From NCBI GenBank assembly GCA_026874595.1, contig CM049318.1:46914456-46978455 (forward strand): a DNA stretch of 64,000 nt. Reading direction: 5' to 3'. Each line of letters starts with the position of its first letter. The first letter of the stretch is position 1. The DNA comes from Sipunculus nudus (taxonomy: Eukaryota > Annelida > Sipuncula > Golfingiida > Sipunculidae). Below, piece after piece: positions 1 to 64,000 of this stretch. The notes under the pieces were generated by a model. The model saw only the letters and a list, made by a program, of their open reading frames with translations, was not told the origin of the DNA and made no database searches. Position numbers and translations under genes: made by a program.

Positions 1-300
1 TAAAGATAAAATAGTAAGTTCAAGGTCCAATAATTCAGGTAAAATCAAATGCACGGAAATATTTGAACAAACTTGAACTAGGACAACTTAAGAAACATTT
101 TTGTGCAATATTAACAAAGCTGGCACAGCTGATTTGCAGAAAAAGACTATTGTGGCCCTTAATCTGATACAACTGGCTGATTTTGATAAGAATGCAGATG
201 CTATCTCAGATTAATTAACCTTTCATTTGGTTCTGAAAAATCGGGAGTAGTATCAACCTCGAAATTACGTAGATGTGAGTGGCCAGTATAGTTACAGCCA
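1..300 (+). mobile_element. Family A internal fragment
   Basis: Diverged copy of the family A interior. The phrase about 'ggtccaataattc', then 'aacttgaac' and 'tttttgtgcaatatta', matches the stretch at about 16785-16900 inside a fuller family A copy. Both ends are lost. There is no coding sequence. Confidence 0.45.
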
Positions 301-654
301 ATAGGTGCTTAGGACCATTCAGGATGGAAGGAGTTACATTGTTGGTGACACCGGTAAAATAAGTTAGAGGGGGCAGAGAGTTAGGACAAGGTAGACTTTT
401 GCTTGCTTAATTGTGATCACTATGTAGAAGGGTGCCTAATAGGAGAGAACAACTTCCAACACACATGCTGGGGAGACTTCTCGACTCCTAGAGTCCCGAC
501 ATAGAGTAATTAGGCTACCAGAGCAATTTGCTCATAGTTAATTCGCACTACTATGCTTTCCACAAGGCTACATCTTTGTAAACTTTGGAGTACTGGATTA
601 AAATCAACAAGTGTATTCATGACAGTGTTTCTTCTCTGTGCATTCTACTTGCCC

Positions 655-993
655 GAACCACGGGCGGACCTTACAAAATGACTAAGTTCAGCTTTCTGAA
701 ACTCAGCCAAATATCATCCAATGGAACCATTTGAATTTAAGAGAGTGTCTGGGATACTGTATTCTGTAAAATATTTAACATTCTGGCTTGCCATTGACAA
801 GAAAGTCGATGCATGTGTCACCACAGAAACATCAATCCTTCAACATTTCACATGTATCTGATTTTTGCATAAAATTTAAGAATGTTTTCTCCTGTGATTC
901 CTGAGATAGTATGGTTTAACATATGGACAACAGACAAAGGAAGGACAGATAATAATGCACTATCGCATAAGCTCACAGCTATGCTAAAATATA
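655..993 (+). mobile_element. Family A 3'-end fragment
   Basis: Contains the family A block 'actaagttcagctt...actcagccaaa' and finishes with the characteristic right end, a 'cgcataagctcacag' motif followed by GCTAAAA. It is diverged relative to copies such as 54800-54913, which suggests an old insertion. Confidence 0.55.
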
Positions 994-1080
994 ACAACAT
1001 TGATTTGATGCAGGCAGTCTTGAAATGTTACAATTAGTTTTCAATGATACGCAGAGGTATTTGCTAAAATACAGACTGGT

Positions 1081-1100
1081 GATCAGCTGAGCTAAAAATG
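1081..1100 (+). mobile_element. Family B right-end stub
   Basis: Twenty bases matching the family B right terminus (TCAGCTGAGCTAAAAA), without the upstream half of the terminal palindrome. It is a truncated end only. Confidence 0.45.
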
Positions 1101-3969
1101 TAAGCTGTTATATGGATCAGGAGAGGGTGATAAGGGAAAGTGGAAAACTCCTAGAGCTGACAACCATCCAGTATCCAAAAGAATCCCACTTAACACAGGA
1201 TAATTTGTAATATAAATACTTAGTATATGAAGCTATCGTACAGGGCAATCAAGAGACTTATACATTTTGTTCTTAACAGCTCAGTGTCCTTATTGGATGT
1301 AATTTTAGTTTTATTCATCAATAAGCTATAATCTATTTCTGTTATTATATTATTATTGTTACCCCCTAAAATAAATCTATAACATCCTCATGAAAAAGTG
1401 TCAAATATCACTGAATTGTCCATTCTCTTTACTTAAGCCTATCAACAAAATGGGCAACCCCCCCCCCCCCCCCCCCCCAATACAAACAAACACACATCCA
1501 GTTCTCTTTGGACTCCTGTTTCAAGATTCTTGTATTGATCACTGAAGGTTAGAAAATTGTTATTTTTTTTTCATTAATATATCCATGTACATCAAAGTCT
1601 GCATCACCAACAACATGGGTGTACATGCAGTCTTTTTACACTTTACTCTGAGTCACAGCTAAAGCATAGCACATTCCAATTTATTGTATTGCTCATTATT
1701 TTGGTACTGTAACAGGTTACATTGGCCTGTTTCTTGTATAAGGCTGTAAGTACTATGCCCTTATCACAGGCAGGCTGCTAATCTTGGGCTTGTCTCTGCT
1801 CATATCACCTAAACTAGCCCAGATGAGACCCAAACCACCCACATCAGTAGGATGGATAACCCTCCTTGGCTGATGTGTGCACAACTACATCACACACAGC
1901 AAGTGAAAGCCTACTTAACTACCTACTACCTGTCTGTCACCAATCTAGTTTTGTCTCTCTGTGTATTGTAAATTGATCTACATGGATTATGTAAAGAGGT
2001 GTGTTTAGAATTATGTATCATTTAAAATTTTGAGCTGATCTGTATCTAGCTACAAAAAGTCACCTAACATCTGTCTGTGCATCTTAATTCTTAAACTGAA
2101 CAGATTGGTACAAACATCTGATGCAGGAATCTAAGGGAAATTAGACAAGTAGTCTAAGACTACATACCTGGTATACACCTCTGCCAGGATCCTTATCAAA
2201 CTTTGCTTTACCCTTCTCTCCAGAAATATCATTACTATCAGTTCATAATTTTGGTCTTTTTGAGGAAAATTGTTAACTTAAAAAAAATAACCAATCAACG
2301 ACAATGAAAACATAGCCAACATGGAGGAAGTATAATAAGGAAGATATATTATTAAATTAGGAAGTATAATAAGAAAGATAAAAGAGAAAAATATAGCCAT
2401 TATAATGGTTCAGAGGAAGGGCCTGAACACTGATTTTTATTGATTTACAATCTTTCTCCTCCAGGCAGAGTTACTTTCACTTGCCAAGATGTTAATTTTG
2501 TCTTAAATAACTGTGTGTCCTGTTTTCTGATAGTGTTGGCTAATTGCTGTCACACTCTAATAAGCGCCCCCCCCCCACATCTGCCAACTTCCAAAGTGCG
2601 TTATGATCCTTTCACTTAACACTGCGGCTTGTGTACATGTATTTGACTTCACAGCACATTCATTGATTCAGGACAATTCTGAAAAACCAACAATCTTTAA
2701 GGGATGGTTGTGTGAAGTTTTGAAAAATAATAACGAATTCAAGTGATACCCATTTGCAGACGATTTTAATTTGTGTTGTATGAGAGAATTGTATGAATGA
2801 CTGCAGTTCAAGATTTCCTTTGCAGGTGAAGAGGAAAAATTAGGATGGTAATAAAAAAAATTTTTAATAAAAGAAACCACCTTATAAGGTAGTAGAATAT
2901 ATAAAATGTTCATATAAAAGCATGTTAAACAGTATTTATTTGAAAGATGAAAAAAATATAATATGGGGCGTCCGTACCCTGATTATGTCAGTCACCTTGC
3001 ACAAATACCTTTGACAGCTGAGCCGATGTATGACATGGAATGGCATCGCCAATAATTGTCCTTTTTGTCCTTCATTGTGCATGATATCACATGCAGAAGT
3101 TTTAAAAAAAGTTGAAATACTGGCCCTCAGACTCCAGCGTATTGTATTAACTACAGTGTGTATACGCACCAAATCCAGGGTTTTGTTTTAAAATTGTGAG
3201 GAAATATGTCATATTTATATCCTGCGGAAACAAGGTCCCTTTCTTGTACTTTGTTGAGCCGTTATAATACATTCATTTCTTGATGTTGTCCAATAATACA
3301 AGCTTGACAAACATTGAATTTCGCGTCATCTGAGGAGAGACCCCTCCATATATATTAATAATTATAACACACTACTGGTTGTCTTGTAATCGAAGTGCAA
3401 TGTGCAAGTCTGTGTATGTCAGTGTGAAAGCCAGCTGACAGCGTCTACATTCACTGGACTCATGAACATATTTATGCAGTAAATACGGCACCGTATGAAA
3501 AAAAACATCCTTGTTTTAAAATACATATTACGTGCTACTGGGCTCTGGGATCTTGAGTACATGGGTAAGCCCCACACGCTGTCAGTGGCATCGACAATTA
3601 TATCACTACATACATTTTTCTAGTGAATTGCCAAGATATTATTGGCCAAAAAATACATTAATACTTATATATTTTCAGGATTGGGAATTCCGTTTCGGAC
3701 TGTCAGTTCCGCGATTCCATCTGCTGATCGCGGGAAAAACACTGGCTCTACTGTCAGAAGGGCTTTCATATATTGATTCAGTTAAAATCCCTGTGTCAAC
3801 TGGGCAAGGGTAAACCTTTTCTTACCAATTATTTAACTATGTGCAGATGTAAATCTGATATAACAAGACTCATTAGCACACCAAATTTGATGACAATACA
3901 ACCAGCCTTTCCTGAGGAACCTGGCATTTTCTGTGTATTTTTCATTACTTCTCGGATGCTCAAACATAC
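1101..3969. other. Unassigned AT-rich DNA
   Basis: No element end, convincing exon or RNA gene was recognised here. Open frames are short and lack coding-like composition. Simple tracts include a C run at 1458-1478 and a shorter C run near 2564. A CpG-richer patch at about 3680-3790 follows a 'tatattttcag' acceptor-like string and is the only place where an exon seems possible. Confidence 0.5.
1458..1478. repeat. Poly-C homopolymer (21 C)
   Basis: Uninterrupted run of 21 cytosines directly visible. Similar G or C tracts recur at 4705-4718, 43488-43502, 43794-43811, 44242-44260 and 59912-59930. Confidence 0.97.
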
Positions 3970-4912
3970 CCCAAAACTCTGAGAATATAGGTCTCAGTAA
4001 TCCAATTTCAGGATTTGAGGGGAGAACTTTTGAAGAATTCTCAGGTTGCCAAGTGAGAAGATTCTTGGTCCAATGGTTATCATTTGTGCTCTACTTTGGT
4101 ATCAAATTTCATATATTCTGGGGTGTTCTTATGAGCCCCACTGCTCAAAGATTATGGGTAACAGAGACCTAATTTCATGTTTCCAAGGAGACTCCCTGCC
4201 CTGATAACAGACGGCCGCATCTTTGAAGGTCTCAAAAATAGAGAGAAAATGCATAAAAATTGGAAAAATTCCAGGTGACGCCACCATTCTGCAAGAACTG
4301 ATGAAACACTCCATGATAAAAATGCATGCAAAGAATCATGGCAATCAATGCACAATTTGTTGAGATACTAGAGCTTTTGTATCAAATTTTAAGTTATTCT
4401 TTAGGGTCTACTGAGCCCCATAGCTCAGAGGATATGGGTAACAGAGCCTAATTTCAGCACATCAAGATAGAAGATTCTAGGTCCAGTGGTTACTATTTGT
4501 GCCCTGTTAACAGATGACCACATCTTTTAAGGTCTCAAAAATAGAAAAAAAATCATTTAAAAAATAAAAAAAATAAAGGTGGCACCTCCAGTCTGCAGAA
4601 AGTGATGAAACATTCCATGACCAATATCCATGCAAAAAATTATGGTTATCAGTGCATTAGTTGTTCAGATACTGGAGCTTTTGTATCAAATTTTCCATTA
4701 TTCAGGGGGGGGGGGGGGAATTTAGAGACCCATGGCTTGAAGAATATGGGTAACAGAGACCTAATTTTAGGTTTCCAAGGAGACTTTTCATGGACCTCCC
4801 TGCATATTAGGAGAGAAGATTCTAGGTCCAGTTCTTATGATTTGTGCCCTGTTAACTGATGACCGCATCTTTCAAGGTCTAAAAATAGAGAAAAAAAATC
4901 ATAAAAAATAAA
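3970..4912 (+). mobile_element. Family B core fragment with tandem units of about 300 bp
   Basis: Two to three diverged copies of the unit seen four times at 56880-58560: a degenerate GGTGGCGCCACC palindrome (about 4275 and 4577), 'ctgcagaaa', 'gagatact', 'ccccatagctc', 'gggtaacagagacctaattt' and 'gatttgtgccctgttaac'. A run of 14 G lies at 4705-4718. Neither family B terminus is present, and the segment is cut off by the family A element that starts at 4913. Confidence 0.65.
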
Positions 4913-7888
4913 ACAAGGCCTACAGGCCTAATGCGACCTGTGCAATGAGATTATACCAGGTATAATGCTTCAATGCTGAACCATTACTTTTCAAGAACAT
5001 GTGTAACATGTATTTGAACAATGCAAGTACTAAACACTTAGAACAAGAAACAATTAAACAAACATCACTGCTGCAATTCTGGCATGGGTGCACACAACAC
5101 AAAAACTAGAATATGGGTAGTCAACAAGCGACTACGTGTATCTGCCAAAATCAGAGTGGGAAAGGTGAAGTGAGGCATAGATTGAGTGGCAAGGGGAAAT
5201 AGAGTGAGGTGTGTTGCATAATAGCCTGGATGTCTGCAGCCAATATGTGTATGTAGGTGGCGTCACCTGTCATAAAATCAAGAAAGTTGTCCAGGATGTA
5301 TACACATGCAAAATTCAGGTGGATAAGTCCAACCAATGCAGAGATATGAGTGTTTTTATCCCAAGGCAGATAAACAGACGGACGCTGTGCAAAAATGGTG
5401 GCAGGTGGCGCCACCAATTTTGTGTATGATTAAAAGATATATGAGATCTATACACATGCAAAATTTCAGGGGAATAAGTCAAACCAGTCCTGAGATATAA
5501 GCCTGAATGTCTGCAGCATATACATAAATGTAGGTGGCACCACCTGCCTAAAAATCCAGAAAGCTATCCAAGATGTATAAACATGCAAAATTTCAGATGG
5601 ATAAGTCAAACCACTGCCAAGATAGGAGTGATTTTATCCCAAGGCAGATGAACAGATGGATGCTGTGCAAAAATGGTGGCAGGTGGCACCACCAGTTTTG
5701 CATATGATAAAGAGCTATGGGAGATCTATACACATGCAAAATTTTGGCCCAACTGGTCAAACAGTTCCCGAGATATGAGCTTGGATGTCTGCAGCTTAAA
5801 CGTGAATGTAGGTGGCGCCACCTGTCATAAAATCAAGAAAGCTGTCCAGAATGTATACACATGCAAAATTTCAGGAAAATAAGTCCAACCAATGCTGAGA
5901 TATGAGCAATTTTATCCCAAGGCAGATGAACAGATGGACGTTGTGCAAAAATGGTTCCAGGTGGTGCCACCATTTTAGTGTATGTTATAAAGCTTTCCAA
6001 GGGCTACATTTGTGCAAAATCTTTAGCCTTATCGGTCAAACGGTTCCCGAGATATGTGGGTTTATGTGTGGAAACAGACACACAAATGGACGCTGGGCAG
6101 AGAGGAAAGGTCAGAGGTCAACCAAAAATGAGGGCGCAGCAGTTCATATGTGACCGATCATAATTCCAAATTTTAAAAAATTCTGCCCAGTGGGTATGGA
6201 GGAGTTCTCCGGAAACCTATGCAGCAATTGCGGCAGCGTCGGCGTCCGACTGAAAACATAGTATCCACAAAACTCTGTTTTGGCGGATACAATGATTGTA
6301 GCTGGCACCACCAGTATGTCAAACAAAACTATTTATAGAGCTGACATCATCTTGGCTAATGGCCAACATCAAGGCACTGGCAATCTGCCAATGGTAAACC
6401 AAGTGCTGCCATCTGTACACAAAAGTGGTCCCTACTTGTAATAACTTTGAAATTTATTTTCCCAATACGAAAGGCTTTTCAGCTGACTTTTTATAAGAAA
6501 GAATTCAGGAATATATGTAAAATTATTATGGATACATACTGAATGCAAAATTAAAATACAGATATATCTCATTGATGGCAAATTCTTGAATTAAGTTGAG
6601 TAGGGATACCAATAATTTATAATCCACGTACAGTTGTCTTTATATAGCCACAGAGAGCTGAATATCCATGATTGTACCATTGCCTGGTATGATGAATAAC
6701 TTAAATCATAAATCTAGCTTTTAAAAAAACTTTCTTGTCAATATTAACCAAAGATAACCTGAAATCTAAATGTCTAGTGGCATGATGTAATAGATGCTGA
6801 TAAACTGGTGCCAGGCTAGATGTAACAGCATCACACAGCTAACATATATGGTAAAATGACTCAATTCAAGCTCCATATTTCAGCCAAAAATCATTCATGT
6901 GGAACCATTAATGACAATTATTATAAGAATTATTGTAGGGATTATTCTTGTAAAATATTTAACGAACTGCCTTCAGTGGCATCAGTCGAAAAACATTTTG
7001 CAGGTTTATAACTCATATAGGAAGATACAGCAAACTGGCTAAGTTCAGCTTCCCGTACATCAGCCAAAAAGCACTGAACCAAAACCATTTGAACAAACTT
7101 GAATTATCAACATCTGAGGATAATTAATGTGTGAGATTTAAGAATTTGGCCCAGTGGTTTTTGAGAAAAAGATCTTTGTAGTCACTGAGCTCAAATGGGC
7201 TGTTATGGCATATGACTATATTCAGCTTCCCATAACTTAGCCAAAAGTCACTGAACTGAGACCATTTGAACAAACTTCAGAAAGCACTACCCTAGGATCA
7301 TTTCTGTGCGATATTAAACATTTTGGCCATAAGGTTTCAGAGAAGAAGTTTTTTGTAGCCCTCAGTGTAATACAGGCACTGATGACCCCGTACAAAAAAG
7401 GCCGATGCAGGTGGCGCCACCAATACCTCAATTTCAGATATGTCTCATGTGACCAACATTGGCATAAAATTTGGTGATGATAGCTCCAGCCTTTTCTGAG
7501 ATTGTAATTTTAGTATGCTTTTATGGACAGATGACTTAGTTCAACTTCCTGTAACTCAGCCAAAAATCTCCGAACTGGAACCATTCGAACAAACCTGAGA
7601 AAGATTGTTCCAGGGATCATTTCTGTGAAATATTGGACAATATGGCTGGACAGTTTCAGAGAAGAAGATTTTTAAAGTTTTTTGTAGCTTTTCCCCCATA
7701 AAATCTAAGAAAATGCAGTAAGCCAAAAAATAAGCAAAATCTAATTAAGTTTTTTTAGATAAATAATTTTTTGCATAAAATTTTGTGATGCTAACTCTTG
7801 CCTTTTTCAAGATAGTATGGGTTAACGTACAGACGCCGGACGACGGCTGAGGCCACACCATCTCATAAGCAAACAGGTTCGCTTACAA
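4913..7888 (+). mobile_element. Family A element carrying a nested family C element
   Basis: The left end is AACAAGGCCTACAGGCCTAA, with the hairpin-forming AGGCCT pair. The A sequence runs to about 5103, is interrupted by family C (5104-6292), resumes with 'tgattgtagctggcaccacc', and continues to a degraded right end near 7888 (CATAAGCAAACAGGTTCGCTTA). The part after the nested element closely resembles 28758-30048 and 39706-41296. No transposase, Rep or helicase frame is present, so it is non-autonomous. Confidence 0.75.
5104..6292 (+). mobile_element. Family C element, about 1.19 kb, nested in family A
   Basis: The left end (ACTAGAATATGGG) is followed by a hairpin (GTAGTC...GACTAC) and a subterminal motif related to TGTATCCGCCAAAA. 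The interior is a tandem series of half-units, each carrying GGTGGCGCCACC or a CpG-decay variant. The right end is a hairpin at 6261-6290 (GTATCCACAAAAC / GTTTTGGCGGATAC) followed by AA. The host A sequence reads on directly at both sides without an obvious target duplication beyond A residues, consistent with insertion between A and A (T|T on the other strand). Confidence 0.75.
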
Positions 7889-8375
7889 TATTTTTTACCA
7901 AATATGGGGGCCAATATGTTGAATCTCTCTTGAGAAAAGAGCATTAATTTATTTTACAGACACAGGAAGGATGGTGTCTGGTTTTCAAGAAAATTTTCAA
8001 GATGGATAGACATGCCAAATTTAAGACCAAAACCTTGAAACACTCCAGAGATATGAGCAATTTTCACCAAAAGCACATGTACAGATGGACACCATGGCAA
8101 AATGATAGCAGATGGTGCAACCAGTCTTAAGTACCAGATGGAGGAGTCTAAGATCAATGGATATGCACAATTTCAGGCCAATAGTGCAAATCACTCCTCA
8201 TAAAAGAGCATCAATTTATTTTTTTAAACAGGAAGGTAGGTGGCACCATCTGTCTGGTTTATGAGAACACTTTCCAAGAAGGATGGACATTCCAAATTTC
8301 AGACAAATACCTTGAACCAATCCAGAGAAATGAGCAATTTTCACCCAAAGCACACATACAGATGGCTGCCATGCT
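7889..8375 (+). mobile_element. Palindrome-bearing core fragment
   Basis: Contains two diverged core half-units around GGTGGTGTCTGG- and GGTGGCACCATC-like sites (about 7970 and 8235), with the shared phrases 'ttccaagatggatagacatgcc' and 'gagatatgagcaattttcacc'. Related sequence recurs at 11574-11770. No ends are recognisable. Confidence 0.5.
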
Positions 8376-11300
8376 AACAAGGGACCCATGGGTCACGGCG
8401 CTCAGCTGATCATGATTGGACTATAAATGTTTCTCCACTGTGATACTATATCGAGTCAATAAAGCTTATGAATATCATGGACATGTTGGGCTATTATAAA
8501 GGAATGTAATGTAATATGTGAGTAAATGATAAATGAAATTACCTGACTGATGGATTAATAGAGTCAAATATAGTGGTTTCTATTTTATTTATTTAGGAGG
8601 GGTTGAAAATTGTGATATATTTGAGGAAATATGAATGCAATGACAGCAGTATTAAGCAGTAGTAGAATGATGATAAGGCTATTTGTTGAAGGATCTAAAG
8701 TGTATGGTAGTCTGCAAGCTTTCAATTTGACAGATATGATGTTATGATTAACTATGCTGATAAAGTGATTTATGAATTTGTGACTGTATGACACAATATC
8801 TCTTTAGTCTTGACAAGGTACATTATTGTGATGCCCACTATGTTTATATTACACAATATTGACATAATTTCTGGCATGTACATAGGTACCTATGGACGAA
8901 TAGTTATACAAAATATTAAAGTATGAATATATCTGATTCTTCTTGTTCTTGCTTACTAAGGCTGACTTTGGGATGGGGTTCAGAGAAGGGAAAAGTGAGG
9001 GCAGCACGAAGGTGGATGTAGAAATATTCTATTGTAGTTTTTCATTTATATAAGAATATGAAAAGCTAATAGGAAAGGGGCCCTCCAACTTGGTTATAGT
9101 AAAGTTCTAAATATATGATTGCAAACTAATACTCTGACAAGACTGTCATGAAGAAAAACAGTAAAATTTTGAGATACTGTGATGCATATGAAAATTTACA
9201 GATGGACAGGCAAGTGGACAGAATGGACTAATACCTTAATTTCACTTTCAAGGGAATAATGCATTTAAGTTTATATATAATCCTATTTTTTTTAAGCATA
9301 TCCACTTTTTCCATTAAGAAGTTCTTATCTGAATCATTTTTTTATTTACAGATTTTATAAATTTTTAATAAAAAAACCTGAAAATATAAGTTAAAATATT
9401 AGAATTGTTGCAAAAGTTGCAATCATTATATATACAGAGTAAAAAACTGAAACTATAAGTTAAAATATTAGAATTGCTGCAAAAGTTGCAATCATCATAT
9501 ATCTAGAGTGTAGCTCATATTGGGTCATATTATGCATACACATATATTTTGTTATTTTTAAATCATAAATGTTTAAACTGAATTTAAAAGAAAATAATGC
9601 CACAACATGGCATCTACAAGAATATTCCTTGAATCACTATTAAAAAGTTTTGCACATTCGAGTTTTCAGTACATGCTTAATTTTATTCACCAAAATAAAA
9701 TAAAAGTAAATTTGATAAAATAAAACATCTTTTCAAATAAAGTATACACACTGTTGGTTGAATGAGGGACAAACAATATCATCGTGCTAATTACTATCCC
9801 AGTGTTAATTTATTACTGGAATTAATAGTCAATTTCACACCTGGTGAAGTTTTTACTCTTCTGAAGTAAGGAATTACTTATCTGATGAACATCCACACTT
9901 TCATAGCAATACACCACTTTGTGGACACAATTAAATGTACACTCAATCACTGTAACCCTGGTGGTACAATACAAAATCTAAAATGTAGCATAGCCTAGAA
10001 TAAGAATGAATCAAATACAGAAAATAATAACATTCATCTAGTTTATGCACCATCTGGGGGGGGGGAGTGCAGGGCAGAGGGGAAGCCTGCTGGTAGTGGC
10101 CAGGCTGACCCAAGGCAAGCTGCCTGGGGTGGGTTACATAATGCAAGTGAAGGCTGTATACTACTAGGTGGGCTAGATGTAAACAACAATTGACATGGTG
10201 TATGAAAACATGAATAAAAGCTATTCTTTCCAATCAATTTCTTTGAAATTTCAGATTTTAAAAGATTAAATCCTTATGTATATATGCTGTGAAAATTAAA
10301 TCAACAGTGCCAAAGTTGGACAAAATTTAAGGTATTGATTTTTTATTTATGCTAATAACTTGGAAAATTTGCAAAATTCAGATCTAATTTTTGGTAAACA
10401 ATTGAATCTTGATTAAATAAAGTTATATTCCTGAAAAAAAGTCTCTAGGTTCAGCAATTCTCATGTTAGGTGAGTAAATATATTTCCTGATTTTTTTAAA
10501 AATTGCATTATGTTTTGGCCCATAACTTCAAAATAATACCCAATACAGAGCTAATTTTTGGTATGTTCATAGAAAATGTATGAAAGAATGTGAATACTAA
10601 ATACAATCAAAAACAGATCAGTGGTTTTGATATTAGGCAGCCTTGAAGTGTAACGATGGCTTTTTTTATGGAAAACGGAGTTTTTTTTCCTTAATATCTC
10701 GAAGGAACAAAGTCCTAATGACCCAATTTTCGGTATGGTAGGAGATTTTGGGGACATCTAAAATTATGCCAACAGCCTGGGGAGCATAGAGAGGTGCACT
10801 GAATGACCTACAGTCATCAAAGTGGACTGCTTGACAATGTAAGGGAATACAACAAGAGCCTCCAAAAAAATCAATAACTAGCCTATTTTGCAGCTTTTAT
10901 TTTCAAATTTCAGATTTTAACAGATTAAATCCTTATGTATACATGCTGTGAAAATTAAATCCACAGTACTTACAGGAAAAAACGTGCCGTGGCCAAAGTT
11001 GGGCAAAATTTAAGGTACCAATTTTATATTTTTGCCAATATTTAAAAAAATTTAACAGATTTTGATCTAATTTTTGGTATACAATTAAATTTTGATTAAT
11101 AAAAGTTGTATTACTGGAAAAAAAGTCCCTACCTTTAACACTTTTGGTCTTAAGTGACCAAATATCTTCCTGATTATTTTACAAAGTCCATTATGTTTGG
11201 GCCATAACTGTTTTAAATTATATAATACTGACTTAATATCTGGCATGTACCTAGGAACTATATAGAAGAATATTTATGGTAAATATGAAGAAAACCAGAT

Positions 11301-11573
11301 GAGTGGTTAAGATATTAGGCAGTCCTGAAGTGTGAAAATAGATTTCTAATAAAAAACTGAGGTTTTTCCTTAATATCTCGAAGGAACGAAGTCCTATTGA
11401 CCCAATTTTCGGCATGGTAGGAGATTTTTGGGACATCTAACTGTATGCCGAATTTCAGATTCGTAGGTCCAACGGTGTCGAAACGTGCCAGTCTTACGGA
11501 CAGAGGGACGGACGACGACGGACAATGGACCACAACTATAGCTCAGATGACTTATAGTCAGCTGAGCTAAAAA
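8376..11573 (+). mobile_element. Family B element, about 3.2 kb, apparently full length
   Basis: The left end AACAAGGGACCCATGGGTC contains the palindrome GACCCATGGGTC and is followed by GCTCAGCTGA. The right end at 11538-11573 holds a near-perfect terminal palindrome (TAGCTCAGATGACT...AGTCAGCTGAGCTA) followed by AAAA. The interior repeats a block of about 0.65 kb ('aaatttcagattttaa', 'ttaaatccttatgtat') at 10250 and 10905. It is almost colinear with 18023-22779, which differs by one inserted transposon; the empty insertion site is TTA at 8904-8906. No coding sequence. Confidence 0.75.
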
Positions 11574-12954
11574 TGATTGCTGATGGAACCACCAGTGTTG
11601 AGTACAAAATGTAGGAGTCCAAGATCTATGGATATGCACATTTTCAGGCCAATAGGGAAAATCACTCTTCTTAAAAGGGTATTTATTTATTCTACAAAAA
11701 CGGGAAGAAAGGTGGTGCCACCTGTATGGTTTATGAGAAAACCTTCCAAGATGGATGGACATATATAAGTCAAGTTTGAAACCCATATATCAATCCAAGC
11801 TAGAGTTATCATCAGGAAATGAATTTTTGGACATATGGCTCCTGTGACCTTCACCTTTGACCTTGTGACCTAAAAATGGATAGAAGCCTTCTCTATTGGC
11901 AGGTGAACTATATGTTCAAAATAAATGGTCTGAAATGAAAAGTTTGGCTGAAAATGCATCAACAATCTTTTTGAAGAGGTGTCCTGTGACCTTGACCTTT
12001 GACCTTGTAACCCCAAAATCATTTGGGATCTTTCTTTTTTAGTGGGACATATATAAGTCAACTTTGAAATCCATACATAAAAAAAACTGTAATTATCATC
12101 TGGAAACTAATTTTTTGACAGATAGCTCGTGGCCTTGACCTTTGACCTTGTGACCCCAAAATGGATATGGATCATCACCTATTGGCAAGTGAGCTATTTG
12201 TTCAAGATGGAAGATCTGGGATGAAAAGTTTGGCTTAAAATGCATCCACAATTTCTTTAAAGATGCGAGTCCAGTGACCTTGACCTTTGACCTCATGACC
12301 CTAGAACCTATAGGGTTCTTACTTAAGTGGTGGGCCATACATAAGTCACGTTTGAAATCCAGATGGCTATCAACACTGGAGATATCATAAGAGGTGTGTG
12401 ATTTTCACCAAATATAGAAATATTAAGGTCAAGGCCACTCTCATGGTAAAGGTCATTACCCAGATTAACATAGACCACATCCCATAACCCATCTCTCTAC
12501 ATGTTCATAATATGAAAGAAATCTGCCCATTAGTTTTTGATTTATAATGCTCACAGTACTGTCAAGTGGCAATTATGGGGGTATTAAAAGGTGTAAAAAC
12601 AAGAAAAGGATAATAGGTGGTGCCACCAATTTCCAGCATATCACAAGGCTATCCAAGATCTTCGGTCACCTTGATTTTTGGACCAGTCCATGCAAGCTTT
12701 CTTGAGATATTTTAGAATTTGGGTTATTTTCAGCAAAAATTGATCTATTCAAGATCAAGATCAATCTCCTAGCAAAGGTCATGACCCCATTTTGAATAGA
12801 CTTCGTCCTCTTACCTATATCTATACAAATGTAAAGTTTGAAAAAGATCAGTGAAATATTTTTTGAGTTATCCCGCTCACAAGGTTTTTCTGCGGCGGCG
12901 GCGGGACCGTTGTGAAACCATAGTATCCCGGCTTTGTTTGGGGATACAATAGTT
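11574..12954 (+). mobile_element. Mixed core with nuclear-receptor-like motif repeats and a C-type 3' hairpin
   Basis: Begins with palindrome-bearing half-units like those at 7889-8375. It then has four copies of a GTGACCTTGACCTTTGACC-type motif (about 11848, 11988, 12130 and 12276) separated by 'gatgaaaagtttggct' and 'tatataagtcaagtttgaa' blocks. It ends with a family C-like hairpin at 12923-12947 (GTATCCC / GGGATAC) followed by AA. The left end is not identified. Confidence 0.55.
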
Positions 12955-13523
12955 ATATTGTAAAGTTTAAACCAATCAGCTTAACAGTTTCATCATAAAA
13001 CAGTGTATAACCTAGAAGAGTCTAAAATTACATTTTTCGCTTGTAAAAAACAGATCAATATAGGTGGCGCAACCAATACCTCAATTTCAGTTACGACTTA
13101 TGTGACAAACATTGGCATAAAATTTAGTTATGATAGCTCCAGCCGTTTCTGAGATTTTAATTTTAGTGTGCTTTTTTTCAGACAGATGACTCAGTTCAAC
13201 CTCCTGTAACTCGGCAAAAAATCTCAGAACTGGAACCATTCGAACAAACTTGAGAGAGATTGTTCCAGGGATCATTTCTGTGAAATATTGGAAAATTTGG
13301 CAGGACAGTTTTGGAGAAGAAGAAGCTTTTTAGTTTTTTCCCTATAAAATCTAAGAAAATGCAGTTAGAAAAAAAAATTTAAAGTTTTTCAGATGACTGA
13401 TTATTTACAAAAAAATTTGTGATGCTAGCTCCTGCCATTTTTGAGATAGCTATGGTTAATGTACAGGCGACCCATGACAGACAATGCCGCACCATCGCAT
13501 AAGCTCACAGGTTTGCTAAAAAG
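12955..13523 (+). mobile_element. Family A 3'-part fragment
   Basis: Matches the last 0.55 kb of family A: 'gtttaaaccaatcagctt', a decayed palindrome GGTGGCGCAACC near 13061, 'ctgtaactcggc', 'attcgaacaaacttgagag', 'ccctataaaatctaagaaaa', and the right end CATAAGCTCACAGGTTTGCTAAAAA. Confidence 0.7.
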
Positions 13524-14207
13524 TAATAGACATTTTTATGTACCTTTATTGCAAACTCATCAGCAAGCGTTAATAACTATAGATGAAGCTGACAACCAGC
13601 TGGCCACAAGGTATTCTCTGACCATGTGATTTTTTTATCCTTGGAATCATGAATTTGTCACGGTGGATTATGTTGACCAACAAAAACAATGAAAATAAAT
13701 CCAAACTAATATTCTGAATGTACAGTATATAAATATGTTTTTTGGTGATAATAAAATGTTTAATTCCAATATAAAGCTTTCTTTTTTCATATGTATCATG
13801 CATAATTTTTTTCATAACCAACACCAAATATTCCCAATTTGTCCATTAGAATTAAAGCTTAATACAAACCCTAGGAAATGCAACACATATACAGTGTTAG
13901 TGGTGAAAAGGCTAACACTCAGACGCACTATCACTGTCATATCAAATCACATCACTTGTTCTCATTTTTGAGTGCTTTCAAGTGTATCCCTAAGGTCAAG
14001 GTCACCCATTTTCCAATAAAATTGTGAACTTGGTTGACCCAATTGTGTATCAAAGTTGAGACAAAAATCTGCAAACACTTCAAAAGTTATGAGGTTCTTC
14101 ATAATAATGGATATCAGTTTATTTGACCTTGAAGATTAAGGTTAAGATCACTAGTTTTTGTTCACCTCCCAAAAAAGTGCTTGAAAATTTGTGTATCAAA
14201 TTAAAAG
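13524..14207. other. Unassigned AT-rich DNA
   Basis: No element ends and no convincing gene. A composite half-site string 'aaggtcaaggtcacc' lies near 13994, before the B-type element. Open frames are short and AT-driven. Confidence 0.45.
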
Positions 14208-15597
14208 AAACTAGGGACCCATGGGTCTCAACGCTCTGCTGCATTTATCTATAAGGATATATGTTTATGAGGTTTTCCAAAATATTGATCCTGTGATCAG
14301 TTTGAAGCCAACCTGTCTACCCAAACTGGAGTTATCATCCATAAACTAATGTGTGAATGGATGGGCCCTGTGAGCTTAACCTTTGACCTTATGACCCCAA
14401 AATCAAAATGAAACTTCCCCTATTGGCAGCTCAGCTATATGTGCAAGATGGAAGGTTTTGGATGAAAAGTTTGGCTCAAAATGTATCCACAATCTTTCTA
14501 AAGTAGTGGGTACTGTGACCTTGACCTTTGATCTCATGACCCCAAAATCAAAGGGATTCTTACTTTAGTGGTGGGCCATATATAAGTCAAGTTTGAAACC
14601 AATATTTCAAACCAAACTGGTGTTATCATCTGGAAACTAATATATGTGTATTGATGGCCCCCATGACCTTTACCTTGTGACCCCAAAATCCATAAGTTAC
14701 TTCCACTATTGGCAGGTGAGCATCATCTAGAAGATAGAATGTTTGGGACAGAAAGTTTGGCTAAAAATACATCAACAATCTTTTTAAAGAAGTGGGTCCT
14801 GTGACCTTGACCTTTGGCCTTATGACCCCAAAATCAAAAGTGTTCTTACATTATTGGTGGGTCATATATAAGTCAAAATGGAAACCAATATGTCGATCTG
14901 AACTGGAGTTATCATCCAGAAACAAATATGTGGACAGATGGGCCCCTGTGAAGATGACCTTTGACCTTGTGACCCCCAAATCGATCAGTTTCTTCCCCTA
15001 TTGGCAGCTCAGCTATATGTGCAAGATGGAGGTTTTGGATGAAAAGTTTGGCTTAAAAAGCATCCCCAATCTTTCTAAATTAGTGGGTACTGTGACCTTG
15101 TCCTTTGACCTCATGACCCCAAAAACCACACGGTTAAGTTTGAAACCAATATGTCAAACTAAACTGGAGTTATCATCTGGAAACTAATTTGTGAACAGAT
15201 GGCCCCTGTGACCTTGACCTTTGACCATGTGACCCCAAATTCATTTATGTTCTCCCTATACTGGCAAGTCAGATAAATGTGCAAAATGGAAAGATTGGGA
15301 TGAAAAGCTTGGCTTAAAATGCAGCCGTAATCTTTTTTAAAAAGTGAGTCCTGTGACCTTGACCTTTGACCTCATGACCCCAAAATCATATAGGTTCTTG
15401 CTTTAGTGGTGGGCCATATGTAATTCAAGTTTAAAATCCATGTGTCAATACAACCATCTGAAATGATAACTATATGGCATCCACTTATGAAAAACACACC
15501 AGGTTTTGGGACACTAGATGTAATTACATCTACATGATCTGACATGATTGTTGTCATTTTATAGTGAAAAAAATTTAAAATATTCGTTTAAATAACA
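14208..15597 (+). mobile_element. Family B-ended element with a TGACCTTGACCTTTGACC core (right end missing)
   Basis: The left end is a variant of the B terminus (CTAGGGACCCATGGGTCTC then CGCTC). The interior is a tandem array, with about 290 bp between equivalent sites, carrying eight GTGACCTTGACCTTTGACC-like motifs near 14370, 14515, 14662, 14801, 14950, 15092, 15207 and 15353. The linkers ('gatgaaaagtttggct', 'ctggagttatcatc') are shared with 11800-12400 and 36000-36850. No right terminus was seen before the family A element at 15598. Confidence 0.6.
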
Positions 15598-18022
15598 ACA
15601 AGGCCTACAGGCCTAATGCAAACCTGTGCATTGGGAAATAAACCAGGTAAAATGCTTCAATGCTGGACCATTACTTTTCATGAATATGAACAATGCAAGT
15701 ACTAAACATTTTGAATGTGAAACAATTACACAAACATCATTGCTGAAATTCTGGCATGGGTGCACACAACACAAAAATGATTGTAGCTGGCACCACCAGT
15801 CTTGTATACAACGAAGCTATCAGAGGTATATATATATGCCCAATTTCAGACTGATATATCAAACCCCTCCTGAGAAAAACGCAGGGACACACACTGTGCA
15901 AAAGTCATTGTAGGTGGCGACACCTGTCTTGTGAGCGAGAAAGCCATCAAAGACAGGTCAAAATATTAGGCCAATACATCAAACTTACCTTGAGTCTGAT
16001 GTATGGGGCTGACCAGGCTTAGGTGAGAAAGGCAATTGCCCCAAGTGAACTGTGACAAATTGCTTATTCAGGCTACTGCACTGAGTGAACTCATGACCTG
16101 CACCTGGCTAGACTGAGTGAACTTTTGACCTGAACTTGGCTGCACTGAGTGAACTCTTGACCTGTTGCATAATCTGACACAGCTGGCAGTCTGCCAAAGC
16201 TAGGAATAGATCCAGGCTGAACTTTTGTGCCAAATTTGATGCAGTGGGCAGTCTGCCAATGCTATAAATAGAAAGCAGCTACTGCACTGAGTGAACTCCT
16301 GACCTATACCTGGCTGCACTGAGTGAACTCTTGACCTGCTGCCTTAGATATAAATAGATCCAGACTGACCTTTGTCCTGTTGCCAAATCTGAAATAGTAG
16401 CCACACCTTTGCATTAGCTCTCAGATTGGCTCCACATGCAGCCCTGAGGGGCATGACACACACGAGGTGATCACATGGTGCCCATGAGGTGTTCACATGT
16501 CACCCATGAGGTGATCACATGCCTTGTGCTTGGGCTATACTGATTGAACTCTTGACCTATATCTGGCAGCACTGAATGAACTCTTGATCTGTTGCCAAAT
16601 CTGAAACAGTTGGCAGTTTCTTAACCTATTTAAAATTACAGACACAATCTTGGCCTGTTGGTAAATCTGTTTACACATACTGAAAGACTTTGGCTTAAAT
16701 ACTTTTTTTTTCAAGCTGACATATTCATAACTTTTTATCAAAATATCTAGAATAATAAAAGATGCAGTCCTTCATTGATAAAGGTCCAATAGTTCTGCCA
16801 AAAATCACTCAAGTAAACTTGAACAAAAGCCACCTAAGAATTATTTTTGTGCAATGTTACAGAAAACATAATTGAAACAATAATTTTGTAGAAGAACACT
16901 ATTGCAGTCCTCAGTTTGAAATAGGCATAATAATGGCCATAAGACCAATTTAAGCTTTTCACGACTCAACCAAAAAACTCAATCTATTCTGATATGATTG
17001 AAAGAATCATGTCCTAGGATAATTTTTTAAAAAAAATTGAACAATTCAACTTGACAGTTTCATCACAAACATTTTAAGCTGAATGAGGCTAAAATTATGA
17101 GGATTTTGGCCCATAAAAAACAGGTCAATGTAGGCGGCACCACAAAATCTGCAACTTCAAATATGAGTCATGTGACCAACATTTGCAAAATACTGGGTAA
17201 TGCTAGCTTCTGTCATTTTTGAGATTACTATGTCAGTAAGCTTACTTGGCCAAATGACTAAGTTCAAATTTGTGTAACTCCGATAAAATTCATCAAATGC
17301 AAACCATTTGATCAAACTTGAGAGGGGTTCATTTCTGTAAAATATTGAACAAGTTGGCTGGACCGTTTACAAAAAGAAGACTTTTAAAGGTTTTTAAGCT
17401 TTTTCCCTATAAAATCTGAGTACATGCAGATAGCAAAAAAAATAAGCTGAATCCCACATCATTTGATATGTGACAGATTATTGCATAAAATCTGGGGATG
17501 GTAGCTCCTGCTATTCCTGAGAAATTATGGGCTAATGTACAGATGACCAATGACCCCTGTACAAAAAAAGGTCAATGCAGGTGGCACCACCAATACCTCA
17601 GTTTCATATATGACTCATGTGACCAACACTGGCATAAATTTGGTGATGATAGCTCAGGCCATTTCTGAGACAGTCATCTGTCCAAAAAAGCATACTAAAA
17701 TGACAAAGTTCAACTTCCTGTAACTCGGCCAAAATTCACTGAACCTGAACCATTCGAACAAACTTGTAAGAGATGATATAAAAGATTATTTCTGTGATAT
17801 ATTGAACAATTTGGCTTGACCGTTTCTTTGGAGAAGATTTTTAAAGTTTTTTTTTATTTTTTTCTCATTTAAATATAAGAAAATGCAGAGTTTTTCAGAT
17901 GGCTAATTTTTTACATTACATTTCATGATGCTAGCTCCAGTCGTTTTCGAATAGTATTGGTTAACATACAGACAATGGACTACGGACGCCGCCACAACAT
18001 CGGATAAGCTCACGGGTTCACT
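15598..18022 (+). mobile_element. Family A element, about 2.4 kb, near full length
   Basis: Left end AACAAGGCCTACAGGCCTAA, then core half-units with GGTGGCGACACC-type sites, a 'tgcactgagtgaactcttgacctg' repeat zone (16080-16570), and the conserved last kilobase. The right end GATAAGCTCACGGGTTCACTAA directly abuts the left end of the next family B element. The copy at 51217-53563 is colinear with it over almost its whole length. No protein-coding capacity. Confidence 0.8.
16461..16526 (+). repeat. 22-bp tandem repeat, 3 copies
   Basis: Three consecutive 22-bp units of the form CATGAGGTGATCACATGGTG plus CC. The sister element at 51939-52048 has five units of the same sequence, so copy number changed after the two copies diverged. 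Confidence 0.85.
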
Positions 18023-18550
18023 AACAAGGGACCCATTGGTCACGGCGCTCAGCTGATCATGATTGTACTATAAATGTTTCTGCACTGTGATACTATATCG
18101 AGTCGATAAAGCTTATGAATATCATGGACATGTTGGGCTATTATAAAGGAATGTAATGTAATATGTGAGTAAATGATAAATGAAATTACCTGACTGATGG
18201 ATCAATAGAGTCAAATAGTGTTTTTTTTTTTATTTATTTAGGAGGGGTTGAAAATTGTGATATATTTGAGCAAATGTGAATGCAATGACAGCAGTAATAA
18301 GCAGTAGTAGAATGATAATAAGGCTATTTGTTGAAGGATCTAAAGTGTATGGTAGTCAGCAAGCTTTCAATTTGATAGATATGATGTTATGATTAACTAT
18401 GCTGATGAAGTGATTTATGAATTTGTGACTGTATGACACAATATCTCTTTAGTCTTGACAAGGTACATTATTGTGATGCCCACTATGTCTACATATTACA
18501 CAATATTGACATAATTTCTGGCATGTACATAGGTACCTATGGACGAATAG

Positions 18551-18553
18551 TTA
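18551..18553. other. Target-site duplication TTA (left; right copy at 20283-20285)
   Basis: TTA on both sides of the 18554-20282 element, present once at the paralogous empty site 8904-8906. Confidence 0.85.
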
Positions 18554-20282
18554 GGCCAGACTTTTTTAATTTTTCGGTTTACAAACCCGCCGACCTCCGA
18601 TTTCCTCATTTCAGAAAAAAAATAAAATTGGCATTTTGACTTTTTTCCCCTTTTATATTGCGTCGCCCAATCCATCATGGTTGTTGACAAATGAGTGACA
18701 GTGTGTATTAGATCACCTCAAACGTTAGAACTCTTATGATTGGCTAATAAGGCCACTTTCTTAATGACAGATGGAGGGTTTAAGCCAATCACAATAGGGT
18801 ATCCTTGGGCCATAAATGCAATTGTTTGGCCATCAAGTAGTCAAAAGATTCAGCAGGGAAATTGAGAATTCTTGGAGAGTTTTCAAAGTTCGTTTTCTGC
18901 ACTACAGTCCATTTTCAAACCAGCGTTTAGGTCATATTTGTTTAACATATTTGTTATAGATAGATGTGAATTAGAAAAGGAAATTAGTTTGGTTGCATAG
19001 CGGCTTTACCAGCGTGCCACTGTTAATAACTTGCTGGATATACAAACAAATTTACTTCTTAAGACTAATTATTGCACTCAAAGTCAGACGCTATTTATTA
19101 CTGCAAATTGGCCAAGTTTCACAAGTTTACTCTTAAAAAATATTATAACTTGTCAAAACTTAAAAACGTAGTCTTGTAAAGCTTAAAAGAAATTCAAAAT
19201 TACTGAACAGATGAAATTATATACTGCATGAGATCGTCATGTACGCTTTGAAAACTCCAGGAATTCTCATGGTTTCTGCAGTATTTCCGACTATCCGTAG
19301 TCTTAGTGGCGCGGTTTTATGTGAAGCGTTGGCTTTGCGGATATTTTTATAGTCAAAACAAAAGCAAGCTAAAATGAAAGCCATTTAAAATGCAGAAACT
19401 TTGAAAGGTTTCATTTAATTGTTCCAAACGGATGTGATGGAAGCTTTGATGTCACATTGCCGAAAAGCAATTCCGGACTGACAGTGGCCAAGTGACGGCA
19501 TATTAAACTGAGTACGGTACGTACTGTCACGGCCGTGGTAAGAAATGCAGATGAATTAATTAGGTTATTAATACTTTTTAAAATTTTAAAATAGTTGAAT
19601 AATTCAATGTGATATCCAATGGAGACCTCACTTTATTAGCAGTTGTTGTATATTCAAAGGACTGTCAAACATGCGCAACACCAAAAAGGAAAGGTCATGG
19701 TCATGAATCAAACAACTCGTGTTCCATGTTGTTGACATTTGATAAACAATACTCAATAGGCCAATAGCTGCAAGTCGCATATTGTCATTGTTATTGTCAT
19801 TCACGACTGAAAAACAAAAACTGCAGTCTATCATGCTAGCAGTGAATATTTAGTTTTCTCCTTGCATATCTGACAAAAATATATTATTTTGTATTTGTAT
19901 AAGTGTTTGACTGTTCTTTAATTTGTAAAACTTTATAAAATAGGTAGTTCACTTGGCAGGGACAGTGACTTAATTTTTATTTCAGGTGTTAATTTACCTT
20001 CAATGACAATTAAATGGCTTGAAATAACATGGCACACGCAAGATTCATGTGGAAAACTCAAGAGGATGATGATAATATTTTAATTTTTATATATTATTTT
20101 ATATATTTTATACAGGTTTATATAGAGCCATTTAAATATGAATTTTATAACCAAACTGTACAATACAGGATTCACGAACACCAGTATCCAGGTTTGTTCC
20201 AATTTTTTTTTTTTTCCCCTACCTCCTACCTATCACTTTTGTCAATCATGTTCGTAAACCAAAGAATTAAAACAGTCTGGCC
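18554..20282. mobile_element. Harbinger-like DNA transposon, non-autonomous, 1729 bp
   Basis: The ends are inverted repeats of about 33 bp. The left begins GGCCAGACTTTTTTAATT and, on the minus strand, the right begins GGCCAGACTGTTTTAATT; both continue to GGTTTAC. The element is flanked by TTA at 18551-18553 and 20283-20285. The related B element retains a single TTA at 8904-8906 with identical flanks, so this is a true insertion with a 3-bp duplication. A TTA/TAA target site with GGCC-starting ends is typical of PIF/Harbinger, but no transposase is visible, so assignment rests on the ends. The interior (about 18640-20220) is unlike the rest of the window and might include captured host sequence. 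Confidence 0.8.
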
Positions 20283-22781
20283 TTATACAAAATATTAAAG
20301 TATAAATATATCTGATTCATCTTGTTCTTGCTTACTGAGGCTGAGTTTGGGATGGGGTTCGGAGAAGGGAAAAGTGAGGGCAGCACGAAGGTGGATGTAG
20401 AAATATTCTATTGTAATGTTTTTCATTTATATAAGAATATGAAAAGCTTAGAGGAAAGGGGCCCTCCTACTTCGTTATCGTAAAGTTCTAAATATATGAT
20501 TGCAAACTAATACTCTGACAAGACTGTCATGAAGAAAAACAGTAAAATTTTGAGATACTGTGATGCATATGAAAATTTACAGATGGACAGGCAAGTGGAC
20601 AGAATGGACTAATACCTATATTTCACTTTTAAGGGAATAATGCATTTAAGTTTATATATAATCCTATTTTATTTAAGCATATCAACTTTTTCCATTAAGA
20701 AGTTTTTATCTGAATCATTTTTTTTAATCACCGGCTTTATAAATTTTTAATAAAAAAACCTGAAAATATAAGTTAAAATATTAGAATTGTTGCAAAAGTT
20801 GCAATCATTATATATACAGAGTAAAATATTGAAACTATAAGTTAAAATATTAGAATTGTTGCAAAAGTTGCAATCATCATATATCCAGAGTGTAGCTCAT
20901 ATTGGGTCATATTATGCATACACATATATTTTATTATTTTTAAACCATAAATGTTTAAACTGAATTTAAAAGAAAATAATGCCACAACATGGCATCTACA
21001 AGAATATTCCTTGAATCACTATTAAAAAGTTTTGCACATTGGAGTTTTCAGTACATGCTTAATTTTATTCACCAAAATAAAATAAAAGTAAATTTGATAA
21101 AACAAAACATCTTTTCAAATAAAGTATACACACTGTTGGTTGAATGAGGGACAAAAAATATCATTGTGCTAATTACTATCCCAGTTTTAATTTATTACTG
21201 GAATTAATAGTCAATTTCACACCTGGTGAAGTTTTTACTCTTCTGAAGTAAGGAATTACTTATCTGATGAACATCCACACTTTCATAACAATACACCACT
21301 TTGTGGACACAATTAAATGTACACTTTAATCATTGTAACCCTGGTGGTACAATACAAAATCTAAAATGTAGCATAGCCTAGAATAAGAATGAATCAAATA
21401 CAGAAAATAATAACATTCATCTAGTTTATGCACCATCTGGGGGGAGGGGGGAGTGCAGGGCAGAGGGGAAGCCTGCTGGTAGTGGCCAGGCTGACCCAAG
21501 GCAAGCTGCCTGGGGTGGGTTACATAATGCAAGTGAAGGCTGTACTACTAGGTGGGCTATATGGAAACAACACTTGACATGGTGTATGAAAACATGAATA
21601 AAAGCTATTCTTTCCAATCAATTTCTTTGAAATTTCAGATTTTAAAAGATTAAATCCTTATGTATATATGCTGTGAAAATTAAATCAACAGTGCCAAAGT
21701 TGGACAAAATTTAAGGTATTGATTTTTTATTTATGCTAATAACTTGAAAAATTTGCAAAATTCAGGTCTAATTTTTGGTAAACAATTGAATCTTGATTAA
21801 ATAAAGTTATATTCCTGAAAAAAAGTCTCAGGTTCAGCAATTCTCATGTTAGGGAGTAAATATATTTCCTGATTTTTTTAAAAATTGCATTATGTTTTGG
21901 CCCATAAGTTCAAAATAATACCCAAAACTGACCTAATTTTTGGTTTATTCATAGAAAATGTATGAAAGAATGTGAATACTAAATACGATCAAAAACAGAT
22001 CAGTGGTTTTGATATAAGGCAGCCCTGAAGTGTAACAATGGCTTTTTTCATGGAAAACGGAGTTTTTTTCCTTAATATCTCGAAGGAATGAAGTCCTAAT
22101 GACCCAATTTTCGGTATGGTAGGAGATTTTGGGGACATCTAAAATTATGCCAACAGCCTGGGAAGCATAGAGATGTGCACTGAATGACCTACAGTCATCA
22201 AAGTGGACTGCTTCACAATGTAAGGGAATACAACAAGAGCCTCCAAAAAAATTCAATAACTAGCCTAATTTTGCAGGATTTATTTTCAAATTTCAGATTT
22301 TAACATATTAAATCCTTATGTATACACGCTGTGAAAATTAAATCCACAGTACTTACTGGAAAAAAGTCCCTACCTTTAACACTTTTGGTCTTAAGTGACC
22401 AAATATCTTCCTGATTTTTTTACAAAGTCCATTATGTTTGGGCCCATAACTTTTTTAAATTATATAAAACAGACTTAATATCTGGCATGTACATAGGAAC
22501 TATATAGAAGAATATTTATGGTAAATATGAAGAAAACCCTATGAGTGGTTTTGATATTAGGCAGTCCTGAAGTGTGGAAATAGATTACTAATAAAAAATT
22601 GAGGTTTTTCCTTAATATCTCAAAGGAATGAAGTTCTATTGACCCAATTTTCGGCATGGTAGGAGATTTTTGGGACATCTAACTGTATGCCAAATTTCAG
22701 ATTCATAGGTCCAATAGTGTCGAAAAGTGCCAGTCTTACGGACGGACATCCGGACAATGGACCACGACTATAGCTCAGATG

Positions 22782-24138
22782 CGCATATTGAATGCAAAAT
22801 TATAATACAGATACATCTCACTGATGGCAAAATCTTGAATTAAGTTGAGTATGGATACCAATTATTTATAATCTATGTATAGCAGTCTTTATATACCCAC
22901 ACAGAGCTGTATACCTGTGACTGTTAACATTGCTTGGCATGAAGAATTTCTAAAATCATAAATCTACATTTTTTAAAAGCTTTAAAAAACATTCTTGTCA
23001 ATATTAACCATAGATAACCTGAAATCTGAAGGTCTAGAGGCATGATGTAATGGATGCTGATAAACTGGTGCAAGGCTAGATGAATCTGCTTTACACAGCT
23101 AACATATACGGTAAAATGACTTAATTCAATCATATATTTCAGCCAAAATTCATTCTTTGGAACCATAAAAGATAATCATTATAGGAATTATTCAGGGAAT
23201 TATTCTTGTAAAATATTAAACAAATTGGCCTCAGTGGCGTCAGTCAAAAAATGTTTTGCAGGTCTATAACTCATATGTGAAAATACAGCCAAATGGCTAA
23301 GTTAAGCTTCCCATAACTCAGCCAAAAATCACTGAACCAAAACCATTTGAACAAACTTGAATTATCAACATCTAAGGATAATTAATGTGTTAGATTTAAG
23401 AATTTGGCCCAGTGGTTTTTGAGAAGATCTTTGTAGCCACTGAGCTGAAATTGGGCTGTTATGGCATATGACTAAATTTCAGCTTCCCATAACTCAGCCA
23501 AAAGTCACTGAACTGAGACCATTTGAACAAACTTCAGAAAGCACTACCATAGGATCATTTCTGTGTGATATTAAACAATTTGGCCATATGGTTTCAGAGA
23601 AGAAGTTTTTTGTAGTCGTCAGTATGATATGGGCACTGATGACCCCATTAGCCGATCCAGTTTGCGCCACCAATAACTCAATTTCAGATATGACTCATGT
23701 GACCAACATTGGCATAAAATTTGGTAATGATAGCTTTAGCCGTTTCTGAGATTGTATTTTTAGTATGCTTTTTTAGGAAAGATGATTAAGTTCAACTTCC
23801 TGTAATTCAGCCAAAAATCACTGAACTTAAACCATTCAAACAAACTTGAGAGAGATTGTTCCAGGAATCATCTCTGTGAAATATTGGACAATTTGGCTGA
23901 ACAGTTTCGGAGAAGAAGATTTTTAAAGCTTATTTAGCTTTTTCCCTATAAAATCTAAGAAAATGCAGTTACCCAAAAAAAAGCAAAATCTGATAAGAGT
24001 TTTTCAGATGACTAATTTTTTGCATAAAATTTTGTGATGCTAACTCCTGCTGTTTTCAAGATAGTATGGGTTAACGTACAGACGACGGATGAAGGACGAC
24101 GCCACAACATTGCATAAGCTCACAGGTTAGCTAAAAAT
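22782..24138 (+). mobile_element. Family A 3'-part fragment (about 1.36 kb)
   Basis: Begins 'gcatattgaatgcaaaatt' and is colinear with 53564-54913 to the right end (CATAAGCTCACAGGTTAGCTAAAAAT). It includes blocks 'actcagccaaaa', 'accatttgaacaaactt', a decayed palindrome near 23663 and 'ccctataaaatctaagaaaa'. It joins directly to a family B fragment at ATACAGGTGGCGCCACC. Confidence 0.7.
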
Positions 24139-24406
24139 ACAGGTGGCGCCACCACTTTTTTGGAACTGACAAAACTACTCATTGTCAATATTCAAGGCAA
24201 GATTCATGACAATCCATGCATTAATTATAAAGATATTTCAGGTTTCCAAGGAGATTTTTTATTGACCTCCCTGGATATTCACTTAGAAGTTTCAAGGTCG
24301 AGCAGTTACGATTTGTGCCCTTCTAATGGACGGCCGGATGTCCGGACGGCCAACGGACAAAGCGCCATTCCTATACCTCAGTTGACTTACAGTCAGCTGA
24401 GCTAAG
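24139..24406 (+). mobile_element. Family B right-end fragment
   Basis: Starts at an intact GGTGGCGCCACC, continues with the last part of the B unit ('gatttgtgcccttctaa'), a GGACGGCC-rich patch and the terminal palindrome ending GTCAGCTGAGCTAA. The same A-then-B junction recurs at 42140. Confidence 0.65.
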
Positions 24407-24480
24407 AATGTGCTATACTTCACAAGTACACAATTCTATGTTTCACCTGATTTGGTCACGGTCAAGGTCAACTTTATTAT

Positions 24481-24511
24481 AACAAGGCCTACAGGTCTAA
24501 TGCAAACCTAA
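24481..24511 (+). mobile_element. Family A left-end stub
   Basis: The A left end (AACAAGGCCTACAGGTCTAA) followed by only about ten more bases of the family before retrotransposon sequence begins. Confidence 0.6.
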
Positions 24512-25155
24512 TCAGTCTGTGCTCAGCAAGTACAAGGTATGGAGAAATGTCTAGAGGAGGTATGTTGATGGATGAGACCAAACCAATTAAAACTCAATTA
24601 TGGAAAAACAGAGGTAATGATAGTCACAAAGAAAGCCCAGGTGGACCTCACCAGACATATTTCTGTCCAAATTGGTTGGGAATAGATAACACCAAAGCCT
24701 TTAGTTAAGAACCTAGGTGCCAAATTAGACCATACAATGTCAATGGTGCATCAGGTTAACCTTGTTACATCTAAGATGTACTTTAATATCAGGCGCATCT
24801 CAAGGAAAAATCATCATCTTACTCCTGATATATGTGCAAAAGTGGTCATTGCTACAGTCACATCACACCTGGATTATCACAATGGTCTTCTCCTGGGTCT
24901 TCCTGACAATGCACCTTCCTCCATGCACCCACAGCACCAACTTATTTAAGAAGGCTTTTTGCACTGTACCAACCTTTTAGAGCATTATGCTCTTCATCAG
25001 ACCCACGGTCCACAAACAAAGATGGTGACAGATCTATATAAGTACTTGGTGCCAAACTATGGAATGAACTTTCACCTGACCTTTGGTCTCTAAAGTTACA
25101 AACTGCATTCAAGAAGCACCTTAAGATCTTGTTGTTTAAAAAAGTGTTTGATTAA
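24512..25155 (+). pseudogene. L2/CR1-like non-LTR retrotransposon reverse transcriptase, C-terminal remnant
   Basis: Reverse transcriptase remnant; the enzyme would copy retrotransposon RNA at the insertion site. Read in one frame from 24545, the protein shows the late-RT landmarks of L2/CR1 elements: a CLEEV-x-WM segment, NQLKLNYGKTEVMIV, then ITPKPLVKNLGAKLD, a 'SHLDYHNGLLLGLPD' block and nothing of the usual RVQN...HWLPV region. The tail (about 25040-25155) is in another frame and reads GAKLWNELSPDL...FKKHLKILLFKKVFD before TAA at 25153-25155. In-frame stops are TGA at 24566-24568 and TAG at 24683-24685. The catalytic palm, the endonuclease and everything upstream are missing, and an internal segment after about 24940 is deleted. 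It is a dead 5'-truncated copy. The clade call is from motif recall, not a search. Confidence 0.8.
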
Positions 25156-25310
25156 TTTCTATCTTTACATGAACTCATTTTAATATACTTATTTATTTTA
25201 AATGGGACTTCTGATTTTTTTTAGAATATGATTTTATATGTGAATGCTCATAGAAACACATGAACTGTTGCACCTACAAATGAAATAATAATATAATAAT
25301 AATAATCAAT
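25156..25310 (+). repeat. Retrotransposon 3' UTR and AAT-rich microsatellite tail
   Basis: Directly follows the RT stop codon and ends in repeated AAT/AATAAT at about 25285-25307. A short microsatellite tail rather than poly-A is usual for L2/CR1-type elements, which supports this as their true 3' end. Confidence 0.65.
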
Positions 25311-25857
25311 TAGATCAGTTATAATCCTTTAATAATAAAACACTTAACCATTTTTTAAAGTACTTGATTATTTTTAAGTATAAATGTGACAAGTACATGC
25401 ATGTACAAAGCATGTACTAAAGATTTAGAACAAATATACCAATTACACAAACATCAGATCACTCCTGAGATACCTGAGGTTACATGTTGGCCCGCTTGTG
25501 AACACAAGTCATGCATACTACGCCACTGATATGACACATTTATTAATGTGAGAAGGATTAATATTGTATGTTCTTCTTGTAATAAAACATGTGATATGCT
25601 TTTTAAACATAATATCACACAAAAAAAAAAGAAAATAATAAATACATGTCATTACTAGAATCTGTGTATGGGCGTAATAGGGCTTGTGTTCTACCATGGC
25701 AGCATTGGTTGATATACTTACCAGTATCTTGTTTATCATCCCCAGTGAGTTTCAGGTGACTGAAAAACTTGTACCCAATAATAGGACGAACCCCCACTAA
25801 GCCCTCCAAAATTTGGGAACCAATTTGTAGTCCTATACACGAGTAAATACAGTAATT
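25311..25857. other. Unassigned AT-rich DNA
   Basis: Short matches to family A ('acatgcatgtac', 'caattacacaaacatcag') at 25390-25470, otherwise nothing recognised. The longer minus-strand frames at 25518-25878 lack coding-like features. Confidence 0.4.
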
Positions 25858-26280
25858 GCACTGATGTCCACTACACAAAAGTGATTACAGGTTGTGCCAT
25901 CAGTCATGTGTATGACAAATCCATCAAAGATGTACGGATGTACAGATTTAAGGCCTATAAGTTAAACCTCTCCTGAGGTACATGAATGAACACTACATAA
26001 AATGACTCTAGGTGTCACCACCAGGCTTGTGTACAAGAAAACCATCAAAGATGTATGGACATGAAAATTTTCATGCCTATTGGTTAAATCACTCAAGAGA
26101 TGTGTGCATGCATGTATGCTATAAAAATAAAATTGTAGGTGGCACCACCAGTCTTGTACACAAGTAAGCTATCCAAGATGTATGGACATGCAAAATTTCA
26201 GGCCAATACATCAAACATCTCATGAAATATGGGTATGGATGGACTCAATGAAAAAAAAGATCAACGGTGGCATCATCAGT
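25858..26280 (+). mobile_element. Family A core fragment, four palindrome half-units
   Basis: Successive units carry decayed versions of GGTGGCGCCACC (near 25892, 26012, 26139 and 26264). Each is followed by 'agtcttgtgtacaa', 'catcaaagatgtatggacatg' and a 'taaac...tcctgaga' phrase, as in the A core near 49040-49330. A 23-base A run follows at 26289-26311. Confidence 0.6.
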
Positions 26281-26288
26281 TTGGTGTT

Positions 26289-26311
26289 AAAAAAAAAAAA
26301 AAAAAAAAAAA
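26289..26311. repeat. Poly-A tract (23 A)
   Basis: Uninterrupted A run next to an A-core fragment. It might be a retrotransposed poly-A tail, but no matching retrotransposed body was identified upstream. Confidence 0.9.
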
Positions 26312-26529
26312 GCAGCCGTGTACTAGCTTTCAACCCATACAGTTTGACATGTTTAAAGTGTTTGCACGTCTATTGCCAGTTCATACTGAGTGTTCTTACA
26401 CTTAAGCTATGGATACAGGATATTTAGTGAGTGGGGTTTCGCCTGATATACTAAACAACAGAGTTCTGAGATATACCTGCTACAGACTACATTTCCTGGA
26501 ATTACCTTTGACACAACAGCTTCAACTAG

Positions 26530-27828
26530 AGACAAGTATATGTCTACTCCAGTATGCCAGAAGCCGGAAATAAACTACAGAATCTCCAAATATGGAAAAC
26601 TACTGAGGAGTTCAAGCATGTGAATGACATCATTGCGACAACTCACAGACCAAAGTGCCGTCTTAAAAAAGTTAAGAAATTAGAATATCCAGTGGTAGTT
26701 AAAGGCATACCAGTGGAAACTACAGAAGCTCAGCTAATAGAACAGCTACGCCCGGCTCCCATAACAGCGATTCGTTTGAAAACTCGTCAAGGAACACCAA
26801 CAATGAGAGTAAAGATTATTTACCTGGACCAAGTGACCACAAGGCAAACACTTGAAAACAACGTACGCATTGGACCGTAATGCTTCACAACAGAGCCATA
26901 CAGAACCATTGAAGTCACCTTTTGTGGCCGATGCTGAGAGTGGGGGCACCCCAGGCGCAGCTGCCACAACAAAGCCAAGTGTTACAGATGTGCAAGTCCA
27001 AACCACCTCACCAAACAATGCTCAGTACAAACACCAACTTGTGGAAATTGTAAAGGCCCACATTCTTCAGCCTACAGAGGATGCACCTACTATCCCCAGT
27101 ACAAGAGAAAGCACATAACAACACCAAGTGACGTCATTGTGACTACACCACCTAGACAACAAATGCACACTCCTATGGATACTGAACCTACAAGCCAAGC
27201 CACCTACCAAGAAAAACCACCGTTGAACTCCTGCAGTATAGAGGAGCAAACCTTGAAAACTACAATTACCAAGAATATTACAACTCAAACTCCCAAGTCA
27301 GCTACAGAACAAAGCGAAGCGTCCAAAACGAAACAACAGATGAAAACTGCAGAGACTCAAACTGAACCTGCTCAGGTTAACACAGGCACCCAGACTGAAA
27401 TGCCACCTGAACCAATGGAAGAATAAGTACAACCACTTACCAAGTACAGCCCAGAGAAGATAGATCAAGCAACAAACACCACTGCCAAGCAAACCGGATA
27501 TCCACCCATGATACCGGATTATCTTATCGCACAGCTGAGTGAAGAACAAGTTGAAAATATCTTCCAGATGGTATATCAAAACCTTAAAGATGCCCTGAAA
27601 GAAATTACATTCCCCCGGTCAACTCCAGAACAAGACCAAACAGCTGCACCTGAAGAACTAAGAAAGTCAACCAAGCCAAAACAACAGCCAGCAGCAACAG
27701 CCAAGTCAACTACAGTCAAGCCCAAGAAGAAAGCGGAAACTGAAGAAGAAGAATTTCAAGTACAAAAGTCCAAAAAGAAGAAACCGAAGTTCAAGAAATT
27801 CGACCCAAATGACTACAAACTGTAAACA
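26530..27828 (+). pseudogene. Non-LTR retrotransposon ORF1 (gag-like RNA-binding protein), inactivated
   Basis: Would encode the nucleic-acid-chaperone/RNA-binding ORF1 protein that packages retrotransposon RNA. One continuous frame runs from the ATG at 26554 to the TAA at 27823-27825, about 420 codons, broken by three in-frame stops: TAA 26878-26880, TGA 26935-26937 and TAA 27424-27426. The N-terminal part (about residues 45-110, YPVVVKGIPVETTEAQLIEQL) resembles the RRM-like fold of L2/CR1/Jockey ORF1 proteins. Three zinc knuckles follow: C-x2-C-x4-H-x4-C with the second stop just after its second Cys, CYRCASPNHLTKQC, and CGNCKGPHSSAYRGC. The C-terminal third is Thr/Gln/Lys/Glu-rich and ends in a basic KKKKPKFKKFDPNDYKL tail. 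No endonuclease/RT frame follows; a family A element begins at 27867. Upstream, frame 1 is open from 26530, and an alternative ATG in another frame at 26540 could reflect a frameshift. Confidence 0.85.
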
Positions 27829-27866
27829 AAACAGAATCTCTCGAGTAAGAGTCTAAAACACAACAG

Positions 27867-30048
27867 AACAAGGCCTTCAGGCCTAATGCGAACCTGTGCA
27901 TTGGGAAATACAGCAAGTATAATGCTTCAATGCTGGACCATTACTTTTCATGTATATGAACAATGCAAGTATTAAACATTTTGAATAAGAAACAATTTCA
28001 CCAACATCACTGCTGAAATTCTGGCATGGGTGTCACAACACAAAAACGATTGTAGCTGGCACCACCAGTCTTGTATACAATGAAGCTATCAGAGATATAC
28101 ACATATGCCAATTTTCAGACAGATATATCAAACCCCTCCTGAGAAATAAGCAGGCCAGGACACACATTGTGCAAAAATTATTGTAGGTGGCGCCACCAGT
28201 CTTGTATACGACAAAGCTATTTGATATGTATAAATTTGCCCAATTTCAGGCTGATATATCAAATTCCTCTGTAGAAATAAGCAGGCACATACACTCTGCA
28301 AAAGTCAATGTACGTGGCACCACCTGTCTTGTAAATGAGAATACCATCAAAGACGCATAGACAGGTCAAAATATCAGTCTAATACATCAAACTTCCCCAG
28401 AGTTTGATGCACTGGGCTGACAAGGCTTAGGTGAGTAAGGCAGTTGCCCCTGAGTGACCTGTGACAAATTGCTGCCTCAAGCTACTGCACTGAGTGATCT
28501 CTTGACCTGCACCTGGCTAGACTGAATGAACTTTTGACCTGTACCTGGCTGCACTGAGTGAACTCTTGACCTGTTGCATAATCTGACACAGGTTGCAGTC
28601 TGCCAAAGCTATAAATAGATTCTGGCTGAACTTTGGTGCTAAATATGATGCAGTGAGCAGTCAACCAAAGCTATAAATAGAATGCAGCTACTGCACTGAG
28701 TGAACTCTTGACCTATACCTGGCTGCACTTCTTCCAATCCTGGCACTGTGCCAAAACTATTTATAGAGCTGACATCATCTTGGCTAATGGCCAACATCAA
28801 GGCACTGGCAATCTGCCAATGGTAAACCAAGTGCTGCCATCTGAACACAAAAGTGGTCCCTACTTGAAATAACTTTGAAATTTATTTTCCCAATACGAAA
28901 GGCTTTTTAGCTGACTTTTTATAAAAAAAGAAATCAGGAATATATGTAAAATTATTACAGATGCATACTGAATGCAAAATTAAAATACAGATATATCTCA
29001 CTGATGGCAAATTCTTGAATTAAGTTGAGTAGGGATACCAATAATTTATAATCCATGTACAGTTGTCTTTATATAGCCACAGAGAGCTAAATATCCATGA
29101 TTGTAACATTGCCTGGTATGATGAATAACTTAAATCATAAATCTAAATTTTTTAAAAGCTTTTAAAAAACTTTCTTGTCAATATTAACCAAAGATAACCT
29201 GAAATCTAAATGTCTAGTGGCATGATGTAATAGATGCTGATAAACTGGTGCCAGGCTAGATGTAACAGCATCACACAGCTAACATATATGGTAAAATGAC
29301 TTAATTCAATCTCCATAATTCAGCCAAAAATTCATTCATGAGGAACCATTAATGACAATTATTATTAAGAATTATTTTAGGAATTATTCTTGTAAAATAT
29401 TTAACAAACTGGCTTCAGTGGCATCAGTCGAAAAACATTTCGCAGGTTTATAACTCATATAGGACGATACAGCAAACTGGCTAAGTTCAGCTTCCTGTAA
29501 CTCAGCCAAAAAGCACTGAACAAAACCCATTTGAACAAACTTGAATTATCAACATCTGAGGATAATTAATGTGTGTGATTTAATAATTTGGCCCAGTGGT
29601 TTTTGAGAAGAAGATCTTTGTAGCCACTGAGCTAAAAGGGCTGTTATGGCATATGACTAAATTCAGCTTCCCATAACTTAGCCAAAAGTCACTGAAAAGA
29701 GACCATTTGAACAAACTTCAGAAAGCACTACCCTAGGTTTTTTGTAGCCCTCAGTGTGATACAGGTACGGAGGACCCTGTACAAAAAAGGCCGATGCAGG
29801 TGGTGCCACCAATACCTCAATTTCAGATATGACCTATGTGACCAACATTGGCATAAAATTTGGTGATGATAGCTATAGACATTTCTGAGATTTAAATTTT
29901 AATATGTTTTTTTTGCACAGTTAACAAAGTTCAACCCTCTGAATCTCGGCCAAAAATCTCTGAACTGGAACCATTTGAACAAACTTGAGAAAGATTGTTC
30001 CAGGGATTATTTCTGTGAAATATTGGACAATTTTGCTGGACAGCTTTA
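27867..30048 (+). mobile_element. Family A element, 3' truncated
   Basis: Left end GAACAAGGCCTTCAGGCCTA, core half-units at 28040-28330 (including intact GGTGGCGCCACC near 28185), the 'actgagtgaactcttgacctg' zone (28440-28740), and then sequence shared with 6320-7640 and 39706-41040. It stops within the last kilobase at about 30048, where LTR-like sequence begins, so the right terminus is missing. Confidence 0.75.
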
Positions 30049-30393
30049 CATTGGACTGTCATTCTCCAAGAGTATACATTTAAAGAACTTATCGTTGTGA
30101 TAGTGGTGGTATCCAGGTACTGTTCACATTGTTTATTTTACTGTGTGATTGTATTGATTTGTTGTTATACCGCTGTTATACTGCTCAATTGTATTGATTT
30201 AGTGTATTGTAATGTTAGGGTTGTTTTAAGAATAAATTATAATTATTTGTTAACAAAAAAACCACTGACTTCTTTATTCATTCCCCTAGACATTTCACGC
30301 TGCCTAGTGTTACAGAATCTGTTTTTTTTATATCCATTACAAAATTTTGTGTTCATCACGCATAAGTGATCTGTTTATATTAGGTTCCGTAAC
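30049..30393 (+). mobile_element. Possible LTR fragment
   Basis: Abruptly different sequence between two family A pieces. It has an AATAAA polyadenylation-like signal at 30231 and ends GGTTCCGTAACA, an ending often seen in animal LTRs. A matching TG start with a target duplication was not found, so it is either 5'-truncated or not an LTR. Confidence 0.3.
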
Positions 30394-30398
30394 AATAT

Positions 30399-30422
30399 AT
30401 TTATATATATATATATATATAT
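30399..30422. repeat. (TA)n microsatellite
   Basis: Alternating AT dinucleotides directly visible at the junction between the LTR-like piece and the following family A fragment. Confidence 0.9.
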
Positions 30423-31166
30423 GCAACTGACATCACCAGTCTTGTTTGCAAGAAAGCTATTCAAGATGTATGAACATGCAAAATTTCAGGCTGACACGTC
30501 TAAGTACCATATCAGCCCTCTGACATTATGACCAGATTACTGGCTGTCAGAGTGCCTTTACATGTAGGTCTGAGGATTGCATAATAAGGCCCCATGAGGA
30601 TGCAAATATTTTTGTCATTTTTGACATCTCATTGCCTTTAAGTACATTTCTTATCTCTAAAACAACACCTACAATGTGTGTGAAATATTCTGTAATAACC
30701 CAATATATTTGTATATTGTTCTGCATGTATGGGAAATTTCAACCTGCCAACCAAGCATGGGCAAGTATGTCTCCTGTGGCATCTCTGATTGGTTTATTAT
30801 GTTTAAGGGAAGCCGTAACACTTTGTAGTTATGAAAACCTCAATTTCAAATAGGAACATGTGACCAACATTTGCTTTAAATTTAGTGATGCTAGCTCTAT
30901 TTCTGAATCTGTAATTGAAGTTAGCTTGCTATACCAAATGACTAGGCTCAGCTTCGAATAACCCAGCCAAAAAAATCACTGTCAGTTTTTTACCTTTTTC
31001 CTTGTAAAATGTAAGTTGATGCAATTGGTGTGAAAACAAGTTCAATTCAATAATGTTTGACATGTGACTGATTTTTTGCAAAAAATTTGGTGATGCTAGC
31101 TCCTTCCATTTTTGAGAGAGTATAGGTTACAGATGACGGCGTATGAAAGATGTGCTAAAAAATAAA
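30423..31166 (+). mobile_element. Family A fragment, diverged
   Basis: Opens with a core half-unit ('gcaactgacatcaccagtcttg', 'caagatgtatgaacatgc') and ends with the pattern 'gatgctagctcct...ttttgagagagtataggtta' and GTGCTAAAAAAT, a degraded right end. More diverged than other copies. Confidence 0.5.
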
Positions 31167-31843
31167 TATATATGTACTTGTTATTAATAAATGTTATATT
31201 CCAAAAAATTTTCGGAGTAAACCCTTACATTTCTATAATACCTTTTATAAAATTGTCTTTAATGATTCTGATTCATAAAAATAAACAATTGAAATGTTTA
31301 AAAAAATGTATCAGCATTTAGGCAGTGATTAGGATAAAGTTATGGAAACTTCCACTCCATCAGCCCTGGAGTGCTTCAGCCTCTCGCCAGCTGGCACACA
31401 ATGAAACACTGCCTGCCAAACAATGGCAAAACCTAGCTTATATTATATTGTACCTACAACAGCCTGAACATGTACCAACTGATTCTTGTGATACCTAGTC
31501 TTGCATACATGACATCTCTCCATGAATTCAAGTTGACAAGGTTAATGCTGACATAGATAAGCGGACCTTACCTGTCAGGTTAATCACCTTATTCAACCAT
31601 TTATGATTATGATGTCTGCTTATAACTTGCACAGGCATGATTTCCCTGTACAAGGGTCGAAATGTAACTTTCCATCTTAATTTCCTGTGGGAAAGCCATT
31701 ATGAGCTCGGGAAATCTATATGAATACCTTACTTCCCAATCCAGGAAATTCCTGAAATTGGCCAGGAAATCCAAAGAGCTGAGAGGTGACTTTCCCTGTA
31801 TAGTACTAACATTTGAGAAGGTGAGATATTTTACACAAAGCTA
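31167..31843. other. Unassigned DNA upstream of the minisatellite
   Basis: No element ends or exons recognised. The last 70 bp (31774-31843) are duplicated inside the array at 32209-32278. Confidence 0.5.
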
Positions 31844-34000
31844 ACATAATATTATAGACCCATATTACTGATATTAAAAACATAATATTATAGACCCATA
31901 TTACTGATGTTACCAACATAATATTATAGACCCATATTACTGATGTTACCAACATAATATTATAGACCCATATTACTGATATTACCAACATAATATTATA
32001 GACCCATATTACTGATTAAACCAACATAATATTATAGACCCATATTACTGATGTTACCAACATAATATTTTAGACCCATATTACTGATATTACCAACATA
32101 ATATTATAGACCCATATTACTGATTAAAAAGCTAACATTATATTATAGATCCATATTACTGATATTTCCAACATACTTTTATAGAACCATATTACTGATA
32201 TTACCAACAAAAGAGCTGTGAGGTGACTTTCCCTGTGTAGTACTAATATTTGAGAAGCTGAGACATTTTACACAAAACTAACATAATATTATAGACCCAT
32301 TTACTTGATATTACCAACATAATTTTATAGACCAGTATTACTGATATTACCAACATAATATTATAGACCTATATTACTGATGTTACCAACATAATATTAT
32401 AGACCAGTATTACTGATATTACCAACATAATATTATAGACCCATATTACTGATGTTACCAACATAATATTATAGACCCATATTACTGATATTACCAACAT
32501 AATATTATAGACCCATATTACTGATTAAACCAACATAATATTATAGACCCAAATTACTGATATTACCAACATAATATTATAGACCCATATTACTGATGTT
32601 ACCAACATTATATTATAGACCCATATTACTGATTAAACCAACATAATATTATAGACCCATATTACTGATGTTACCAACATTATATTATAGACTTATATTA
32701 ATGATATTACCAACATTATATTATAGACCCAAATTACTGATATTACCAACATTATATTATAGACCCATATTACTGATGTTACCAACATAATATTATAGAC
32801 TTATATTAATGATATTACCAACATTATATTATAGACCCAAATTACTGATATTACCAACATTATATTATAGACCCAAATTACTGATATTACCAACATTATA
32901 TTATAGACCCATATTACTGATGTTACCAACATAATATTATAGACTTATATTAATGATATTACCAACATTATATTATAGACCCAAATTACTGATATTACCA
33001 ACATTATATTATAGACCCATATTACTGATGTTACCAACATAATATTATAGACTTATATTAATGATATTACCAACATTATATTATAGACCCAAATTACTGA
33101 TATTACCAACATTATATTATAGACCCATATTACTGATGTTACCAACATAATATAATAGACTTATATTACTGATATTACCGACATTATATTATAGACCCAA
33201 ATTACTGATATTACCAAGATTATATTATAGACCCATATTACTGATGTTACCAACATAATATTATAGACTTATATTAATGATATTACCAACATTATATTAT
33301 AGACCCAAATTACTGATATTACCAACATTATATTATAGACCCATATTACTGATGTTACCAACATAATATTATAGACTTATATTAATGATATTACCAACAT
33401 TATATTATAGACCCAAATTACTGATATTACCAACATTATATTATAGACCCATATTACTGATGTTACCAACATAATATTATAGACTTATATTAATGATATT
33501 ACCAACATTATATTATAGACCCAAATTACTCATATTACCAACATTATATTATAGACCCATATTACTGATGTTACCAACATAATATTATAGACTTATATTA
33601 ATGATATTACCAACATTATATTATAGACCCAAATTACTGATATTACCAACATTATATTATAGACCCATATTACTGATATTACCAACATTATATTATAGAC
33701 CCAAATTACTGATATTACCAACATTATATTATAGACCCATATTACTGATGTTACCAACATAATATTATAGACTTATATTAATGATATCACCAACATTATA
33801 TTATAGACCCAAATTACTGATATTACCAACATTATATTATAGACCCATATTACTGATATTACCAACATTATATTATAGACCCAAATTACTGATATTACCA
33901 ACATTATATTATAGACCCATATTACTGATATTACCAAAATTATATTATAGACCCATATTACTGATATTACCAACATTATATTATAGACCCATATTACTGA
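31844..34000. repeat. 36-bp minisatellite, roughly 58 units, with 108-bp higher-order structure
   Basis: The unit is ACATAATATTATAGACCC followed by ATATTACTGATATTACCA (36 bp). A 70-bp stretch of flank interrupts it at 32209-32278. From about 32690 a variant unit with GACTTATATTAATGA recurs at 32797, 32941, 33049, 33157, 33265, 33373, 33481 and 33589, mostly 108 bp apart, so units are arranged as trimers. Because 36 is divisible by three the array is open in frames on both strands, which explains the apparent repetitive proteins; I do not regard it as coding. Confidence 0.95.
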
Positions 34001-34649
34001 CGTACCAGAGGTTTAGGCTTTCCAACTGCCTGCACCACTTTGTACATGACAAATGGGGTGTCTTATTCTTTTATTTTTATATTCTGAACTTGTGAGGAGT
34101 TGACTGACAGTTTACACTTTCATGTGAATGGCAGGGAGATGCCCAGTAAGACACATGCCTGGGCATTCAGTTCCATTCCATTTTTTAAGGTGTAACGTTT
34201 TGCCACAGACAGTTGTTTAGAACTGTGCTTATAAACCAAGCAAAGAACAGTGTATGAGACTGATGTTTAGTGACGATCATCTGACTTACAAGGAGATATA
34301 TTATGTTTTTAGAGAATTCCTCTGGTCTCAAAACTATCAACCAAGTAAACCCTTGACCTTGTATAGGTATATGAGTAATGGACAGAAGCCATAACAGCAT
34401 TGACCTTGAGACTTTACACAAGCCAACTATTCCATTAGCTTAAATCCTGGTGAGGTTCGGAAATTTGGAAAGTTATCCAAATGATCATGAACTCTTGACT
34501 TACATGGTCAAAGGTCCAAGCATATGTGTCTGACATCAGCTACTTTTGTGCCAAAAGCTGACATAGCATACATTTTGCAAGAATTCAATGAATAATCATT
34601 CAATCATTTTTATCAGGGAAAGCTATTTTTGTACAGGGAAAGAAATATG
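34001..34649. other. Unassigned DNA downstream of the minisatellite
   Basis: No repeat-family end, RNA gene or exon recognised. Confidence 0.45.
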
Positions 34650-34690
34650 AACTAGGGACCTATGGGTTTCGACGCTCAGCTGAATCTATT
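34650..34690 (+). mobile_element. Family B left-end stub
   Basis: CTAGGGACCTATGGGTTTC and CGCTCAGCTGA, i.e. the hairpin and inverted-repeat part of a B left end, followed within about 40 bp by a second complete B left end at 34691. Confidence 0.65.
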
Positions 34691-37105
34691 AACAAGTGAC
34701 CCATGGGTCATGACGTTTAGCTGCCAAGCATGACCTGTGACATCATGGACTGAGATTCACAACTTCCAGTCAAATTGTTGAAAATTTTCTTTGACAACAG
34801 AAATATATTTCACCTATGTCAGGTTAAAATAGAGTGAATTGATGGTCTGAGGAAAATGCATGATTGTTAAGCTATCAGGAACTATTCCAACAGCTTGCTT
34901 GAAACCTGTCAGTCTCAAAGTAACACCACAAAAGGCAAATATAAGATCAAAATATATAGCAAAAATCAAGGAAATACATGCAAGAATTATTGAGAAACAG
35001 GTGCTTCTGTATGAATTTTTATTCAATACAAGCTAACTGTACTGCACTTTTATAAATGATGGTAATATTTATTCAGAAATATTTGACCCAATCCTTTACA
35101 AGATTACATAAATATACATCCAACTGCATTTACTTTAACTGTTCTTGAGATAATATGATCAAAAGGAATTAAAAGATGGTTGCCTGGTGGCCATATTGGA
35201 CTTCTGACAAGTCTGAAATCAGACAACAAACATTCTCTAAATCGGACCAAACATTAAAGAAAAATTACTGAAACTGCACTGAAGAAAGAATTTCTAAGGT
35301 GGCTAACTGGAAGACATAATGGATTTCTGACAAGTATGACATTTGATATCCCACATTCTCCAATAAAAGACCAAACTTGGGGCAAATTATCCAGTAATGA
35401 ATGCCCAAAATAATTCAAAAGGCATGTCCAGGCCCTCATATCAGATTTATAGATATGCAATTGTAAAAAGTGTAAGTCCAATATTTTTTATTATCACTCT
35501 GCTTTTCAATGGGGTCAGCAGGGTAGGTAAACTGCCAAACCTGAAAGAAAAGAAATGCAGAAAGCATGACTAAGAGTCTTGAAATAAAACAAAAAGCCAT
35601 CCTAAATCAAGGTACACATCCACATATTATGAGAACAAACACTTGCTTTTATATGTGGTGATATATATTAAAATATTCAGATATCTAGGAAACTAAGTTT
35701 ATTGCTAGGATTCCATAAAATAAACTGCAAAATGTTCCCATCATCTTATAAATCAGTAGCTAAACCTTAATACTTTACTCTCATAGTCTTAATGCCTGGC
35801 TGAAGCATTCTGACAACAGTGTTTTTGTTATGAAGTAACGAGGTACTTATCACTGAGCCTTATCACTTAATAGGCTGATACAAAAGGGAGTCATATGTCA
35901 CCAGTGTCAGTCACAATTACAGCCACACAGGGAGATGTACCAGCTGGAGTTGGATGGTTATATATACAAGAAAAATAGAGATGGTCTATAAAATAAGTAA
36001 TGGTGAACATCCCTGACCTATGACCTTGGCCTTTTGCCCATATATCGACTGGATTCTTTCTAAATGATGGGTAACTACTAACCACTTAAATCTGGTGTAA
36101 TTACTTGGCAACCAATGGGTGAATAACTTTGACCTGCAACCTTTAACCTGCTGACCAGCTGACCCAAAAATCAATAAGTTATTTATTCAAGCAAAAAGAC
36201 CCATAAATATGAAGTTTGAGTTAAACTGAGTGATGCATAGATGTGGCATATGTGAAAGACTGAAGGTTTGGGTTGAACAGTTACACTTGAAATATGCTCA
36301 CAAGCATTTAGAACAATTAAACATTGTGACCTTGACCTTTGACTTTTTGACCTCAACATCAATGGGCTTCTTCCCTTATTGGTAGGTAAGCCATATATGA
36401 CAGATGGAAGGTACAGATTGAAAAGTTTGCCTGAAAATGACTCCACACAAGAAGTGGGTGCTGTGAACTTGACCTTTGACCTCAAAATCAACAGGTCTTT
36501 TCCCCTGTTGGCAGAGAAGCGATATTAATGCTGGAAGGTTTGGAATGAAAAGTCTAGCTTGAAATGTGTCCACAACCTTTTCAAAGAAGTGGATCCTGTG
36601 ACCCTGACCTTTGACCTTGTGACCTCAAAATCTTTAGGATTCTTCTCCAACTTAGTAGGTGAGCTATATGTGAAAAATCAAAGAATTGGGATGAAAGGGT
36701 TGGCTTAAAATGCATCCACAGGCTTTTCAAAGAAGAGGCTCCTGTGACCTTGACCTTTGACCTTTTGACCTCAAAAAAATTATGGTACTTCCCCTGTTGG
36801 TAGGTGAGCTGTATGTGAAAGATGGAATGTTTGGGATGAAAATTTTGTCTCAAAGAGTTATTTCTGGGGGGTGCAAACACACCCCATAACTTCGAGAATA
36901 TAGGTCACAGTGACCTAATTTAAGGTTTGCAAGGAGATTTTTTTATAACCTCTAAGACTGCATAGGGTTCATGGCCCTAGCCCCTAAGGTTACGATTTGT
37001 GCCCTGCTAACGGACAGACGGCCAGCCGGACGGACAGACGGAAGGACGACGGACAAAGGCCCATCGCTATAGCCCAGCATGACTGAAAGTCAGCTGAGCT
37101 AAAAA
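34691..37105 (+). mobile_element. Family B-ended element with TGACCTTGACCTTTGACC core
   Basis: Left end AACAAGTGACCCATGGGTCA. Right end at about 37070-37105 (TATAGCCCAGCATGACTGAA then GTCAGCTGAGCTAAAAA). Between them, 36000-36850 carries about six GTGACCTTGACCTTTGACC-like motifs (near 36016, 36131, 36329, 36463, 36597 and 36745), then a CGGACGGAC-rich patch at 37010-37055. 34740-35990 is unlike other B interiors and holds nothing else recognised. Length is about 2.4 kb. Non-coding. Confidence 0.65.
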
Positions 37106-37231
37106 TGATATTTTAAAAGAAATTATTCAGAATGACAGTCCTGTGACCTACACAAATGACCTTATGACCAAAAAATCTGAGATCTTATCATCGTTGGACT
37201 TGCAGCATTTAGATCATTGTAACAATCTTTA

Positions 37232-40200
37232 AACAAGGCCTACAGGCCTAATGCGAACCTGTACAAAGAGATTACGCCAGGTATAATGCTTCAATGCTAG
37301 ACCATTACTTTTCAAGAACATGTGTAACATGTATATGAACAATGCAAGTACAAGAAACAATTAAACAAACATCACTGCTGCAATTCTGGCATGGGTGCAC
37401 ACAACACAAAAACTAGAATATGGGTAGTCAACTAGCGACTACGTGTATCCTCCAAAATCAGAGTGGGAAAGGTGAAGTGAGGCATGGATTGAGTGGCAAG
37501 GGGAAATAGAGTGAGGTGTGTTGCATAATAGCCTGGATGTCTGCAGCCAAAATGTGTATGTAGGTTGCGCCACCTACTACAAAATCCAGATAGCTGTCCA
37601 AGATGTATAAACATGCAAAATTTTAGGCAAATAAGTCAAACCACTACTGAGATATGAGTGATTTTAGCCAATGGCAGACAAACAGATGGACACTGTGCAA
37701 AAATGGTGGCAGGTGGCACCACCAATTTTGTGTATGATTAAGAGATATGTGAGATCTATACACAAGCAAAATTTCAGGGGGATATGTCAAACCAGTCCTA
37801 ATTTATAAGCCTGAATGTGTGCAGTGTATACATAAATGTAGGTGGTGCCACCTGCCACAAAATCAAGAAAACTATCCAAGATGTATAAACATGCAAAATT
37901 TTAGGCAGATAAGTCAAACCACTACTGAGATATGAGTGATTTTAGCCCACGGCAGACAAACAGACGGAAGCTGTGCAAAAATGGTGGCAGGTGGCACCAC
38001 AAATTTTGTGTATGATTAAGAGCTATGTGAGATCTATCCACATGCAAAATTTCAGAGGAATCTGTCAAACCAGTCTTGAGATATAAGCCTGAATGTCTGC
38101 AGCGTATACATAATTGCAGGTGGCTCCACCAGTTTTGAGTGTGATAAAGATCTATGTGAGATCTATAAACATGCAAAATTTTTGCCAAATCGGTCAAATG
38201 GTTTCTGAGGTATGAGCTTGGATGTCTGCAGCGTAAATTTGAATGTAGGTGGCGCCACCTGTCATAAAATCAAGAAAGCTGTCAAGGATGTATAAACCTG
38301 CAAAATATCAGGTGGATAAGTCAAACATAGCTGACATATGAGTGATTTTATCCCAAGGCAGATGAACAGATGCACACTGTGCAAAAATGGTTGCAGGTTG
38401 CACCACCAGTTTCGCGTATGATAAAGAACTATGGGAGATCTATACACATGCAAAATTTTGGCCCAACTGGCCAAAGGGTTCCCGAGATATGAGCTTGGAT
38501 GTCTGCAGCCTAAACGTGAATGTAGGTGGCGCCACCTGTCATAAAATCAAGAAAGCTGTTCAGGATGTATACACATGCAAAATTTCAGATGGATAAGTCC
38601 AACCAATGTAGAGATATGAGTGTTTTTATCCCAAGGCAGATGAACAGATGGATGCTGTGCAAAAATGGTTGCAGGTGGCGCCACCATTTTTAGTGTATGT
38701 TATAAAGCTTTTCAAGGGCTTCATTTTATGCAAAACCTTTAGCCTTGTCGGTCAAACGGTTCCCGAGATATGTGGGTTTATGTGTGGAAACAGACGCACA
38801 AATGGATGCTTGGCAGAGAGGAAAGGTCAGAGGTCAACCAAAAATGAGGGCACAGCAGTTCACATGTGACCGAACATGATTCTGAATTTTAAAAAATTCT
38901 GCCCAGTGGTTAGGGAGGAGTTCACCGGAAACCTATGGGGCGATGAAGGCAGTGTCTGCGTCCGACTGAAAACACAGTATCTGCAAAACTCTGTTTTTGT
39001 GGATACAATGATTGTAGCTGGCACCACCAGTCTTACATACAACGAAGAGATATATAAATATGCCCAATGTCAGACTGAAATGTCATACCCCTCCTGTGAA
39101 AAAAGCAGGGACATACACTGGGCAAAAATTATTGTAGGTGGCACCACCAGTCTTGTACATTATAAAGCAACCCGATATGTATAAACATGCCCAATTTTAG
39201 GCTGATGTATCAAAATCCTCTGTAGAAATAAGCAGGCGCATACACTGCAAAAGTCAATGTTGGTGGTACCACCTGTCTTGTAAATGAGAATACCATCAAA
39301 GACACATAGACAGGTCAAAATATAAGTCCAATACATCAAACTTCCCCAGAGTTTGATGCACTGGGCTGACAAGGCTTAGGTGAGTAAGGCAGTTGCCCCT
39401 GAGTGACCTGTGACAAATTGCTGCCTCAAGCTACTGCACTGAGTGAACTCTTGACCTGCACCTGGCTAGACTGAGTGAACTTTTGACCTGTACCTGGCTG
39501 CACTGAGTGAACTCTTGACCTGTTGCATAATCTGACACAGTTGGCAGTCTGCCAAAGGTATAAATAGATTCAGGCTGAACTTTGGTGCCAAATATGATGC
39601 AGTGGGCAGTCTGCCAAAGCTATAAATAGAATGCAGCTACTGCAATGAGTGAACTCTTGACCTATACCTAGCTGCACTTCTTCCAATCCTGGCACTGTGT
39701 CAAAACTATTTATAGAGCTGACATCATCTTGACTAAAGGCCAACATCAAGGCACTGGCAATCTGCCAGTGGTAAACCAAGTGCTGCCATCTGTACACAAA
39801 AGTGGCCCCTACTTGAAATAACTTTGAAATTTATTTTCCCAATACAATATGCTTTTCAGCTGACTTTTTATAAAAAAGAAATCAGGAATATATGTAAAAT
39901 TATTAAGGATGCAAACTGAATGCAAAATTAAAATACAGATATCTCATTGATGGCAAATTCTTGAATTAAGTTGAGTAGGGATACCAATAATTTTTTAATC
40001 CACGTACAGTTGTCTTTATATAGCTACAGCGAGCTGAATATCCATGATTGTAAAATTGCCTGGTATGATAACTTAAATCATAAATCTTTTAAAAGTTTTT
40101 TAAAAGTTTTAAAAAAAACTTTTTTGTCAATATTAACCAAAGATACCCTGAAATCTTAATGTCTAGTGGCATGATGTTATAGATGCTGATAAACTGGTGC

Positions 40201-41296
40201 CAGGCTAGATGTAACAGCATAACACAGCTAACATATATAGTAAAATGACTCAATTCAATCTCCATAATTCAGCCAAAAATCATTCATGTGGAACCATTAA
40301 TGACAATTATTATAAGAATTATTGTAGGGATTATTCTTGTAAAATCTTTAACAAACTGGCTTCAGTGGCATCAGTCAAAAAACTTTTTGCAGGTTTATAA
40401 CTCATATAGGAAGATACAGCAAACTGGATAAGTTTGGCTTCCCATAACTCAGCCAAAAAGCACAGAACAAAAACCATTTGAACAAATTTGAATTATCAAC
40501 ATCTGAGGGTAATTAATGTGTGAGATTTAAGAATTTGGCCCAGTGGTTTTTGAGAAGAAGATCTTTGTAGCCACTGAGCTAAATTGGGCTGTAATGGCAT
40601 ATGACTAAATTCAGCTCCCCATAACTAAGCCAAAAGTCACTGAAAAGAGACCATTTGAACAAACTTCAGAAAGCTCTACCCTAGGATCATTTCTGTGCGA
40701 TATTAAACATTTTGGCCATATGGTTTCAGAGAAGAAGTTTTTTGTAGCCCTCAGTGTGATACAGGCACTAATGACCCCGTACGAAAAAGGCCGATGCAGG
40801 TGGCGCTACCAATACCTCAATTTCAGATATGACCTATGTGACCAAAATTGGCATAAAATTTGGTGATGATAGCTCCAGCCGTTTCTGAGATTTAAATTTT
40901 AATATGCATTTTTGCATAGTTAACAAAGTTCAACTTCCCGTAACTTGGCCAAAAATCGCCGAACTGGCACCATTCGAACAAACTTGAGAAAAATTGTTCC
41001 AGGGATCATTTCTTTGAAATATTGGACAATTTGGCGGGACAGTTTCGGAGAGGAAGATTTTTAAAGCTTTTTTAGCTTTTTCCCTATAAAATCTAAGAAA
41101 ATGCAGTTAGAAAAAAAATAAACAAAATCCGATATAGTTTTTTCAATGACTGATTATTTGCAAATAATTTGGTGATGCTAGCTCCTGCCATTTTTGAGAT
41201 AGCTATGGTTAATGTACAGACGACGCACGATGTACAACGCACGACACACGACGCACAACGCCGCACCATCGCATAAGCTCACAGGTTCACTAAAAA
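37232..41296 (+). mobile_element. Family A element carrying a nested family C element
   Basis: Left end AACAAGGCCTACAGGCCTAA. Family C is nested at 37412-39007 at the same position as in the 4913-7888 copy, after which A resumes with 'tgattgtagctggcaccacc'. Further core units, the 'gagtgaactcttgacctg' zone (39400-39700) and the conserved last kilobase follow, ending GCATAAGCTCACAGGTTCACTAAAAA. Minus the insertion it is about 2.5 kb. The shared nested insertion shows this copy and 4913-7888 derive from one composite ancestor. Confidence 0.8.
37412..39007 (+). mobile_element. Family C element, about 1.6 kb, nested in family A
   Basis: Left end ACTAGAATATGGG and hairpin GTAGTC...GACTAC. Nine palindrome sites (GGTGGCGCCACC or one to two-base variants) begin at 37563, 37712, 37841, 37990, 38119, 38248, 38396, 38525 and 38674, giving spacings of 149, 129, 149, 129, 129, 148, 129 and 149. 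The right terminal hairpin (GTATCTGCAAAAC / GTTTTTGTGGATAC) lies at about 38978-39006. It has more internal units than the 5104-6292 copy, so core copy number varies. Confidence 0.8.
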
Positions 41297-42140
41297 TTGG
41301 CTTCAGTGGCGTCAGTTTAAAATGTTTTGCAGGTTTATCACTCATATAGGAAGATACATCAAACTGACTAAGTTCAGCTTCCCGTAACTCAGCCAAAAAG
41401 CACTGAACTAAAACCATTTGAAAAAGCTTGAATTATCAGCATCTGAGGATAATTAATGTGTATGATTTAAGAATTTGGCCCCGTGGTTTTTGAGAAGGTC
41501 TTTGTAGCCACTGAGCTAAAATGGGCTGTTATGGCATATGACTAAATTCAACTACTCGTAATTCAGTCGAAAGTCACTAAACAGAGACTATTTCAACAAA
41601 CTTCAGAAAGCACTACCCTAGGATCATTACTGTGTGATGACCCTGTACAAGAAAGGCCGATGTAGGTGGTGCTACCAAATACTAATGTGACCAGCATTGG
41701 CATAAAATTTGGTGAAGATAACTCCAGCTGTTTCTGAGACTGAAATTTTAGTATGCTTTTTTAACAGATGACTAAGTTTAACTTCCTGTTACTCGGCCAA
41801 AAATCATCAAACTGGAACCATCCAAACAAACTTGAGAGAGATGATATAACAGATTATTTCTGTGAAATATTGAACAATTTGGCTGGGCCATTTTTGAAGA
41901 GAAGATTTTAAAAGGTTTTTTTTAGCTTTCTCTTTATAAAATCTAAGAAAATGCAGTAAGCCAAAAAATTTGCAAAATCCGATATAGTTTTTCAGATGGC
42001 TAATTTTTTGCTTAAAATTTCGTGATGCTAGCACCTGTCGTTTTTTAGATATTATTGGTCAACGTACAGACGACGGAAGACAGACAATGGAAGCCGGACA
42101 AAGCCACACCATTGCATTAGCTCACAGGTTCCCTAAAAAT
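41297..42140 (+). mobile_element. Family A 3'-part fragment
   Basis: Starts at 'tggcttcagtggcgtcag', well inside family A, and runs to its own right end GCTCACAGGTTCCCTAAAAAT. It follows the previous family A right end immediately, so two A right ends lie in tandem. Confidence 0.7.
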
Positions 42141-42482
42141 ACAGATGGCCCCACCAGTTTTCGGGAATTGATAAAACTGGTCATGGTCAATATTCAAGGC
42201 AAGATTCATGGCAATCCATGCATTAATTGTCAAGATATTGGAGGTTTTGCATCAATTTTTTTATTATTGTGGGAGGGGTACTTAAAAGCCCCATAGCTTG
42301 AAGGTTATTGGTTGCACTGACCTAATTCCCGGTTTCCAAGAAGATCTTTTGTGGACCTATATGGGTGCTTAGTTAAAAGTGTTTCTAGATTCAGTGGTTA
42401 CCATTTGTGCATTCTTAACTGACAGACAGAAGACGGATGAAGAGTGATCGTTATAGCTTATTTCAGTCAGCTGAGCTAAAAA
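42141..42482 (+). mobile_element. Family B right-end fragment
   Basis: Starts at a decayed palindrome (ATGGCCCCACC), contains one B unit ('caagattcatggcaatccatg') and ends TCAGTCAGCTGAGCTAAAAA. The junction with the preceding A fragment equals that at 24138. Confidence 0.65.
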
Positions 42483-43319
42483 CCTGGAAGATTTTGGTAA
42501 TGGAACAGATCTACTCAGATGATAGGTGAGATTTAAGTAAACAACAGTGTTTCTTAGAAAACTGAAAATTTTGATAAAGACAGCTCTACCAGTACTAAGC
42601 TCGTGCAAAGAACTTGTGAGGTCTTGGTTTACAAACATTGTATTTCTCAGAAAACTGGGAGACTTTGGTCAATGGCAGAGTTCAGCCTGGCAAACTACAT
42701 GAACTCAGTAATGAACACTGTATTTCTCAGAAAACCAGGAACATTTTTGTAAATAACAGTTCTACTCAGAAAACAGGAAATATTTTGTAAACTACATACC
42801 TATACAGTATACTCTGAAAATCAGGCAGATTTCGCAATTCTACTTTAGAGGTTAAGTAGAAACACTAAATATGATAGTCCTAGAAAAAAAAAGACAAATA
42901 ATGGTATATAATGCTGACCCCAAAGGACAAGATATATCAATGTAACTAATACTGTTGAACTAAGGAGGCAGAAAAGATTATGGTGAATTACACATTCCTA
43001 TTAAGAAAACAGGAACAGTTATGGTGACCAGAGGAAGATTATAATGACAAAATGAAATTCTCCAAGAAAACAGAGGTAAGTTGTACTCACAGGTAGTTGT
43101 ACAGGTATCCTGGTTCCCAGTACAGCTTGTATGTCAATTTTCATGTGAGTTCAGCAATAGTTAGGGCAGCATGCTAACCTATAGCCCAGCAAGCCAACCA
43201 AGCCAGCCATACAAGCTTGTACTTGTAGCACTGTAAAGTTGTGCAGGCTGCCAGCTATTTTTACACAGCATCAAAGACAACATGCTGTTCTGCAGCAGGT
43301 TGCTGGGGTTACCTTACTC
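42483..43319. other. Unassigned DNA with weak tandem similarity
   Basis: Phrases such as 'tttctcagaaaac' plus 'ggaa(a/g)attttggt' recur about every 90-110 bp between 42540 and 42850, suggesting a decayed tandem repeat. A 'cagaggtaagt' string at about 43071 looks like a splice donor, but no exon is recognisable upstream. Confidence 0.4.
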
Positions 43320-44505
43320 CTCATGAAATGCCAGGGTGGGGAAACATGACCACACTGTGGCTCCACCTGTACAGGAAATGCCAGGGTGGGGGGACATGAT
43401 CACATTGTGGCTCTACCTATAAAGGAAATGCCAGGGTGGGGAGACATGACCACTCTGTGGCTCCACCTGTACAGGAAATGCCAGGGTGGGGGGGGGGGGG
43501 GGCATGATAGCACTGTGGCTCTACCTGTAGAGGAAATGCCATGGGGAAGATATGACCACATGGTGGCTCTACCTGTAATGGAAATGCCAGGGTTGTGAGA
43601 GATGACCACACTGTGGCTCCACCTGTACAGGAAATGCCAGAATGAGGAGATATGTCCACACTGGGGCTCTACCTGTACAGGAAATGCCAGAGTGGGAATA
43701 TATGACCACACTGTGCCCCTACCTGTGAAGGAAATGCCAGGGTTGGGAGATATCAATACACTGTCACTCTTCCTGTACAGGAAATGCCAGAGTGGGGGGG
43801 GGGGGGGGGGGACATGAACACACTGTGGCTCTACCTGTACAGGAATAACAGAGTGGAAGGACATGATCACACTGTGGCTCCACCTGTACAGGAAATGCCA
43901 GGATGGGGGGGAAATGTCAACACTGTGGCTCTACCTGTACAGAAAATGCCACAATGACTACACTGTGGCTCTTCCTGCACAGATAATGCCAGAGTGAGGA
44001 GATACGGCCACACTGTAGCTCTACATGTACAGGAAATGCCAGAGAAGGGAGACATGTCCATACTGTGGTTCTACCTGTATAGGAAATGCCAGGGTTGGGG
44101 GACATGACCACACTGTGGTTTTACCTGTACAGAAAATGCAAACGTGGGGAGACATGATCACACTGTGGCTCTACCTGTATAGGAAATGCTAGGTTGGGGA
44201 GACATGATCACACTGTGTCTCTACTTATACGAGAAATGACAGGGGGGGGGGGGGGGGGGGACATGATCACATTGTGGCTCTAGCTGTACAGGAAATGCCA
44301 GGTGGGGAGACATCACCACTCTGTGGCTCCACTTGTACAGCAAATGCCAGTGTGGGGGGACATGATAGCACTGTGGCTCTACCTGTACAAGAAATGCCAC
44401 GTGGGGAGACATGATTACCCTACATGTAGTTCTACCTATACAGGAAATGCCAGGGCAGAGAGATATGACCACACTGTGGCTCTGCATATACCAGTTACAA
44501 AACAT
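43320..44505. repeat. G-rich minisatellite, unit about 50-60 bp, about 20 copies
   Basis: Each unit contains 'gacatgaccacactgtggct', 'ctacctgtacaggaaatgcc' and a G-rich linker ('agggtggggaga'). Two palindromes are built in, CCACACTGTGG and CCTGTACAGG. Linkers expand to G runs at 43488-43502, 43794-43811 and 44242-44260. Frames open on both strands are by-products of the repeat. Confidence 0.92.
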
Positions 44506-44562
44506 GTCACTCTCTCATGATCTTTTACTTAATACATTAATTATGTGCTACCCACCATAACT

Positions 44563-45028
44563 AAAAAAGGCCTACAGGCCAAATGCGAACCTGTGCAAAG
44601 TTTAGGAGTATGAATGGAGGTTTATTTTTCAAATTTAATATTGATCCTTTTATGTCCAGCAAAATGGACATTTCTGACCTGCAAGTTTATGACTAGGTCA
44701 TTTTAAAACTAGGATGTATCAGTCAGGATATCTGGATATGTTCTTTTTGCCAGGGAGGATTACTGAGACAGATGAACGGACAATTTGGCAGCATGGTTTC
44801 AGATAAGAACATTTTTTAATGTTTTTTAGCTTCTTCCCTATAAAATCTAAGAAAATGCAGTTAGCCAAGAAATAAGCAAAATCCAATAGAATTTTTTAGA
44901 TTTTTTTAGAATTTTTTAATTTTTTTGCAAAATATCTAGTGATGCCAGCTCCTGCCCTTTTTGAGATAGCTATGACGCACAACGGACGACGCAATACCAT
45001 TGCATAAGCTCAAAGCTTCCCTAAAAAT
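44563..45028 (+). mobile_element. Short family A element, about 0.47 kb
   Basis: Left end AAAAAAGGCCTACAGGCCAA, a brief interior, then directly the last 200 bp of family A and the right end GCATAAGCTCAAAGCTTCCC plus TAAAAAT. The core is deleted. Confidence 0.65.
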
Positions 45029-45943
45029 GCAAACCAAGTTATTTCAAACAGTTGAAAGATATAGTTCCAATAGTTCTAATATGGGCATTCTGCATCTAGA
45101 CAATTGTCTAGACGTCTAGACCATGTGTCTAAACATATAGACACATTGTCTAGACACCAGACAGAGCCAGGTCAGTTGCCATGGTCATATCTGGGCCCCA
45201 CCTGGTTGAATGAGTGACCTCTTGACTTGTCATGTTGTCAAATCTGTTTTAAAACACAGAAAGCCTTTTTTAATTGGCTACACTGCTTTTTTAAAGCTGC
45301 ATTTACCCAATCTATTCTTATAAAACTGGCAGAAGCCTACCATAGAATAATTCTTGTAAAGTTTAAACCAATCAGCTTAACAGTTTCATCATAAAACAGT
45401 GTATAAGCTAGAAGAGTCTAAAATAACATTTTAGCTTGTAAAAAACAGATCAATGTAGGTGGCGCCACCAATACCTCAATTTCAGATATGACTTATACGA
45501 CAAACATTGGCATAATATTTGATGATGATAGCTCTGGCCGTTTCTGAGATTTAAATTTTAGTGTGCCTTTTTGGACAGATGACTAAGTTCATCCTCCTGT
45601 AACTCGGTCAAAAATCACCAAACTGGAACCATTCGAACCAACTTGAGAGAGATTGTTCCAGCGAACATTTCTGTATAATATTGTACAATTTGGCTGGACA
45701 GTTTCAGAGAAGAAGATTGTAAAAGGTTTTTAAGCTTTTTCTTTATAAAATCTAAATTAATGCAGATACCCAATAATAAGCTCTAGGGCACCAAGTTCAC
45801 ATGTGACTAATTCTTACATGTAATTTGGAGCTGCTAGCTCTGACAGTTTCTGACTTACAGCCATGGACGGTGGACAGCCAACCTTGGACGGCAGACGGCT
45901 GACGGATGCTGCCACGCCATAAGCTCACAGGTGTGCTAAAAAT
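45029..45943 (+). mobile_element. Family A fragment with an AGAC/GTCT cluster
   Basis: Begins 'gcaaaccaagtt', shared with 63510 onward. It carries the TCTAGAC-rich cluster at 45095-45171, an intact GGTGGCGCCACC near 45459, the usual last kilobase, and right end CATAAGCTCACAGGTGTGCTAAAAA. Confidence 0.65.
45095..45171. promoter_or_regulatory. Cluster of SMAD-box-like AGAC/GTCT sites
   Basis: Ten AGAC or GTCT tetramers in under 80 bp, including two overlapping 16-bp palindromes, CTAGACAATTGTCTAG (45096-45111) and GTCTAGACGTCTAGAC (45106-45121). GTCTAGAC is the classic palindromic SMAD-binding element. A second copy lies at 63567-63633. Binding is not shown by sequence alone. Confidence 0.35.
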
Positions 45944-46787
45944 ATTAGTATTTACTGAAAGTTTTTGATGCTGACATCAAGTATCAGGAAAAATAACAAA
46001 TACCAGCATATTTATGGACCCAGTGTTTGATATTATTTTTTGTTTGCTTTGTCAATCCACATAAAACCTGAAAAACCACATAAAGACTGAAAACACTTGG
46101 TGCAGACTTAATCAGAGAACCTAATCTGCAGCCAAAAAGGGAAGTGACTTATAGTATGCAACTTCATTTATAATTAGAAGTAGATCTTAATAAAAATTTT
46201 TGAGAAATAGTGTCGCATGTTAAATGAAAAAAATTGTATAGAACAATTCATAACAAAAGCACAGCTAACATGCATAGTATGCCTGTTGTATATCTGGTGA
46301 CCTCTTACCTCATTTAATTGGTGTGAATTTTGATGAGATTGAAATTCAGGTGAGAATCTCTATTGGTTAATATGTCTTTTGAATGTCATGAAAATCCATG
46401 AGATTTTTGTTAAGTCACCATGGTGCCACCATAGTTTGGGTGACCTCTGCCCTTATCAATATGTTTGGATTTTGCTGAAAATCAAAATTAGGCGAGATAC
46501 TATATTAATATTTCTGCCGAGTTTGATCAAAATCCACCCTATTCCTCATAAGTTATCACAGCGACACCACAAAGAGGCCTTGTGACCCCTGACCTCATCT
46601 AATATGCGGGGATTTTGCCTTTAATCAAACTCAGGTGATATAATCTATTGTTTAGTAGTTATGGTGAGTTTCATGAAAATCCATAAAAGCCCTGGTACGG
46701 TAATGGACGGACAGACAGAAGGAATGATGGAAGGAATACCTTAATATGTCCCGTCCTAGACGGAATTTTTGCATAGGCCAAATATGC
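45944..46787 (+). repeat. Unclassified interspersed repeat-like DNA
   Basis: 46270-46770 has two or three diverged blocks around 'gtgacctct(t/g)', 'catgaaaatccat' and 'tttgatcaaaatcc', then a 'gacggacagacagaagga' patch and 'atgtcccgtcctagacgg'. The layout (tandem blocks followed by a GGAC-rich segment) mirrors the other element families, but no terminus was matched. Confidence 0.35.
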
Positions 46788-47440
46788 GAAATATTCTATT
46801 GTAATGTTTTTCATATATATAAGCATATGAGAAGCTAAGAGGAAAGGGGCCCTCCTACTTAGTTATAGAAAATTTCTTAATATATGACTGCAAAACTAAT
46901 ACTCTGACAAGACTGTCATGAAGAAAAACAGTAAAAGTTTTGAGATACTGTGATGCATATGAAAGATTTACAGATGGACAGGCAAGTGGACAGAATGGAC
47001 AGATACCTTTATTTCAATTTCAAGGGAATAATACATTTAAGTTTATATTACAGCCTATTTTTTAAGCATATCCACTTTTTCCATTAACAGTTTTTATCAT
47101 ATTCATTTTTTTTATTTACAAGTACAAAAAAATCTGAAAATATAAGTTAAAATATCAGAGTTCAAAGTTGTAATCATTATTTATCCATAGTGTAGCTTAT
47201 ATCAGGTCATATAATCACAAATGTTTAAAATTAATTTAAAAGAAAATAATGCCACAACATGGCATCTTTAAGATTATTCCTTGAATCACAATTAAATTAA
47301 TTTGTACATTGGAGTTTTCAGTACGTGCTTAATTTTATTCACCGAAATAAAAGTTTCAGAAAATTTGATAAAATATAAACATTTTTTCAAATAAAGTATA
47401 CACACTGTTGGTTGAATGAGGGACAAACAATATCATTGAT
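46788..47440 (+). mobile_element. Family B internal fragment
   Basis: Third copy of the interior seen at 9020-9775 and 20395-21155 ('aaatattctattgta', 'gaggaaaggggccctc', 'actctgacaagactgtcatg', 'gccacaacatggcatct'). Neither end is present. More diverged than the other two copies are from each other. Confidence 0.65.
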
Positions 47441-48827
47441 TTTTTTAGTAGTGGTCAACCATATCACCAGGTTATCACATGACACTTGGGCAATATAAAT
47501 ATTTGATGAAGGGGGTTTAAAGTGATGCTGGCAGTGCCTGAGAAACATATAATTAATTTCTTTTGGCCCTATGTTTGAAAATTTGTTTATAATTTTGTTT
47601 AATGCCTGGGTAAATTATTAATTTTGTGAAATACAAGAAAATCTGAGGCATTTCTTGATATGCCAGATAAAACAGTTTGTCCATAACATACATCTGCCTA
47701 CCAACCAGCCAACCAAATAGAGGAAACATTAATAATGGCAAGTTTGCTTCTATCTGTGCTTTCCTGCTGAGCATTTAAACTTTCTTATTATTTATATTTC
47801 ACACATGAATTACATTTACAAGTAGAAAACTCTAAAAATGTTAAAACCTATTCTATTGAAATACTGCTCTGTGTGTATTTACTGAAGATGTTCAATTTGC
47901 ATGTTTTATTTCTGCAATGAGCACATTTTCATTTTTTTATTTAGCACATTTTATCATCAAGTACCTGTTTATAATAAAGGCACTTGCAGAAAATGGTTTA
48001 AAAGATTCAGACTGGTAGAGACTGGAAACCACCTCCTAAACCGGATCAACAAGTGGTTTGGTTGCATTTGACTGCCATGTGAAACCATTTTGTATTTGCC
48101 ATGTCAAAGGATAACAAGACAACACTGGATAGACATCAGGTGACCTCTGACCCAGCCTTGTTTGTTGTTGATATGACATGAATCAGACACTAATACTACA
48201 GGTCCTCTGGGAGGTGCAGGTACAAATGAATCCATCAAAGACCAAGCAGTCCAGGTAACCCACAACATATGGCAAACCTTGTAAAACCTTGCTGGCTCTA
48301 AACGACACATTGATGTGACTCGGCCCATTTCTTGTAGCTTTGTCTGGTGTTACAAATAGACAATGGTACCAAAAATTTATTTATAACTCTCCCATAAATA
48401 TATATTTTGGCTCCAAATAGCTGTCAGAAAACTCTTCTCACATGTCATTCATGTTTTTACTTCCATCTCTCCCATATAATTTAGCCAATATACAGTGTGT
48501 TGTCTGATCACAAGCTGCCCGGTCCCACATGTGAGAGGGATGAAACTTTTCACACCTTGTAGCACTTCCAATGGTATGTAAGTAACGCTCTGGCTCTGGT
48601 CCTCCATCCTTCAGATTTGGCACAGTACCTAAGTACTATAAATGTTAGGCAGCCTCAGTCTATTGTCAATGACTCCTCTAATGTAAACAGGTATTTTCTG
48701 TAATTTCTGACTTAAATACTAGGTTATACTTTCATCCATGTCTGCCTGCTGATCTCTTTGTATGTTATTTTGTCTGTTTGACGGTGTAAGATATATTTCA
48801 TATATACCGGTAATGGATATATTTAAA
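47441..48827. other. Unassigned DNA; candidate host sequence
   Basis: No element family was matched over about 1.4 kb, one of the longer such stretches. The only coding-like segment is on the minus strand at 48438-48628. Confidence 0.45.
48438..48628 (-). CDS. Candidate terminal exon, function unknown
   Basis: On the minus strand an acceptor-like ACTTAG is followed by an open frame of about 63 codons ending in TGA at 48438. The predicted peptide (VPNLKDGGPEPERYLHTIGS near the start, HPSHMWDRAACDQTTHC in the middle, GRDGSKNMNDM at the end) has a balanced, protein-like composition with Cys, Trp and His, unlike the AT-driven frames elsewhere. An in-frame TAG just upstream means it must be spliced if real. 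I recognise no domain. The pyrimidine tract is weak, and no upstream exon was found inside the family A element to its right. Confidence 0.25.
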
Positions 48828-50553
48828 AACAAGGCCTACAGGCCTAAATAAGATGAACCTGTGCAACCAGATATACATCAGATATAATGCTTCCATGCTT
48901 GACCAATTATTTTTCAGGTACATGTGTGACATGTATAGGTACAGTGCAAGTACTAAACATTTTGAACTGGAGTACAAGCACCAATTACACAAACTTCACT
49001 GCTGAAATACTGGAATGGGTGCACACAATACAAAAATTATTATAGGTGGCGCCACAATTCTTGTGTACAATAAAGCCATCAAAGATGTATGGACATGCAA
49101 AATTTCAGGCAGATACTACAAACCACTTTTGAGCTATGTGCACAGATGCATGAAACAATTGTAGGTGGCATCAAAAGTCTTTTATACAAAGTATCTATCT
49201 GAGATGTATACATATGCCATATTTCAAGCTGATATATCAAATCCTTCCTGAGAAATAAGCATGGACATAACTGTGCAAAAAGTTATTGAAAGTGGTGACA
49301 CCAGTCTCGTGCATAAGAAAAACCATTAAAGATGCATGGACAAGTCAAAATGTCAGGCAAATACATCAAACTTTTCGAGTCAGGTGCACTGGGCTGACCT
49401 TAAAGCTCAGGTGAGGAAGACAGTTGCCCCGAGTGAACTAAAACAAATTGCCAGGTGTAGCTGCTGCACTGAGTCAACTTTTGACCTGAATTTGGCTGTA
49501 CTGAGTGAACTCTTGACCTGTTGCCAAATCTGATACAGTTGGCAGTCTTCCAAAGCTATAAATAGATCCAGACTTATCTTTGACCTATTGCCAAATCTGT
49601 TTACATATATTGAAAGACTTTGGTGACAATGCTTTTTTTCAAGCTGACATATCCATAAGACTGTTTTATCAAAATGTTTAGAATAAAAAAATGTAGTCCT
49701 TTAATTGTAAAAGGTTCAATAATTCTGCCCAACAATCATTTAAGTAAACTTGAAGGCCACCTAAGAATCATTTTTGTGCAATGTTACAGAAGTTGAAACA
49801 ACAGTTTTATAGAAGAAGACCATTGCAGTCCTCAGTTTGTTTGAAATAGGCTCACTAACGGCCACAAGACCAATTTCATGCAGCTTTCTTTGATTCTAAC
49901 AAAAATAAATTAACCAAATCTATTCTTAAACAACTGAAAGAACCCTACCCTAAGATAACCCTTATGAAAATTAATTGATTCAGCTTGACAGTTTCATCAT
50001 GAACCATTTTTAAACTGAAAGTTCTAGGCTTAAATTATGAGGTTTTTTGTCCATAAAAAAACAGGTTGATGTAGGTGGCACCACAAAAACTGCAATTTCA
50101 AATATGAGTCATGTGACCAACATTAACACCAACTTGGTGATGCTAGTTCCTGTCAATTCTGAGATTGTTATGTCAGTATGCTAAATTGGCCAAATGACCA
50201 AGTTCTAATTCATGTAACTCTGCCAAAATTAATCAAACTGAAACCATTTGAACAAACTTGAGAGAGCTCATCTCTTGGATCATTTCTGTGAAATACAGAA
50301 CAATTTGGCTGGACAATTTTGGAGAAGATTTTAAAGTTTTTTAAGCTTTTTCCCTATAAAGTCTATGTAAATGCAGATAGAAAAAAATAAGCAAAATCCT
50401 ACTGAGTTTTTTACATGACTGATTTTTTTTTGCATAAAATTTGGTGATGCTAGCTCATGCCATTTTTGAGGTAGTATAAGTTAATGTACGGCCTACAGCT
50501 GACGGCTGACAGTTGATGCCACACCGTCGCATAAGCTCCCGGGTTGCTAAAAA
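48828..50553 (+). mobile_element. Family A element, about 1.7 kb
   Basis: Left end AACAAGGCCTACAGGCCTAA, core half-units with decayed palindromes near 49046, 49163 and 49292, a 'gagtgaactcttgacctg' zone (49430-49530), and a right end GCATAAGCTCCCGGGTTGCT plus AAAAA. It is a diverged but complete-looking copy. Confidence 0.75.
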
Positions 50554-51216
50554 GTGTACCCAGTGTGATCACAGTAGGCCTGCCACATTTACACAAAAAT
50601 GAATGGGAAAAACTGAGACTGAGAGTATCTGTATTAGTGATATCCCAAATAACTGTGGCTGAACATGCAAAAGAAATGCAAAAATGAATGGGAAAAACTG
50701 AGACTGAGAGTATCTGTATTAGTGATATCCCAAATAACTGTGGCTGAACATGCAAAAGAAATGCAGTCACACCAACTGGCAAGTGACAGTGACAGTTTTT
50801 TTAGAGAGATTCTAAGGGCTGACAGGTGTACAATAACCAGACCTACAATGAAAAATTTATTTCAATCAAAAGGTTTTGATGTATCTTATGTGCCCTTCAT
50901 TCTCCATAAAGCTAAATCTAAAATAACCATAAGATAAAACAGGAGTTTGTGGTTGAATCAGTGGGTGTAAAAATGTCACTCTTGAAAAAATTTGAGATCT
51001 GCCATGCATGTGCAAAATCAGAGCTCCAGTCACTCGGCCTTTTTATGGTAAACAGACACACATGGACTGTGTTTACACACACAAATCCTCACCACACAGA
51101 ACCATAACAAGCTGTTAAGCAGCTAAAGTGGAGGTACCTGGACCATGTGCTGGGATAGTTTTGCTTGGAAACTTTCGGATAAAGCATAAATGATTTGATA
51201 GTGTGAAATAATAAGC
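50554..51216. other. Unassigned DNA with an 85-bp tandem duplication
   Basis: 50596-50680 is repeated at 50681-50765. The plus-strand frame 50665-50937 (about 90 codons) begins in the second copy and ends 'VPFILHKAKSKITIR'; it resembles nothing I recognise. Since 85 is not a multiple of three, the frame is not maintained between copies, arguing against coding function in the repeat itself. Confidence 0.45.
50596..50765. repeat. 85-bp direct tandem duplication (2 copies)
   Basis: Two adjacent 85-bp copies that appear identical by eye, beginning AAAATGAATGGGAAAAACTG. Confidence 0.92.
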
Positions 51217-53563
51217 ACAAGACCTACAGGCCTAATGCAAACCTGTGCATTGGGAAATACACCAGATATAATGCTTCAATGCTGGACAATTACTTTCCAT
51301 GTATATGAACAATGCAAGTACTAAACAATTTGAGTATAAAACAATTACACAAACATCACTGTTGAAATTCTGGCATGGGTGCACACAACACAAAAATAAT
51401 TGTAGCTGGCACCACCAGTCTTGTATACAACGAAGCTATCAGAGATATATACATATGCCCAATTTTAGACTGATATATCAAACCCCTCCTGAGAAAATGC
51501 AGGGACACACACTGTGCAAAAGTCAATGTAGGTGGCAACACCTGTCTTGTGAGCGAGAAAGACATCAAAGACACATAGACAGGTCAAAATATTAGGCCAA
51601 TACATCTAAATTACCTTGAGTCTGATACATGGGGCTGACCAGGCTTAGGTGAGAAAGGCAGTTGCCCAAAGTGAACTGTGACAAATTGCTTGCTCAGGCT
51701 ACTGCACTGAGTGAACTCATGACCTGCACCTGGCTAGACTGAGTGAACTTTTCACTTGTACCTGGCTGCACTGAGTGAACTCTTGACCTGTTGCCTAATC
51801 TGATACAGTTGGCAGTCTGCCAAAGCTATAAATAGATCCAGACTGACCTTTGGCCTGTTGCCAAATCTGAAATAGTAGCCATACCTTTGCATAAGCTCTC
51901 AGATTGGCTCAACATGCAGCCCTGAGGGGCATGACACACATGAGGTGATAACATGATACTCATGAGGTGATCGAATGCTACCCATGAGGTGATCACATGG
52001 TGCCCATGAGGTGTTCACATGTCACCCATGAGGTGATCACATGCCTTATGCTTGGCTGCCCTGATTGAACTCTTGACCTATATCTGGCTGCACTTAATGA
52101 ACTCTTGATCTGTTGCCAAATCTGAAACAGTTGGCAGCTTCTCAACCTATTTAAAGATACAAACACAATCTAGGCCTGTTGGTAAATCTGTTTACACATA
52201 CTGAAATACTTTGGCTAAAATGCTTTTTTTTCAAGCTGACATATTCATAAACTTTTTATCAAAATATCTAGAATAATAAAGGATGCAGTCCTTTTATTGT
52301 TAAAGGTCCATTAGTTCTGCCAAAAATCATTCAAGTAAACTTGAACAAAGGCCACCTAAGAATGTTTTTTTGTGCAATGTTACAGAAAATATAATTGAAA
52401 CAATAATTTTGTAGAAGAACACTATTGCAGTCCTCAGTTTGAAATAGACATAATAATGGCCATAAGACCAATTTAAGCTTTTCACAACTCAACCAAAAAT
52501 CAACAAACTCAATCTATTCTGATATGATTGAAAGAACCATGTCCTAGGATAGTTCTTTTGAAAATTTGAACAATTCAACTTGACAGTTTCATCACAAACA
52601 TTTTAAGCTGAAAGAGGCTAAAATTATGAGGTTTTTTGCCCATAAATACAGGTCAATGTAGGGTGGCACCACAAAATCTGCAACTTCAAATATGAGTCAT
52701 GTGACCAACAGTTGCACAACACTTGGTAATGCTAGCTTCTGTCATTTCTGAGATTACTTTGTCAGTATGCTTACTTGCCCTAATGACTAAGTTCAAATTT
52801 GTGTCACTTCGCTAAAATTCATCAAATGCAAACCATTTGAACAAACTTGAGAGGGCTTGCTTCTGGGATCATTTCTGTAAAATATTGAACAATTTGGCTG
52901 GACCTGAAGAAGACTTTTAAAAGTTTTTCAGCTTTTTCCCTATTAAATCTAAGTACATGCAGATAGCAAAAAAATAAGCGTAATCCCACAATTTTTGATA
53001 TGTGACAGATTATTGCATAAAATCTGGGGATGGTAGCTCCTACTGTTCCTGAGAAATTATGGGTTAATGTATAGATGAACAATGACCCCCCATACAAACA
53101 AAGGTCAATGCAGGTGGCACCACCAATACCTCAGTTTCATATATGACTCATGTAACCAACACCGCCAAAAAATTTTGGTGATGATAGCGCCGGCTGTTTC
53201 TGCGATTGTCATTTTAGTATGCTTTTTTGGACAGATGACTAAGTTCAACTTCCTGTAACTCGGCCAAAATTCACTAAACTTGAACCATTCGAACAAACTT
53301 GTAAGAGATGATATAAAAGATTATTTCTGTGATATATTGAAAAATTTGACTTGACCATTTTGTTTTAGAAGATTTTTAAAGTTTTTTTTAGCTTTTTCTC
53401 TATAAAATCTAAGAAAATGCAGAGTTTTTCAGATGGCTTATTTTTTTAATTAAATTTCATGATGCTAGCTCTAGTCGTTTTTGAATAGTATGGCTTAATG
53501 TACAGACGATGGACTACGGATGCCGCCACAGCATCGAATTAGCTTACAGGTTCACTAAAAATT
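51217..53563 (+). mobile_element. Family A element, about 2.35 kb, near full length
   Basis: Left end CACAAGACCTACAGGCCTAA, right end AGCTTACAGGTTCACTAAAA. It is colinear with 15598-18022 throughout, including the 22-bp repeat block (five units here). The pair provides the best consensus for a complete family A element. Confidence 0.8.
51939..52048 (+). repeat. 22-bp tandem repeat, 5 copies
   Basis: Five contiguous 22-bp units related to CATGAGGTGATCACATGGTG plus CC, versus three at 16461-16526. Confidence 0.88.
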
Positions 53564-54913
53564 ACTACAGATGCAAATTGAATGCAAAATTATAATACAG
53601 ATACATCTCACTAATGGCAAAATCTTGAATTAAGTTGAGTATGGATACCAATTACTTATAATCTATGTATAGACGTCTTTATATAACCACAGAGAGCTGT
53701 ATACTTACGTGATTGTTAACATTGCCAGGCATGAAGAATATCTAAAATCATAAATATACATTTTTTAAAAGCTTAAAAAAAACATTCTTGTCAATATAAA
53801 CCATAGATACCCTGAAATCTGAAGGTCTAGAGGCATGATGTAATGGATGCTGATAAACTGGTGCCAAGGCTAGATGAATCTGCTTTACACGGCTAACATA
53901 CCAGTATATGGTGAAATGACTCAATTCAATTTTTATAATTCAGCCAAAATTCATTCTTTGGAACTATAAAAGATAATTATTATAAGAATTATTCAGGGGA
54001 TTATTTTTGTAAAATATTAAACAAAGTGGCCTCAGTGGCATCAGTCAAAAAACGTTTTGCAGGTTAACAACTCATATGGGAAAATACAGGAAAATGGCTA
54101 AGTTAAGCTTCCCATAACTCAGCCAAAAATCAGTGAACCAAAACCATTTGAACAAACTTGAATTATCAACATCTAAGAATAATTACTGTGTGAGATTTAA
54201 GAATTTGGCCCAGTGGTTTTTGAGAAGATCTTTGTAGCCACTGAGCTGAAATGGGCTGTTATGGCATATGACTAAATTCAGCTTCCCATAACTCAGCCAA
54301 AGTCACTGAACTGAGACCATTTGAATAAACTTCAGAAAGCACTACCCTAGGATCATTTCTGTGTGATATTAAACAATTTGGCCATATGGTTTCAGAGAAG
54401 AAGTTATTTGTAGCCCTCAGTATGATACGGGTACTGATGACCCCCGTACAAAAAAGGCCGATCCAGGTGGCGCCACCAACACCTCAATTTCAGATATGAC
54501 TCATGTGACCAACATTGGCATAAAATTTGGTGATGATCACTTCAGCCGTTTCTGAGATTGTAATTTTAGTATGCTTTTTGGACAGATGACTAAGTTCAAC
54601 TTCCTGTAACTCGGCCAAAAATCACCGAACTTAAACCATTCGAACAAACTTGAGAGAGATTGTTCCAGGAATCATTTCTGTGAAATATTGGACAATTTGG
54701 CTGAACAGTTTCTGAGAAGAAGATTTTTAAAGCTTTTTTAGCTTTTTCCCTATAAAATCTTAGAAAATGCAGTTAGCCAAAAAATAAGCAAAATCCGATA
54801 GTTTTTTAGATGACTAATTTTTGCATAAAATTTCGTGATGCTAACTCTTGCCGTTTTCAAGATAGTATGGGTTAACGTACAGACGACGGACGACCATCAC
54901 AGGTTCGCTAATA
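53564..54913 (+). mobile_element. Family A 3'-part fragment
   Basis: Colinear with 22782-24138, with an intact GGTGGCGCCACC near 54466 and right end ATCACAGGTTCGCTAATAAT. It starts immediately after the preceding A right end, giving two A right ends in tandem. Confidence 0.7.
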
Positions 54914-55387
54914 ATATTGCTCTTGATCATCTTTAAATTACAAGTAGTATTATGATCCCTACTGTACATATGAGTCTGAGTAAGGTCTGAGTGTGTAAAT
55001 TTGCTGTACATTGTGTATATGACAGCTTGTATACGACCACATTAATCATGCTGGGGCCCAGATTAACAGGTGTCTGTGACCTGCCAAGAGTACACCAGTA
55101 CAATGTAACCCACCTGGCAGCGATCATTCACCTTCTTCATCATTTATCATCTATTTTCAGGTGTTTTTTTCCTCACATGTTTTACATGACTTTCAAGGAG
55201 TTTACTGAGCCTACAGATGTATGAATGATGTATTTTTACAGAGACTCTTGACTGAAATCTCTTAACTGCAGTGATTGTGCTTATTTTTTACAGTTTTTGC
55301 TGTAATGATCATATCAGATTACAAAGTTAATAAATCCAGCTTGGTAAATAATATTTATGATGTGTTAAAAAGGACTCTAAAGAGAAG
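54914..55387. other. Unassigned DNA
   Basis: No element match. An acceptor-like 'tctattttcag' near 55150 is followed by a short open frame to a TGA near 55222 (ending MTFKEFTEPTDV). This could be a small exon but there is nothing to confirm it. Confidence 0.35.
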
Positions 55388-55513
55388 ATAACAGGACAAC
55401 AGGAAAACTGAAGAGGTGATAGGACAAAGTGAAAACAAAGTGGTGATAGGACAAAGTGAAAACAGAAGAGAGGACAAGACAAAGTGAAAACAGAAGAGGT
55501 GAAAGGATAAAGT
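55388..55513. repeat. 28-bp minisatellite, segment 1
   Basis: The unit is GAAAACAGAAGAGGTGATAG plus GATAAAGT (28 bp), about four to five copies. It ends exactly at the left terminus of a family B element (AACAAGTGACCC). Confidence 0.9.
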
Positions 55514-58500
55514 AACAAGTGACCCATGGGTCATGACGCTCAGCTGACTGGGAAGAGATTCGCTAAAGGAAATTTTATCATCAGAATGGTAGTATATACC
55601 CATTCAACTGAAGCATCAAACAGATTAACCAACAGGCCAAGATTTAGTCTGTATTTATATATCTCAAAAATAGAGAAAAAATGTGTAAACTTTAAAAACT
55701 AGAATACGGGTAGCCGACAAGTGACTATGTGTATCCGCCAAAATCAGAGTGGAACAGTTGAAGTGAGGCATGGATTGAGTGGCAAGGGGAAATAGAGTAA
55801 GGTATGTTGCATATTAGCTTGGATGTCTGCAGCCTTAATGTGTATGTAGATTGTGCCACCTACCACAAATCCAGAAAGCTGTCCAAGTTGTATACATATG
55901 CAAAATTTTAGGCAGAAAAGTCAAACAACTACATGTATATGAGTGATTTTAGCCGACGGCAGACAAACAGACAGACGCTGTGCAAAAATGGTTGCAGGTG
56001 GCCCCTCCAGTTTTGTGTATGATAAAGACCTATGTGAGATCTATACACATGGAAAATTTTGGCCCAATCGTTCAAACGTTCCCCAGATATGAGCTCGGAT
56101 GTCTGCAGCATAAACTAGAATGTAGGTGGCGCCACCTGTCATTAAATCAAGAAAGCTATCCAGGATGTATAAAACTGCAAAATTTTAGGCAGATATGTCA
56201 AACCACTGCCGAGATATGAGTGACATTATCCCACAGCAGAAAACAGACAGACGCTGTGCAAAAATGGTTGCAGGTGGCGCCACCAGTTTTGCGTATGATA
56301 AAGAGCTATGTGATATCTATACACATGCAAAATTTTGGCCCAATCGGTCAAACTGTGTCTGAGATATAAGCTTGGATGTGATCAGCGTGAACGTGAATGT
56401 AGGTGGCGCCATCTGTCATAAAATCAAGAAAGCTATCCTGGATGTATATGCATGCCGAATTTCAGGTGAATTAGTCAATTCACTGCAGAGATATGAGTGA
56501 TTTTTACCCAAGGCAGATGAACAGATGGACACTGTGCAAACATGGTTACAGGTGGCGCCACCACTTTTGTGTATGTTATAAAGCAATCCAAGGGCTACAT
56601 TTGTATAAATTTTATTTCCTGATTGGTCAAATGGTTCCCGAGATATGAGGGTTTATGTGTGGATAAGACGCACAAATGGACGCTGGATAGAGGGGAAAGG
56701 TCAGAGGTCAACACAAATTGGTTAGGCACTAGTTCACATGTGACTAGATAATTAGTGTAAGTTTCTGAAAAATCGGTCCATTTTTCTCAGAGGAGCTCTC
56801 TGGAAACAAACGTGGCGGCGGCGGAGGAACCCGGTCAAAAACATAGTATCTGCAAAACTTCGTTTTGGAGGATACAAAAATACAGGTGGCTCCACCAGTC
56901 TGCAGAAACTAATAAAAACACTTAATGGTCAATATCCATGCAAAGAATCATGGTGATCTCTGCATTAGTTGTTCAGATACTTCAGCTTTTGTATCAAATT
57001 GTCCATTATTCTGAGGGATAATTCAGAGTCCTATAGCTTGAAGGATATGGGTAACAGAGACCTAATTTCAAGTTTCCACAGGCACTCTTCATGGGCCTCC
57101 TTGTATGACAAGAATGAAGTTTCTAGGTCCAGTTGTTGCAATTTGTACCCTGTTGACAGATAACCACATCTTTAAAGGTCTCAAAAAAAGAGAAAAAAAA
57201 TTCGTAAAAATTTGAAAAAAATAGAGGTGGCGCACCCATTCTGCAGAAACTGTTGGAACAGCTCATGATCCATATGTATGCCGAAAATCATGACCATCAG
57301 TGTTGTAGTTATTGAGATATTGAAGATTTTGTATGAAATTTTTTACTACTCTGGGGGGTACTTTGGGGCCCCATAGCTCTAGGGTTGGGTAACAAAGACC
57401 TAATTTCTGGTTTCCATGGAGACTTTTCATAGGTCTCTCAGTGTGTCGAGAATGAAGATTCTAGGTCCAGTTGTTACGATTTGTGCCACGCTAACAGATG
57501 ACAGCATCCTTAAAGGTCTCACAAATAGAGGAAAAAATCGTGAAAAATCGAACAATACAGGTGGCGCCACCAGTCTGCAGGAACTGATTGAACATCTCAT
57601 AATCAATATGTATGCCAAAAATCATGACCATCAGTGATGTAGTTATTGAGATATTGAAGTTTTTGTATGAAATTTTTGACAACTCTGGGGGGTACTTTTG
57701 GGCCCCATAGCTCGAAGGATATGGTTAACAGAGACCTAATTTCTGGTTTCCAAGGATATTTTTCATGGACCTCTCAGTGTGTCAAGAATTAAGATTCTAG
57801 GTCCAGTCTTTACGATTTGTTCCTTGTTAACAGATGTTCACATTTTGAAAGGTCTCAAAAATAGAGAAAAAAATTCGTAAAAAATTGAACGATATAGGTG
57901 GCGCCACCAGTCTGCAGGAAGTAATGGAACATCTCATGATCAATATGTATGCCAAAAATCATGACCATCAGTCAAGTATTTAATGAGATATTGAAGTTTT
58001 TGCATGAAATTTTTTACTTTTCTGGGGGGTACTTTGGGGCCCCATAGCTGCAAGGATATGGGTAACAGAGACCTAATTTCTGGTTTCCATGGAGACTTTT
58101 CATAGGTCTCTCAGTGTGTCGAGAATGAAGATTCTAGGTCCAGTTGTTAGGATTTGTGCCTTGTTAACAGATGTTCACATTTTTAAAGGTATCAAAAATA
58201 GAGAAAAAAATTCGTAAAAAATCGAAAAATACAGGTGGCGCCACCAGTCCTCAGGAAGTGATGGAACATCTCATGATCAATATGTATGCCAAAAATCATG
58301 ACCATCAGTCAAGTAGTTAATGAGATATTGAAGTTTTTGTATGAAATTTTTTACTTTTCTGGGGGGTACTTTGGAGCCCCATAGCTGGAAGGATATGGGA
58401 AACAGAGACCTAATTTCTGGTTTCCAAGGAGATTTTTCATTGACCTCTCAGAATGTAAAGTTACAAGATTCTAAGTCCAGCGGTTACGATTTGTGCCAGG

Positions 58501-58582
58501 TTAACGGACAGACCGACAGACGGACGACGGACAAAGAGTGATTGCTATAGCTCAGCATGACTGAAAGTCAGCTGAGCTAAAA
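55514..58582 (+). mobile_element. Family B element inside the minisatellite, with nested family C
   Basis: Left end AACAAGTGACCCATGGGTCA, right end at about 58548-58582 (TATAGCTCAGCATGACTGAA, GTCAGCTGAGCTAAAAA). Family C is nested at 55698-56876. The remaining interior is a tandem array of about 336-bp units starting at palindrome sites near 56884, 57226, 57560, 57897 and 58233, each carrying 'ggtaacagagacctaatttc' and 'ctaggtccagt'. A GGACGG-rich patch precedes the right end. The 28-bp minisatellite flanks it on both sides. Confidence 0.8.
55698..56876 (+). mobile_element. Family C element, about 1.18 kb, nested in family B
   Basis: Left end ACTAGAATACGGGTAGCC with the subterminal motif TGTATCCGCCAAAA. 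Core palindromes lie near 55996, 56125, 56273, 56402 and 56550, with the 129/148 spacing. Right hairpin GTATCTGCAAAAC / GTTTTGGAGGATAC then AA. It sits in an A run immediately before ATACAGGTGGC of the host B unit. Confidence 0.8.
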
Positions 58583-58911
58583 ACAGAAGAGGTGAAAGGA
58601 TCAAGTGAAAACAGAAGAGGTGATAAGTCAAAGTGAAAACAGAAGAGGTGATAGGATAAAGTGAAAACAGAAGAGGTGATAGGATAAAGTGAAAACAGAA
58701 GAGGTGATAGGATAAGGTGAAAACAGAAGAGGTGACAAAACAAAGTGAAAACAGAAGAGATGACTGGACAAATTGAAAACAGAAGAGAGGACAAGACAAA
58801 GTGAAAACAGTAGAAGTGAAAGGATAAAGTGAAAACAAAAGAGGTGAAACGATAAAGTGAAAACAGAAGAGGTGATTGATTAAAGTGAAAACAGAAGAGG
58901 GGCAAGACAAA
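58583..58911. repeat. 28-bp minisatellite, segment 2
   Basis: About 12 units. 58741-58876 appears identical to 60972-61107 in segment 3, including odd variants such as 'gatgactggacaaattg'. Bounded by a B right end on the left and a B left end on the right. Confidence 0.92.
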
Positions 58912-60816
58912 AACAAGGGACCTATGGGTCACTGTGCTCAGCTGACGTTAACCTTGAAGGTAAAAATCTAAAATGATATCTAATGGAGATAAAGTGTAAG
59001 AGGAAGAGGTAATAAAGGCCATGGTTGGTTTATATGATTGGTTTGTATTGATGAGCAAGAAATTGTTGCAAAAAATATTTTGTGACCTGACCATGTGTTT
59101 CCTAATGTTGAAACTAAAGCATGTGAGCAGTTTGTGAACAAATGATCTGTACTATAACCATGATCATTAATTGGTTTTTTGATTAACTGTTGACATTTCA
59201 GTAGTTTACACATTTGTTCAACTGAATCTATTTTTTTGTATAATATATATTATTAAATATATATGTATTTTTTTTATGAAATGTATACAGTTGAAATACA
59301 GCTAATAAACAACATAAAACAGGGCAAACAAAGCCTGATCTCAAATTCTGCTGAGGCAGGAAAATAATGAACACATGTTTGTATTAAATCCTGATTTTTT
59401 TATCACATCAATTATTTTCTAATTTAAGTTTATATTTCTATACATTTCCAATTTAACATATATATCTGGATATAAAAGTTGATTCATAATTCTCAATTGT
59501 ATCATCATAAATCTCAATCTTGTCAGATAACACACCACATCATGCATACAAATGTTTATCTATTTTTTACCACAAAAATATATCTTTTAAATCTGCAAAA
59601 CAGTATCTAAAAATAATACTTGATTTAGATTTCACAATTTTTAATTGTGTCTTTATTTATTCATAATGTGCTTCATATTTTATAATAAATTAAGCATACT
59701 GATGGGTTCATTTATATTTATAAAATCATTTAAAAGAAAATTGATTTCTTTAAAAATGCTACATTACACAACATTGCATCTTCTGGGTTACACCTTGAAT
59801 TATTTTTTCAATGAAAGTTTTTGCATATCGGAGTGGAAACAGCATTACAATTAAGGAGATACAGTGAAAACAATAACAATTACTGCATAACACTTGGTGG
59901 GTTGGGTTTGCGGGGGGGGGGGGGGGGGGGTGATTGGGGTGGTGATATGAGAATAACTGTACACCTGTCACAGCAGGGGATCTCCCCCAGTGACTGTAAC
60001 AAATCAGAAACCCTGGCATAGCTGACTTCCAGTGACCTGGAGTGGGACCCTGCATCTGTAATCAAAGCAAGTGACTACAGAAAAAAAAATCAATAACTAG
60101 CTTAATTTTCAAGCTTTTATTTTCAAATTTCAGATTTAGACAAACTAAATATTTATGTTTACATGCTGTGAAAATTAAATCAATGGTGCTTATAGGAAAA
60201 AAACGTGCCATGGTCAAAGTTGGGCAAAATTTAAGGTACTGATTTTTTTTTTATGCTAATAACTTAAAAAAATTACAAAATTCAGATCTAATTTTGGGTA
60301 AACAATTGAATCTTAATTAAACATAGTTAAATACTTGAGAAAATAGACTCTAGTTTCAAAATTTTTCATGTTAAGTGAGTTATTATTTTTCCTGATTTTT
60401 TACAAAGTCCATTATGTTTGGGCCCATAACTTAAAGAATTTATACTTTTCAGTCTTAATTTCTGGCATGTACATAGGAACTATATAGAGGAATATTTATG
60501 GTAAATATGAGGAAAAACAGATGAGTAGTTTTGATATTAGGCAGTCCTGAAGTGTGAAAATAGGATTTTAATAAAAAATTGAGGTTTTTCCTTAATTTCT
60601 CAAAGGAACGAAGTCGCAAAGACCCAGTTTTCGGCTTGGAAGGAGATCTTGGGGATATCTAACATTATGCTGAATTTTGGATTCCTAGGTCTTACGGTTT
60701 CAAAACGTGCCACATCTACGGACGGACGGACGGACGGACGGACAGACAGACGGACGGACGACTGACAATGGACCACGACTATAGCTCAGATGACTTATAG
60801 TCAGCTGAGCTAAAAA
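58912..60816 (+). mobile_element. Family B element, about 1.9 kb
   Basis: Left end AACAAGGGACCTATGGGTCA then GCTCAGCTGA. Interior sequence at 60080-60700 matches 10870-11470 and 22240-22690. A GGAC tetramer run lies at 60720-60760, and the right terminal palindrome ends near 60816 (AGTCAGCTGAGCTAAAAA). 58980-60060 is mostly unassigned AT-rich DNA with a 19-base G run at 59912-59930. Minisatellite lies on both sides. Confidence 0.75.
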
Positions 60817-61480
60817 GGAGAAGTGAAAGGATAAAATAAAAACAGAAGAGGTGGAAGGAAAAGGTGAAAACAGAAGAAGTGACAAAACAAAGTGAAAACA
60901 GGAGAGGAGCCAGGATAAAGTGAAAGCAGAAAAGGTGATAGGACAAAGTGAAAACAAAAGTGGTGATAGGACAAAGTGAAAACAGAAGAGATGACTGGAC
61001 AAATTGAAAACAGAAGAGAGGACAAGACAAAGTGAAAACAGTAGAAGTGAAAGGATAAAGTGAAAACAAAAGAGGTGAAACGATAAAGTGAAAACAGAAG
61101 AGGTGATAGGATAAAGTGAAAACAGAAGAGGTGATAGGACAAAGTGAAAACAGAAGAGGTGATAGGATAAAGTGAAAACAGAAGAGGTGATAGGATAAAG
61201 TGAAAACAGAAGAGGTGATAGGATAAAGTGAAAACAGAAGAGGTGATAGGACAAAGTGAAAACAGAAGAGGGGCAAGACAAAGAAAAAACAAAAGAAGTG
61301 AAAGGATAAAATAAAAACAGAAGAGGTGGTAGGAAAAAGTGAAAACAGAAGAGGTGACAAAACAAAGTGAAAACAGGAGAGGAGCCAGGATTAAATGAAA
61401 ACAAAAGTGGTGATAGGGCAAAGTGAAAACAGAAGAGAGGACAAGAAAAAGGGAAAACAGAAGAAATGACAGGAAAAAGA
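60817..61480. repeat. 28-bp minisatellite, segment 3
   Basis: About 23 units. A block of about 110 bp with distinctive variants ('aggagaggagccaggat') occurs near 60816-60925 and again near 61293-61400, so the array contains a larger duplication. Long open frames on the minus strand (rich in FCFHF) are an artefact of the repeat. The array ends at a family A left end. Confidence 0.93.
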
Positions 61481-61830
61481 AACAAGCCCTACAGGCCTAA
61501 TGCGAACCTGTGCATTCTGATATACACAAGGTATAACGCTTCAATGCTGAACCATTATTTTTTATATTTATGAACAATACAAGTACTAAACATTTTGATC
61601 AAGAAACAATCACACAAACATCACTGCTGAAATTCATCACTGCTGAAATTCTGGCATGGGTGCACACAACACAAAAATGATTGTAGCTGGCACCACCAGT
61701 CTTGTATACAACGAAGCTATCAGAGATATATACATATGCCAAATTTCAGACTGATATATCAAACCCTTCCTGAGAAATAAGCAGGGACACACACTGTCCA
61801 AAAATTATTGTAGGTGGCACCACCATTATT
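61481..61830 (+). mobile_element. Family A left part, truncated
   Basis: Left end AACAAGCCCTACAGGCCTAA, then A sequence with two core sites (near 61688 and 61813). It loses similarity near 61830. A 20-bp phrase 'catcactgctgaaattc' is duplicated at 61620-61650. Confidence 0.7.
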
Positions 61831-61963
61831 CTCACTTGATCAGAAGGGAGACAAAGTTGAACTGCAAAAAAAGGTTTTAATTTTTTTCAATCCAGTATTC
61901 ACAGTGCAGAAGGCCCATCAGACGAGATGTTGGTAATAAACCAATCAACTATTTGGAGATTTA

Positions 61964-64000
61964 AACAAGGCCTACAGGCCTAATGCGAACCTGTGCAAAG
62001 TTTGGGAGTATGAATGGTTTATTTTTTTAAATTTTATATTGATCCTCTTAAGTCCTGCATATCTACCTTAGTCATTATGATTTCAGCAAAATGGATGTTT
62101 CAGACCTGCAAGTTTCAGACTAGGACATTTTAAAACTAGAATATGGATAGTCGACAAACGACTATGTGTATCCACAGATATCAGAGTGGGACAGGTGGAG
62201 TGAGGCATGGATTAAGTGGCAAGGGGAATAGAGTGAGGAGTGTTGCATATTAGCATGGATGTCTGCAGCCTAAACGTGAATGTAGGTGGTGTCACCTGTC
62301 ATAAAATGGAGAAAATTGTCAAGGATGTATAAACCTGCAAAATTTCAGGTGGATAGGTCAAACCACTGCTGAGATAAGAGTGATTTTATCCCAAGGCAGA
62401 TGAACAGATGGACGCTGTGCATAAGTGGTTGCAGGTGGCACCACCAGTTTTGCCTATGATGAAAAGCTATGTGAGATCTATACACAAACAAACTTTTGGC
62501 CCAATTGGTCAAATGGTTCCCGAGATATGAGCTTTGACGTCTGCAGAGTAAACATGAATGTAGGTGGCACCACCTGTCATAAAATCGAGAAAGCTGTCCA
62601 GGATGGATAAACCTGCAAAATATCACAGATATCAGAGTGGGACAGGTGGGATAAGTCAAACCACTTCGGAAATATGAGTGATTTTATCCCAAGGCATATG
62701 AACAGATGGAAGCTGTGCATAAGTGGTTGCAGGTGGCTCCACCAGTTTTGCCTATGATGAAGAACTAACTGAGATCTAAACACATGCAAAATTTTGGCCC
62801 AATCAGTCAAACAGTTCCCGATAAATGAGCTTGGATGTCTGCAGAGTAAACCTGAATATTGGTGGCACCACCTGTCATAAAATCAAGAAAGCTAGCTGTC
62901 CAGGATGGATAAACCTGCAAAATTTCAGGTGGATAAGTCTAACCACTTCTGAGATATGAGTGATTTTATCCAAAGGCAGATGAACAGATGGACGCTGTGC
63001 ATAAGTGTTTGCAGGTGGCGCCACCAGTTTTTCCTATGATGAAGAGCTATGTGAGATCTATGCACATGCAAAATTTTGGCCCAAACGGTAAAACAGTTCC
63101 TGAGATATGAGCTTGGATGTCTGCAGAGTAAACGTAAATGTAGGAGGTGCCACCTGTCATAAAATCGAGAAAGCTGTCCAGGATGTATGAACCTGCAAAA
63201 TTTCAGGTGGAACTACTGCTGAGATATGAGTGATATTATCCCAAGGCAGATGGACAGATGGACGCTGTGCAAAAATGGTTGCAGGTGGCGCCACCATTTT
63301 TAGTGTATGTTATTAAGCAATCAAAGGGTTACATTTGTGCAAAATTTTTAGCCTGATCGGTGAAACGGTTCCTGAGATATGAGTGTTTATGTTTGGAAAC
63401 AGACGCACAAATGGACGCTGGGCAGCGAGGAAAGGTTGGAGGTCAACCAAAAATGAGGGCGCAGCAGTTCACATGTGACCTGATGATAAACCCAATTCAC
63501 TTAAAAAGCAAACCAAGTTTTTTCAAATAGTTGAAAGATATAGTTCCAATAATCTGGGAATTCTGCATCTAGACATTGTGTCAAGAAGTCTAGATGCTGT
63601 GTCTAGACGTCTAGACACATAGTCTAGACACCAGCCAGAACCAGGTCAGTTGCCATGGTGATGTCTGGACCCCACCTGTTTGTACTGAGTGACCTCTTGA
63701 CTTGGCTGCTGAAACTCAGCATGTTGTCAAATCTGTTTTCAAACACAGAAACCCTTTTTCAATTGGCTACAATGCTTTTTTAAAGCTGTATTTACCCAAT
63801 CTATTCTTATAAAACTGGCTGAACCCTACCATAGAATAATTCTTGTAAAGTTTAAACCAATCAGCCTAACAGTTTCATCATAAATCAGTGTATAAGCTAG
63901 AAGAGTTTAAAATTACATTTTAGCTTGTAAAAAACAGATCAATGTAGGTGGCGCCACCAATACCTCAATTTTAGATATGACATATGTGACAAACATTGGT
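61964..64000 (+). mobile_element. Family A element with nested family C, running off the window
   Basis: Left end AACAAGGCCTACAGGCCTAA. Family C is nested at 62135-63482. A resumes near 63483-63510 ('gcaaaccaagttttttc', as at 45029) with the TCTAGAC cluster at 63567-63633 and an intact GGTGGCGCCACC near 63947. The right end lies beyond the window. Confidence 0.75.
62135..63482 (+). mobile_element. Family C element, about 1.35 kb, right hairpin missing
   Basis: Left end ACTAGAATATGGATAGTCG with hairpin TAGTCG...CGACTA. The core palindromes (near 62287, 62436, 62563, 62732, 62860, 63013, 63142 and 63287) repeat with alternating linkers. The copy stops after 'cagttcacatgtgacc', lacking the terminal GTATCC...GGATAC hairpin seen in the other three copies. 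Confidence 0.7.

Follow-up and report, generated by a model that had tools for sequence, protein, structure and literature searches.

Background

Canonical Helitrons (Helitron1) are marked by a 5' TC, a hairpin ~11 nt before a 3' CTRR and an A|T target, and Helitron2 elements by asymmetric terminal inverted repeats, a hairpin at both ends and a Rep/helicase that lacks an endonuclease. The published description of HINEs (PMC4067079, PMC7492417) agrees in outline with three element families, A, B and C, present in the window (the whole 64-kb stretch of DNA analysed here). A GTCY-type microsatellite is found in several, not all, Cg_HINE elements (PMC7492417). A terminator role was reported for the 3' palindrome of Helraiser (PMC4778049), and in FoHelis the formation of chimeras, with a start in one element and a stop in another, has been proposed (PMC5148889).

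We conclude that A, B and C very probably belong to the Helitron superfamily, as non-autonomous rolling-circle transposons whose ends are of the Helentron (HINE) type, in C mixed with a Helitron-like 3' terminus. A sequence-only reading had placed all three on the minus strand as HINE-like, and their structural organisation supports this well: subterminal inverted repeats (subTIRs), a 3' palindrome, T-rich ends, central tandem repeats and T-run targets are all present, and target duplication does not exceed background.

Results

Sequence of the three families covers 35.2 of the 64 kb (by tiling), which is more than half of the window. Both-strand profile scans and inspection located 5' ends at 12 (A), 7 (B) and 4 (C) loci and 3' ends at 10, 7 and 4 loci, respectively, and all 44 listed end loci point in one direction. 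The weakest among them are a C-like locus at 12948 (E 0.0016), B at 1098 (0.011), A at 988 (1.8e-5) and A at 24481 (2.3e-8), which matches only part of the profile. Several hits were not counted among the 44: four partial ones of the A 5' profile (16399, 41205, 42055 and 51877; E 2e-5 to 8e-5), one partial B 5' hit (22729-22781), everything weaker than 0.01 apart from 1098, and opposite-strand hits at 6306-6261 (C 5' profile, E 0.008) and at five loci of B (B 5' profile, E 1.7e-5 to 3.2e-4). The opposite-strand hits coincide with ends already listed and reflect the internal inverted repeats of those ends.

Read on the minus strand, each family has a subTIR a few bases from its 5' end and, at its 3' end, the partner repeat, then a palindrome, then a T-rich terminus. 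The end motifs named beforehand are indeed present well above chance (100 dinucleotide shuffles per motif): GCGAACCTGTG with at most one mismatch was observed 13 times against 0.25 expected, TGTATCCGCCAAAA with at most two mismatches 6 times against 0.57, and GCTCAGCTGA 22 times against 2.19, some loci of the last being counted twice because the 10-mer is partly self-complementary. The proposed arrangement, with hairpin and repeat at one end and the partner terminal at the other, holds except that the partner is not strictly terminal, as about six bases (TAAAAA on the plus strand) lie beyond it in A and B. Likewise, the A palindrome and its repeat are both there but separated by AAT, the C stem TAGTCG...CGACTA recurs in all four C 3' ends, exactly in only one and otherwise with changes, and the profile puts at 4912 the A end that had been placed at 4913.

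The 5' subTIR copy lies 1-6 nt from the terminus in A, B and C. The 3' copy is internal to the palindrome, ~20-35 nt from the 3' end and so closer to it than in mite HINEs, for which 38-60 nt is stated; the A and B palindromes are also nearer the 3' end than the 8-35 bp stated there. Both points count against the HINE-like reading. Read by eye, the palindrome stem is perfect at the 3' end of six of ten A and four of seven B loci. When folded as single-stranded DNA, the A palindrome was equalled by 12 of 200 shuffles and two C 3' ends by 13 and 3 of 200; the B palindrome folded no better than its shuffles (150 of 200 equally good).

Not every HINE sub-feature extends to every family, although the organisation is shared. 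At least three GTCY units occur near the 5' end in 6/7 B and 4/12 A loci (background mean 0.74 per 110 nt), while none of the four C 5' ends has two or more. An inverted repeat near the B subTIR scores at least 7 in 6/7, a level reached by 78 of 300 background samples. C scores 7-9 in 4/4 against the same background, the scored pair not being the subTIR in two copies; a gapped subTIR complement, GTATCCGCCAAAAC / GTTTTGTGGATAC, was read by eye in C. B and C may also have a hairpin at the 5' end. No clear inverted repeat was found at the 5' subTIR of A, where only 1 of 12 loci scores at least 8.

All copies described here are on the minus strand. Profile and tiling place A at 4912..7888, 37232..41296 and 48828..50553, without its 5' end at 27867..30046, and with a duplicated 5' module at 15597..18026 and 51216..53561; a 3' fragment occupies 61481..61824. 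A 5' fragments are found at 13043..13522 (by profile), at 22783..24137, where the 5' end lies at a T-run of a B central repeat, at 53562..54914, directly upstream of 51216-53561, and at 41298..42139, immediately upstream of the 5' terminus of the copy 37232-41296, with its own 5' end in a B central-repeat T-run. A short A-like element (A-prime) was recognised by profile at 44563..45028, and an A-prime 3' end at 61963..63507 is joined by C sequence from ~62131 that lacks a 5' end. The B copy at 8376..11572, defined by its ends, has a non-repeat interior and sits in a C-like tandem repeat. The copy at 18023..22781 is 96% identical to it where aligned and lacks ~24 nt of the 5' end; its 3' terminus adjoins the 5' terminus of the A copy at 18026, and a TIR element (18554-20282) interrupts it. 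A B 5' end with part of the central repeat lies at 24138..24408 (profile, tiling), a B copy whose central repeats are 337 bp long, bordered by a 28-bp tandem array, at 55514..58583, and a B 3' end (58912) and 5' end (60816) may form one element, 58912..60816, or two.

Nested C copies lie in two of the A elements, at 5101..6291 (in 4912..7888) and 37408..39007 (in 37232..41296), and in the central-repeat T-run of B 55514-58583, at 55694..56876. The two A+C composites are products of a single C insertion, and A with the C inside it was mobilised as a single block bounded by the A ends: four segments compared within the composite are 86-96% identical and the flanks outside it 35% and 42%, with unrelated 100-mers giving a mean of 45% and a maximum of 61% (of 30). 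A spread of A, B and C at this locus driven chiefly by segmental duplication and by recombination among satellite-like repeats, rather than by transposition, would suit the many tandem and partial copies and the central repeats that A and C share. We nevertheless regard it as very improbable, given the empty sites, the unrelated flanks outside A+C and the fact that similarity ends at the same termini.

Those empty sites argue for transposition into T-runs. Eighteen candidate end pairs were joined, and a match across the join was obtained for at least 8. Informative were B 8376-11572, whose empty site is the neighbouring unit (7980-8220) of the same C-like tandem array, and the three C copies. 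The T-run target of the C-in-A event is seen empty in five paralogous A copies, and that of C in the B repeat in six other B repeat units. These paralogous sites (two events for C, one for B) show insertion into T-runs with duplication not above background. Uninformative were the joins of B 55514-58583 and B 58912-60816, inside a 28-bp array where any join matches, of B 34691-37104, which matches its own end, and of A 37232-41296, with ~15 bp on one side only. Among the matches listed there was no two-sided empty site for A, a point against the HINE-like reading.

A consistent multi-base target duplication had been named as a refuting observation; none was found, either at the empty sites or in the flanking repeats of 13 end pairs. 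The longest flanking direct repeat was 3-5 bp in all 13, and 294 of 300 random pairs had 5 bp or less; B 18023/24408 and B 58912/60816 among the 13 are not certainly single elements, and two C copies represent one event. The TIR element inserted in one B copy, in contrast, has near-perfect TIRs and a TTA duplication. Filled sites carry 2-5 A/T more than empty ones (hand count), and in T-runs a 2-3 bp A/T duplication is indistinguishable from element-borne Ts. The surplus could come from a 2-bp TT duplication, as would be expected if A, B and C were cut-and-paste MITEs or foldback elements with subterminal inverted repeats, A/T-run targets and a 2-3 bp AA/TT duplication. However, the ends are asymmetric, the palindrome is on one side only, 5' ends are duplicated and T counts vary between events, and we know of no cut-and-paste superfamily with such an end plan; this explanation is very unlikely.

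The sequence-only reading also suggested three distinct transposition machineries. This is not supported, since A and B share a terminal plan (TTTTTAGC.../...CCTTGTT), and the different ends of C are not tied to any enzyme. Central repeats are homologous between A and C, the ends of which are unrelated, and two B copies are alike at their ends only; central tandem repeats as such favour the HINE-like reading. A and B have neither the 5' TC nor the 3' CTRR of Helitron1. The asymmetric repeats of Helitron2 are seen in the ends of all three families. At its 3' end C carries, in all four copies, a 19-nt palindrome that is not always perfect, followed by 11 nt that close with CTAG and by a T; C lacks a 5' TC, however, and an A|T target suits only one of its two events. 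The empty site of the C-in-A event permits TTGTATCC...CTAG inserted between A and T; T|T fits both C events and A|T only one, because T, not A, precedes C in the B repeat.

It is possible, though we do not favour it, that C is a Helitron-like element with CTAG after the hairpin (the proto-Helentron or oyster 'intermediate' type) instead of a Helentron derivative, and that its Rep/helicase is not the one that mobilises A and B. The palindrome, spacing, CTAG and T found in 4/4 C 3' ends point that way, as do the 5' TT, 3' CTAG and A|T of the C-in-A event, features reported for proto-Helentron-Pi in an excerpt of its description (PMC4067079), and the oyster elements with CTAG, hairpin and subTIRs that an extract of PMC7992393 reports. 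Against it, the base preceding C in the B repeat is T, the oyster elements begin with TC in that extract and C does not, and the excerpt on proto-Helentron makes no mention of subTIRs. The end type of C is a mixture of Helitron and Helentron, close to mixtures already reported (PMC7992393, PMC4067079).

No Rep/helicase or autonomous partner was recognised within the 64-kb window in a limited coding test, a point against the HINE-like reading; by the same test the small A, B and C elements carry no recognisable genes. Pfam gave no match at the curated cut-off for 20 of the 477 stop-to-stop ORFs (at least 45 aa), the best matches among these 20, all below cut-off, being 5TMH_Lnb (0.014), zf-CCHC (0.019) and DUF5976 (0.02). 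Nine Rep, helicase, OTU, endonuclease and zinc-finger query peptides gave short matches with best E of 0.019-0.9, and seven of the nine were equalled by at least one of 10 shuffles (non-overlapping two-base blocks); the helC (E 0.16) and endonuclease (0.035) peptides beat all 10, over only 12 and 15 residues. Rfam at gathering thresholds and ARAGORN gave no matches in the window. Searches of viral contigs with four patterns and of prokaryotic genome contigs with one pattern gave no matches, and a second pattern hit 77 stretches with prokaryotic titles among genome contigs (76 with one match, one with two; ~60 expected by chance, hand estimate). As these collections hold viruses and prokaryotes, the result says little about animals.

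Discussion

By analogy with Helitron work, a Rep/helicase encoded elsewhere would nick the 5' end, then unwind and copy the strand until the 3' palindrome halts copying, and a circular intermediate would be joined into a target T-run. T-runs of older copies may receive new ones and so build nested, 5'-repeated chains, and a start at the 5' end of one element with a stop at the 3' end of another could yield chimeras.

The least explained feature of the locus is the one-way orientation of its ends. Strand-locked insertion over tens of kb, in which A, B and C would enter one template strand only (e.g. the lagging strand) and sense T-runs next to the central-repeat GGTGGCGCCACC palindrome would assist as landing pads, is a speculative and unlikely account. 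An insertion hotspot at this palindrome is not accepted as proven: 6 of 23 5' ends lie within 25 nt of it (5 of 22 with the shared C event counted once), as do 49 of 273 A-runs of at least 5 (P = 0.22 and 0.36), and the 5' ends stand out only against shorter A-runs (P = 0.0003 to 0.017). Nor can T-run supply be the full cause of the orientation, as runs of at least 5 are about equal between the strands inside the elements (170 and 181) and skewed in central repeats only (48 and 18). On the strand-locked account, the GGTGGCGCCACC palindrome and T-runs of the central repeats would resemble copied versions of the terminator, palindrome plus T-run, at the 3' end of the elements themselves.

The window is a compact case of Helentron-type elements that carry satellite-like repeats and build nested blocks, with unrelated end modules in front of homologous central repeats, and it raises the question of a fixed strand bias of rolling-circle insertion along a chromosome.

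Among described systems, Cg_HINE of Crassostrea gigas (PMC7492417) resembles A, B and C in its subTIRs, 3' palindrome, T-rich targets without target duplication, central satellite-like tandem repeats and combinations of end and repeat modules, and probably resembles B in a GTCY-type microsatellite and inverted repeat on the 5' side; it differs in that here A lacks a clear inverted repeat and C the microsatellite, a comparison by description, not sequence. In an extract of their description, oyster Helitron-like elements (PMC7992393) share with C the subTIRs and a hairpin 11 nt before the CTAG end, and proto-Helentron-Pi, as excerpted from PMC4067079, shares a possible 5' TT. C differs from both in having T on both sides in one of two resolved events, and it does not start with TC. 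FoHeli/Helitron2 elements (PMC5148889) also have asymmetric terminal inverted repeats and repeated 5' termini, there attributed to self-insertion, but are fungal, include autonomous copies and have other end sequences. HINE-Mo/DINE-1 (PMC4067079) likewise have a subTIR near the 5' end, a palindrome near the 3' end, variable T counts and a T-rich target; here the sequences are different, the 3' subTIR (in A and B also the palindrome) is closer to the 3' end, and three families are nested in one direction at one locus. A, B and C appear to represent new families within a type of rolling-circle transposon that is known from oysters and flies.

End structure of the element families

Typical ends, read on the minus strand (individual copies differ), are 5′ TTTTTAGCGAACCTGTGAGC... 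and 3′ ...GCACAGGTTCGCATTAGGCCTGTAGGCCTTGTT in family A, 5′ TTTTTAGCTCAGCTGACT... and 3′ ...TCAGCTGAGCGYCRTGACCCATGGGTCCCTTGTT in family B, and 5′ TTGTATCCGCCAAAACAGAGTTTTGTGGATAC... and 3′ ...TTTTGGCGGATACACGTAGTCGCTTGTTGACTACCCATATTCTAGTTTTT in family C. End inspection and tiling showed the sequence-only observation of three families with such ends to be real and well formed; A and B have one terminal plan in common, around unrelated subterminal inverted repeats (subTIRs), which C does not follow. The plan shows in the 5′ ends, where TTTAG or longer is present at 9 of 12 in A and 6 of 7 in B, and in the 3′ ends, where TTGTT closes 8 of 10 in A and 5 of 7 in B (all by reading). All structural features of Helentron-derived (HINE) elements tested, as listed in the accessible text of PMC4067079 and PMC7492417, appear in B; A has no clear 5′ inverted repeat and C lacks a HINE-type microsatellite. 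Membership of A, B and C in the HINEs is a structural claim.

At 12892-12948 lies a 5′ end that is C-like but diverged (E 0.0016), with no 3′ end recognised. A further tandem repeat family with CTTTGACCTTGTGACC (units of 146-288 bp; 11757-12361, 14299-15448, 36262-36857) may represent a fourth HINE-type family, since a B-like 3′ end lies at 14209.

Insertion sites and movement

Five uninterrupted A copies (matches from 15679, 27949, 48906, 51298 and 61571) supply the empty site for C within A; four read CACAACACAAAAA then (T/C)(G/A)ATTGTAG, and the fifth has diverged. In the filled copies (5101-6291 and 37408-39007) the flanks are as in the empty site and C lies within the A-run, allowing C termini of TTGTATCC...CTAG (A|T), TGTATCC...CTAGT (T|T), or one base beyond. 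Another C (55694-56876), a second event, interrupts a B repeat; six other B repeat units match across the join at 71-81%. This C is preceded by T, which makes T|T compatible with both C events. B at 8376-11572 splits a C-like repeat; the adjacent unit of that repeat, at 7980-8220, is uninterrupted (81% over 242 columns). Empty sites thus resolved two C events and one B event, with insertion in T- or A-runs.

By hand count, filled sites exceed empty ones by 2-5 A/T. These can be Ts borne by the element, the number of which varies in Helentrons according to the accessible text of PMC4067079, or a 2-3 bp duplication. With boundary shifts of 4 bases allowed, the longest flanking direct repeat was 3-5 bp in 13/13 end pairs (among them two that are possibly not one element each and two that represent one event), compared with at most 5 bp in 294/300 random pairs; no multi-base target duplication, the outcome named as counting against the HINE assignment, stood out above this random level. 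In contrast, a 1.7-kb element (18554-20282) inside the B copy at 18023, which we take to be PIF/Harbinger-like, has near-perfect terminal inverted repeats (GGCCAGACT...AGTCTGGCC) and a TTA target duplication.

Two loci, 4912-7888 and 37232-41296, hold an A+C composite. The pair is 96.0% identical left of C, 90.9% right of it, and 92.5% and 86.0% in the C end segments. Beyond the composite, identity in the 100-base flanks is 35% and 42%, not above the level of unrelated DNA (mean 45%, maximum 61%, 30 pairs). Read most simply, these alignments record the insertion of C into an A element and a later transposition of that element by A's own ends. Two B copies with differing 3′ flanks are 96% identical where aligned, which points to fairly recent movement of B. 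A short A-like element (A-prime) without C (44563-44640) already carries TTTTAAAACTAGGAT at the position where, in its C-bearing counterpart (61963-62175), the 3′ end of C lies with C's own AAAACTAGAAT; either coincidence or a remnant could account for this. Tandem repeats of 28 bp (AAAACAGAAGAGGTGATAGGATAAAGTG; 55393-55513, 58580-58900, 60812-61479) border B elements on several sides, suggesting repeated insertion of B into a single array.

Central repeats and modules

With the GGTGGCGCCACC motif (84 loci in the window, at most 2 substitutions) masked beforehand, the C central-monomer profile hit 9 listed A monomers, the strongest at E 2e-13, and the A profile hit 19 listed C monomers, the strongest at E 6e-13, each profile leaving 18 more matches unassigned; neither had opposite-strand matches up to E 0.01. 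These reciprocal matches argue for homologous central repeats behind unrelated ends in A and C. Against B, the C profile gave two marginal matches (E 0.003 and 0.008), and the profile made from B missed the listed monomers of both A and C; beyond the motif, B repeats would be at most distant kin. B at 8376-11572 and B at 55514-58583 (nested C removed) are alike only over 34 bp of the 3′ end and 118 bp of the 5′ end; a further 32-bp inverted match falls within that 5′ part.

Self-comparison revealed a duplicated 5′ module in two A copies, and three A 5′ fragments (41298-42139, 53562-54914 and 22783-24137) are each followed immediately by the 5′ side of another element that points the same way.

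Orientation and composition of the window

A/B/C sequence tiles 35,241 of 64,000 bases (five reference segments), with a single orientation for all accepted rows. All 44 listed end loci likewise face one way, and opposite-strand profile matches better than 0.01 sit on those ends themselves; as nesting makes many loci non-independent, we attach no probability to this. T-runs of at least 5 inside elements are about equal on the two strands (170 vs 181), and skewed in the central repeats (48 vs 18) and beside the GGTGGCGCCACC motif (49 vs 4). In this one window the uniform direction might come from strand-biased entry of a single-strand intermediate; the orientation is a modest question raised by the A/B/C block.

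The window (36.5% G+C) holds many repeat families by self-comparison, yielded no matches in whole-window tRNA and Rfam scans, and has a longest stop-to-stop stretch of 162 codons outside four masked arrays. A 36-bp-unit satellite (~60 copies, 31843-34000) shows an excess of C over G along the + strand, with a GC skew of -0.43, and a degenerate ~50 bp minisatellite with G-runs lies at 43325-44483. The + strand has open frames at 26530-27822 that weakly match a CCHC zinc knuckle (E 0.019, under the curated cut-off) and may be what is left of a retrotransposon ORF1 or gag.

Comparison with known systems

Repeated 5′ ends occur in A as in FoHelis, where repeated 5′ ends that share a single 3′ end are put down to self-insertion (PMC5148889). 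In literature text outside supplements, the sole match to GGTGGCGCCACC among the portions searched was a chitinase paper; the clam element DTC84 has a palindrome near its repeat junctions (PMC5139131, accessible text). In mite HINEs, as far as the accessible descriptions go, the 3′ subTIR lies farther from the 3′ end than in A, B and C, and the palindrome farther than in A and B. The 3′ end of C is a 19-nt palindrome 11 nt before CTAG, a layout also seen in the available account of Helraiser (PMC4778049), here combined with subTIRs. Among oyster Helitron-like elements, 257/751 have subTIRs and are called possible intermediates; these carry a 5′ TC, which is missing in C (PMC7992393, accessible text). 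Proto-Helentron-Pi has 5′ TT and a 3′ CTAG, and C also ends in CTAG. C is therefore close to described types, fully matching neither the oyster elements nor proto-Helentron-Pi. A, B and C are new families of a known kind, as the published oyster work would predict structurally.
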